A DNA stretch of 64,000 nt from Hygrocybe punicea (Eukaryota; Basidiomycota; Agaricomycetes; Agaricales; Hygrophoraceae), in contig OY744470.1 of NCBI GenBank assembly GCA_963556145.1, positions 310,001 to 374,000 of the forward strand, read 5' to 3'. Position 1 is the first letter of the stretch; each line of letters starts with the position of its first letter. The notes under the pieces were generated by a model. It was not told the DNA's origin. It worked only from the letters and a program-made list of their open reading frames with translations, and searched no databases. Shown one piece after another: positions 1 to 64,000 of the stretch. Both the position numbers and the translations under genes were made by a program.

Positions 1-3000
1 GCTCTGCACCTTCTATCTCAGTGCAATCCATGCCATCTCCACCATCCATGAGACGAGTCATAACTTTTCTTCGACATTCTATATTGGTTTGTGCCCATTC
101 TCCAGCTGCTGCAATACATTGACGGTCCTCCCAGCCATCAACTGAACAGAATATGGTGTTGTTGCTGTGAAGCAAAAACACAAATGCGGGTTGGCCACTA
201 CGTCCTGCTCGTCCTGCACCTTGCTCGATGTTGATGGCACCAAAAGGTATTCCAATGAACAAAATGGCTTGGACATCCGGATGATCAATGCCATGCATAA
301 AGCCAGAGGTTGCCACCATCCACTGGTGATGTCCTTGATACCACGACTCTTGAAACTGCGCCTTCAGGTCAGATGGCATCTGGGAGTGAGATTTGCAGTC
401 TCCAAAATGTTTAGCAATTTCGTTGACAGTTGGGATGTCAATGCAGAAGATGATACCACGCGATTGAGAGGTGAAGGTGGTTTGTTGCAAATATGAAGCC
501 AGGTCAATGGCTATTTGGTTCACTGGTTTCATTTGGTTGTTGATGTGCAAGACATGGTATCTGATGTTTGGACGTGTGGTGGGGGCCCTGATGAACTGTG
601 TCGACGAAGGCATGCATGTTTCCTCCAACAAAAGTTCTTCATGAGTCACTGGCAATGTGGCTGTGAGGAAGATTTTCATCACGGGGTAGAAAGCAAGCTC
701 TTTGACTCGAGCAAAGTCTCCGCGATACATCACATCGGTGAAGATCTTATGAGCTTCATCAAACACCCATCGAACAATCTTTCCTTCTTTTTGGCGATAC
801 CATCTGGAGATTTAATTCAATATGCAACGATGTCATTACTGGCTTCCTGAGTGGACTTACTCTTTGAAACCCAATGAGGTCACTGATTCCATGGCCAGAT
901 ACACCACACGCGCATCGCCTATCTGACGATGGGCGGACGTCCATTGACAGGTAGGTATTCCATATGCCTTGGTTTTACGAATCATATCCAGCAGCAGCGC
1001 CTTGTTTGGAATGACCACCAGAGTGATGAGATTTGTTTCAAGCAAGGCTGGAAGTAAAAAGACCATGCTTTTGCCACCACCAGTTGGTAAAATACCCACA
1101 AAACTTTTCTCTCTTGACAGTGAAAGTTCAACCATCTGTCGTTGTTGTTCTGTTAGGAAAGTGGCATCTGGCTTGTCTGGAAAGATTTGCTGCAGCAGAC
1201 GCAATGCTACATCATCCACAGGTTGATGATTTGGATTGATGTCCAATGGCTGATCCAAGGCATAGATGTCATCAAAGTTATCAACGTGTCCTGAGCTTGT
1301 TTCATTGCTTTGAGGTATCGGAGGTGGTTCCAATATGACTTGTTGGTTATTGTGGACTGGAGCAACCAACGCATTTTGTCTCTGCATGAACTCTGCAATG
1401 CCTGCAGCAACACCGATTTGAATCTGCTGCTCCAGTTCCATTTTCATCTGGGTGACAGAAGTTGTGATGACTCCTGTCAGTTGCTCCACTAGCCGCCCCA
1501 AGTCCACAGTCGTTGGCGATGGTGAGGTGGAGTTAATGGTGGTTGATAATGATCTTGGTGTTTGAAAGCTTTCACGGATTTTTCTGCGCTGACGTAGAGG
1601 CAAAAGTGGGACGCCGTTGGGATAAAATCGAGTGAGACGCCACCACCATTCAGAGGCATGACCAAATCGAAGCATGAGGTCACTTGAGACACCAGGAAGT
1701 AAACCACACTCTATGGCATAATTGTTACGACGTGCCATTGTAGAATGGCCAGTCTGTTCTGCCAAGACGTCAACCTCGTCTTCTTCATAAATTTCATATT
1801 CTGAACCCAGGTAGACTTTTGCAATCAGCACGACCAGCTGCCGGTATGGCCGAATTGTTAGAGATGTGCCAAAGTATGTCTCTGACACAGACTGCAAAGT
1901 GGAGGAGAATTGTGACTCAGTCATGCGCTTGCCAAAATGCATGAAAAAGTATTCGTGATAGAGCACCGCAACTTCTTCTCCCCACAGTTTGCGTGCCAAA
2001 TCGACTTCCAGCTGACGAATGATGAGGAGGTAGAAATCCACTAGTTCTTGCAGTTCTGGAGGTAGCTTGCTTGGGATGAAGACCTCTCTGCGAATCTGGT
2101 TTTTGTATTTGACACGACGAGTTACAAGCCAGTCTGCACCATGGTTGCGAAAGAATGTCCGTGGACGAGTTGAGTTGCGTATTTTGGAATCCATTAGCTC
2201 TGATATTCTGGAAGGCTGTCCAGGAAGGGTGTGGCATAGAACCGCTATGTGGCCATTAATCCTGGTTGTCTTTTCCATGATGCGAAGCATGGAACCCGGC
2301 TTGAAAATGAGGCCATCCTTGCCCTTGGTGCAAAGATCAATGGATGAATCATTCATTAATATCTGTATGAGGGCTCTGTCCTTGACAAATTTGCCATTGT
2401 TGAGCCATCCATAACCACGAGTACGTTCCGTCATGTCGTCTGGAATGATGTCTGGAATATTGACGGTAATGCAACTGTTGTTGCAAAGGTTGGTGACATC
2501 TTCCTTGACATCAGAAAATAGCATCCTGAGACCAATGATCCAGCGCTCCACCTCCATGGTCTTGTCCTTGTATGTCACGATCGTCCCATCCTCATTTACA
2601 GTAGCGGTTGGAGGGCGAGTGTTGGCATATGATAATGATGAGGCAAACCGCTGATAGTCCACAACTAAGTTGTATGGAGAGAGAACGCCTGGACTTAGAT
2701 TCTGCATGCAAAAATACTCAAGGGACCTGAATTATTTGTTACTCGACTATTAGAAGATCACTTCAAGTCATCACTCACTTGTATGCATTGTTTTCAAATT
2801 GTGGAGCTGACAGAATGCCTTGATACAATGTGCTCCCTCGGCAAATATACTTCCAGATTGAAAATGGCTTTGTTAACTCGTGAGCATCCTGGAAATTGCC
2901 ATCAGGAGTCATGTTCCCAATCGCCAGGTAGCACTCCAAGACTTCCAACCACTTGCTGTACTCTCCTTCTTGTTGTTGCTGCATGGACAAAAATGGGTAT

Positions 3001-4788
3001 ATGAACTGATGCAGAATGGTGACTGCTTTGTCGTCTTGACTTGGATCGTCCAATAACTTCAAGAGCTTTCTGCCGATGACACGAGTGCCCTGAGATATGG
3101 GGAAGGAATAGTTGGAGGGATGAGGATCCAAAGTTAACAATACTGCTTGAGCTAATGCATGCAGCGGTTGACCATAACGATAGAGAGTCTCATCATCGCT
3201 GTGGGGTTGCCAGTGCTTGCAATTTTGCGTGACTCTGTGATCAAACACAAGTTGAAACATATTAGAATTCTTTGTTACAAACAAGTGTGATTTGTGGAGG
3301 TAACATACCGAGGGCATTCCATGAGCAGACATCTCATGGCAACTGTGGAATTTATAGCCTTTGCTCGAATGTCTTTCAAGTAGTCGGTAACAATGTCGCC
3401 CAGATGACCCAGTCCTTTTTTTAAGATACGAGTCGGTAGCGTGACGAGAGATAAGAGGTGACCCCGTGTACGATAATCCTGGCTGTAGTCTTGTAGATGG
3501 ATGTGCCATTGTGTTAGTTGAAGCATAGGAGGGACTTCATGGGCATGAGCAGGTGCAGTTGCTGGGAACACAGGAAAGTTGGAGACTTCATCTCGCATGT
3601 ATATCGTAAACATGTCATCAGATGAAAGTTCGCTGAGCAAAGGATTGACTTCAAAGTAGCATTCTCCCACAGGCCTGAAAAATGTTTGCAAAGTGCCCAA
3701 GTGATGACGGTATCCAGGAAGTATCGTCAAGTCTTTGTGAGTCTTGTACCAGTGATTGTCAAAGGATTTCTTTTTGGGTGCACAGAAAGTGCAGTGATTG
3801 CAACAGAAGCCATCTGTGACCTGATCTAAAAGCTCAATAGGAGGGCCTCCTGGTGGAGGCTTTGTGACCTCATGATTATCTGTAATGCCCAGATCTTCCA
3901 CAATTTCTCCAAAGGCTAATATCTGTGGGTTGGTTAATTGAATGCCATGATGCCGAATGTGAGTGATTGTGGCACTAGGAAGTTGAGCGATGCCACAAAG
4001 ACAAATGAGCTTTTTGAAATGGATGTGGAATCGAACTCCCATAAATGTGAAGATGTCATTGGTGGTCAAATATGACTTGGAACCATCCAGGTGATGTGGA
4101 AAGGCAGTTACTGGAAATGTCATTAAAATGCTTGGCACTCCATGACTCAGATATCACATATACTGACTGGTCAAGCTGTCCTCAATTGCAGAGGGTTTGT
4201 CAATTTGAATCTCTTTAGATGCAACCACGTTAGCTTAGTTGACATGCTCAGGAGAATGCCTACCAGTTGAGTCAATCTCCATTTCAGATTGGTGTTCAGT
4301 GATATTCCTGACATCTGAACCACTTCTAGATGGGCCTGCTAGATCTGAGGATGGCTTGAAATAAGGATGGTGACGCAAGATTGTATGATGATGATGATGA
4401 TGCTTGACAACGTCGTCCTTGGGGGCAGAGGAACTTGCACCTGGTTCATTGTAAGGAGCAGATTGTGTTGGCAAGCAACCATTCCAAGGTGATGGCGACA
4501 AAGTGGAATGTTGGTCGTTGAGGTGAATTTTGAATTTACGATAGTCATGACCTAGCCATGAGCAGATGGCAATAGGACACTGTATCGGATCAACAGGACT
4601 CTCTCGGAGACCTGTCCAAGTAACTCCTAAGAAACACCAGTAAGTATGTTTCAAGTTGACTTAAATGTTGGCAATAGAGCACCATTAATTTTGCAAGGAT
4701 TATCAATTCGGTGTTTTTGGAGGATGTGACTTGGCAATGCATTTTTATGTGTTGAAAGAGATTGGTGGCAAATGGAGCATTTGTTCAT
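1..4788 (-). CDS. Telomere-linked-helicase-like fusion (zinc fingers + tyrosine-recombinase-like + RecQ helicase), copy A, 3' part outside window
   Basis: This is the first array copy; its C-terminal part lies beyond position 1. Exons on the minus strand are 4788-4683, 4626-4264, 4137-3309, 3234-2779, 2726-861 and 803 onward. Splice sites fit by phase; the 126-nt second intron is the least certain. The start ATG at 4788 precedes a C2H2 finger (CSIC...HILQKH). A second C2H2 (CPIAIC), a His6 run and an OrsD-like Cys/His region (ICLC, CCNHC) follow. Exon 5 carries a tyrosine-recombinase-like domain (about 2220-1718: RISEL, RPYR, GHS, Tyr) and then Walker A (LPTGGGKS); exon 6 begins the DEAH box region. 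Copy A has Lys where B, C and D have Glu in the recombinase hairpin (VKYK/ENQ). If the second junction is wrong, exons 1-2 could instead be a separate small zinc-finger gene ending at 4235. Confidence 0.85.
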
Positions 4789-5228
4789 CTTGTGATGCAA
4801 GTGTGAAGAGTTTGTATAACTAAGAAAATTTTGACTGAGATGATGGTGGTTGAAGGTCAAGATGTAATTGTGGCTAAGACCAAATAATGAATAACAGATG
4901 TAGCCACACAAACAGGTCACATGACAACACAGCCACATATACCAATGCAGACAATGCTAAGATTTTCTTCTGGCCTTGTACATGACTGATTTTGACATAT
5001 TAAGGTAATCAGTGTGGGTAGTTCTAATTTGAATGGCTAAGTAGTAGCCCTAAGTACTGATTCAAGATTATGAAGCTCTGAGAATGATGGTAGAAATTCC
5101 CCTAACTTCTTTAATGAACTGAGGAATCCTAATTTGTTTCAGTATAGAAGTGATGGAAGTTTGTAATGTTTCTGCGAGGAATTAATGTACTCTATGGGTA
5201 TGATCTGTGATGATGGGGGCAATGGCTT
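4789..5228. other. AT-rich intergenic / 5' flank of helicase copy A
   Basis: No coding signal was found. It lies between the helicase start codon and the 144-bp minisatellite, so it should hold the helicase promoter. The matching stretches at 30143-30582 and 48909-49348 are near-identical. Confidence 0.5.
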
Positions 5229-6150
5229 GAGGGAACAAGCTAAAACACTTGGCCTCCTCACCCAAAATGCCCGCTTACAAAGATACCCCGTGCGATTCGT
5301 CAATTCTTTGCTACCTGCCAGCAAACCCCGTGCGATTTGGTCAATAGATGCCAAAGCATCTCTGGAAAGCTTGGGGGAACAATCTAAAACACTTGGCCTC
5401 CTCACCCAAACTGCCCGCTTACAAAGATACCCCGTGCGATTCGTCAATTCTTTGCTACCTGCCAGCAAACCCCGTGCGATTTGGTCAATAGATGCCAAAG
5501 CATCTCTGGAAAGCTTGGGGGAACAATCTAAAACACTTGGCCTTCACACCCAAACTGCCCGCTTACAAAGATACCCCGTGCGATTCGTCAATTCTTTGCT
5601 ACCTGCCAGCAAACCCCGTGCGATTTGGTCAATAGATGCCAAAGCATCTCTGGAAAGCTTGGGGGAACAATCTAAAACACTTGGCCTCCTCACCCAAACT
5701 GCCCGCTTACAAAGATACCCCGTGCGATTCGTCAATTCTTTGCTACCTGCCAGCAAACCCCGTGCGATTTGGTCAATAGATGCCAAAGCATCTCTGGAAA
5801 GCTTGGGGGAACAATCTAAAACACTTGGCCTTCACACCCAAACTGCCCGCTTACAAAGATACCCCGTGCGATTCGTCAATTCTTTGCTACCTGCCAGCAA
5901 ACCCCGTGCGATTTGGTCAATAGATGCCAAAGCATCTCTGGAAAGCTTGGGGGAACAATCTAAAACACTTGGCCTCCTCACCCAAACTGCCCGCTTACAA
6001 AGATACCCCGTGCGATTCGTCAATTCTTTGCTACCTGCCAGCAAACCCCGTGCGATTTGGTCAATAGATGCCAAAGCATCTCTGGAAAGCTTGGGGGAAC
6101 AATCTAAAACACTTGGCCTCCTCACCCAAATTGCCCGCTTACAAAGATAC
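5229..6150. repeat. 144-bp minisatellite, copy A (about 6 units)
   Basis: Tandem 144-bp units have the landmark CCCCGTGCGATTCG at 5286, 5430, 5574, 5718, 5862 and 6006. Each unit holds the 12-mer CCCCGTGCGATT twice, 40 bp apart. Units come in two flavours, differing at CCTCCTCACC versus CCTTCACACC. Because 144 is divisible by 3 the array reads open in several frames on both strands; this is a length effect and not evidence of a protein. Confidence 0.93.
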
Positions 6151-6299
6151 CCCCCCTGGGGTACGGGGAAGCAACCCACTGCCAACACACCCTGTGCGAT
6201 TTGATGAGTACATGACACGCTCCAAATCGCACGGGGTGGGGATAGACGGGGTGAACCTTTGCCCTACACCCCCCCTAGGGCAGGGTGGAGAGGTGTTAG
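6151..6299. mobile_element. Constant right terminus of the array element, copy A
   Basis: This 149-bp segment is identical at 31073-31221, 50703-50851 and 51276-51424 and always ends in GTGTTAG, after which the sequences diverge. It contains an inverted pair GTGCGATTTG (6194-6203) / CAAATCGCAC (6223-6232). The second arm is part of a 15-bp inverted copy of the minisatellite motif CCCCGTGCGATTTGG. Nearer the end is a hairpin, TGCCCTA (6260-6266) / TAGGGCA (6276-6282), with a 9-nt C-rich loop, 17 nt from the terminus. It behaves as a fixed element end. Confidence 0.8.
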
Positions 6300-9285
6300 T
6301 TCTGCTGTGCGGTGTTTCATCCGATGCTAACCAGTATTTCTTGCTGTGTGCTACTGGCCGTGAATTGACGTTCCCCTGCGAGACACCGAGTCGAGACACC
6401 TAAAGTTGCTAACCCTTAGTTCCCGGCACGGAACGGGTGCAAATACACCATGGAAATTACGCGTTAGAAATGGCCATAGGATCCAAGTAGTCTGCCATCC
6501 AGTCACGGTCGTGTCGTATGGATCGCATTCGTAACTTTCACGGGGACGGTAAAGACACGGCTGGCGTAGATGAATGGAACGGTTCTAAAAATCACTCCTC
6601 GACCACAATGCTTCAATCTCATCGGCGTAGCTGTTCTCATCGTTCCAATTTACATGGTCCCTGCCTGTGACTTGGTCTTGTGCCGACTCGGTGATTTCAC
6701 CATCTCCGTGACCCATTACACTCCTTTCCATCAATCACGGTTTCTTACCAACTTCGAATCGTGGCAGGATCACTTGGGTTCGGTATGGCATGTGCATCTA
6801 AGTTCTGCTGTGCGGTGTTTCATCCGATGCTAACCAGTATTTCTTGCTGTGTGCTACTGGCCGTGAATTGATGTTCCCCTGCGAGACACCGAGTCGAGAC
6901 ACCTAAAGTTGCTAACCCTTAGTTCCCGGCACGGAACGGGTGCAAATACACCATGGAAATTACGCGTTAGAAATGGCCATAGGATCCAAGTAGTCTGCCA
7001 TCCAGTCACGGTCGTGTCGTATGGATCGCATTCGTAACTTTCACGGGGACGGTAAAGACACGGCTGGCGTAGATGAATGGAACGGTTCTAAAAATCACTC
7101 CTCGACCACAATGCTTCAATCTCATCGGCGTAGCTGTTCTCATCGTTCCAATTTACATGGTCCCTGCCTGTGACTTGGTCTTGTGCTGACTCGGTGATTT
7201 CACCATCTCCGTGACCCATTACACTCCTTTCCATCAATCACGGTTTCTTACCAACTTCGAATCGTGGCAGGATCACTTGGGTTCGGTATGGCACGTGCAT
7301 CTAAGTTCTGCTGTGCGGTGTTTCATCCGATGCTAACCAGTATTTCTTGCTGTGTGCTACTGGCCGTGAATTGACGTTCCCCTGCGAGACACCGAGTCGA
7401 GACACCTAAAGTTGCTAACCCTTAGTTCCCGGCACGGAACGGGTGCAAATACACCATGGAAATTACGCGTTAGAAATGGCCATAGGATCCAAGTAGTCTG
7501 CCATCCAGTCACGGTCGTGTCGTATGGATCGCATTCGTAACTTTCACGGGGACGGTAAAGACACGGCTGGCGTAGATGAATGGAACGGTTCTAAAAATCA
7601 CTCCTCGACCACAATGCTTCAATCTCATCGGCGTAGCTGTTCTCATCGTTCCAATTTACATGGTCCCTGCCTGTGACTTGGTCTTGTGCCGACTCGGTGA
7701 TTTCACCATCTCCGTGACCCATTACACTCCTTTCCATCAATCACGGTTTCTTACCAACTTCGAATCGTGGCAGGATCACTTGGGTTCGGTATGGCACGTG
7801 CATCTAAGTTCTGCTGTGCGGTGTTTCATCCGATGCTAACCAGTATTTCTTGCTGTGTGCTACTGGCCGTGAATTGATGTTCCCCTGCGAGACACCGAGT
7901 CGAGACACCTAAAGTTGCTAACCCTTAGTTCCCGGCACGGAACGGGTGCAAATACACCATGGAAATTACGCGTTAGAAATGGCCATAGGATCCAAGTAGT
8001 CTGCCATCCAGTCACGGTCGTGTCGTATGGATCGCATTCGTAACTTTCACGGGGACGGTAAAGACACGGCTGGCGTAGATGAATGGAACGGTTCTAAAAA
8101 TCACTCCTCGACCACAATGCTTCAATCTCATCGGCGTAGCTGTTCTCATCGTTCCAATTTACATGGTCCCTGCCTGTGACTTGGTCTTGTGCTGACTCGG
8201 TGATTTCACCATCTCCGTGACCCATTACACTCCTTTCCATCAATCACGGTTTCTTACCAACTTCGAATCGTGGCAGGATCACTTGGGTTCGGTATGGCAC
8301 GTGCATCTAAGTTCTGCTGTGCGGTGTTTCATCCGATGCTAACCAGTATTTCTTGCTGTGTGCTACTGGCCGTGAATTGACGTTCCCCTGCGAGACACCG
8401 AGTCGAGACACCTAAAGTTGCTAACCCTTAGTTCCCGGCACGGAACGGGTGCAAATACACCATGGAAATTACGCGTTAGAAATGGCCATAGGATCCAAGT
8501 AGTCTGCCATCCAGTCACGGTCGTGTCGTATGGATCGCATTCGTAACTTTCACGGGGACGGTAAAGACACGGCTGGCGTAGATGAATGGAACGGTTCTAA
8601 AAATCACTCCTCGACCACAATGCTTCAATCTCATCGGCGTAGCTGTTCTCATCGTTCCAATTTACATGGTCCCTGCCTGTGACTTGGTCTTGTGCCGACT
8701 CGGTGATTTCACCATCTCCGTGACCCATTACACTCCTTTCCATCAATCACGGTTTCTTACCAACTTCGAATCGTGGCAGGATCACTTGGGTTCGGTATGG
8801 CACGTGCATCTAAGTTCTGCTGTGCGGTGTTTCATCCGATGCTAACCAGTATTTCTTGCTGTGTGCTACTGGCCGTGAATTGACGTTCCCCTGCGAGACA
8901 CCGAGTCGAGACACCTAAAGTTGCTAACCCTTAGTTCCCGGCACGGAACGGGTGCAAATACACCATGGAAATTACGCGTTAGAAATGGCCATAGGATCCA
9001 AGTAGTCTGCCATCCAGTCACGGTCGTGTCGTATGGATCGCATTCGTAACTTTCACGGGGACGGTAAAGACACGGCTGGCGTAGATGAATGGAACGGTTC
9101 TAAAAATCACTCCTCGACCACAATGCTTCAATCTCATCGGCGTAGCTGTTCTCATCGTTCCAATTTACATGGTCCCTGCCTGTGACTTGGTCTTGTGCTG
9201 ACTCGGTGATTTCACCATCTCCGTGACCCATTACACTCCTTTCCATCAATCACGGTTTCTTACCAACTTCGAATCGTGGCAGGAT
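6300..9285. repeat. 503-bp satellite, first array (about 5.9 units)
   Basis: Near-identical 503-bp units run head to tail from the element terminus to the sequence GGCAGGAT, where they stop abruptly. Diagnostic bases alternate between neighbours (TGCCGACT / TGCTGACT and TTGACGTT / TTGATGTT), giving a 1,006-bp dimeric higher-order period. The 87-codon open frames inside alternate units are closed by a single base in the others, so they are not genes. Most units contain one CACGTG. Confidence 0.93.
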
Positions 9286-9873
9286 ATCATAGCCTTTGGT
9301 TCAAGTTATTAAGAATGCAACCCTCACTACCTAATTTGTAAATGGCAATGCCAACATTTCATCAATTTGTGGTTTGTGTTTCTATGATGTGATCAATGCC
9401 TAACTTCTTCACTCACTTGAACAATCCTAACCTTTTTTCAGTACAAGACATTATACCTCCAATAAGTATTTGTTTATATTTGTTTATATTTGGCTTTACT
9501 CAATCTCCATCGCTAACTTTAAACTCCATCATCCTCTCTTGCTTTGCAACCACCATCATCCATATTTGTAAGTGGTCTGAGTTGTTGTTGTATTTTTCCT
9601 GGATGTCTCAAGGTTTTTTTTTTACACATGAGCTTGCAAGTCCTTTTGGAACAGCACTTTTTTTTCTCTCTTTTTTTTGTGGATCTTACTTCAATATAAT
9701 TTGATTAGTTGCAACCTGTCCTGACACATCCCTGTTATATAGTGCCCATACTTCTTGGTGGTTATCTAACACTGCTCTTCAATCTTGTCCTCTCAATATC
9801 AAGTCAGTTTTCACTTTCATGTCATTCTATTGCCATTGACAAACATAAACAATATTGTATCACTAAGTTCACA
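9286..9873. other. 5' flank of the ParB-like gene, first copy
   Basis: T-rich DNA with several T8-T9 runs and no recognisable coding signal. The open frame running into the gene has an ATG at 9709, but 9874 is the better start because the ParB-like similarity begins just after it. Probable promoter and leader; repeated at 34380-34967. Confidence 0.45.
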
Positions 9874-12714
9874 ATGACAACTCAAATGACTGCCACCCAA
9901 AATGTGCTACGATCTCCCATCTTTGTGGAATTCATCACCCAGCTACATGTTCATGGTCATGTGATCCTCAAAGTTCCTGTGACTCAACTGGACTTTCATG
10001 ACTTTTTACGTGAACAAAATCTTGGTTACATTGACTCTCTGGTTCAAGCCATCAAGGCCAACAACCAGTCGATTCTGTTTCCAATGAAAGCTTGTACAAG
10101 TTTTGATTGGAACACTCTACGAAATCTGGAACCACTGTCCCGTGCACCTCGTGACATGCTTGCGCATGTATTTGATGGTGGCCATCGTCTCGCTGCCTAT
10201 CAGATACTGAGGGATCAAGGTCAGTTGGAGGATGTCTATGTGGTGCTGCATCGTGCTGGTAAGCATGTATTGTTGTATAGTTGGCCATAGCGACTGACTC
10301 CATTACAGACAAGTTGCACCAAGATATCTTCTCCCTACGTGCATACATGGTGCTCCTGAATTTTGAAAACCCACGCTTGGATGACAATGGAGTGGACAAG
10401 TGGAATGGACTTGTCAGTATTGTGGCCAAGTTACATGATGCTGAAAGATATACATCTGCCACTATTGCCCCGATACACCAACTGGTTAACATGATTTACA
10501 TGTCAAGTTCCAGTGCCACAGAGCAACAAGCCTGGTTGCAGATATTCGAGATGCTCAAACATCCTGTTTTGACATTCTATTGGAACAATCTTTTGATCTC
10601 CCCAGCATATCGCTCGGAACTTACCTTGGACAACATCAAAAGAATGGCAAGTTACGATCCATCTGTATGTCTTCTCACAATAAGTTGCTACTAAATGATA
10701 CATATTGCTGACGTGTCTGACAGTTTCTGCAATATGTTTTGAAAGATGTTGCCAGCTTTGCATACGACATCACTTACAAAAATATGGCACATTTCTGTGT
10801 GGAGCCCACTGCTCAATGGATGGCATGCGATGCAGATGGAAATGGACAAGAATTTATCCACTCTTTTGTTTCTTCAAAGTTGGATGATATCCTTGCATCC
10901 ATTGCGGTGGAAGTATCAGCCAACCGAACCTGTTGGTGGCGCCCCCGAAAGAATGCCCCATACATTCCTATAGCCAAGTTTTTACAAATTGCTGGCCAGC
11001 CTTGCGACAACTATACAAACCTACTTTTGGAAGCACCAACCGTTCATTTTGTTTTTCCACAACACGTATGTCACCCATCCTCTTTATGCATGCGATGAGT
11101 TCACCGCTGATTGTTATCAACCAGCTACTGTTGCCATCATTCCTGAGTCATCCCGACTTTTCCAATAAAATGGAAGGTGTCACATTGATAATGTTACAGG
11201 TTGGTTATCTTTTATGACATCTCGGTCACAGCTGACCATCATATATTCAGGTGGTGGCATTCTTTTATGGATGTTGCACTCTTGTATCACATTTCAAGGA
11301 TAACGACCGCTCGAATTCCTGGCTTTTGGGACCAAACAAAAACCTGTATTGTGCTGGTTGGTACAACTACTCTGAAGGCCAAGTTAGACATGCTTTGTAT
11401 CTGAGCAACACTGGAGTGGATTATGAAGTTGATCCAGACAAACCGCTTAGCGCAGAAATCAAACGGGACACACATGAAGCATGGGAAGAGGTCAGTATCT
11501 AATATTTGCTCAAATAACAATCTCATGTTTTCATCTCTCTTTGGCAGTTGGTTTTTTTTATATGGACACACCATGAGGCTCTCACACAAGCGTGGTCTGC
11601 CTCGGTCATGACAGATGTCACTGAAGCGGAAGCAGATCTTGGAACAATACAAATTCTGATCAATGAAATGCAGGGTTTATTGGAAGTTGCTCAATCACCA
11701 TGGCTTAGTTTGTTTGATATGATTGGCTTGGAAAGAGGAACAACACTTCTTCCAAATAGAGCTTTCACTCTTCCTCTTCGAAGTAAGCTAATATCTGTCA
11801 AGTTTTGTCACTAAAACTGATTTTTAGCAACAGCATTGGACAGGGATAAGCAAGTGGCAACTCGCAAGTGGATTCACAGTCAGAGTATAGCTTGTGCATC
11901 CGTTGTGCACAATGAACCTAATGATGTGAGAAGCTCGAGGATCTTTGATGTCCTATTTTTGACATCATTGCAGCTCATGCATGAAGTCACAAATCATTCA
12001 TGTTACCCCAATACTACACAATTGACAGGTTGCGCTCAACCTTCACAACGGAGCATTGAATTGATACAGACAATACTGGACATGGCGGGACCAGTGTCAG
12101 CAAAATTGGATGCAAAGTATGCCAATCTGGATATCAAACCTGCAATGAAAATGGCTGCCTCGTCGACACATGACATACATCAAGATGATGTATTTCTCCA
12201 GGATTTTGGTGGAATCATGGACTGGGTTTCAGTTGGTGAATCAATACAACAGGCCTCAGCTACAGGACAGGACAAGATCATCAACAATGTTGATGGTCAA
12301 TCATCAACATTACCATCAATGGCAGCAGGTATTCCCCTGACAACAGATGTTGCAATGGAAGATGAAGAATCGAGCGGTACAGATGGCAATCCGCAAATAC
12401 GATCCCTACATCAATTGGATTCGTCACTCCAACGAAACTTCTGCTCCTTAGCTCGACTCATAATGGCAGATCCAGTGGTGGTGAATATGCTTGGATATGA
12501 TAAAGGTCTGCAGCAGCTCCACGAGATGATACATATTGCTGCAATGCAATGGAGGGAAATCAATTTTGGCAACTCGTCGGATCCCCATCAATGCCTCAGC
12601 TTTACTGGAGAGGAAAGATTTCAACAATACAACTGGGCCTTGCAACCGCAAGGCATACAGTTGGATGAAGATTATCATCAACAACTTGCAGCATTGTATT
12701 CTCTAGATGGCTAG
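9874..12714 (+). CDS. ParB/sulfiredoxin-like domain protein carried by the array unit, first copy
   Basis: Seven exons can be assigned by splice consensus and phase; introns are 10259-10308, 10665-10723, 11066-11124, 11200-11250, 11491-11547 and 11783-11827. The joined frame is 840 codons including stop. Residues about 30-130 resemble the ParB/sulfiredoxin N-terminal fold: a VPVTQLDF strand, a helix with SLVQAI, then the signature DGGHRLAAYQIL, equivalent to the nucleotide-binding GxxR motif. The rest is mostly helical, with an acidic, Gln-rich C-terminal third, and is not recognised. In bacteria the fold binds or hydrolyses CTP for DNA partitioning; a role here is unknown. Its intact frame in two units argues for selection or very recent amplification. 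Confidence 0.82.
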
Positions 12715-13282
12715 GCATTGTGGCACTGATATTATTTGCATTTGCATTCTTGGTTTTAAAAGAACATGTCTTATGTGGTTAAATGGCTTTATCTGTGAAT
12801 ATTTCAAGTTGAAAAAAAAAAAAAGTCTTATGTTGTGAACAGATGTTATCTGAGAGCATTGGGATTATTTGAATGGTTAGTGGTCAATGAGAAAGTGGTA
12901 GACTGGATTTATAGAATAGCAAAAGTTGCAAAAAAGTGAGAGAGATGTTATAAGTGGTATAACCTGAATCTGAATCTGTAATTCTCATAGGAGAAAAGTC
13001 CAAGATACAGATTGATAAAAATTATTAGAGTTGTATATATTTTATTTCTTAGAGGTTTTTACATATCAGTTTTGTACTGCAAGTAAATTAGTCACTGAAG
13101 CTTGTCATTTTGTGAATCACAGGATTTCAATAATTAAATGTTAGTACTGGTAATAAAACTGACACCTAGGAATTTAGTAGTAGAAAACACATCTGGGAGT
13201 CAGAAATTTAGATGGTTATAAAGTTACAAAAAAATTGACATGAGTGAGAGACCAGAAAAATTTAGTAAAAATGAGAGGGTAT
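12715..13282. other. AT-rich non-coding spacer
   Basis: 3' flank of the ParB-like gene with an A13 run near 12811-12823 and no open frame of note. Nothing else supportable was seen. Confidence 0.5.
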
Positions 13283-13495
13283 AGCCAAGCAATCAGAATA
13301 ACCATTCCCGAGGGAGACATCCAAAGGCTGAAGCCGGTAGTCCTTGGACTCCTTAAATATCAGCTTGCTGTCTCAGGGGCAGATACATAAATCCCTTGGG
13401 ACCGAAAGTACCTGGCACAGTCTCGAACTCGGGAGAGAGTCACGTGACGGCCTCAATGCACTCCGTAGAGTGTTTAACCACTAAGCTATGTTGCC
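13283..13495 (-). mobile_element. tRNA-derived SINE-like element, first copy
   Basis: Read on the minus strand it starts GGCAACA. It has a polymerase III A box TAGCTTAGTGGTTA (13488-13475) and a B box GTTCGAGAC (13428-13420). GGCA at the start can pair with TGCC 82 nt later, a tRNA-sized head, but the middle does not fold as a normal anticodon arm, so it is not a functional tRNA. A body of about 130 nt follows. The 3' limit is approximate. Confidence 0.6.
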
Positions 13496-13598
13496 AATAA
13501 AATAGATGCCAACATAACATGTTTATAGTGCTAACAATATAAATTGTAACAGAGTAGATAGCTGACTACAGAGTGCTTCTACGTGTAGTCATTCGAAC

Positions 13599-16359
13599 CG
13601 TGGGTGGTCATTGTCGGGGTTCTGGCTGAAAAAAGCTGGGGGGGTTAGGAGACAAGTTGGCAGCGCAGATGATTGGGAGCTCGCACCCCTTCGTTTCCAT
13701 CGATAAGGAGGTGCGGGGGGTTGATTCCGGCCGTGGGTGGTCGCTGTTGGCCGGGGGAAACAGCGGTTCTGGATAAAAAAAGTTGGGGGGGGGTGTTAGA
13801 GAAAAGTTGGCAGCGCAGATGATTGGGAGCTCGCACCCTTTCGTTTCCATCGATAACGAGGTGCGGGGGGTCCATTTAAGCCGTGGGTGGTTGCCGTTGG
13901 CCGGGGGAAACAGCGGATGTGGCTAAAAAAAGTTGGGGGGGGGTGTTAGAGAAAAGTTGGCAGCGCTGATGATTGGGAGCTCGCACCCTTTCGTTTCCAT
14001 CGATAAGGAGTTGCGGGGGGTTGATTCCGGCCGTGGGTGGTCGCTGTTGGCCGGGGGAAACAGCGGTTCTGGATAAAAAAAGTTGGGGGGGGGTGTTAGA
14101 GAAAAGTTGGCAGCGCAGATGATTGGGAGCTCGCACCCTTTCGTTTCCATCGATAACGAGGTGCGGGGGGTCCATTTAAGCCGTGGGTGGTTGCCGTTGG
14201 CCGGGGGAAACAGCGGATGTGGCTAAAAAAAGTTGGGGGGGGGTGTTAGAGAAAAGTTGGCAGCGCTGATGATTGGGAGCTCGCACCCTTTCGTTTCCAT
14301 CGATAAGGAGTTGCGGGGGGTTGATTCCGGCCGTGGGTGGTCGCTGTTGGCCGGGGGAAACAGCGGTTCTGGATAAAAAAAGTTGGGGGGGGGTGTTAGA
14401 GAAAAGTTGGCAGCGCTGATGATTGGGACGTCGCACCCCTTCGTTTCCATCGATAAGGAGTTGCGGGGGGTTGATTCCGGCCGTGGGTGGTCGCTGTTGG
14501 CCGGGGGAAACAGCGGTTCTGGATAAAAAAAGTTGGGGGGGGGTGTTAGAGAAAAGTTGGCAGCGCTGATGATTGGGACGTCGCACCCCTTCGTTTCCAT
14601 CGATAAGGAGTTGCGGGGGGTTGATTCCGGCCGTGGGTGGTCGCTGTTGGCCGGGGGAAACAGCGGTTCTGGATAAAAAAAGTTGGGGGGGGGTGTTAGA
14701 GAAAAGTTGGCAGCGCTGATGATTGGGACGTCGCACCCCTTCGTTTCCATCGATAAGGAGTTGCGGGGGGTTGATTCCGGCCGTGGGTGGTCGCTGTTGG
14801 CCGGGGGAAACAGCGGTTCTGGATAAAAAAAGTTGGGGGGGGGTGTTAGAGAAAAGTTGGCAGCGCAGATGATTGGGAGCTCGCACCCTTTCGTTTCCAT
14901 CGATAAGGAGTTGCGGGGGGTTGATTCCGGCCGTGGGTGGTCGCTGTTGGCCGGGGGAAAAAGCGGTTCTGGATAAAAAAAGTTGGGGGGGGGTGTTAGA
15001 GAAAAGTTGGCAGCGCTGATGATTGGGAGCTCGCACCCCTTCGTTTCCATCGATAAGGAGTTGCGGGGGGTTGATTCCGGCCGTGGGTGGTCGCTGTTGG
15101 CCGGGGGAAACAGCGGTTCTGGATAAAAAAAGTTGGGGGGGGGTGTTAGAGAAAAGTTGGCAGCGCTGATGATTGGGACGTCGCACCCCTTCGTTTCCAT
15201 CGATAAGGAGTTGCGGGGGGTTGATTCCGGCCGTGGGTGGTCGCTGTTGGCCGGGGGAAACAGCGGTTCTGGATAAAAAAAGTTGGGGGGGGGTGTTAGA
15301 GAAAAGTTGGCAGCGCAGATGATTGGGAGCTCGCACCCTTTCGTTTCCATCGATAAGGAGTTGCGGGGGGTTGATTCCGGCCGTGGGTGGTCGCTGTTGG
15401 CCGGGGGAAAAAGCGGTTCTGGATAAAAAAAGTTGGGGGGGGGTGTTAGAGAAAAGTTGGCAGCGCAGATGATTGGGAGCTCGCACCCTTTCGTTTCCAT
15501 CGATAACGAGGTGCGGGGGGTCCATTTAAGCCGTGGGTGGTTGCCGTTGGCCGGGGGAAACAGCGGATGTGGCTAAAAAAAGTTGGGGGGGGGTGTTAGA
15601 GAAAAGTTGGCAGCGCTGATGATTGGGACGTCGCACCCCTTCGTTTCCATCGATAAGGAGTTGCGGGGGGTTGATTCCGGCCGTGGGTGGTCGCTGTTGG
15701 CCGGGGGAAACAGCGGTTCTGGATAAAAAAAGTTGGGGGGGGGTGTTAGAGAAAAGTTGGCAGCGCAGATGATTGGGAGCTCGCACCCTTTCGTTTCCAT
15801 CGATAACGAGGTGCGGGGGGTCCATTTAAGCCGTGGGTGGTTGCCGTTGGCCGGGGGAAACAGCGGATGTGGCTAAAAAAAGTTGGGGGGGGGTGTTAGA
15901 GAAAAGTTGGCAGCGCTGATGATTGGGACGTCGCACCCCTTCGTTTCCATCGATAAGGAGTTGCGGGGGGTTGATTCCGGCCGTGGGTGGTCGCTGTTGG
16001 CCGGGGGAAACAGCGGTTCTGGCTAAAAAATGTTGGGGGGGGGTTAGAGAAAAGTTGGCAGCGTAGATGATTGGGAGCTCGCACCCTTTCGTTTCCATCG
16101 ATAACGAGGTGCGGGGGGTCCTTTTAGGCCGTGGGTGGTCGCTGTTGGCCGGGGGAAACAGCGGTTCTGGATAAAAAAAGTTGGGGGGGGGTGTTAGAGA
16201 AAAGTTGGCAGCGCTGATGATTCGGACGTCGCACCCCTTCGTTTCCATCGATAAGGAGTTGCGGGGGGTCCATTTATGCCGTGGGTGGTTGCGGTTGGCC
16301 GGGGGAAACAGCGGATGTGGCTAAAAAAAGTTGGGGGGGGGGTTAGAGAAAAGTTGGCA
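13599..16359. repeat. 150-bp G-rich minisatellite, first array (about 18 units)
   Basis: Tandem 150-bp units each hold a G9 run (GTTGGGGGGGGGTGTTAG), a GCGGGGGG run and GGCCGGGGG, making the plus strand strongly G-quadruplex-prone. Variants mix: GGGACGTCGC versus GGGAGCTCGC, and ATAAGGAG versus ATAACGAG. The first and last units are degenerate. Long open frames on the minus strand arise because 150 is a multiple of 3. Confidence 0.92.
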
Positions 16360-16562
16360 CCGCGGGAAATTAGGACGCTTTACCCTCTTGTACCCATCTT
16401 TCCATGCTTCTGGGGTGTTCATTCATCTTCAAGGTGGTCCCATTTCACAGCAGGAGATACCCAGTGTCGAGAGAAACATTGGGGGAGACAAGACTTGTTG
16501 CGTGTACTTGTTGCGTGTTTTGTTTGGTCACGTCGCGTCACCTTTTCTGCGCTTGCTCCACA

Positions 16563-17690
16563 ATGGCCCCTACTAAGTCCACTAAAGTAACTGCTGCTGC
16601 CCCCAAAAGGCTTGTTCACTCTTCCTTGGCTGCAGCTGTGAGTACTATTGTTCCTTTTGCTGCCCTATTTCACCTTCTTTGTTTAGATAAACAGCCAAAG
16701 ATCTACTTCTGGCTCCATCCCTGGCCCTGCATCCACCCCTGCTCCTGCTGCTGCTGTATTTGGCTTTGCTCCTTCCAGCCCTGCCTCCTCTCTCTCTCCC
16801 TCCAGGTCTCCCACCCCTGTCCCCTCCAAGCCTGGGGCTAAAAAGCTTGTTAGCTCCACCTCTGAGCTGGTCAAGTCTCTGAGATCTAGAAAGGTAAGTT
16901 GCTACCTCTACCCACTTCCGTCTCCTTTATTTTCAACACAAACTCATCACTCTCACTAGAATCTTGGAGCCAAAGCTGCTGCTGTCAAGCATTTGGCCAA
17001 TATAGCCAAAGGTAAGAAGGCAGGTACAAGTCGTCATCCCCCCACGAAAAAGGGCGTTATCAAGATGTTGGAACATGAGATCATGTCCAATTCGCGTCAA
17101 GTATTTCTCAAATGGCCCGTCTCCGCTTCCCAGACGGATACGTTATGTTATGCTGCGACTTGTCTTGCAGGTATGTACTACTAAATTTTTTTGATGAACT
17201 ATTACAACCAATTACCTCACCCAGATAACAAGAAGCTTCTTGCAGGTTCTTATGTCCTGTCTCGCCGTCTTGGTTCGATGACTATCAAGGTCTGTTTTTA
17301 TTTTTGTATACTATGTATAATATTTACTGATAGTAATTTTCATAGGATCGAATCACCTTTCGCGATGTCCACTATCATTTGGGCTGTGTCACGGTGCCAC
17401 AATACAAGCGCTTCGCTGCCGACGACGGCTCTCTCAAAGCTAATGTCCATCTTCACGATACCCTTAATGCTGCTACCTTGGCTCTAATCAAGACCAAAAT
17501 CACCGATGCCCACGCAGCCGTTCTGCCTCTTCGTCCTGCTCCCACCGAGTTAGAGGTGGAGCAAAAGCGTGCCAAGGCCAAGGTAAGGCGCCTTCGTCGT
17601 TTGGCCAAGAAAAGTTCACAGATGGTGCATGGGTTCGATACATCTGATGGGGAAGGGAGTGGGGATGACTATGAGCCTGACAAAAACTAA
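16563..17690 (+). CDS. Basic protein of unknown function, array unit, first copy
   Basis: Five exons; introns are 16638-16686, 16894-16959, 17171-17224 and 17290-17345. The joined frame is 301 codons including stop. The first 100 residues are rich in Ala, Ser, Pro and Lys (low complexity, resembling linker-histone tails). A more ordered middle follows, with conserved-looking Trp, Tyr and His residues (LKWPVSASQTDT, FRDVHYHLGCV). The C-terminal part has a basic Lys/Arg helix ending in an acidic Asp/Glu/Gly tail. I do not recognise the family; a nuclear or DNA-associated role is only inferred from composition. It is convergent with the helicase gene, with 140 bp between the stop codons, and is present in every unit where the region is resolved. 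Confidence 0.78.
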
Positions 17691-17830
17691 CCACTCCTGT
17701 CAGATTTGTTGACCCATCAGTACTATTTTTGTATACCACCATGTCCATATTATACCATCACCAGTTGCCTTGCTCAAATTCATAAACATGCCAGATTGTT
17801 CATAAGCAAAGTAAAATGATATTTTCAAAT

Positions 17831-20800
17831 CTACATTCTGTTACGATGTAGCCATAACCATACAATCAACTCCAAGCCATTATAAAATGATCCAGGATTG
17901 GCCTGTTCCTTGGCCCACATGCCAAATTCCTGGATCCTCATTCCTCTTTTTAGACCAGGAAAGGCTTTTGTGGCCTCTGTAAATATAGCTGGATTGATAA
18001 AGACAAACCAGCAAAGCACCGCAACAAAATCTTCAAATGGACATGCCACCGTCTTTTCAGGAGCAAAAACAGGATGTGTCGATGGCAAATATTTTCCCTG
18101 AGGCAAGCCACATTGCCAGCAATATTCGTACTTTTGAAAAGATCTGAAGTAGTTTTTCTTGAGATCGAACCATCGGATGGCGTTGTTGACAAAGACGTCT
18201 TCTGGACCACGACAGCTGATGAAGTAGGTATGGTTTGGGGTCTTGACCACATCGCAACGTCCTTTCCATGCCCAACAAATGATGCACTTTCCATAGAGAT
18301 ATCTTGTCATGGCTCCAAGTTCTGCAGCCTTTGCCTTCCTGCTTTGCATATGTTGTGCATAAACAGCTGCATCTAGCTGCACGGCCATCGATGGTCGAAC
18401 ACTGGTTGGCAGAATGATTGTTGCAGGAGGAAGTACTTGGGGTGTAGGTTTTGTTACTGGTGCTGCAGAGCCTGTTGCGACTGGCAATGTTTGAGGTATG
18501 GGCTCAGTAGATGGACCTGAGGAGGATGAGACAACATTGGAGCTGAGTGGGGCTCCACACAATGATTCCATATCAATGTTCATGAGTGATGCGTCATCCC
18601 AACCTCCCAAGTCATAATCGTCCTCGATATCCATGGTATTTGATCGTGATATTTGAGGTGTGTCCTTGGCCATGAGTTTTCTGACTGCATGGAGAAGCTC
18701 CGTGTTTGGATCACAAAGGTCGCACTGCTCTGCACCTTCTATCTCAGTGCAATCCATGCCATCTCCACCATCCATGAGACGAGTCATAACTTTTCTTCGA
18801 CATTCTATATTGGTTTGTGCCCATTCTCCAGCTGCTGCAATACATTGACGGTCCTCCCAGCCATCAACTGAACAGAATATGGTGTTGTTGCTGTGAAGCA
18901 AAAACACAAATGCGGGTTGGCCACTACGTCCTGCTCGTCCTGCACCTTGCTCGATGTTGATGGCACCAAAAGGTATTCCAATGAACAAAATGGCTTGGAC
19001 ATCCGGATGATCAATGCCATGCATAAAGCCAGAGGTTGCCACCATCCACTGGTGATGTCCTTGATACCACGACTCTTGAAACTGCGCCTTCAGGTCAGAT
19101 GGCATCTGGGAGTGAGATTTGCAGTCTCCAAAATGTTTAGCAATTTCGTTGACAGTTGGGATGTCAATGCAGAAGATGATACCACGCGATTGAGAGGTGA
19201 AGGTGGTTTGTTGCAAATATGAAGCCAGGTCAATGGCTATTTGGTTCACTGGTTTCATTTGGTTGTTGATGTGCAAGACATGGTATCTGATGTTTGGACG
19301 TGTGGTGGGGGCCCTGATGAACTGTGTCGACGAAGGCATGCATGTTTCCTCCAACAAAAGTTCTTCATGAGTCACTGGCAATGTGGCTGTGAGGAAGATT
19401 TTCATCACGGGGTAGAAAGCAAGCTCTTTGACTCGAGCAAAGTCTCCGCGATACATCACATCGGTGAAGATCTTATGAGCTTCATCAAACACCCATCGAA
19501 CAATCTTTCCTTCTTTTTGGCGATACCATCTGGAGATTTAATTCAATATGCAACGATGTCATTACTGGCTTCCTGAGTGGACTTACTCTTTGAAACCCAA
19601 TGAGGTCACTGATTCCATGGCCAGATACACCACACGCGCATCGCCTATCTGACGATGGGCGGACGTCCATTGACAGGTAGGTATTCCATATGCCTTGGTT
19701 TTACGAATCATATCCAGCAGCAGCGCCTTGTTTGGAATGACCACCAGAGTGATGAGATTTGTTTCAAGCAAGGCTGGAAGTAAAAAGACCATGCTTTTGC
19801 CACCACCAGTTGGTAAAATACCCACAAAACTTTTCTCTCTTGACAGTGAAAGTTCAACCATCTGTCGTTGTTGTTCTGTTAGGAAAGTGGCATCTGGCTT
19901 GTCTGGAAAGATTTGCTGCAGCAGACGCAATGCTACATCATCCACAGGTTGATGATTTGGATTGATGTCCAATGGCTGATCCAAGGCATAGATGTCATCA
20001 AAGTTATCAACGTGTCCTGAGCTTGTTTCATTGCTTTGAGGTATCGGAGGTGGTTCCAATATGACTTGTTGGTTATTGTGGACTGGAGCAACCAACGCAT
20101 TTTGTCTCTGCATGAACTCTGCAATGCCTGCAGCAACACCGATTTGAATCTGCTGCTCCAGTTCCATTTTCATCTGGGTGACAGAAGTTGTGATGACTCC
20201 TGTCAGTTGCTCCACTAGCCGCCCCAAGTCCACAGTCGTTGGTGATGGTGAGGTGGAGTTAATGGTGGTTGATAATGATCTTGGTGTTTGAAAGCTTTCA
20301 CGGATTTTTCTGCGCTGACGTAGAGGCAAAAGTGGGACGCCGTTGGGATAAAATCGAGTGAGACGCCACCACCATTCAGAGGCATGACCAAATCGAAGCA
20401 TGAGGTCACTTGAGACACCAGGAAGTAAACCACACTCTATGGCATAATTGTTACGACGTGCCATTGTAGAATGGCCAGTCTGTTCTGCCAAGACGTCAAC
20501 CTCGTCTTCTTCATAAATTTCATATTCTGAACCCAGGTAGACTTTTGCAATCAGCACGACCAGCTGCCGGTATGGCCGAATTGTTAGAGATGTGCCAAAG
20601 TATGTCTCTGACACAGACTGCAAAGTGGAGGAGAATTGTGACTCAGTCATGCGCTTGCCAAAATGCATGAAAAAGTATTCGTGATAGAGCACCGCAACTT
20701 CTTCTCCCCACAGTTTGCGTGCCAAATCGACTTCCAGCTGACGAATGATGAGGAGGTAGAAATCCACTAGTTCTTGCAGTTCTGGAGGTAGCTTGCTTGG

Positions 20801-22903
20801 GATGAAGACCTCTCTGCGAATCTGGTTTTCGTATTTGACACGACGAGTTACAAGCCAGTCTGCACCATGGTTGCGAAAGAATGTCCGTGGACGAGTTGAG
20901 TTGCGTATTTTGGAATCCATTAGCTCTGATATTCTGGAAGGCTGTCCAGGAAGGGTGTGGCATAGAACCGCTATGTGGCCATTAATCCTGGTTGTCTTTT
21001 CCATGATGCGAAGCATGGAACCCGGCTTGAAAATGAGGCCATCCTTGCCCTTGGTGCAAAGATCAATGGATGAATCATTCATTAATATCTGTATGAGGGC
21101 TCTGTCCTTGACAAATTTGCCATTGTTGAGCCATCCATAACCACGAGTACGTTCCGTCATGTCGTCTGGAATGATGTCTGGAATATTGACGGTAATGCAA
21201 CTGTTGTTGCAAAGGTTGGTGACATCTTCCTTGACATCAGAAAATAGCATCCTGAGACCAATGATCCAGCGCTCCACCTCCATGGTCTTGTCCTTGTATG
21301 TCACGATCGTCCCATCCTCATTTACAGTAGCGGTTGGAGGGCGAGTGTTGGCATATGATAATGATGAGGCAAACCGCTGATAGTCCACAACTAAGTTGTA
21401 TGGAGAGAGAACGCCTGGACTTAGATTCTGCATGCAAAAATACTCAAGGGACCTGAATTATTTGTTACTCGACTATTAGAAGATCACTTCAAGTCATCAC
21501 TCACTTGTATGCATTGTTTTCAAATTGTGGAGCTGACAGAATGCCTTGATACAATGTGCTCCCTCGGCAAATATACTTCCAGATTGAAAATGGCTTTGTT
21601 AACTCGTGAGCATCCTGGAAATTGCCATCAGGAGTCATGTTCCCAATCGCCAGGTAGCACTCCAAGACTTCCAACCACTTGCTGTACTCTCCTTCTTGTT
21701 GTTGCTGCATGGACAAAAATGGGTATATGAACTGATGCAGAATGGTGACTGCTTTGTCGTCTTGACTTGGATCGTCCAATAACTTCAAGAGCTTTCTGCC
21801 GATGACACGAGTGCCCTGAGATATGGGGAAGGAATAGTTGGAGGGATGAGGATCCAAAGTTAACAATACTGCTTGAGCTAATGCATGCAGCGGTTGACCA
21901 TAACGATAGAGAGTCTCATCATCGCTGTGGGGTTGCCAGTGCTTGCAATTTTGCGTGACTCTGTGATCAAACACAAGTTGAAACATATTAGAATTCTTTG
22001 TTACAAACAAGTGTGATTTGTGGAGGTAACATACCGAGGGCATTCCATGAGCAGACATCTCATGGCAACTGTGGAATTTATAGCCTTTGCTCGAATGTCT
22101 TTCAAGTAGTCGGTAACAATGTCGCCCAGATGACCAGTCCTTTTTTAAGATACGAGTCGGTAGCGTGACGAGAGATAAGAGGTGACCCCGTGTACGATAA
22201 TCCTGGCTGTAGTCTTGTAGATGGATGTGCCATTGTGTTAGTTGAAGCATAGGAGGGACTTCATGGGCATGAGCAGGTGCAGTTGCTGGAACACAGGAAA
22301 GTTGGAGACTTCATCTCGCATGTATATCGTAAACATGTCATCAGATGAAAGTTCGCTGAGCAAAGGATTGACTTCAAAGTAGCATTCTCCCACAGGCCTG
22401 AAAATGTTTGCAAAGTGCCCAAGTGATGACGGTATCCAGGAAGTATCGTCAAGTCTTTGTGAGTCTTGTACCAGTGATTGTCAAAGGATTTCTTTTTGGG
22501 TGCACAGAAAGTGCAGTGATTGCAACAGAAGCCATCTGTGACCTGATCTAAAAGCTCAATAGGAGGGCTCCTGGTGGAGGCTTTGTGACCTCATGATTAT
22601 CTGTAATGCCCAGATCTTCACAATTTCTCCAAAGGCTAATATCTGTGGGTTGGTTAATTGAATGCCATGATGCCGAATGTGAGTGATTGTGGCACTAGGA
22701 AGTTGAGCGATGCCACAAAGACAAATGAGCTTTTGAAATGGATGTGGAATCGAAACTCCCATAAATGTGAAGATGTCATTGGTGGTCAAATATGACTTGG
22801 AACCATCCAGGTGATGTGGAAAGGCAGTTACTGGAAATGTCATTAAAATGCTGGCACTCCATGACTCAGATATCACATATACTGACTGGTCAAGCTGTCC
22901 CTC
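17831..22903 (-). CDS. Zinc-finger/recombinase/RecQ-helicase fusion, copy B, N-terminus lost in gap
   Basis: Exon 6 (19529-17831) holds VFDEAH (motif II), LTATLP (motif III) and QGAGRAGRSG (motif VI), then a linker rich in Ser, Pro and Thr and a Cys-rich C-terminus (CIICWAWKGRC, YCWQCG). The intron at 19530-19586 joins it to exon 5 (recombinase-like domain plus Walker A). The first third runs into Ns. Between about 22126 and 22903 there are roughly nine single-base homopolymer differences from copies A, C and D, which break the frame (for example GATGACCAG for GATGACCCAG). Their confinement to the contig edge points to uncorrected sequencing error and not to a genuine pseudogene. Confidence 0.8.
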
Positions 22904-23103
22904 NNNNNNNNNNNNNNNNNNNNNNNNNNNNNNNNNNNNNNNNNNNNNNNNNNNNNNNNNNNNNNNNNNNNNNNNNNNNNNNNNNNNNNNNNNNNNNNNN
23001 NNNNNNNNNNNNNNNNNNNNNNNNNNNNNNNNNNNNNNNNNNNNNNNNNNNNNNNNNNNNNNNNNNNNNNNNNNNNNNNNNNNNNNNNNNNNNNNNNNNN
23101 NNN
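22904..23103. other. Assembly gap (200 N)
   Basis: Exactly 200 Ns separate the helicase B exon 3 region from a point equivalent to 16477 in the first unit. A whole unit would need about 12 kb here (both minisatellites, the satellite and the ParB-like gene), so the gap length is probably a placeholder. Confidence 0.97.
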
Positions 23104-23190
23104 ACATTGGGGGAGACAAGACTTGTTGCGTGTACTTGTTGCGTGTTTTGTTTGGTCACGTCGCGTCACCTTTTCTGCGCTTGCTCCACA

Positions 23191-24318
23191 ATGGCCCCTA
23201 CTAAGTCCACTAAAGTAACTGCTGCTGCCCCCAAAAGGCTTGTTCACTCTTCCTTGGCTGCAGCTGTGAGTACTATTGTTCCTTTTGCTGCCCTATTTCA
23301 CCTTCTTTGTTTAGATAAACAGCCAAAGATCTACTTCTGGCTCCATCCCTGGCCCTGCATCCACCCCTGCTCCTGCTGCTGCTGTATTTGGCTTTGCTCC
23401 TTCCAGCCCTGCCTCCTCTCTCTCTCCCTCCAGGTCTCCCACCCCTGTCCCCTCCAAGCCTGGGGCTAAAAAGCTTGTTAGCTCCACCTCTGAGCTGGTC
23501 AAGTCTCTGAGATCTAGAAAGGTAAGTTGCTACCTCTACCCACTTCCGTCTCCTTTATTTTCAACACAAACTCATCACTCTCACTAGAATCTTGGAGCCA
23601 AAGCTGCTGCTGTCAAGCATTTGGCCAATATAGCCAAAGGTAAGAAGGCAGGTACAAGTCGTCATCCCCCCACGAAAAAGGGCGTTATCAAGATGTTGGA
23701 ACATGAGATCATGTCCAATTCGCGTCAAGTATTTCTCAAATGGCCCGTCTCCGCTTCCCAGACGGATACGTTATGTTATGCTGCGACTTGTCTTGCAGGT
23801 ATGTACTACTAAATTTTTTTGATGAACTATTACAACCAATTACCTCACCCAGATAACAAGAAGCTTCTTGCAGGTTCTTATGTCCTGTCTCGCCGTCTTG
23901 GTTCGATGACTATCAAGGTCTGTTTTTATTTTTGTATACTATGTATAATATTTACTGATAGTAATTTTCATAGGATCGAATCACCTTTCGCGATGTCCAC
24001 TATCATTTGGGCTGTGTCACGGTGCCACAATACAAGCGCTTCGCTGCCGACGACGGCTCTCTCAAAGCTAATGTCCATCTTCACGATACCCTTAATGCTG
24101 CTACCTTGGCTCTAATCAAGACCAAAATCACCGATGCCCACGCAGCCGTTCTGCCTCTTCGTCCTGCTCCCACCGAGTTAGAGGTGGAGCAAAAGCGTGC
24201 CAAGGCCAAGGTAAGGCGCCTTCGTCGTTTGGCCAAGAAAAGTTCACAGATGGTGCATGGGTTCGATACATCTGATGGGGAAGGGAGTGGGGATGACTAT
24301 GAGCCTGACAAAAACTAA
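23191..24318 (+). CDS. Basic protein of unknown function, second copy
   Basis: Five-exon copy of the gene at 16563-17690, displaced by 6,628 bp; all splice sites and the 300-residue frame are preserved. It begins 87 bp after the assembly gap, so its promoter region is mostly unresolved. Again convergent with the following helicase gene. Confidence 0.78.
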
Positions 24319-24458
24319 CCACTCCTGTCAGATTTGTTGACCCATCAGTACTATTTTTGTATACCACCATGTCCATATTATACCATCACCAGTTGCCTTG
24401 CTCAAATTCATAAACATGCCAGATTGTTCATAAGCAAAGTAAAATGATATTTTCAAAT

Positions 24459-27400
24459 CTACATTCTGTTACGATGTAGCCATAACCATACAATCAACTC
24501 CAAGCCATTATAAAATGATCCAGGATTGGCCTGTTCCTTGGCCCACATGCCAAATTCCTGGATCCTCATTCCTCTTTTTAGACCAGGAAAGGCTTTTGTG
24601 GCCTCTGTAAATATAGCTGGATTGATAAAGACAAACCAGCAAAGCACCGCAACAAAATCTTCAAATGGACATGCCACCGTCTTTTCAGGAGCAAAAACAG
24701 GATGTGTCGATGGCAAATATTTTCCCTGAGGCAAGCCACATTGCCAGCAATATTCGTACTTTTGAAAAGATCTGAAGTAGTTTTTCTTGAGATCGAACCA
24801 TCGGATGGCGTTGTTGACAAAGACGTCTTCTGGACCACGACAGCTGATGAAGTAGGTATGGTTTGGGGTCTTGACCACATCGCAACGTCCTTTCCATGCC
24901 CAACAAATGATGCACTTTCCATAGAGATATCTTGTCATGGCTCCAAGTTCTGCAGCCTTTGCCTTCCTGCTTTGCATATGTTGTGCATAAACAGCTGCAT
25001 CTAGCTGCACGGCCATCGATGGTCGAACACTGGTTGGCAGAATGATTGTTGCAGGAGGAAGTACTTGGGGTGTAGGTTTTGTTACTGGTGCTGCAGAGCC
25101 TGTTGCGACTGGCAATGTTTGAGGTATGGGCTCAGTAGATGGACCTGAGGAGGATGAGACAACATTGGAGCTGAGTGGGGCTCCACACAATGATTCCATA
25201 TCAATGTTCATGAGTGATGCGTCATCCCAACCTCCCAAGTCATAATCGTCCTCGATATCCATGGTATTTGATCGTGATATTTGAGGTGTGTCCTTGGCCA
25301 TGAGTTTTCTGACTGCATGGAGAAGCTCCGTGTTTGGATCACAAAGGTCGCACTGCTCTGCACCTTCTATCTCAGTGCAATCCATGCCATCTCCACCATC
25401 CATGAGACGAGTCATAACTTTTCTTCGACATTCTATATTGGTTTGTGCCCATTCTCCAGCTGCTGCAATACATTGACGGTCCTCCCAGCCATCAACTGAA
25501 CAGAATATGGTGTTGTTGCTGTGAAGCAAAAACACAAATGCGGGTTGGCCACTACGTCCTGCTCGTCCTGCACCTTGCTCGATGTTGATGGCACCAAAAG
25601 GTATTCCAATGAACAAAATGGCTTGGACATCCGGATGATCAATGCCATGCATAAAGCCAGAGGTTGCCACCATCCACTGGTGATGTCCTTGATACCACGA
25701 CTCTTGAAACTGCGCCTTCAGGTCAGATGGCATCTGGGAGTGAGATTTGCAGTCTCCAAAATGTTTAGCAATTTCGTTGACAGTTGGGATGTCAATGCAG
25801 AAGATGATACCACGCGATTGAGAGGTGAAGGTGGTTTGTTGCAAATATGAAGCCAGGTCAATGGCTATTTGGTTCACTGGTTTCATTTGGTTGTTGATGT
25901 GCAAGACATGGTATCTGATGTTTGGACGTGTGGTGGGGGCCCTGATGAACTGTGTCGACGAAGGCATGCATGTTTCCTCCAACAAAAGTTCTTCATGAGT
26001 CACTGGCAATGTGGCTGTGAGGAAGATTTTCATCACGGGGTAGAAAGCAAGCTCTTTGACTCGAGCAAAGTCTCCGCGATACATCACATCGGTGAAGATC
26101 TTATGAGCTTCATCAAACACCCATCGAACAATCTTTCCTTCTTTTTGGCGATACCATCTGGAGATTTAATTCAATATGCAACGATGTCATTACTGGCTTC
26201 CTGAGTGGACTTACTCTTTGAAACCCAATGAGGTCACTGATTCCATGGCCAGATACACCACACGCGCATCGCCTATCTGACGATGGGCGGACGTCCATTG
26301 ACAGGTAGGTATTCCATATGCCTTGGTTTTACGAATCATATCCAGCAGCAGCGCCTTGTTTGGAATGACCACCAGAGTGATGAGATTTGTTTCAAGCAAG
26401 GCTGGAAGTAAAAAGACCATGCTTTTGCCACCACCAGTTGGTAAAATACCCACAAAACTTTTCTCTCTTGACAGTGAAAGTTCAACCATCTGTCGTTGTT
26501 GTTCTGTTAGGAAAGTGGCATCTGGCTTGTCTGGAAAGATTTGCTGCAGCAGACGCAATGCTACATCATCCACAGGTTGATGATTTGGATTGATGTCCAA
26601 TGGCTGATCCAAGGCATAGATGTCATCAAAGTTATCAACGTGTCCTGAGCTTGTTTCATTGCTTTGAGGTATCGGAGGTGGTTCCAATATGACTTGTTGG
26701 TTATTGTGGACTGGAGCAACCAACGCATTTTGTCTCTGCATGAACTCTGCAATGCCTGCAGCAACACCGATTTGAATCTGCTGCTCCAGTTCCATTTTCA
26801 TCTGGGTGACAGAAGTTGTGATGACTCCTGTCAGTTGCTCCACTAGCCGCCCCAAGTCCACAGTCGTTGGTGATGGTGAGGTGGAGTTAATGGTGGTTGA
26901 TAATGATCTTGGTGTTTGAAAGCTTTCACGGATTTTTCTGCGCTGACGTAGAGGCAAAAGTGGGACGCCGTTGGGATAAAATCGAGTGAGACGCCACCAC
27001 CATTCAGAGGCATGACCAAATCGAAGCATGAGGTCACTTGAGACACCAGGAAGTAAACCACACTCTATGGCATAATTGTTACGACGTGCCATTGTAGAAT
27101 GGCCAGTCTGTTCTGCCAAGACGTCAACCTCGTCTTCTTCATAAATTTCATATTCTGAACCCAGGTAGACTTTTGCAATCAGCACGACCAGCTGCCGGTA
27201 TGGCCGAATTGTTAGAGATGTGCCAAAGTATGTCTCTGACACAGACTGCAAAGTGGAGGAGAATTGTGACTCAGTCATGCGCTTGCCAAAATGCATGAAA
27301 AAGTATTCGTGATAGAGCACCGCAACTTCTTCTCCCCACAGTTTGCGTGCCAAATCGACTTCCAGCTGACGAATGATGAGGAGGTAGAAATCCACTAGTT

Positions 27401-30142
27401 CTTGCAGTTCTGGAGGTAGCTTGCTTGGGATGAAGACCTCTCTGCGAATCTGGTTTTCGTATTTGACACGACGAGTTACAAGCCAGTCTGCACCATGGTT
27501 GCGAAAGAATGTCCGTGGACGAGTTGAGTTGCGTATTTTGGAATCCATTAGCTCTGATATTCTGGAAGGCTGTCCAGGAAGGGTGTGGCATAGAACCGCT
27601 ATGTGGCCATTAATCCTGGTTGTCTTTTCCATGATGCGAAGCATGGAACCCGGCTTGAAAATGAGGCCATCCTTGCCCTTGGTGCAAAGATCAATGGATG
27701 AATCATTCATTAATATCTGTATGAGGGCTCTGTCCTTGACAAATTTGCCATTGTTGAGCCATCCATAACCACGAGTACGTTCCGTCATGTCGTCTGGAAT
27801 GATGTCTGGAATATTGACGGTAATGCAACTGTTGTTGCAAAGGTTGGTGACATCTTCCTTGACATCAGAAAATAGCATCCTGAGACCAATGATCCAGCGC
27901 TCCACCTCCATGGTCTTGTCCTTGTATGTCACGATCGTCCCATCCTCATTTACAGTAGCGGTTGGAGGGCGAGTGTTGGCATATGATAATGATGAGGCAA
28001 ACCGCTGATAGTCCACAACTAAGTTGTATGGAGAGAGAACGCCTGGACTTAGATTCTGCATGCAAAAATACTCAAGGGACCTGAATTATTTGTTACTCGA
28101 CTATTAGAAGATCACTTCAAGTCATCACTCACTTGTATGCATTGTTTTCAAATTGTGGAGCTGACAGAATGCCTTGATACAATGTGCTCCCTCGGCAAAT
28201 ATACTTCCAGATTGAAAATGGCTTTGTTAACTCGTGAGCATCCTGGAAATTGCCATCAGGAGTCATGTTCCCAATCGCCAGGTAGCACTCCAAGACTTCC
28301 AACCACTTGCTGTACTCTCCTTCTTGTTGTTGCTGCATGGACAAAAATGGGTATATGAACTGATGCAGAATGGTGACTGCTTTGTCGTCTTGACTTGGAT
28401 CGTCCAATAACTTCAAGAGCTTTCTGCCGATGACACGAGTGCCCTGAGATATGGGGAAGGAATAGTTGGAGGGATGAGGATCCAAAGTTAACAATACTGC
28501 TTGAGCTAATGCATGCAGCGGTTGACCATAACGATAGAGAGTCTCATCATCGCTGTGGGGTTGCCAGTGCTTGCAATTTTGCGTGACTCTGTGATCAAAC
28601 ACAAGTTGAAACATATTAGAATTCTTTGTTACAAACAAGTGTGATTTGTGGAGGTAACATACCGAGGGCATTCCATGAGCAGACATCTCATGGCAACTGT
28701 GGAATTTATAGCCTTTGCTCGAATGTCTTTCAAGTAGTCGGTAACAATGTCGCCCAGATGACCCAGTCCTTTTTTTAAGATACGAGTCGGTAGCGTGACG
28801 AGAGATAAGAGGTGACCCCGTGTACGATAATCCTGGCTGTAGTCTTGTAGATGGATGTGCCATTGTGTTAGTTGAAGCATAGGAGGGACTTCATGGGCAT
28901 GAGCAGGTGCAGTTGCTGGGAACACAGGAAAGTTGGAGACTTCATCTCGCATGTATATCGTAAACATGTCATCAGATGAAAGTTCGCTGAGCAAAGGATT
29001 GACTTCAAAGTAGCATTCTCCCACAGGCCTGAAAAATGTTTGCAAAGTGCCCAAGTGATGACGGTATCCAGGAAGTATCGTCAAGTCTTTGTGAGTCTTG
29101 TACCAGTGATTGTCAAAGGATTTCTTTTTGGGTGCACAGAAAGTGCAGTGATTGCAACAGAAGCCATCTGTGACCTGATCTAAAAGCTCAATAGGAGGGC
29201 CTCCTGGTGGAGGCTTTGTGACCTCATGATTATCTGTAATGCCCAGATCTTCCACAATTTCTCCAAAGGCTAATATCTGTGGGTTGGTTAATTGAATGCC
29301 ATGATGCCGAATGTGAGTGATTGTGGCACTAGGAAGTTGAGCGATGCCACAAAGACAAATGAGCTTTTTGAAATGGATGTGGAATCGAACTCCCATAAAT
29401 GTGAAGATGTCATTGGTGGTCAAATATGACTTGGAACCATCCAGGTGATGTGGAAAGGCAGTTACTGGAAATGTCATTAAAATGCTTGGCACTCCATGAC
29501 TCAGATATCACATATACTGACTGGTCAAGCTGTCCTCAATTGCAGAGGGTTTGTCAATTTGAATCTCTTTAGATGCAACCACGTTAGCTTAGTTGACATG
29601 CTCAGGAGAATGCCTACCAGTTGAGTCAATCTCCATTTCAGATTGGTGTTCAGTGATATTCCTGACATCTGAACCACTTCTAGATGGGCCTGCTAGATCT
29701 GAGGATGGCTTGAAATAAGGATGGTGACGCAAGATTGTATGATGATGATGATGATGCTTGACAACGTCGTCCTTGGGGGCAGAGGAACTTGCACCTGGTT
29801 CATTGTAAGGAGCAGATTGTGTTGGCAAGCAACCATTCCAAGGTGATGGCGACAAAGTGGAATGTTGGTTGTTGAGGTGAATTTTGAATTTACGATAGTC
29901 ATGACCTAGCCATGAGCAGATGGCAATAGGACACTGTATCGGATCAACGGGACTCTCTCGGAGACCTGTCCAAGTAACTCCTAAGAAACACCAGTAAGTA
30001 TGTTTCAAGTTGACTTAAATGTTGGCAATAGAGCACCATTAATTTTGCAAGGATTATCAATTCGGTGTTTTTGGAGGATGTGACTTGGCAATGCATTTTT
30101 ATGTGTTGAAAGAGATTGGTGGCAAATGGAGCATTTGTTCAT
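24459..30142 (-). CDS. Zinc-finger + tyrosine-recombinase-like + RecQ helicase fusion, copy C, complete
   Basis: Six exons give 1,773 codons including stop: 30142-30037, 29980-29618, 29491-28663, 28588-28133, 28080-26215 and 26157-24459. Approximate domain order: C2H2 finger (residues 4-26), second C2H2 (52-75), His6 run, OrsD-like zinc region (200-300), tyrosine-recombinase-like domain (750-925), low-complexity linker, RecQ helicase with Walker A LPTGGGKS, DEAH and QGAGRAGR (1,100-1,400), and a Cys-rich C-terminus. The fingers plus RecQ match telomere-linked helicases known from fungal subtelomeres (S. pombe tlh, Ustilago UTASa). Recombinase residues seen are Arg (RISEL), Lys, RPYR in place of HxxR, His (GHS) and Tyr 9 residues later. 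Likely nuclear. Asn replaces Asp near the second finger relative to copy A. The 126-nt second intron is provisional. Confidence 0.88.
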
Positions 30143-30582
30143 CTTGTGATGCAAGTGTGAAGAGTTTGTATAACTAAGAAAATTTTGACTGAGATGATGG
30201 TGGTTGAAGGTCAAGATGTAATTGTGGCTAAGACCAAATAATGAATAACAGATGTAGCCACACAAACAGGTCACATGACAACACAGCCACATATACCAAT
30301 GCAGACAATGCTAAGATTTTCTTCTGGCCTTGTACATGACTGATTTTGACATATTAAGGTAATCAGTGTGGGTAGTTCTAATTTGAATGGCTAAGTAGTA
30401 GCCCTAAGTACTGATTCAAGATTATGAAGCTCTGAGAATGATGGTAGAAATTCCCCTAACTTCTTTAATGAACTGAGGAATCCTAATTTGTTTCAGTATA
30501 GAAGTGATGGAAGTTTGTAATGTTTCTGCGAGGAATTAATGTACTCTATGGGTATGATCTGTGATGATGGGGGCAATGGCTT

Positions 30583-31072
30583 GAGGGAACAAGCTAAAAC
30601 ACTTGGCCTCCTCACCCAAAATGCCCGCTTACAAAGATACCCCGTGCGATTCGTCAATTCTTTGCTACCTGCCAGCAAACCCCGTGCGATTTGGTCAATA
30701 GATGCCAAAGCATCTCTGGAAAGCTTGGGGGAACAATCTAAAACACTTGGCCTCCTCACCCAAACTGCCCGCTTACAAAGATACCCCGTGCGATTCGTCA
30801 ATTCTTTGCTACCTGCCAGCAAACCCCGTGCGATTTGGTCAATAGATGCCAAAGCATCTCTGGAAAGCTTGGGGGAACAATCTAAAACACTTGGCCTCCT
30901 CACCCAAACTGCCCGCTTACAAAGATACCCCGTGCGATTCGTCAATTCTTTGCTACCTGCCAGCAAACCCCGTGCGATTTGGTCAATAGATGCCAAAGCA
31001 TCTCTGGAAAGCTTGGGGGAACAATCTAAAACACTTGGCCTCCTCACCCAAATTGCCCGCTTACAAAGATAC
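30583..31072. repeat. 144-bp minisatellite, copy C (about 3 units)
   Basis: Same 144-bp unit as at 5229 but only three full periods (landmark near 30640, 30784 and 30928), all of the CCTCCTCACC type. The flanks are identical to the other copies, so copy number is the variable part. Confidence 0.92.
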
Positions 31073-31221
31073 CCCCCCTGGGGTACGGGGAAGCAACCCA
31101 CTGCCAACACACCCTGTGCGATTTGATGAGTACATGACACGCTCCAAATCGCACGGGGTGGGGATAGACGGGGTGAACCTTTGCCCTACACCCCCCCTAG
31201 GGCAGGGTGGAGAGGTGTTAG
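31073..31221. mobile_element. Constant right terminus of the array element, copy C
   Basis: Identical to 6151-6299 and ends GTGTTAG at 31221, but continues directly into CTGTTCTCATCG, a phase of the 503-bp satellite about 330 bp away from the phase used at the first junction. TAG is shared between the terminus and the satellite, a possible 3-bp microhomology. Confidence 0.8.
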
Positions 31222-34200
31222 CTGTTCTCATCGTTCCAATTTACATGGTCCCTGCCTGTGACTTGGTCTTGTGCCGACTCGGTGATTTCACCATCTCCGT
31301 GACCCATTACACTCCTTTCCATCAATCACGGTTTCTTACCAACTTCGAATCGTGGCAGGATCACTTGGGTTCGGTATGGCACGTGCATCTAAGTTCTGCT
31401 GTGCGGTGTTTCATCCGATGCTAACCAGTATTTCTTGCTGTGTGCTACTGGCCGTGAATTGATGTTCCCCTGCGAGACACCGAGTCGAGACACCTAAAGT
31501 TGCTAACCCTTAGTTCCCGGCACGGAACGGGTGCAAATACACCATGGAAATTACGCGTTAGAAATGGCCATAGGATCCAAGTAGTCTGCCATCCAGTCAC
31601 GGTCGTGTCGTATGGATCGCATTCGTAACTTTCACGGGGACGGTAAAGACACGGCTGGCGTAGATGAATGGAACGGTTCTAAAAATCACTCCTCGACCAC
31701 AATGCTTCAATCTCATCGGCGTAGCTGTTCTCATCGTTCCAATTTACATGGTCCCTGCCTGTGACTTGGTCTTGTGCTGACTCGGTGATTTCACCATCTC
31801 CGTGACCCATTACACTCCTTTCCATCAATCACGGTTTCTTACCAACTTCGAATCGTGGCAGGATCACTTGGGTTCGGTATGGCACGTGCATCTAAGTTCT
31901 GCTGTGCGGTGTTTCATCCGATGCTAACCAGTATTTCTTGCTGTGTGCTACTGGCCGTGAATTGACGTTCCCCTGCGAGACACCGAGTCGAGACACCTAA
32001 AGTTGCTAACCCTTAGTTCCCGGCACGGAACGGGTGCAAATACACCATGGAAATTACGCGTTAGAAATGGCCATAGGATCCAAGTAGTCTGCCATCCAGT
32101 CACGGTCGTGTCGTATGGATCGCATTCGTAACTTTCACGGGGACGGTAAAGACACGGCTGGCGTAGATGAATGGAACGGTTCTAAAAATCACTCCTCGAC
32201 CACAATGCTTCAATCTCATCGGCGTAGCTGTTCTCATCGTTCCAATTTACATGGTCCCTGCCTGTGACTTGGTCTTGTGCTGACTCGGTGATTTCACCAT
32301 CTCCGTGACCCATTACACTCCTTTCCATCAATCACGGTTTCTTACCAACTTCGAATCGTGGCAGGATCACTTGGGTTCGGTATGGCACGTGCATCTAAGT
32401 TCTGCTGTGCGGTGTTTCATCCGATGCTAACCAGTATTTCTTGCTGTGTGCTACTGGCCGTGAATTGACGTTCCCCTGCGAGACACCGAGTCGAGACACC
32501 TAAAGTTGCTAACCCTTAGTTCCCGGCACGGAACGGGTGCAAATACACCATGGAAATTACGCGTTAGAAATGGCCATAGGATCCAAGTAGTCTGCCATCC
32601 AGTCACGGTCGTGTCGTATGGATCGCATTCGTAACTTTCACGGGGACGGTAAAGACACGGCTGGCGTAGATGAATGGAACGGTTCTAAAAATCACTCCTC
32701 GACCACAATGCTTCAATCTCATCGGCGTAGCTGTTCTCATCGTTCCAATTTACATGGTCCCTGCCTGTGACTTGGTCTTGTGCCGACTCGGTGATTTCAC
32801 CATCTCCGTGACCCATTACACTCCTTTCCATCAATCACGGTTTCTTACCAACTTCGAATCGTGGCAGGATCACTTGGGTTCGGTATGGCACGTGCATCTA
32901 AGTTCTGCTGTGCGGTGTTTCATCCGATGCTAACCAGTATTTCTTGCTGTGTGCTACTGGCCGTGAATTGACGTTCCCCTGCGAGACACCGAGTCGAGAC
33001 ACCTAAAGTTGCTAACCCTTAGTTCCCGGCACGGAACGGGTGCAAATACACCATGGAAATTACGCGTTAGAAATGGCCATAGGATCCAAGTAGTCTGCCA
33101 TCCAGTCACGGTCGTGTCGTATGGATCGCATTCGTAACTTTCACGGGGACGGTAAAGACACGGCTGGCGTAGATGAATGGAACGGTTCTAAAAATCACTC
33201 CTCGACCACAATGCTTCAATCTCATCGGCGTAGCTGTTCTCATCGTTCCAATTTACATGGTCCCTGCCTGTGACTTGGTCTTGTGCCGACTCGGTGATTT
33301 CACCATCTCCGTGACCCATTACACTCCTTTCCATCAATCACGGTTTCTTACCAACTTCGAATCGTGGCAGGATCACTTGGGTTCGGTATGGCACGTGCAT
33401 CTAAGTTCTGCTGTGCGGTGTTTCATCCGATGCTAACCAGTATTTCTTGCTGTGTGCTACTGGCCGTGAATTGATGTTCCCCTGCGAGACACCGAGTCGA
33501 GACACCTAAAGTTGCTAACCCTTAGTTCCCGGCACGGAACGGGTGCAAATACACCATGGAAATTACGCGTTAGAAATGGCCATAGGATCCAAGTAGTCTG
33601 CCATCCAGTCACGGTCGTGTCGTATGGATCGCATTCGTAACTTTCACGGGGACGGTAAAGACACGGCTGGCGTAGATGAATGGAACGGTTCTAAAAATCA
33701 CTCCTCGACCACAATGCTTCAATCTCATCGGCGTAGCTGTTCTCATCGTTCCAATTTACATGGTCCCTGCCTGTGACTTGGTCTTGTGCTGACTCGGTGA
33801 TTTCACCATCTCCGTGACCCATTACACTCCTTTCCATCAATCACGGTTTCTTACCAACTTCGAATCGTGGCAGGATCACTTGGGTTCGGTATGGCACGTG
33901 CATCTAAGTTCTGCTGTGCGGTGTTTCATCCGATGCTAACCAGTATTTCTTGCTGTGTGCTACTGGCCGTGAATTGACGTTCCCCTGCGAGACACCGAGT
34001 CGAGACACCTAAAGTTGCTAACCCTTAGTTCCCGGCACGGAACGGGTGCAAATACACCATGGAAATTACGCGTTAGAAATGGCCATAGGATCCAAGTAGT
34101 CTGCCATCCAGTCACGGTCGTGTCGTATGGATCGCATTCGTAACTTTCACGGGGACGGTAAAGACACGGCTGGCGTAGATGAATGGAACGGTTCTAAAAA

Positions 34201-34379
34201 TCACTCCTCGACCACAATGCTTCAATCTCATCGGCGTAGCTGTTCTCATCGTTCCAATTTACATGGTCCCTGCCTGTGACTTGGTCTTGTGCTGACTCGG
34301 TGATTTCACCATCTCCGTGACCCATTACACTCCTTTCCATCAATCACGGTTTCTTACCAACTTCGAATCGTGGCAGGAT
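31222..34379. repeat. 503-bp satellite, second array (about 6.3 units)
   Basis: Same satellite and same right edge (GGCAGGAT) as 6300-9285. Its left edge lies at a different phase and the order of C/T variants differs from the first array, so the two arrays are not simple recent copies of each other across their full length. Confidence 0.92.
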
Positions 34380-34967
34380 ATCATAGCCTTTGGTTCAAGT
34401 TATTAAGAATGCAACCCTCACTACCTAATTTGTAAATGGCAATGCCAACATTTCATCAATTTGTGGTTTGTGTTTCTATGATGTGATCAATGCCTAACTT
34501 CTTCACTCACTTGAACAATCCTAACCTTTTTTCAGTACAAGACATTATACCTCCAATAAGTATTTGTTTATATTTGTTTATATTTGGCTTTACTCAATCT
34601 CCATCGCTAACTTTAAACTCCATCATCCTCTCTTGCTTTGCAACCACCATCATCCATATTTGTAAGTGGTCTGAGTTGTTGTTGTATTTTTCCTGGATGT
34701 CTCAAGGTTTTTTTTTTACACATGAGCTTGCAAGTCCTTTTGGAACAGCACTTTTTTTTCTCTCTTTTTTTTGTGGATCTTACTTCAATATAATTTGATT
34801 AGTTGCAACCTGTCCTGACACATCCCTGTTATATAGTGCCCATACTTCTTGGTGGTTATCTAACACTGCTCTTCAATCTTGTCCTCTCAATATCAAGTCA
34901 GTTTTCACTTTCATGTCATTCTATTGCCATTGACAAACATAAACAATATTGTATCACTAAGTTCACA

Positions 34968-37808
34968 ATGACAACTCAAATGACTGCCACCCAAAATGTG
35001 CTACGATCTCCCATCTTTGTGGAATTCATCACCCAGCTACATGTTCATGGTCATGTGATCCTCAAAGTTCCTGTGACTCAACTGGACTTTCATGACTTTT
35101 TACGTGAACAAAATCTTGGTTACATTGACTCTCTGGTTCAAGCCATCAAGGCCAACAACCAGTCGATTCTGTTTCCAATGAAAGCTTGTACAAGTTTTGA
35201 TTGGAACACTCTACGAAATCTGGAACCACTGTCCCGTGCACCTCGTGACATGCTTGCGCATGTATTTGATGGTGGCCATCGTCTCGCTGCCTATCAGATA
35301 CTGAGGGATCAAGGTCAGTTGGAGGATGTCTATGTGGTGCTGCATCGTGCTGGTAAGCATGTATTGTTGTATAGTTGGCCATAGCGACTGACTCCATTAC
35401 AGACAAGTTGCACCAAGATATCTTCTCCCTACGTGCATACATGGTGCTCCTGAATTTTGAAAACCCACGCTTGGATGACAATGGAGTGGACAAGTGGAAT
35501 GGACTTGTCAGTATTGTGGCCAAGTTACATGATGCTGAAAGATATACATCTGCCACTATTGCCCCGATACACCAACTGGTTAACATGATTTACATGTCAA
35601 GTTCCAGTGCCACAGAGCAACAAGCCTGGTTGCAGATATTCGAGATGCTCAAACATCCTGTTTTGACATTCTATTGGAACAATCTTTTGATCTCCCCAGC
35701 ATATCGCTCGGAACTTACCTTGGACAACATCAAAAGAATGGCAAGTTACGATCCATCTGTATGTCTTCTCACAATAAGTTGCTACTAAATGATACATATT
35801 GCTGACGTGTCTGACAGTTTCTGCAATATGTTTTGAAAGATGTTGCCAGCTTTGCATACGACATCACTTACAAAAATATGGCACATTTCTGTGTGGAGCC
35901 CACTGCTCAATGGATGGCATGCGATGCAGATGGAAATGGACAAGAATTTATCCACTCTTTTGTTTCTTCAAAGTTGGATGATATCCTTGCATCCATTGCG
36001 GTGGAAGTATCAGCCAACCGAACCTGTTGGTGGCGCCCCCGAAAGAATGCCCCATACATTCCTATAGCCAAGTTTTTACAAATTGCTGGCCAGCCTTGCG
36101 ACAACTATACAAACCTACTTTTGGAAGCACCAACCGTTCATTTTGTTTTTCCACAACACGTATGTCACCCATCCTCTTTATGCATGCGATGAGTTCACCG
36201 CTGATTGTTATCAACCAGCTACTGTTGCCATCATTCCTGAGTCATCCCGACTTTTCCAATAAAATGGAAGGTGTCACATTGATAATGTTACAGGTTGGTT
36301 ATCTTTTATGACATCTCGGTCACAGCTGACCATCATATATTCAGGTGGTGGCATTCTTTTATGGATGTTGCACTCTTGTATCACATTTCAAGGATAACGA
36401 CCGCTCGAATTCCTGGCTTTTGGGACCAAACAAAAACCTGTATTGTGCTGGTTGGTACAACTACTCTGAAGGCCAAGTTAGACATGCTTTGTATCTGAGC
36501 AACACTGGAGTGGATTATGAAGTTGATCCAGACAAACCGCTTAGCGCAGAAATCAAACGGGACACACATGAAGCATGGGAAGAGGTCAGTATCTAATATT
36601 TGCTCAAATAACAATCTCATGTTTTCATCTCTCTTTGGCAGTTGGTTTTTTTTATATGGACACACCATGAGGCTCTCACACAAGCGTGGTCTGCCTCGGT
36701 CATGACAGATGTCACTGAAGCGGAAGCAGATCTTGGAACAATACAAATTCTGATCAATGAAATGCAGGGTTTATTGGAAGTTGCTCAATCACCATGGCTT
36801 AGTTTGTTTGATATGATTGGCTTGGAAAGAGGAACAACACTTCTTCCAAATAGAGCTTTCACTCTTCCTCTTCGAAGTAAGCTAATATCTGTCAAGTTTT
36901 GTCACTAAAACTGATTTTTAGCAACAGCATTGGACAGGGATAAGCAAGTGGCAACTCGCAAGTGGATTCACAGTCAGAGTATAGCTTGTGCATCCGTTGT
37001 GCACAATGAACCTAATGATGTGAGAAGCTCGAGGATCTTTGATGTCCTATTTTTGACATCATTGCAGCTCATGCATGAAGTCACAAATCATTCATGTTAC
37101 CCCAATACTACACAATTGACAGGTTGCGCTCAACCTTCACAACGGAGCATTGAATTGATACAGACAATACTGGACATGGCGGGACCAGTGTCAGCAAAAT
37201 TGGATGCAAAGTATGCCAATCTGGATATCAAACCTGCAATGAAAATGGCTGCCTCGTCGACACATGACATACATCAAGATGATGTATTTCTCCAGGATTT
37301 TGGTGGAATCATGGACTGGGTTTCAGTTGGTGAATCAATACAACAGGCCTCAGCTACAGGACAGGACAAGATCATCAACAATGTTGATGGTCAATCATCA
37401 ACATTACCATCAATGGCAGCAGGTATTCCCCTGACAACAGATGTTGCAATGGAAGATGAAGAATCGAGCGGTACAGATGGCAATCCGCAAATACGATCCC
37501 TACATCAATTGGATTCGTCACTCCAACGAAACTTCTGCTCCTTAGCTCGACTCATAATGGCAGATCCAGTGGTGGTGAATATGCTTGGATATGATAAAGG
37601 TCTGCAGCAGCTCCACGAGATGATACATATTGCTGCAATGCAATGGAGGGAAATCAATTTTGGCAACTCGTCGGATCCCCATCAATGCCTCAGCTTTACT
37701 GGAGAGGAAAGATTTCAACAATACAACTGGGCCTTGCAACCGCAAGGCATACAGTTGGATGAAGATTATCATCAACAACTTGCAGCATTGTATTCTCTAG
37801 ATGGCTAG
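34968..37808 (+). CDS. ParB/sulfiredoxin-like domain protein, second copy
   Basis: Exact-offset copy (25,094 bp) of the seven-exon gene at 9874, with the DGGHRLAAYQIL signature and all introns conserved. No disabling difference was seen. Function unknown. Confidence 0.82.
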
Positions 37809-38376
37809 GCATTGTGGCACTGATATTATTTGCATTTGCATTCTTGGTTTTAAAAGAACATGTCTTATGTGGTTAAATGGCTTTATCTGTGAATATTTCA
37901 AGTTGAAAAAAAAAAAAAGTCTTATGTTGTGAACAGATGTTATCTGAGAGCATTGGGATTATTTGAATGGTTAGTGGTCAATGAGAAAGTGGTAGACTGG
38001 ATTTATAGAATAGCAAAAGTTGCAAAAAAGTGAGAGAGATGTTATAAGTGGTATAACCTGAATCTGAATCTGTAATTCTCATAGGAGAAAAGTCCAAGAT
38101 ACAGATTGATAAAAATTATTAGAGTTGTATATATTTTATTTCTTAGAGGTTTTTACATATCAGTTTTGTACTGCAAGTAAATTAGTCACTGAAGCTTGTC
38201 ATTTTGTGAATCACAGGATTTCAATAATTAAATGTTAGTACTGGTAATAAAACTGACACCTAGGAATTTAGTAGTAGAAAACACATCTGGGAGTCAGAAA
38301 TTTAGATGGTTATAAAGTTACAAAAAAATTGACATGAGTGAGAGACCAGAAAAATTTAGTAAAAATGAGAGGGTAT
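37809..38376. other. AT-rich non-coding spacer
   Basis: Copy of 12715-13282; no gene seen. Confidence 0.5.
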
Positions 38377-38589
38377 AGCCAAGCAATCAGAATAACCATT
38401 CCCGAGGGAGACATCCAAAGGCTGAAGCCGGTAGTCCTTGGACTCCTTAAATATCAGCTTGCTGTCTCAGGGGCAGATACATAAATCCCTTGGGACCGAA
38501 AGTACCTGGCACAGTCTCGAACTCGGGAGAGAGTCACGTGACGGCCTCAATGCACTCCGTAGAGTGTTTAACCACTAAGCTATGTTGCC
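38377..38589 (-). mobile_element. tRNA-derived SINE-like element, second copy
   Basis: Same A box, B box and body as 13283-13495 at a fixed offset, so it was duplicated with the unit and is not an independent insertion. Confidence 0.6.
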
Positions 38590-38692
38590 AATAAAATAGA
38601 TGCCAACATAACATGTTTATAGTGCTAACAATATAAATTGTAACAGAGTAGATAGCTGACTACAGAGTGCTTCTACGTGTAGTCATTCGAAC

Positions 38693-41600
38693 CGTGGGTG
38701 GTCATTGTCGGGGTTCTGGCTGAAAAAAGCTGGGGGGGTTAGGAGACAAGTTGGCAGCGCAGATGATTGGGAGCTCGCACCCCTTCGTTTCCATCGATAA
38801 GGAGGTGCGGGGGGTTGATTCCGGCCGTGGGTGGTCGCTGTTGGCCGGGGGAAACAGCGGTTCTGGATAAAAAAAGTTGGGGGGGGGTGTTAGAGAAAAG
38901 TTGGCAGCGCAGATGATTGGGAGCTCGCACCCTTTCGTTTCCATCGATAACGAGGTGCGGGGGGTCCATTTAAGCCGTGGGTGGTTGCCGTTGGCCGGGG
39001 GAAACAGCGGATGTGGCTAAAAAAAGTTGGGGGGGGGTGTTAGAGAAAAGTTGGCAGCGCTGATGATTGGGAGCTCGCACCCTTTCGTTTCCATCGATAA
39101 GGAGTTGCGGGGGGTTGATTCCGGCCGTGGGTGGTCGCTGTTGGCCGGGGGAAACAGCGGTTCTGGATAAAAAAAGTTGGGGGGGGGTGTTAGAGAAAAG
39201 TTGGCAGCGCAGATGATTGGGAGCTCGCACCCTTTCGTTTCCATCGATAACGAGGTGCGGGGGGTCCATTTAAGCCGTGGGTGGTTGCCGTTGGCCGGGG
39301 GAAACAGCGGATGTGGCTAAAAAAAGTTGGGGGGGGGTGTTAGAGAAAAGTTGGCAGCGCTGATGATTGGGAGCTCGCACCCTTTCGTTTCCATCGATAA
39401 GGAGTTGCGGGGGGTTGATTCCGGCCGTGGGTGGTCGCTGTTGGCCGGGGGAAACAGCGGTTCTGGATAAAAAAAGTTGGGGGGGGGTGTTAGAGAAAAG
39501 TTGGCAGCGCTGATGATTGGGACGTCGCACCCCTTCGTTTCCATCGATAAGGAGTTGCGGGGGGTTGATTCCGGCCGTGGGTGGTCGCTGTTGGCCGGGG
39601 GAAACAGCGGTTCTGGATAAAAAAAGTTGGGGGGGGGTGTTAGAGAAAAGTTGGCAGCGCTGATGATTGGGACGTCGCACCCCTTCGTTTCCATCGATAA
39701 GGAGTTGCGGGGGGTTGATTCCGGCCGTGGGTGGTCGCTGTTGGCCGGGGGAAACAGCGGTTCTGGATAAAAAAAGTTGGGGGGGGGTGTTAGAGAAAAG
39801 TTGGCAGCGCTGATGATTGGGACGTCGCACCCCTTCGTTTCCATCGATAAGGAGTTGCGGGGGGTTGATTCCGGCCGTGGGTGGTCGCTGTTGGCCGGGG
39901 GAAACAGCGGTTCTGGATAAAAAAAGTTGGGGGGGGGTGTTAGAGAAAAGTTGGCAGCGCAGATGATTGGGAGCTCGCACCCTTTCGTTTCCATCGATAA
40001 GGAGTTGCGGGGGGTTGATTCCGGCCGTGGGTGGTCGCTGTTGGCCGGGGGAAAAAGCGGTTCTGGATAAAAAAAGTTGGGGGGGGGTGTTAGAGAAAAG
40101 TTGGCAGCGCAGATGATTGGGAGCTCGCACCCTTTCGTTTCCATCGATAACGAGGTGCGGGGGGTCCATTTAAGCCGTGGGTGGTTGCCGTTGGCCGGGG
40201 GAAACAGCGGTTCTGGATAAAAAAAGTTGGGGGGGGGTGTTAGAGAAAAGTTGGCAGCGCTGATGATTGGGAGCTCGCACCCTTTCGTTTCCATCGATAA
40301 GGAGTTGCGGGGGGTTGATTCCGGCCGTGGGTGGTCGCTGTTGGCCGGGGGAAACAGCGGTTCTGGATAAAAAAAGTTGGGGGGGGGTGTTAGAGAAAAG
40401 TTGGCAGCGCAGATGATTGGGAGCTCGCACCCTTTCGTTTCCATCGATAAGGAGTTGCGGGGGGTTGATTCCGGCCGTGGGTGGTCGCTGTTGGCCGGGG
40501 GAAAAAGCGGTTCTGGATAAAAAAAGTTGGGGGGGGGTGTTAGAGAAAAGTTGGCAGCGCAGATGATTGGGAGCTCGCACCCTTTCGTTTCCATCGATAA
40601 CGAGGTGCGGGGGGTCCATTTAAGCCGTGGGTGGTTGCCGTTGGCCGGGGGAAACAGCGGTTCTGGATAAAAAAAGTTGGGGGGGGGTGTTAGAGAAAAG
40701 TTGGCAGCGCTGATGATTGGGAGCTCGCACCCTTTCGTTTCCATCGATAAGGAGTTGCGGGGGGTTGATTCCGGCCGTGGGTGGTCGCTGTTGGCCGGGG
40801 GAAACAGCGGTTCTGGATAAAAAAAGTTGGGGGGGGGTGTTAGAGAAAAGTTGGCAGCGCTGATGATTGGGACGTCGCACCCCTTCGTTTCCATCGATAA
40901 GGAGTTGCGGGGGGTTGATTCCGGCCGTGGGTGGTCGCTGTTGGCCGGGGGAAACAGCGGTTCTGGATAAAAAAAGTTGGGGGGGGGTGTTAGAGAAAAG
41001 TTGGCAGCGCAGATGATTGGGAGCTCGCACCCCTTCGTTTCCATCGATAAGGAGTTGCGGGGGGTTGATTCCGGCCGTGGGTGGTCGCTGTTGGCCGGGG
41101 GAAACAGCGGTTCTGGATAAAAAAAGTTGGGGGGGGGTGTTAGAGAAAAGTTGGCAGCGCAGATGATTGGGAGCTCGCACCCTTTCGTTTCCATCGATAA
41201 GGAGTTGCGGGGGGTTGATTCCGGCCGTGGGTGGTCGCTGTTGGCCGGGGGAAAAAGCGGTTCTGGATAAAAAAAGTTGGGGGGGGGTGTTAGAGAAAAG
41301 TTGGCAGCGCAGATGATTGGGAGCTCGCACCCTTTCGTTTCCATCGATAACGAGGTGCGGGGGGTCCATTTAAGCCGTGGGTGGTTGCCGTTGGCCGGGG
41401 GAAACAGCGGATGTGGCTAAAAAAAGTTGGGGGGGGGTTAGAGAAAAGTTGGCAGCGTAGATGATTGGGAGCTCGCACCCTTTCGTTTCCATCGATAACG
41501 AGGTGCGGGGGGTCCTTTTAGGCCGTGGGTGGTCGCTGTTGGCCGGGGGAAACAGCGGTTCTGGATAAAAAAAGTTGGGGGGGGGTGTTAGAGAAAAGTT

Positions 41601-41753
41601 GGCAGCGCTGATGATTCGGACGTCGCACCCCTTCGTTTCCATCGATAAGGAGTTGCGGGGGGTCCATTTATGCCGTGGGTGGTTGCGGTTGGCCGGGGGA
41701 AACAGCGGATGTGGCTAAAAAAAGTTGGGGGGGGGGTTAGAGAAAAGTTGGCA
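38693..41753. repeat. 150-bp G-rich minisatellite, second array (about 20 units)
   Basis: Same unit as 13599-16359, about 300 bp longer (two more units), with a different interior order of variants; the outer units match. This indicates internal gain or loss of units while the flanks stayed identical. Confidence 0.92.
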
Positions 41754-41956
41754 CCGCGGGAAATTAGGACGCTTTACCCTCTTGTACCCATCTTTCCATG
41801 CTTCTGGGGTGTTCATTCATCTTCAAGGTGGTCCCATTTCACAGCAGGAGATACCCAGTGTCGAGAGAAACATTGGGGGAGACAAGACTTGTTGCGTGTA
41901 CTTGTTGCGTGTTTTGTTTGGTCACGTCGCGTCACCTTTTCTGCGCTTGCTCCACA

Positions 41957-43084
41957 ATGGCCCCTACTAAGTCCACTAAAGTAACTGCTGCTGCCCCCAA
42001 AAGGCTTGTTCACTCTTCCTTGGCTGCAGCTGTGAGTACTATTGTTCCTTTTGCTGCCCTATTTCACCTTCTTTGTTTAGATAAACAGCCAAAGATCTAC
42101 TTCTGGCTCCATCCCTGGCCCTGCATCCACCCCTGCTCCTGCTGCTGCTGTATTTGGCTTTGCTCCTTCCAGCCCTGCCTCCTCTCTCTCTCCCTCCAGG
42201 TCTCCCACCCCTGTCCCCTCCAAGCCTGGGGCTAAAAAGCTTGTTAGCTCCACCTCTGAGCTGGTCAAGTCTCTGAGATCTAGAAAGGTAAGTTGCTACC
42301 TCTACCCACTTCCGTCTCCTTTATTTTCAACACAAACTCATCACTCTCACTAGAATCTTGGAGCCAAAGCTGCTGCTGTCAAGCATTTGGCCAATATAGC
42401 CAAAGGTAAGAAGGCAGGTACAAGTCGTCATCCCCCCACGAAAAAGGGCGTTATCAAGATGTTGGAACATGAGATCATGTCCAATTCGCGTCAAGTATTT
42501 CTCAAATGGCCCGTCTCCGCTTCCCAGACGGATACGTTATGTTATGCTGCGACTTGTCTTGCAGGTATGTACTACTAAATTTTTTTGATGAACTATTACA
42601 ACCAATTACCTCACCCAGATAACAAGAAGCTTCTTGCAGGTTCTTATGTCCTGTCTCGCCGTCTTGGTTCGATGACTATCAAGGTCTGTTTTTATTTTTG
42701 TATACTATGTATAATATTTACTGATAGTAATTTTCATAGGATCGAATCACCTTTCGCGATGTCCACTATCATTTGGGCTGTGTCACGGTGCCACAATACA
42801 AGCGCTTCGCTGCCGACGACGGCTCTCTCAAAGCTAATGTCCATCTTCACGATACCCTTAATGCTGCTACCTTGGCTCTAATCAAGACCAAAATCACCGA
42901 TGCCCACGCAGCCGTTCTGCCTCTTCGTCCTGCTCCCACCGAGTTAGAGGTGGAGCAAAAGCGTGCCAAGGCCAAGGTAAGGCGCCTTCGTCGTTTGGCC
43001 AAGAAAAGTTCACAGATGGTGCATGGGTTCGATACATCTGATGGGGAAGGGAGTGGGGATGACTATGAGCCTGACAAAAACTAA
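41957..43084 (+). CDS. Basic protein of unknown function, third copy
   Basis: Five-exon copy at 25,394 bp from the first, with the same 300-residue frame and the same convergent arrangement with the next helicase gene. No differences were noticed in the coding exons. Confidence 0.78.
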
Positions 43085-43224
43085 CCACTCCTGTCAGATT
43101 TGTTGACCCATCAGTACTATTTTTGTATACCACCATGTCCATATTATACCATCACCAGTTGCCTTGCTCAAATTCATAAACATGCCAGATTGTTCATAAG
43201 CAAAGTAAAATGATATTTTCAAAT

Positions 43225-46200
43225 CTACATTCTGTTACGATGTAGCCATAACCATACAATCAACTCCAAGCCATTATAAAATGATCCAGGATTGGCCTGT
43301 TCCTTGGCCCACATGCCAAATTCCTGGATCCTCATTCCTCTTTTTAGACCAGGAAAGGCTTTTGTGGCCTCTGTAAATATAGCTGGATTGATAAAGACAA
43401 ACCAGCAAAGCACCGCAACAAAATCTTCAAATGGACATGCCACCGTCTTTTCAGGAGCAAAAACAGGATGTGTCGATGGCAAATATTTTCCCTGAGGCAA
43501 GCCACATTGCCAGCAATATTCGTACTTTTGAAAAGATCTGAAGTAGTTTTTCTTGAGATCGAACCATCGGATGGCGTTGTTGACAAAGACGTCTTCTGGA
43601 CCACGACAGCTGATGAAGTAGGTATGGTTTGGGGTCTTGACCACATCGCAACGTCCTTTCCATGCCCAACAAATGATGCACTTTCCATAGAGATATCTTG
43701 TCATGGCTCCAAGTTCTGCAGCCTTTGCCTTCCTGCTTTGCATATGTTGTGCATAAACAGCTGCATCTAGCTGCACGGCCATCGATGGTCGAACACTGGT
43801 TGGCAGAATGATTGTTGCAGGAGGAAGTACTTGGGGTGTAGGTTTTGTTACTGGTGCTGCAGAGCCTGTTGCGACTGGCAATGTTTGAGGTATGGGCTCA
43901 GTAGATGGACCTGAGGAGGATGAGACAACATTGGAGCTGAGTGGGGCTCCACACAATGATTCCATATCAATGTTCATGAGTGATGCGTCATCCCAACCTC
44001 CCAAGTCATAATCGTCCTCGATATCCATGGTATTTGATCGTGATATTTGAGGTGTGTCCTTGGCCATGAGTTTTCTGACTGCATGGAGAAGCTCCGTGTT
44101 TGGATCACAAAGGTCGCACTGCTCTGCACCTTCTATCTCAGTGCAATCCATGCCATCTCCACCATCCATGAGACGAGTCATAACTTTTCTTCGACATTCT
44201 ATATTGGTTTGTGCCCATTCTCCAGCTGCTGCAATACATTGACGGTCCTCCCAGCCATCAACTGAACAGAATATGGTGTTGTTGCTGTGAAGCAAAAACA
44301 CAAATGCGGGTTGGCCACTACGTCCTGCTCGTCCTGCACCTTGCTCGATGTTGATGGCACCAAAAGGTATTCCAATGAACAAAATGGCTTGGACATCCGG
44401 ATGATCAATGCCATGCATAAAGCCAGAGGTTGCCACCATCCACTGGTGATGTCCTTGATACCACGACTCTTGAAACTGCGCCTTCAGGTCAGATGGCATC
44501 TGGGAGTGAGATTTGCAGTCTCCAAAATGTTTAGCAATTTCGTTGACAGTTGGGATGTCAATGCAGAAGATGATACCACGCGATTGAGAGGTGAAGGTGG
44601 TTTGTTGCAAATATGAAGCCAGGTCAATGGCTATTTGGTTCACTGGTTTCATTTGGTTGTTGATGTGCAAGACATGGTATCTGATGTTTGGACGTGTGGT
44701 GGGGGCCCTGATGAACTGTGTCAACGAAGGCATGCATGTTTCCTCCAACAAAAGTTCTTCATGAGTCACTGGCAATGTGGCTGTGAGGAAGATTTTCATC
44801 ACGGGGTAGAAAGCAAGCTCTTTGACTCGAGCAAAGTCTCCGCGATACATCACATCGGTGAAGATCTTATGAGCTTCATCAAACACCCATCGAACAATCT
44901 TTCCTTCTTTTTGGCGATACCATCTGGAGATTTAATTCAATATGCAACGATGTCATTACTGGCTTCCTGAGTGGACTTACTCTTTGAAACCCAATGAGGT
45001 CACTGATTCCATGGCCAGATACACCACACGCGCATCGCCTATCTGACGATGGGCGGACGTCCATTGACAGGTAGGTATTCCATATGCCTTGGTTTTACGA
45101 ATCATATCCAGCAGCAGCGCCTTGTTTGGAATGACCACCAGAGTGATGAGATTTGTTTCAAGCAAGGCTGGAAGTAAAAAGACCATGCTTTTGCCACCAC
45201 CAGTTGGTAAAATACCCACAAAACTTTTCTCTCTTGACAGTGAAAGTTCAACCATCTGTCGTTGTTGTTCTGTTAGGAAAGTGGCATCTGGCTTGTCTGG
45301 AAAGATTTGCTGCAGCAGACGCAATGCTACATCATCCACAGGTTGATGATTTGGATTGATGTCCAATGGCTGATCCAAGGCATAGATGTCATCAAAGTTA
45401 TCAACGTGTCCTGAGCTTGTTTCATTGCTTTGAGGTATCGGAGGTGGTTCCAATATGACTTGTTGGTTATTGTGGACTGGAGCAACCAACGCATTTTGTC
45501 TCTGCATGAACTCTGCAATGCCTGCAGCAACACCGATTTGAATCTGCTGCTCCAGTTCCATTTTCATCTGGGTGACAGAAGTTGTGATGACTCCTGTCAG
45601 TTGCTCCACTAGCCGCCCCAAGTCCACAGTCGTTGGCGATGGTGAGGTGGAGTTAATGGTGGTTGATAATGATCTTGGTGTTTGAAAGCTTTCACGGATT
45701 TTTCTGCGCTGACGTAGAGGCAAAAGTGGGACGCCGTTGGGATAAAATCGAGTGAGACGCCACCACCATTCAGAGGCATGACCAAATCGAAGCATGAGGT
45801 CACTTGAGACACCAGGAAGTAAACCACACTCTATGGCATAATTGTTACGACGTGCCATTGTAGAATGGCCAGTCTGTTCTGCCAAGACGTCAACCTCGTC
45901 TTCTTCATAAATTTCATATTCTGAACCCAGGTAGACTTTTGCAATCAGCACGACCAGCTGCCGGTATGGCCGAATTGTTAGAGATGTGCCAAAGTATGTC
46001 TCTGACACAGACTGCAAAGTGGAGGAGAATTGTGACTCAGTCATGCGCTTGCCAAAATGCATGAAAAAGTATTCGTGATAGAGCACCGCAACTTCTTCTC
46101 CCCACAGTTTGCGTGCCAAATCGACTTCCAGCTGACGAATGATGAGGAGGTAGAAATCCACTAGTTCTTGCAGTTCTGGAGGTAGCTTGCTTGGGATGAA

Positions 46201-48908
46201 GACCTCTCTGCGAATCTGGTTTTCGTATTTGACACGACGAGTTACAAGCCAGTCTGCACCATGGTTGCGAAAGAATGTCCGTGGACGAGTTGAGTTGCGT
46301 ATTTTGGAATCCATTAGCTCTGATATTCTGGAAGGCTGTCCAGGAAGGGTGTGGCATAGAACCGCTATGTGGCCATTAATCCTGGTTGTCTTTTCCATGA
46401 TGCGAAGCATGGAACCCGGCTTGAAAATGAGGCCATCCTTGCCCTTGGTGCAAAGATCAATGGATGAATCATTCATTAATATCTGTATGAGGGCTCTGTC
46501 CTTGACAAATTTGCCATTGTTGAGCCATCCATAACCACGAGTACGTTCCGTCATGTCGTCTGGAATGATGTCTGGAATATTGACGGTAATGCAACTGTTG
46601 TTGCAAAGGTTGGTGACATCTTCCTTGACATCAGAAAATAGCATCCTGAGACCAATGATCCAGCGCTCCACCTCCATGGTCTTGTCCTTGTATGTCACGA
46701 TCGTCCCATCCTCATTTACAGTAGCGGTTGGAGGGCGAGTGTTGGCATATGATAATGATGAGGCAAACCGCTGATAGTCCACAACTAAGTTGTATGGAGA
46801 GAGAACGCCTGGACTTAGATTCTGCATGCAAAAATACTCAAGGGACCTGAATTATTTGTTACTCGACTATTAGAAGATCACTTCAAGTCATCACTCACTT
46901 GTATGCATTGTTTTCAAATTGTGGAGCTGACAGAATGCCTTGATACAATGTGCTCCCTCGGCAAATATACTTCCAGATTGAAAATGGCTTTGTTAACTCG
47001 TGAGCATCCTGGAAATTGCCATCAGGAGTCATGTTCCCAATCGCCAGGTAGCACTCCAAGACTTCCAACCACTTGCTGTACTCTCCTTCTTGTTGTTGCT
47101 GCATGGACAAAAATGGGTATATGAACTGATGCAGAATGGTGACTGCTTTGTCGTCTTGACTTGGATCGTCCAATAACTTCAAGAGCTTTCTGCCGATGAC
47201 ACGAGTGCCCTGAGATATGGGGAAGGAATAGTTGGAGGGATGAGGATCCAAAGTTAACAATACTGCTTGAGCTAATGCATGCAGCGGTTGACCATAACGA
47301 TAGAGAGTCTCATCATCGCTGTGGGGTTGCCAGTGCTTGCAATTTTGCGTGACTCTGTGATCAAACACAAGTTGAAACATATTAGAATTCTTTGTTACAA
47401 ACAAGTGTGATTTGTGGAGGTAACATACCGAGGGCATTCCATGAGCAGACATCTCATGGCAACTGTGGAATTTATAGCCTTTGCTCGAATGTCTTTCAAG
47501 TAGTCGGTAACAATGTCGCCCAGATGACCCAGTCCTTTTTTTAAGATACGAGTCGGTAGCGTGACGAGAGATAAGAGGTGACCCCGTGTACGATAATCCT
47601 GGCTGTAGTCTTGTAGATGGATGTGCCATTGTGTTAGTTGAAGCATAGGAGGGACTTCATGGGCATGAGCAGGTGCAGTTGCTGGGAACACAGGAAAGTT
47701 GGAGACTTCATCTCGCATGTATATCGTAAACATGTCATCAGATGAAAGTTCGCTGAGCAAAGGATTGACTTCAAAGTAGCATTCTCCCACAGGCCTGAAA
47801 AATGTTTGCAAAGTGCCCAAGTGATGACGGTATCCAGGAAGTATCGTCAAGTCTTTGTGAGTCTTGTACCAGTGATTGTCAAAGGATTTCTTTTTGGGTG
47901 CACAGAAAGTGCAGTGATTGCAACAGAAGCCATCTGTGACCTGATCTAAAAGCTCAATAGGAGGGCCTCCTGGTGGAGGCTTTGTGACCTCATGATTATC
48001 TGTAATGCCCAGATCTTCCACAATTTCTCCAAAGGCTAATATCTGTGGGTTGGTTAATTGAATGCCATGATGCCGAATGTGAGTGATTGTGGCACTAGGA
48101 AGTTGAGCGATGCCACAAAGACAAATGAGCTTTTTGAAATGGATGTGGAATCGAACTCCCATAAATGTGAAGATGTCATTGGTGGTCAAATATGACTTGG
48201 AACCATCCAGGTGATGTGGAAAGGCAGTTACTGGAAATGTCATTAAAATGCTTGGCACTCCATGACTCAGATATCACATATACTGACTGGTCAAGCTGTC
48301 CTCAATTGCAGAGGGTTTGTCAATTTGAATCTCTTTAGATGCAACCACGTTAGCTTAGTTGACATGCTCAGGAGAATGCCTACCAGTTGAGTCAATCTCC
48401 ATTTCAGATTGGTGTTCAGTGATATTCCTGACATCTGAACCACTTCTAGATGGGCCTGCTAGATCTGAGGATGGCTTGAAATAAGGATGGTGACGCAAGA
48501 TTGTATGATGATGATGATGATGCTTGACAACGTCGTCCTTGGGGGCAGAGGAACTTGCACCTGGTTCATTGTAAGGAGCAGATTGTGTTGGCAAGCAACC
48601 ATTCCAAGGTGATGGCGACAAAGTGGAATGTTGGTTGTTGAGGTGAATTTTGAATTTACGATAGTCATGACCTAGCCATGAGCAGATGGCAATAGGACAC
48701 TGTATCGGATCAACGGGACTCTCTCGGAGACCTGTCCAAGTAACTCCTAAGAAACACCAGTAAGTATGTTTCAAGTTGACTTAAATGTTGGCAATAGAGC
48801 ACCATTAATTTTGCAAGGATTATCAATTCGGTGTTTTTGGAGGATGTGACTTGGCAATGCATTTTTATGTGTTGAAAGAGATTGGTGGCAAATGGAGCAT
48901 TTGTTCAT
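43225..48908 (-). CDS. Zinc-finger + tyrosine-recombinase-like + RecQ helicase fusion, copy D, complete
   Basis: Six-exon copy with the same splice sites as copy C (offset 18,766 bp): exons 48908-48803, 48746-48384, 48257-47429, 47354-46899, 46846-44981 and 44923-43225. Motifs are intact: Walker A, DEAH, QGAGRAGR and the recombinase-like Arg/Lys/RxxR/His/Tyr set (about 46340-45838). It carries a Ser-to-Leu change shortly after motif III (CMPSS to CMPSL) relative to B and C. It is the last copy before single-copy DNA. Confidence 0.88.
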
Positions 48909-49348
48909 CTTGTGATGCAAGTGTGAAGAGTTTGTATAACTAAGAAAATTTTGACTGAGATGATGGTGGTTGAAGGTCAAGATGTAATTGTGGCTAAGAC
49001 CAAATAATGAATAACAGATGTAGCCACACAAACAGGTCACATGACAACACAGCCACATATACCAATGCAGACAATGCTAAGATTTTCTTCTGGCCTTGTA
49101 CATGACTGATTTTGACATATTAAGGTAATCAGTGTGGGTAGTTCTAATTTGAATGGCTAAGTAGTAGCCCTAAGTACTGATTCAAGATTATGAAGCTCTG
49201 AGAATGATGGTAGAAATTCCCCTAACTTCTTTAATGAACTGAGGAATCCTAATTTGTTTCAGTATAGAAGTGATGGAAGTTTGTAATGTTTCTGCGAGGA
49301 ATTAATGTACTCTATGGGTATGATCTGTGATGATGGGGGCAATGGCTT

Positions 49349-50702
49349 GAGGGAACAAGCTAAAACACTTGGCCTCCTCACCCAAAATGCCCGCTTACAA
49401 AGATACCCCGTGCGATTCGTCAATTCTTTGCTACCTGCCAGCAAACCCCGTGCGATTTGGTCAATAGATGCCAAAGCATCTCTGGAAAGCTTGGGGGAAC
49501 AATCTAAAACACTTGGCCTCCTCACCCAAACTGCCCGCTTACAAAGATACCCCGTGCGATTCGTCAATTCTTTGCTACCTGCCAGCAAACCTCGTGCGAT
49601 TTGGTCAATAGATGCCAAAGCATCTCTGGAAAGCTTGGGGGAACAATCTAAAACACTTGGCCTTCACACCCAAACTGCCCGCTTACAAAGATACCCCGTG
49701 CGATTCGTCAATTCTTTGCTACCTGCCAGCAAACCCCGTGCGATTTGGTCAATAGATGCCAAAGCATCTCTGGAAAGCTTGGGGGAACAATCTAAAACAC
49801 TTGGCCTTCACACCCAAACTGCCCGCTTACAAAGATACCCCGTGCGATTCGTCAATTCTTTGCTACCTGCCAGCAAACCCCGTGCGATTTGGTCAATAGA
49901 TGCCAAAGCATCTCTGGAAAGCTTGGGGGAACAATCTAAAACACTTGGCCTCCTCACCCAAACTGCCCGCTTACAAAGATACCCCGTGCGATTCGTCAAT
50001 TCTTTGCTACCTGCCAGCAAACCCCGTGCGATTTGGTCAATAGATGCCAAAGCATCTCTGGAAAGCTTGGGGGAACAATCTAAAACACTTGGCCTTCACA
50101 CCCAAACTGCCCGCTTACAAAGATACCCCGTGCGATTCGTCAATTCTTTGCTACCTGCCAGCAAACCCCGTGCGATTTGGTCAATAGATGCCAAAGCATC
50201 TCTGGAAAGCTTGGGGGAACAATCTAAAACACTTGGCCTCCTCACCCAAACTGCCCGCTTACAAAGATACCCCGTGCGATTCGTCAATTCTTTGCTACCT
50301 GCCAGCAAACCCCGTGCGATTTGGTCAATAGATGCCAAAGCATCTCTGGAAAGCTTGGGGGAACAATCTAAAACACTTGGCCTTCACACCCAAACTGCCC
50401 GCTTACAAAGATACCCCGTGCGATTCGTCAATTCTTTGCTACCTGCCAGCAAACCCCGTGCGATTTGGTCAATAGATGCCAAAGCATCTCTGGAAAGCTT
50501 GGGGGAACAATCTAAAACACTTGGCCTCCTCACCCAAACTGCCCGCTTACAAAGATACCCCGTGCGATTCGTCAATTCTTTGCTACCTGCCAGCAAACCC
50601 CGTGCGATTTGGTCAATAGATGCCAAAGCATCTCTGGAAAGCTTGGGGGAACAATCTAAAACACTTGGCCTCCTCACCCAAATTGCCCGCTTACAAAGAT
50701 AC
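49349..50702. repeat. 144-bp minisatellite, copy D (about 9 units)
   Basis: Nine full periods (landmark near 49404, then every 144 bp to 50556), mixing the CCTCCTC and CCTTCAC unit types. Compare 6 in copy A and 3 in copy C. Confidence 0.92.
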
Positions 50703-50851
50703 CCCCCCTGGGGTACGGGGAAGCAACCCACTGCCAACACACCCTGTGCGATTTGATGAGTACATGACACGCTCCAAATCGCACGGGGTGGGGATAGACG
50801 GGGTGAACCTTTGCCCTACACCCCCCCTAGGGCAGGGTGGAGAGGTGTTAG
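50703..50851. mobile_element. Constant right terminus of the array element, copy D
   Basis: Identical terminal segment, ending GTGTTAG at 50851, then continuing as ATTCGTCAATTC, the interior of a 144-bp unit. One G is shared as possible microhomology. Confidence 0.8.
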
Positions 50852-51424
50852 ATTCGTCAATTCTTTGCTACCTGCCAGCAAACCCCGTGCGATTTGGTCA
50901 ATAGATGCCAAAGCATCTCTGGAAAGCTTGGGGGAACAATCTAAAACACTTGGCCTTCACACCCAAACTGCCCGCTTACAAAGATACCCCGTGCGATTCG
51001 TCAATTCTTTGCTACCTGCCAGCAAACCCCGTGCGATTTGGTCAATAGATGCCAAAGCATCTCTGGAAAGCTTGGGGGAACAATCTAAAACACTTGGCCT
51101 CCTCACCCAAACTGCCCGCTTACAAAGATACCCCGTGCGATTCGTCAATTCTTTGCTACCTGCCAGCAAACCCCGTGCGATTTGGTCAATAGATGCCAAA
51201 GCATCTCTGGAAAGCTTGGGGGAACAATCTAAAACACTTGGCCTCCTCACCCAAATTGCCCGCTTACAAAGATACCCCCCCTGGGGTACGGGGAAGCAAC
51301 CCACTGCCAACACACCCTGTGCGATTTGATGAGTACATGACACGCTCCAAATCGCACGGGGTGGGGATAGACGGGGTGAACCTTTGCCCTACACCCCCCC
51401 TAGGGCAGGGTGGAGAGGTGTTAG
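50852..51424. mobile_element. Severely truncated array element (573 bp): 3 partial 144-bp units plus terminus
   Basis: Starts inside a 144-bp unit, runs through about three units and ends with the full constant terminus (51276-51424). It lacks the satellite, genes and 150-bp array, so only the right end of an element is present. It abuts single-copy DNA and is the innermost, hence in an end-capture model the oldest, member of the array. Confidence 0.78.
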
Positions 51425-52790
51425 AGATGGTCCAAGGTGTCCAGCACCTTCGTCGTCAATAATCCCCCCGCGAACGTCACATCGTTTTCCCGGAACTGTC
51501 GCCACACCCGTCTCACCCTAATCTCCAAGTCCTCGTCCGAAAGCCTGTCCGCGTCGTCCGCTGCTAGCTTCCCCATCAATTGCCCGACCTCCCTCGTCGT
51601 CATCGCGAGCGGTGTACCTTGGAAGAGGAAACGAAGCGTCGCGCCCGCGGTCTCGATCACCTCGCCCAAGATCTGGTGATCATCCGTCAGCAAACACACG
51701 TTAGTGCAACGATTCGCAACCAAATCCTCACCCCCCCGTGCACATTGTGCATCACGCCCTTCATCCACCCGACCGAGAAGATCTTCGCGTTGGTGAAATG
51801 TCCTCCGAATCGCGAGAGCGTCATCATCGCCCTCAAACTGTCTGCTCCTTGCAACAACGCCCCGACTTTGCTATCCGACTTCGCAGCGTCTGCCCGGATC
51901 GATGGCCGTTTCGTCTCGTCGACCGCCATCATGTGCCGCACCAACAACACAAGTTTCTCCTCCTGGGTCTCCTCGTAGTGGTACAACGTGAGGTTGCGCG
52001 ACAGATAAAACGCGGCGTCGACGCCGTCCGCGAGTAAGATCTCTGGTACCAATAAATCCCACCGTTGAATAAATATATTGTCCTCATGGTTAAGTCGAAA
52101 CTCACCCTCGTCGATGACTTGAACGCCCCAGAACTCCGCCGACCGCATCTCGCCCTCGACGATCGCGACGTCCATACGCAGCTCCCGGGCTTTGTCGAAC
52201 CCTTCCCGTGTCTTCTCGTTAACCCGCTTAAGCGCCTTATGGAGCGTATGCGCTCGTTTCTCTTTCAGCGCGCGGAACTCCACGACCGCCCGCACTCGAT
52301 GTTGGCCGGACGCCATCTCCCACTGACGCAAGTGTTCAAGCCCGGCTGGCGTGAACGTGAGCGACGGCATTTTCGCTCCCAACGTCGTGTCTTTCGTTAA
52401 CGATGCAACATCGATATACTCCGCACGCACCACGAACGGCAACAACGCGTCGCCACGAAACCACTGGACGCCTTCCAGCTCCATCGACTGGACGAGGTCC
52501 TTCACTTTTTTTTCATCGAGCTGCCGCGTGTTCCACGTCCCGAAGTGGAATTTCTCGTGAACTTGCAACACGTCGACCTTCGCGAAGCCCATTGTCGCCT
52601 CCAGGATAGCTTGCGTGTACGTCGCCCGTTGCGCCGTCGTATAAATCACTTCTCCCACCTGCATTCGTCAGGGTCATCGGGCTGTCACTTCTATAACCTG
52701 CCGTTCACTCACCGGTGCCGTTGGTTGCCCGCCGTTCGTGTCGTCCTCCATTGGTGATCCGGGAAGGGGGGTGTTTGCTCTGCTGGCCAT
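51421..52790 (-). pseudogene. ParB-like domain gene truncated at its 3' end by the array
   Basis: Exons on the minus strand are 52790-52713, 52658-51732 and 51672-51421; introns of 54 and 59 nt have clean GTGAGT/GTGAGG donors and phase 0 joins. The protein (about 418 residues) has a ParB/sulfiredoxin-like start: NTRQLDEKKVKDLV, a helical stretch, then SGQHRVRAVVEF, the counterpart of DGGHRLAA in the array gene. The frame runs straight to the array junction, and its stop codon (TAA, 51423-51421) is supplied by the element terminus. It is therefore interrupted, with an original C-terminus of unknown length lost. GC content and codon use are clearly higher in GC than the array genes. The two ParB-like proteins are distant relatives. 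Confidence 0.75.
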
Positions 52791-52967
52791 GGTGTTCGCG
52801 TTCGGCGTTGACTGATAAGTAAGGTTTGTGGCTGGAGTTCTGATTGACCAGTTCACACGTCGGAGATCTATTCGGAGCAGTGTGCCGGACACGTGTATGC
52901 CTCGTGTCTCAGCTGTTTTCTTCCCAAACCTGTCAGTGTGGACGGCTCCTGTGGACGGGGTGCGTAC

Positions 52968-53512
52968 GATGCGCAGATCGAGTGTTCTCGGTGCGCGGAC
53001 ATTGCTTGCTTGTGGCGCGGATGGAGTATGTTCGATTCACGGACGGTGTGTGATCGCTGCGCGGATGGAGTATGCTCGATGCGCGGACCAACTCTCATCG
53101 ATGCGCGGATGGAGTGTGCTCGATTCGCGGACCGTGTGTGATCGATGCGCGGATGGAGTATGCTCGATGCGCGGACCAACTCTCGTCGATGCGCGGATGG
53201 AGTGTGCTCGATTCGCGGACCGTGTGTGATCGATGCGCGGATGGAGTATGCTCGATGCGCGGACCAACTCTCGTCGATGCGCGGATGGAGTGTGCTCGAT
53301 TCGCGGACCGTGTGTGATCGATGCGCGGATGGAGTATGCTCGATGCGCGGACCAACTCTCGTCGATGCGCGGATGGAGTGTGCTCGATTCGCGGATGGAG
53401 TGTGATCGCTGCGCGGATGGAGTATGCTCGATGCGCGGACCAACTCTCATCGATGCGCGGATAATGTGTACTCGTTTCGCCGAGCGAATGTGCTCGATGC
53501 GTGGTTTGCTCC
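52968..53512. repeat. 22-bp minisatellite with 88-bp higher-order period
   Basis: A monomer of the form TGCGCGGA-N11-CGA, 22 bp long, is arranged as four variants (ATGGAGTATGCT, CCAACTCTCGT, ATGGAGTGTGCT, CCGTGTGTGAT) that recur as an 88-bp block about four to five times. Open frames on both strands here are repeat artefacts. Confidence 0.88.
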
Positions 53513-53990
53513 ATCCACGCTTACTTAGTGTACCCGTCGTATAGCCGTCTCAGTAATACATTGGCCGCATTCGCTTCGATTCCGTACATGATGGGTCTTC
53601 GCATTCCCTACTATCGCGTCTCACGTGATCACGCGCACCGAGCACGCTCGGTCGGCGGCGCTCACATTTCAATGGTCTCACAAGAATATCACCAACGTCG
53701 TGCCTAATACAAGCATCCTCAACGCACATACCATATTCTGCACAATCTCAATCCATCGCAGGCATGTGAATACAAACTGTTTGAGGGTCGAAATCTACAT
53801 CGGTTGCTAGTCCACCACTAGCCTAGCCCAACTTATTTAGAAAACAGTATATATAATCTTTCTTCTGACCGCCCACCACATCGCTCTCCCGCAGCCTGCA
53901 CACTCTAAACAGCTCTATTCTCATAAGAACCCCAGCCAGTGTCGTGTAGATATTGTCATCCTCAGCAGCAAAGCATACACCAACACCCTT
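53513..53990. other. Non-coding, nothing recognised
   Basis: No convincing gene, repeat or RNA signal seen. Confidence 0.4.
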
Positions 53991-53996
53991 GAGGGC

Positions 53997-54330
53997 ATGA
54001 TGGTCGAAATCGGGTGCGAGCTCATCTTTGTCAGGATGCACCAGAGGGAGCTTGATAATTTGGGGGAGGCCATTGAGGGCAGGAAGGCCAGGAGAACTAG
54101 AGTGCAAGAGGACTACCAGGCAAGTGCAAGGCAGAAGATGTTGGACGTGAACGACTTCCATGGTGACATTACCAATCACTGGAGCACGCTAAGCCAGTGC
54201 ATGCTCGGCTACGTCTTCCATGCCCCTCCCATTTCCCTCACTGCCAGCCCCAAACAGCTCACAGAGGACTGATCTTGACCTCAACAATGTTGATTGGGAC
54301 GTATTCAAGGGATATGTTTTCTATCTCAGT
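53997..54330 (+). pseudogene. Frameshifted fragment of an Agaricomycete protease-like hypothetical family
   Basis: The frame beginning at 53997 contains a charged helical stretch, then HWSTLSQCMLGYVFHAPPIS and, after a shift near 54271, NNVDWDVFKGYVFYLS. Both pieces resemble consecutive blocks of a hypothetical family common in Agaricomycetes that ends in a GDSG-like protease motif. That attribution is from memory and is tentative. The downstream two thirds are not visible. Frame change plus truncation indicate a remnant. Confidence 0.45.
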
Positions 54331-54818
54331 ATGTTTCGATCTGTCTTACCACAATGGCAATGTTAAATTTCTTCTTCTGTGGTGTTGACAGACCCATTCT
54401 TGATGGTCAAAATCGGGATCCATAATACTCGGCAGCGCTGTTGTTCCAATGTTGACCGGAACCCCATCATTTTCAGCGAAGGAGATGCTTCATCGCTTTG
54501 TTTCTCCGCTGTAACAGAGGCGTCCAGAAGCTACATAGTTTGCCCAGCCATGAAAACAATGGCAATCCTACTGTGGTTCTACTTAATGTGTTACAGAGTT
54601 TGCAATGTCACTATGCACCACTCAACAGGAAGCAATCATTATTAATAAGCTCTGAAGAACATGGCAAAAACCTGAACTCGTGGGATCACAACTTCAGACA
54701 ATGCGTAGTCCTCAAGTTGTATTTCATTGAGTATGAATGCCATGTTTCTCTGTACCCCCAATACAAGACACAGCAGTATGTCTACAAAAAGACAGTCAGT
54801 GATGACAGTGCCCCATGA

Positions 54819-55467
54819 GTTCCGAAGGTTTACAACTACTTCACCCCCGAACACAAGATGACGTACCTTGTCATGGAATACATCGATACTGATCCCAGCC
54901 CAGCCAGGAGTGCCCCCCAAAAAGTAGCTGAGGCTCTTCAGTGGCTTCATTGTCTTCCCATTCCTCCTGATATCATGATGATCAGCCCTGTGGGAGGCAG
55001 TTGTGCCCACCATAAATTATTCTAACATGTTTAGGCACCTCTGCCTTTCTCGAGTATGGCGGCTCTGGAAAGGTATGTGAACAAGGTGTGTTTATATGCT
55101 TTTGTACTTTCCCAGCACAATCACTGACCGCTTTACATATGTGGCTTGAAACTTAGGCTCGTGAATTCATTCCGGAGGTTGGCAGACTAAAGATCAGTTT
55201 CGGCTGTGAGCCGCTTGTCTTCACCCAGTCTGACATGAACAAGAGCAACTTCTTCGTCGACACAAATAGGGAGATGTGCCTCATTGACTTTGTGGACATT
55301 GGACTACTGCCAGAGTCCTTCACCAGCTACACAGTACATTTGAGCTGCAAACCTTTCTTCAAGGATGTTGCCAAGTACTTAGATTAGTTGCACTCTTCCA
55401 ACCTGTATTCGATGGCAAGTGCTTGTGCAATTTTGCAAATGGTGAGTGACATGAAACTTGGTATGTC
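54819..55467 (+). pseudogene. Aminoglycoside-phosphotransferase/protein-kinase-like gene remnant
   Basis: The frame starting at 54819 reads VPKVYNYFTPEHKMTYLVME, typical of the fungal APH-like kinase family. It continues to VGGSCAHHKLF, then stops at TAA (55023-55025) and TAG (55032-55034) in a region that otherwise keeps matching (APLPFSS, ALERY). An intron-like gap (55073-55156) precedes LVFTQSDMNKSNFFVD, the catalytic-loop equivalent, and CLIDFVD. A further TAG (55385-55387) sits where the family has Trp, and similarity continues after it (SSNLYSMASA). The N-terminal lobe is not clearly found in 54331-54818. Confidence 0.7.
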
Positions 55468-55695
55468 TACCTTTTACTTGTCAGGAGATTTTTATAATCA
55501 ATGGCGACAGACTTGGACAAGGACGGTTGGCTTGGGACTCACCATTAGATCTTCATACATGCTCTTGCGATCTCCAAGCAGATATAAATTTGGTACGTTG
55601 ACCTGTGCAGTAAACTATTAACTATTAACTAATGATAGATGAATGGGACCCCAACATTTTTGGAAACAGAGCAAGTAGGTGAACATAAAAGGATG
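55468..55695. other. Non-coding
   Basis: Short spacer; nothing recognised. Confidence 0.4.
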
Positions 55696-56534
55696 CACAG
55701 GGTGCACAGTAGCATACCATGTCACATAGTATCTTGAAAGTACTTGACAAGTATACTAAATATCATTACCGTAACATTCAACATAGTATTGTAACAGTAT
55801 TCTACAATACTTGTGCTCAAATTCATCTGAAGGTATGAAGGCAAATGAGACTTATACCTTTTCAATAACATCAAGCCTTTTGTTTCATTACTTTTACTGT
55901 ATCTACAGCAAAGTACCGTATAGTTCGGATAGAATACTTGCAGCCTAAGATGAATAAAAGTATTAAACTAGTAAGGAAGTTATGCCACTTTCACTACTAG
56001 GATACCTTTTGAATCCTTTCAAGATACAGTGTGAAATAGTATAGTACTGTTGCCATATTGTAGATTTAAGATACTGTGTCAATACTTTTAAGATACTGTT
56101 TCAGTACTTTTATTATAATAAAAGTATCTTAAAAGTATTGACACAGTATCTTAAATCCACAATATGGCAATAGTACTATACTATTTCACACTGTATCTTG
56201 AAAGGATTCAAAAGGTATCCTAGTAGTGAAAGTGGCACAACTTCCTTACTAGTTTAATACTTTTATTCATCTTAGGCTGCAAGTATTCTATCCGAACTAT
56301 ACGGTACTTTGCTGTAGATACAGTAAAAGTAGTGAAACAAAAGGCTTGATGTTATTGAAAAGGTATAAGTCTCATTTGCCTTCATACCTTCAAATGAATT
56401 TGAGCACAAGTATTGTAGTTTATGTCTGAATACTGTTACAATACCATGTTGAATGTTACGGTAATGATATTTAGTATACTTGTCAAGTACTTTCAAGATA
56501 CTGTGTGACATGGTATGCTACTGCGCACCCTGTG
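55696..56534. mobile_element. 839-bp near-perfect palindrome (foldback / MITE-like element)
   Basis: The left arm begins CACAGGGTGCACAGTAGCAT at 55696 and the right arm ends with its near complement at 56534. The axis is ATTATAAT (56112-56119), exactly midway. Arms of about 420 bp pair almost throughout, with scattered mismatches. Flanks read ATG on both sides, a possible 3-bp target duplication. CACAG-type ends with a 3-bp duplication would fit the CACTA superfamily, but no transposase is present. AGTACTT and AGATACTG motifs recur inside. Confidence 0.85.
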
Positions 56535-57183
56535 ATGGGTTATCAGGCATACAGAAATCCTATTCTTTGTCCACATCAGTAGATTACACTTGTCTTATTT
56601 CGGCTTTGCGTGGCTTTCACAGGAGATGAATGAGGTGCTAATTATCACATTACATACAGAATATCGAATTTGATGCTCTGACCCAGACATCTCAGTCCAA
56701 CCTCATAATCTGCTTGCAAGACTATGGTTGAGTGCAAAAAGTGGAAGAAAAATTCAACTATTTAATAATTATATTAGACTTCTGTCTCAAAATTGTTCGC
56801 TGAGAAAGAAGTAGAAGTAGATGGATCAAGCAAGACACCATTTCACTCCCTGGTAACCTTTCCCTGTGCAGCGAATTTGATTGTGGTCATGTTATATATA
56901 GTAGTATTGTGTTACATTTTTCAACTCCACAACTCCGATGACAATTCCACTTTATCACACCTTCCTTTTTTGTTTCCTTTTACCTTTTGTCTTCTTTTGG
57001 ACATCGTTGTTTCTTCTTGTCCTTGTTCTCTTTTCTTCTAGAACAATCCAGACCGACCATGGACACATCCCCACATTGCCTTGCTGTACCCGAATAGTCT
57101 CCTTGCCAACAGACATCATCACTATTGTCTTTTCCCTTGCCCTGACATATTGTTGACTTCATCCCACGACAAACCGATACACA
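56535..57183. other. Non-coding, nothing recognised
   Basis: AT-rich then pyrimidine-rich; open frames here are short and compositionally unconvincing. Confidence 0.4.
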
Positions 57184-57354
57184 ATGGCTGTACTCCCGAC
57201 ACAGCTCATTACCGTTATTGTTATTGGCAGCATTGCCATCACCTTCCTGATTGGTTTCTACTTTGTTATGATCTATCTTTGGCATCGGCACCGAAACCCT
57301 TCCACCATTGATACTTCTGACTTCCACCTCAACAATATCTCACCACATAATTGA
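57184..57354 (+). CDS. Possible small single-pass membrane protein (56 residues)
   Basis: ATG at 57184 and TGA at 57352. Residues 8-33 are a strong hydrophobic helix (ITVIVIGSIAITFLIGFYF), followed by a basic WHRHR stop-transfer signal and a polar tail. No homologue is recognised. It could be the first exon of a larger or decayed gene, since weakly coding-looking sequence continues to about 57550. Confidence 0.3.
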   Translation: MAVLPTQLITVIVIGSIAITFLIGFYFVMIYLWHRHRNPSTIDTSDFHLNNISPHN

Positions 57355-58412
57355 CAATTGCCATTCCCAGATATTTGGTTTCCATATTCATACCCTGTGC
57401 CTACCATTATCCTCCCTGATAATCTGACGACATTCTCACCTGCATGCGAACCCTGAACAATCCCCGATCACAAGACATTTCACTGTTCTCTCTAATCCGA
57501 CCATTGCCGAAGCACATTCTTTTGGACTTCGACCACAAACCATACGACTTCCCAAACAGTGAACCAACCCCTATCACATATTGTTCACACGACATCGCTT
57601 CATTGCAGCACCCGACATCTTATTCCCACAGCTTGTCACTCATGCCATGACTCGAAACCTGGACCCACGTTCATTTATCCTTTTCCATCTATAATCTTGA
57701 TACCTCCCACACTCGTTTACAACAATACCCTTTCTTGGACGAATACAAGCATCAGGTGGACCGTGTCGTTCCACAGACAGGACAAGACATTGCTCCTCGA
57801 TACGTCATCGACACAGACGTCATCATCCGGTACAGCTTATGCTGTTCACATGTCTGACCTTGACTACCCCACCATCCTAGTTGGTTTTCCCTCCATACAT
57901 TCCTTTGTTTTCCTTTATACTGACCTTGTCGCTATGTCCCCACTACCTCAAGACACTCTCATCACCAATCCTACACTGGACGATACCCATCTTTGACCCG
58001 ACCGTGCAATGCACTTGCCAGACTGTGCACTTGCCTGTTACAGCAAGTGTAGACCCCGAATAGGCAATTCTGCACATCACATGATCTGATGACAAATCAT
58101 CCGAGTCATCTGGACCCCCTCTATTCCTCAATGACACCCGGGCCTCCAGTTGGATCGCGAGAACATCGACATGAGGACGCCTCATGTCCGCCTCATGGTG
58201 AAAACATGGTGTAGTTGGACATGTTGTAGCTTCATGGTTGTATTTCTATTTACCTCCCCTCAAGACCAGTCACTATATATACTGTTCTTGTTGTTGGTTC
58301 GGACTTTTTCTTCTTTTCCTTTCCTTACGTTTAGTCTGGTTCTTGGGGCAGACCCCCTTATCTTGGGTAACCCCCACGGCTCGCAATGACATTAGACCTT
58401 GACCCCCCCTTC
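57355..58412. other. Non-coding or decayed, nothing recognised
   Basis: Pyrimidine-rich; several open frames but none with a recognisable domain or a convincing start and splice pattern. Confidence 0.35.
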
Positions 58413-59579
58413 TTAGCAGTGTTGTCTCAGCTGTAAGCAACAATGAAAGCTGCTGTTCTCCCCTCTGGAAGCTGATCCCCTGTTAAGTTGATTGTTGCCG
58501 GAGCCCGCTGCAGAAGCGATCCGTAACATATTGATGGCCCTTCCCAATCCAACATGGAGAAGGATGATGGTTGGCATGATACCCTGTCAAGCTCAACAGT
58601 CATAATCAAATTTGTAAGGAGAGACAAAGTACACAAACATAAACTTGGGTGGCTATGGAGAACAAAATATTTTGTGCGGGGTGACCATTCAAGACCAAGA
58701 CAGAGAGAATGTCCTGAGTGGTGGTGACCAATGCTCCAGATTCAATGATCATTGCAACAGCATCATGCATCCAATCTGAAAGGCAGTGTTCGGATGATCG
58801 GCAAGAGATGTACCAGATGCAACTGCTGATCAGACCCATCAGTAGAATATTGGTACCAATGTGCACTCCAATGGCAAGATAGACCAAATGCGTTATAGTT
58901 TGGCCTTGGCCGCCATCAGTGGGTAAGGTGTTGGGGTTTTTAAGGGCTGGAGCAAGGGCTGATATACCACACACTAAGGGAAGATTGAGCAATAATATGA
59001 TGACCTCAATTATGATGTGCAACATACATAACAAAATGAGTGACAAAAGGAGAGGGAGTAAAATGATGCTAAAGCATTTATACCAGACAAACCAACAGCA
59101 ATATATCTACAAGCAGTGGTGAATGCTGCAGACACCAACAAATATATGGTGTATCTTACCAGTATCAATTGGCCAAGCCAGTCAATAATAAAATTCAGTA
59201 AAGCAGCGCCGACGAGCATGTGGTCTTCATCGCCAATCCCAAAGTGTTTCATCATCTGCAAGATAAAACCTTAGACTAATATTGATCAAAGCCAAAATGA
59301 GGGACCTCACCAAGCCTTGGTAAACATAAGCGAAAATGACTGCATAGTGTGTAGTGCAAAGCACGAAGAGGGCTATCATTGCTGCAACAAGAATCTTGTT
59401 GCACTGTCAAGGTCTAAATAAGATCTGGACTGTGGTGAAAAACACCAAACAATAGCTGCCTGTGAGGTACACATTTAGCTATGACAGGCAGAACAGGAGC
59501 GAGAACGAGTTCACTAACCCCACAACATAGCCTCCATGGCAAAAGCTATGAAGTATGCTTGGTCAACATTGAATGCCAT
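58413..59579 (-). pseudogene. Multi-pass membrane protein of an Agaricomycete-expanded family, with one in-frame stop
   Basis: Exons read on the minus strand: ATG at 59579 (FAMEAMLW), a second exon with ALFVLCTTHYAV, a third with NFIIDWLGQLIL, a fourth (IYCCWFVW through LGTNILLMGLI-like helices to GHPAQNILFSIATQ), and a last with GIMPTIILLHVGLGRAIN, ending at 58413. The order of helices matches a large family of roughly seven-helix membrane proteins in mushroom genomes; function unknown. In the second exon a TGA (59409-59407) interrupts the frame where CGA is likely (CCT TGA CAG). Everything else is intact, so it is a recent pseudogene, or the exon is spliced differently. Confidence 0.65.
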
Positions 59580-59907
59580 GATATTATGGGGGGAGTACCT
59601 CTGGCAAAACTCTCAGGTTTACATTTAATCATAGTTCTTTAAAAGATGTTTGTTCAGCATGGCAACAGTAAAAAGGTACCTGTCATAATATACTGGCTTT
59701 GCTAATTCAGTCGTGGAAGGATCTGGTGTAAAAAAAAACATTGTTGGAGATGATGGCCTTACCCAAACAGGCAACTACATGTCGATTACATGCTCCACAT
59801 CATCAACATCCACTTATTCCCAAAGTTGTGGCCATCCATAATGAGAAGTGAGAGTTAATTTCAGAGCTCGAACTTTGTGTAGGTTGAGGTTGAGTCGAAA
59901 AATTGGA
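59580..59907. other. Intergenic region between the membrane-protein and Crinkler-like remnants
   Basis: Divergent arrangement; presumably carried both promoters. No specific element recognised. Confidence 0.35.
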
Positions 59908-60171
59908 ATGGCAGAGTTGCCAACTCAAGATGAGAGAATTGCAGCAATATCAAGTTTAAACTCTGATTACCCAATCATGGGTGCCGAATCTTTGAAGCCA
60001 ACCATGGGTGATACATCCTATATGTTGCATTGCTTTATTGAAGGTGATCATGGCCCTATCAAAGTCATTATCAATCGTAATAATGATGTGGATGACTTGA
60101 AGAATGCAATAGTAAAATGGGCTCAATATGGAAGCCTCGAGAAGGTGGACACCAAAGACCTCATCTTATGA
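59908..60171 (+). pseudogene. Crinkler (CRN)-type N-terminal header fragment
   Basis: The 87-residue frame from ATG 59908 contains the ubiquitin-like CRN header pattern: a hydrophobic strand (MLHCFIEGD), then DVDDLKNAIV, then DTKDLIL. The family continues with Trp-Lys-Val; here the next codons are TGA AAG GTG, so a Trp codon (TGG) has become TGA. No C-terminal effector domain follows. CRN-like proteins occur in oomycetes and some fungi as modular effectors or conflict proteins. Read as a broken fragment. Confidence 0.6.
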
Positions 60172-60949
60172 AAGGTGCAAGCCAATATGCTACTTGAATG
60201 ACAAAATATTCAAGTCTCTTGGTAGTTGCAACAGACCATACACATTACCCCTCCCCAAGACCTCATGCGCCGATTATAAACCTTGGGTAGCGTTGTAGAG
60301 GGTCGACGTCCCTCTGAGTCCGTATCCTTGATATATCACGAATCCGGACGAACCCGATGCCTCTATTCAACTCGCATTCGAACCCGATGTAACCCAACGC
60401 AACCCGACGTGACGTGACGTGACGTGACCCGACATGACCGATGTAACCCGACACATGCCGCTTTGTCACAGCCGCTTTTGGACCAAATCTGGCAGCCTCA
60501 GAAGCCCCGGAGTTCTAATTATAGTTGATAAAAATGCAGCTGTTTTGCACCCTCTGTACCTTCCATAGTCAATGTATCGTGCCATCTATTTCCTGACAAT
60601 GTTCCATGAGTGCATTAAGAAATCTGTCCTGGATGTGACCAGTGAGATTTTCCTTGCAAATCCAATAATGATGCAGTGGTTCAAATTCAACCATGAGTGG
60701 TGAAGTTGGCCATGGCATGCAAGGTGCCATAGGTATGATGTAGTGTAATACTGGGAAGCTACTGTAGGATCAAATTGACCAAGGTGACCATTTTATAGAG
60801 GTAGTTCCTGATCTGCATGAGGCCAGTATGTAACCAACTAACAATGTTTGGAATTCCACACTTCAGGCTAACACTGATCCTGAACAACTAGTTACATCTC
60901 TACCCTAGTACTGAACCATCTACATGTTGGTAAAAGCACTGGTCCACCC
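60172..60949. repeat. Non-coding with a TGACG microsatellite at about 60408-60432
   Basis: GACGTGACGTGACGTGACGTGAC is a short run of the 5-mer TGACG within a longer ACCCGA/ACGTGA-rich stretch (60340-60460). The rest shows no gene. Confidence 0.55.
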
Positions 60950-61070
60950 TGGGATAAACCATTGTCCCTGGAACAATTGTTTGGGATGTTCCATTGTCCC
61001 TGGGACAATATGTGGGACATCCCTGGCAGAGGAGGTGTCTGGGGGCATTTGAGATGTCCCATCCCTAGTT
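60950..61070. repeat. Degenerate GGGACATCCC / GGGATGTCCC repeat block
   Basis: Several copies of TGGGATGTTCC, TGTCCCTGGGACA and GGGACATCCC lie close together. The same motif family recurs at 61700-61910. Confidence 0.5.
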
Positions 61071-61699
61071 ATTGAATGGAAAACTCAGAGTGATGATGGT
61101 GTCTAGTTGTAAATTTTAAGGCCTTGTCATGGCCACTATAGGTACCATGGGCACAATAACATAGTATAAGATTGTAATATAAGAAATCATAGCAATCCAA
61201 GTAGGACAACAGTTGATCAAATACACCTTATAGCCAAGAATCATGAAGATATCTATCAAGTGTCAGGGAGCTGATTGTCCTTTGGGGTCAGTTATAAGGA
61301 GTGAAGATAAAGTAGTTGTTTTTATATATAAAGATGGAAGGAGTGGGGGGAAAAAGTGCTGGAGATGTTGGGTAATGAGATGGAAAAGAGGGGTGTGTGC
61401 TTCTAGTAAACCAATCTCTTATTCATATGGCAAGCTGAAGCTTATAGGGGAGTGAGTGAGCAGAGCATGTATAATAGACAAAGAGAAGAAGGGCTACATA
61501 TGCAGAGGAGGGGCTGAACTGAAAATTAGACAGGTGTATTATGAAGAGGATTTGATTAGGATATCAGTGGTTATTACATTATTAGCTGTGCATATAATGG
61601 CTAACTGGGATGCAGATGCAGAGGAGAGATCTAATGTTTTAGTTATATATCTATGTTAAGATTGGAGTGCTTCTTGAGGAAAGTGGACTTAGGCTTAAA
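61071..61699. other. AG-rich non-coding
   Basis: Two open frames of about 70 codons (61243 and 61456) have low-complexity content and no recognisable domain; not called. Confidence 0.4.
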
Positions 61700-61910
61700 G
61701 TAAGAAGACATCTCACAGAAGCTTGGTTGGGACATCCCTGCCAGCTTGTGGGACATCCCACAGTCATGTCTGAGACATGCCTGCTGGCTTGTGGAATCTC
61801 CAACAAGCTTGTCTGAGACATCTCTGTCAGCTTATGGGACATCCCACAGTCTTGGTCGGACATCCCTGTCAGCTTTTGGGAGGTCCCACAGTAAGTTTGT
61901 GAGATATCGA
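61700..61910. repeat. Degenerate about 30-40 bp tandem repeat with GGGACATCCC
   Basis: Repeating blocks of the type CTTGTGGGACATCCCACAGTC / TGAGACATCCCTG. Motif related to 60950-61070. Confidence 0.55.
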
Positions 61911-62056
61911 TCTACAGGCTAGTAGGACTGCCTGTTTAATGATTCACAATCCATATGTTACATAATTTTAAATAATTTACATTGAGTAACTACTTAAAAT
62001 AGATATAGCAAATTAAATAATTCTTTTACCTAAATACATGCTATTCTACTTTATCA

Positions 62057-62312
62057 GGGGAGAGGCAGGGAGGTGTAGGGGGAGGACAGGACAGGAGAGG
62101 GGGAAATTGCAGGGGAAATTACAGGTGGGAAGGGGGAGATGGGAAGAGGATGTGGATGGGAGATGGGGTTGGTGAATGGGCAGCAAATAGCCAGGGAGAG
62201 AAGGCAGGTTAGGAAGGGGGACAAGGGGTAAGAAACAATCAGGGGGACAAGGGAAAGGAGGAGGGAGGAGGGAGGATGGGGAGGGGAAAGGAGGAAAAGA
62301 GAGGGACCAACA
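62057..62312. repeat. Polypurine tract (about 250 bp)
   Basis: Almost uninterrupted A/G on the plus strand with many GGGG and GGAGG runs; triplex- or quadruplex-prone. The proline/serine-rich minus-strand frame across it is a composition artefact. Confidence 0.7.
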
Positions 62313-63700
62313 AAATTACATACTGGTGTTCCCCTGGTGTCCACACCCCTCTGCATCCTCACCCTCGTCCCTGTTGTAGTGGTTGTGCCTGACAGATCAC
62401 ATGACTAGTCCCTTAGTCAGTAGCTCTTCCGGATGTAGTAGACAGTCGATCCATCATATCCAGATCCACCTTTCCCTTCGAGTCCTGTGTGAGCCCTGAG
62501 AGGTCCCAAGGGACCTCTCCAACATTGTGATGAGAGTGTTTTTCAACCCACCCATCTCTTTTCTCTCGGTTTCCCACTCCTTACAATTCTTTTTTCATGA
62601 GACAACCTTTTTCAGCTTCACCACCCGCTGCTGCGCAACCACAGATTTTTCCCCTTATTCTCAGTCATACCGTACTGGAGTTACCCCTCCAGCACTCTTG
62701 TTCAACCCACAAACGCCCCACGTCGCTCCAAAGACGCAGGGATGATCTGTTTCGAACAAGCAGCCCAGACTGCATCATCTTGTTCGTGTCCCATTGTCCA
62801 CCCTTCAAAGACCCAAGATGACCCCCCACAGGCTTCGTTCAACATTTTACAGTGCCACCTCATCCCACATCACTTTAGAAACACCATTGATGCCCATTTT
62901 TACACACAATGATCCACTGGCATTTTACCACATCACACTTTCGACCCCCATATTTTTTGTTGTTTCTTCTTTGTTTTCTTTCATTATTCCCAGCCCCAGG
63001 CAGGCTCATCCAACCCCATGGACACAGGTTCAATGTACCGGAGCTCCAGGCTCACCTACACCACCTCAAATCCACAGTCGCAGACCTTTTTGGTCACCTC
63101 ATGGATATGCCACATCCTCCCCATTGGACCCCCGTTCTTCTGTGTACCCCATCCCCAGGGGCATTCATTTGAGCCCTGGAACCCCATCTGATGCCCTAGA
63201 GGCCACTCATTCACTGTCAACATCCTGAAAGAGCCATTCCTGGCGTTTTGTACACACCCAACACCCAACACGCGCCATGCCACGTCAGCATTCCACGACA
63301 CCATTTCCTGTGGATCCCCACCCCAACCTATGCTCATCCAACCCCTGCACCCACATTCCACATGCCAGAGCCACCCGTTGTACTCTGTTACCCCAAATGA
63401 GACTGCCGCACCCTTCTTGGTGACCCAACGACCGCAACACGTCACCCACATCACGCACGCGTGGCCCCATTTGTTTCAACAACTGGGCACATTAACCACC
63501 TGTGTTCAACACCTACTTTCCCCCAACACCCTCCAATACCCTGAAAGAACCACCCCCACCATTTCTGGACCCACACTGGCATCTTGCATCACCATCTCAC
63601 GACCAATGTGTTCCTGGATGACCTCATTGTGTTCCCAGGCATTGAATTACCCATCCAGCATTGTTTGTAGTAAGGAAACAAGGGATTATAAATTGATCAA
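62313..63700. other. C-rich region, no gene recognised
   Basis: Pyrimidine-rich with several long frames on both strands, none with a recognisable domain, splice pattern or good start. Could be a decayed gene or element. Confidence 0.35.
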
Positions 63701-63704
63701 GAGT

Positions 63705-63935
63705 GGCACATTGAGCATGCTCAACTTCTTCCATGTTCATTGTAGCTGGTACATTGAACATGCTCAATATATATCAATTACCTCCAGTTGAGCATGGCGA
63801 GATTGCAAAGCAGCTATGAGATACATACATGACATTGGTGATGAAGAATCTATGTGTGGAGTGAGCATGCTTGGTGTGTGGACTTGGTGCATGATTGCAT
63901 GATGAGACAACATATGCATAGACCAAGCATGCTCA
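63705..63935. repeat. Cluster of GAGCATGCTC-type palindromes
   Basis: TTGAGCATGCTCAA (perfect 14-bp palindrome, about 63711-63724), TTGAACATGCTCAA (about 63754), GAGCATGCTTGG (about 63863) and its inverse CCAAGCATGCTC (about 63922) fall within 230 bp. Possible protein-binding sites; nothing else supports a function. Confidence 0.5.
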
Positions 63936-64000
63936 TGAAAGGTTTCGATGCTCAATCCATACCTATACAGTCTATCATCTCTTCCTATGATCAGAGACCA

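Follow-up and report, generated by a model that had tools for sequence, protein, structure and literature searches.

HeT-A, TART and TAHRE of Drosophila are non-LTR retroelements whose RNA 3' end points inward and whose joins carry oligo(A), rotifer terminons are giant telomeric Athena Penelope-like elements with a Penelope-like reverse transcriptase (RT), and the MoTeRs are fungal chromosome-end elements whose truncated copies outnumber full ones and which lie beside telomere-linked helicases. To our knowledge, chromosome-healing elements with one fixed end are otherwise known only as retroelements. Helitrons, whose 3' end is CTRR, and IS200/IS605 elements carry a subterminal hairpin that keeps a short, constant distance from one defined end. 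FoTeRs are described as fungal, chromosome-end specific elements with more truncated than full copies, near telomere-linked helicases, with an RT ORF and with TAACCC repeated several times at their 3' end (PMC12857005). A 2020 report on Agaricus bisporus var. burnettii describes subtelomeric RecQ-like genes whose presence varies between close relatives and which are partly truncated, reports the helicase core and no further domain in telomere-linked helicase genes, and lists among its references the telomere-linked helicase regions of Ustilago, Magnaporthe and Metarhizium (PMC7473861).

We analysed a window of 64,000 nucleotides of Hygrocybe punicea (C36:310001-374000; assembly of 92.2 Mb in 42 contigs) carrying a tandem array of a unit, U, and mapped the constant ends of U and of the families U2, E2, E3 and S2 across the genome. 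The data make it probable that U belongs to a set of five or more end-attaching families that form much of the sampled subtelomeres, presumably by end annealing and outward extension. The features of the window, in window coordinates, are as follows.

6151..6299, + strand: U constant terminus, copy A; ends GTGTTAG and abuts the 503-bp satellite, phase 1
6300..9285: 503-bp satellite of copy B
22904..23103: 200-N assembly gap within the array; its two 6.4-kb flanks match at 99.86% identity
31073..31221, + strand: U constant terminus, copy C (given the gap, possibly the inner end of B); abuts the 503-bp satellite, phase 2
31222..50851, + strand: fullest unit of the window (copy D), 19,630 bp
31222..34379: 503-bp satellite, outer side of copy D
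34803..37808, + strand: putative gene spread over several open frames and directed toward the fixed end
38712..41771: 150-bp tandem repeats, copy D (copy B counterpart 13618-16377)
42024..43084, + strand: possible small gene; no Pfam family in the 3 frames scanned
43225..49076, - strand: predicted telomere-linked helicase gene, copy D, reading outward
43225-44886, - strand: RecQ C-terminal part of this gene
44977-46827, - strand: its tyrosine-recombinase-like domain and RecQ N-terminal part
47395-48258, - strand: its OrsD match
48771-49076, - strand: its zinc-finger-like frame, seen by eye
49345..50705: 144-bp tandem repeats, copy D (others at 5225-6153, 30579-31075 and 50852-51278)
50703..50851, + strand: U constant terminus, copy D; abuts the middle of a 144-bp repeat of copy E
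51276..51424, + strand: U constant terminus, copy E (truncated copy, 573 bp); abuts proximal chromosomal DNA
51385..51407, + strand: subterminal palindrome TGCCCTA-9-TAGGGCA of copy E, its outer base 18 from the end; the same in the other window copies
51425..53857: proximal repeated sequence, capped by U

Reading all four joins confirmed the original prediction that a 149-bp terminus occurs four times with one common last base and four unlike neighbours. The last seven bases are preceded by 163 identical bases in all four termini, each of which ends ...GAGGTGTTAG. The first two joins enter the same 503-bp satellite at phases offset by 331 bp, and the third enters the middle of a 144-bp repeat, both as predicted. 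The DNA beyond 51424 lies outside the array, but it is not single-copy, as had been stated: 51425-52700 has 12 more genome matches, full-length or partial, at 72-99% identity. A unit length of 18.7 kb fits the spacing of the first two copies (offset 18,726) but not the 19,630 bp of 31222-50851. The near-identity of the 6.4 kb on either side of the gap suggests that one unit was perhaps falsely doubled from the pieces before and after it; the four joins are independent of this question.

Genome-wide, copies of at least 97% identity were taken as young, orientation was counted on chromosome contigs only (the small contigs left out hold one young copy, an E2 on C20), and 40 of 73 candidates were scored for E2, 40 of 46 for E3 and 40 of 41 for S2. 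The expectation that the terminus always faces one way relative to the centromere held for all young U copies (11/11, on 5 arms) and for 81 of the 88 young copies of the five families, on 23 of 26 arms, which face the chromosome interior (U2 6/6, E2 33/39, E3 24/25, S2 7/7). Sixty-two of the 88 are no more than 150 kb from a contig end, a zone amounting to 4.3% of chromosome-contig sequence, and 58 of these face inward. By arm, the majority is inward on 20 of the 23, outward on 2 and tied on 1, the seven outward copies being on C33 (four), C40 (two) and C6 (one). Older copies (<97%) of U and E3 on chromosome contigs face inward in 6 of 19 cases.

The joins are as exact as their flanks are diverse: 66 of 67 joins read lie at the fixed base of their family, next to 62 different flanks (U 14/14 with 11 flanks, U2 3/3, E2 24/24 with 24 flanks, E3 21/21 with 20 flanks, S2 4/5), and for U alone the recurrence of one base beside 11 flanks means that chance is no explanation. 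The odd join is an S2 that stops 4 bases short (C36:268,609). In the maps, a stop at base 149 is also seen in two young E2 matches, and a stop at 146 of 150 in two further old S2 matches. Two pairs of joins are identical duplicates (C7 3166 and C7 18686; L107 and L108), and related arms may share joins by descent. Two helicase matches spaced 17,754 bp apart led to the choice of the piece C2:23800-24100, which did contain a fixed end, at 23,955. A candidate sixth family, E4, was discarded: 40 of its 86 candidates were scored and proved to be a 1456-bp tandem satellite on C3.

For the counts of shared bases we used joins whose flank has a homologue of at least 90% identity over 80 bases among the stretches compared, taking the closest homologue. 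All 33 joins with a visible lost target share 1-5 terminal bases between element and target, and the shared bases include the last base of the element in every testable join. The mean was 2.5 shared bases in the first 28 joins, against 0.33 by chance; among these 28, L079 and L083 may be one event, and the duplicates C2L 13273, L099, L108 and C7 18686 were not entered. Some remoter repeat copies of the target share 0 bases. The sequence capped by U at 51425 reappears on C7R, starting at the equivalent of 52071 under an E2 cap with 3 shared bases before the start, and on C40R, starting at the equivalent of 52645 under an E3 cap with 5. All that remains of 51425-52700 is positions 644-1276 on C7, beginning at the E2 join, and positions 1216-1276 on C40, beginning at the E3 join; the rest has no other match on either contig (13/13 candidates scored). 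Given that the outer remainder is missing on both arms checked, the elements cap their target rather than insert into it, the cut copies being weaker evidence than single-copy DNA because the proximal sequence is itself a repeat (13 matches). Cryptons and other tyrosine-recombinase transposons insert with two ends; here one defined end is seen and the capped targets on C7 and C40 lack their outer part.

The elements also cap one another: E2 is joined to cut U on C36 and on C2R, U to cut E2 on C39R and on C7R, E3 to cut U on C7R, and U2 both to cut U and to cut E2. The fixed inner end and variable outer loss of the predicted element stand, but it is not one element, as at least five families are mixed head to tail. 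Subtelomeres of this fungus are patchworks of element families with an exact inner end and a variable outer cut. Mixed head-to-tail arrays of one polarity at chromosome ends, a fixed inner end, outer truncation and attachment to broken ends are shared with HeT-A, TART and TAHRE. Unlike those elements, most main genes here read outward and telomere repeats are also present; U has an outward-reading main gene in place of sense retroelement genes, no A-run over 5 at its joins, and neither RT nor gag in the frames scanned. The likeness to rotifer terminons holds for the architecture, in which large units with several genes are attached to chromosome ends with a single polarity, but not for membership, since no RT domain, Penelope-like or other, was recognised in the U frames scanned. 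With MoTeRs and FoTeRs the families share a fungal host, a chromosome-end location, the excess of truncated copies and the company of telomere-linked helicases; they differ in that no telomere repeats stand at the fixed ends, all 66 joins leading directly to other DNA.

The ends of the five families are dissimilar in sequence, terminating in TTAG, TAAT or ATAA. In four of the five (U, U2, E2 and E3) a palindrome begins exactly 18 bases from the end, the U2 end having been examined after this position was noticed in the other three. A hairpin common to all five families is ruled out, because the S2 end has no palindrome at base 18. Such a palindrome near a defined end resembles Helitrons and IS200/IS605 elements; unlike these, the families show no second defined end, and, against Helitrons, the U frames scanned lack a Helitron Rep domain and the ends are not CTRR.

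By its sequence, the large gene of U encodes a RecQ helicase of the telomere-linked type that also contains a tyrosine-recombinase-like domain, and belongs to a RecQ-like family concentrated at chromosome ends, as in other fungal telomere-linked helicase regions. The domain has a predicted Cre/Xer-like fold, the structure model being of low confidence at 306-329. Tyrosine recombinases use a catalytic set of R, K, HxxR, H/W and Y, and the predicted equivalents R167, K200, R289, H321 and Y330 are invariant in 34 sequences (33 of 45 relatives and the window), the first H of HxxR being mostly R. Relatives at about 25% identity mostly keep these residues, the exceptions being R-to-W (L123), R-to-H (L122 and P0045) and H-to-Y (L121). 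A wider search for remoter helicase relatives added five short proteins. Unlike the Agaricus bisporus var. burnettii report, the present data include a domain resembling tyrosine recombinases, along with a fixed terminus and a pattern of capping; in literature coverage that mostly excludes subscription journals we found no announcement of such a domain in a telomere-linked helicase or of this capping pattern. The large protein of E2 and E3 gave no reliable structural relative. The + strand gene at 34803..37808 carries a DGGHR motif that we take to resemble ParB proteins, an identity that sequence searches of Pfam, NCBIfam, PHROGs and PDB do not support.

The window family carries a recombinase-helicase gene in place of the RT of known chromosome-end elements, and several families, four of five sharing an end design, appear to heal ends without a recognised RT. 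The sequence shows that at many chromosome ends an element is attached through its one fixed terminus to a truncated sequence, that a variable part of its own outer side is missing, and that a further element, from its own family or a different one, is attached to this cut end. Repeated attachment yields head-to-tail mosaics with fixed ends toward the chromosome interior. We propose that the 3' end left exposed when a chromosome erodes would anneal to the final bases of a template that terminates 3' in the fixed end, the hairpin plus 17 bases, and would be extended outward by a polymerase; the far side would be trimmed by incomplete copying or later erosion. The template may be either RNA copied by an RT in trans or element DNA freed by the element's own recombinase-helicase, and we lean slightly toward DNA, given that three of the four gene-bearing families have their main gene in antisense to such an RNA and that E3 keeps an intron-like gap.

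In the RNA route, which we regard as possible though short of probable, the 3' end of a transcript would be the fixed terminus and the chromosome 3' end would, as in HeT-A, prime its reverse transcription by a telomerase, Penelope-like or LINE RT in trans, with the hairpin as the recognition site of the RT. The fixed end, the pairing of 1-5 terminal bases, the outer truncation and the near-end hairpin all fit end-primed reverse transcription, and the genes of E3 read toward the fixed end as in retroelements. Against it, the main genes of U, U2 and E2 read outward, antisense to the proposed RNA, the sense gene of E3 retains its intron-like gap, and no A-run longer than 5 was present at any of the 66 joins. 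Moreover, the frames scanned in U, E3 and E2 (in E2 short of the outer end of a full-length copy) yielded no recognisable RT. In a genome scan for RVT_1, 150 of 594 candidates were scored; a few of the 150 lie near contig ends, and no telomere-specific RT family stood out among them, though one may exist.

Alternatively, and with a similarly tentative standing, an element protein might recognise the hairpin end, free a strand and join it to the chromosome 3' overhang, an effect comparable to single-strand transposition, the candidate agents being the tyrosine-recombinase-RecQ protein in U and U2 and the large protein in E2 and E3. Extending this, the families could conceivably belong to a DNA-based class of end elements in which telomere-linked tyrosine-recombinase-RecQ proteins and partners join one strand through a shared end code of 17 bases plus hairpin, which would make fungal telomere-linked helicase genes transposition genes and not host telomere-maintenance genes. 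The findings suggest what the enigmatic RecQ genes of fungal subtelomeres may do, namely serve as recombinase-helicases of end-attaching elements, with the hairpin, the 17 bases and the end as predicted substrate.

Host repair alone, by microhomology-mediated break-induced replication or end joining of eroded ends with subtelomeric copies already present, with the elements as passive subtelomeric repeats like yeast Y', is unlikely. Microhomology of 1-5 bp is typical of such repair and is what the joins show, and the identical duplicated joins indicate that ordinary subtelomere copying also occurs, but repair alone does not account for a start at the fixed base in 66 of the 67 joins read, across five families whose ends are dissimilar. 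An origin by unequal crossing-over between tandem units, or by faulty assembly, to which the N gap and the 98.6-99.9% identity of the long window copies might point, is highly improbable and, given the many different flanks, refuted as the main cause by the four unlike window joins and the recurrence of the pattern in E2 and E3 on many contigs.

Returning to end attachment, the families intermingle freely although the fungus has telomere repeats as well. The TTAGGG arrays sought outside the outermost unit do not exist, as (TTAGGG)x4 is absent from the whole genome; the telomere is a mixture of TTAGG and TTAG, visible at 4 of 26 chromosome-contig ends, and U and U2 end in a single TTAG in reverse telomere orientation. 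The chromosome end had been placed toward position 1; the array lies 316-361 kb inside the contig, and no telomere repeat was seen to its left in the sampled 1-10, 100-110, 200-210 and 250-310 kb of C36. C36L has its arrays at depths of 0.29-0.36 and 0.75-0.87 Mb within the contig, with 200-N gaps at C36:277301 and at window position 22904, and buried ends, later additions or scaffold misjoins are all possible. The 503-bp satellite of U is related to a 765-bp satellite that adjoins the C2 telomere (75% over about 260 bp).

The window shows the four 149-bp termini followed by four different flanks, as in the original prediction. TRF and self-comparison gave the order of the ~18.7-kb unit, U, as follows:
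503-bp satellite
putative gene (+ strand)
150-bp repeats
small frame (+ strand)
large gene (- strand)
144-bp repeats
149-bp terminus, the constant inner (fixed) end
An assembly gap of 200 N lies at 22904-23103 and is likely an unmerged overlap or a collapsed repeat; units B and C may be one single unit, because the 6.4 kb on either side of the gap are 99.86% identical. A palindromic dispersed element of 839 bp, 94% its own inverted repeat, was also found at 55696-56534 and in another stretch of the assembly (L015, 97%).

The window corresponds to C36:310001-374000. Mapping of the U terminus throughout the assembly (92.2 Mb; 13 chromosome-size contigs of 5.0-9.5 Mb each), the check that the original prediction had proposed, revealed 16 matches (16/16 candidates scored), and all 11 with 99-100% identity point inward, i.e. 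with the fixed end toward the chromosome interior (left, L, or right, R, arms of contigs: C36L, four; C2L, three; C7R, two; C2R and C39R, one each). Older U copies on chromosome contigs were inward in 1/4. Comparison of sampled arms showed that four other families with a fixed end, E2, E3, S2 and U2, behave like U, and that the attachment targets among U, E2, E3 and U2 include each other's truncated copies. In U, U2, E2 and E3 the final 70 bases contain an inverted repeat whose start is base 18 counted from the fixed end; since this position was first noticed in U, E2 and E3, U2 is its sole prospective test.

Fixed ends of the families and the inverted repeat at base 18 (last 70 bases; share of shuffles reaching it)
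U: stem 7 bp, loop 9; 0.03%
U2: ...GATTATTAG; stem 7 bp, loop 5; 0.03%
E2: ...GGTATAAT; stem 7 bp, loop 0; 0.2%
E3: ...CATATATAA; stem 5 bp, loop 0; 1.1%; second, 6-bp inverted repeat at base 37
S2: ...TATATATAAT; no inverted repeat at base 18

Scoring of fixed ends (U 16/16, U2 24/24, E2 best 40 of 73, E3 best 40 of 46, S2 best 40 of 41 candidates) showed that, among the matches listed, 81/88 young copies (at least 97% identity) of the five families are inward and 62/88 lie no more than 150 kb from a contig end. By majority direction of these listed young copies 20 of 23 arms are inward, two outward and one tied (sign test with arms as units, p = 1.2e-4). Older U and E3 copies were inward in 6/19 among the matches listed; polarity is therefore a feature seen in young copies. 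Between the telomere and U on C2, a ~17.75-kb unit with its own fixed end, U2, occurs twice (C2:18718-41709; L019, L020, L118, L126), apparently a second helicase unit. Well inside C36, at 754-875 kb, fixed ends of U2, E2 and E3 form another cluster, in the same orientation; it may reflect a scaffold misjoin or an earlier chromosome end that is now buried.

Forty further joins, examined in 180-bp pieces, carried the same terminal base as the first ones (E2 20/20, E3 17/17, old U 3/3). A recount gave 66 joins at the family's fixed base (U 14, U2 3, E2 24, E3 21, S2 4) with 62 different flanks; the exception, a fifth S2 join (C36:268,609), ends 4 bases short. For joins whose target has a close, intact homologue among the stretches compared, the lost target bases agree with the final 1-5 bases of the element in 28/28 distinct cases (U 7, E2 12, E3 9), with a mean of 2.5 shared bases versus 0.33 by chance, and 1-5 bases are shared in 5/5 more (U2 3, S2 2); for two other S2 joins there was no target to compare. 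More distant repeat copies of some targets share 0 bases with the element end.

The sequence following the last U copy of the window recurs on C7R, starting at the equivalent of 52071 with E2 attached, and on C40R, starting at the equivalent of 52645 with E3 attached. A search with window 51425-52700 (13/13 candidates scored) found only positions 644-1276 of it on C7 and 1216-1276 on C40, shared bases included, and none of the outer remainder on either. One sequence is thus cut at three points on three arms, each bearing a different element; judged from sequence, this pattern is that of capping rather than insertion, a test weakened a little because the capped sequence is a repeat. The architecture is that of end-attached elements, and we consider the capping model probable. 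The fixed base, the 1-5-base terminal pairing and the loss on the outer side point to a process, copying or joining, that would begin at the very end of a template. Membership among retroelements is not shown, since no reverse transcriptase was recognised in the frames scanned, the main genes are antisense in three families, E3 retains an intron-like gap, and the joins examined carry no long A-run; for the enzymatic step, an RNA and a DNA route have about equal odds. U and U2 carry a gene for a recombinase-helicase, which is a candidate for the putative enzyme of attachment. The frames scanned in E2 and E3 hold no such gene, and therefore the machinery is either shared in trans or not the element's own.

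The ends of C2L, C34L, C7R and C6R carry an irregular TTAGG/TTAG mixture (L019:1-145, L061:1-151, L068:470-600, L111:473-600) and not TTAGGG, the usual mushroom telomere repeat. Eight other arms end in 80-bp satellites containing GTTAGTTAG, perhaps a telomere-like satellite (L030, L033, L035, L066, L109, L112, L114, L116), two chromosome-contig arms in 58-bp satellites (L062, L018), and C33R, C40L and C39R in E2 or U sequence. Near the right end of C3 (8142110-8198672) the matches listed include a 1456-bp tandem satellite in two opposed arrays, and on C39 (5-225 kb) several RVT_1 matches within very long open frames. An exonuclease (RNase_T) frame lies directly interior to the innermost U join of C2L (L021:5599-6627), and a 1049-aa open frame carrying DUF6570 and Helitron_like_N domains lies among the subtelomeric elements of C36 (L011:1284-4430).
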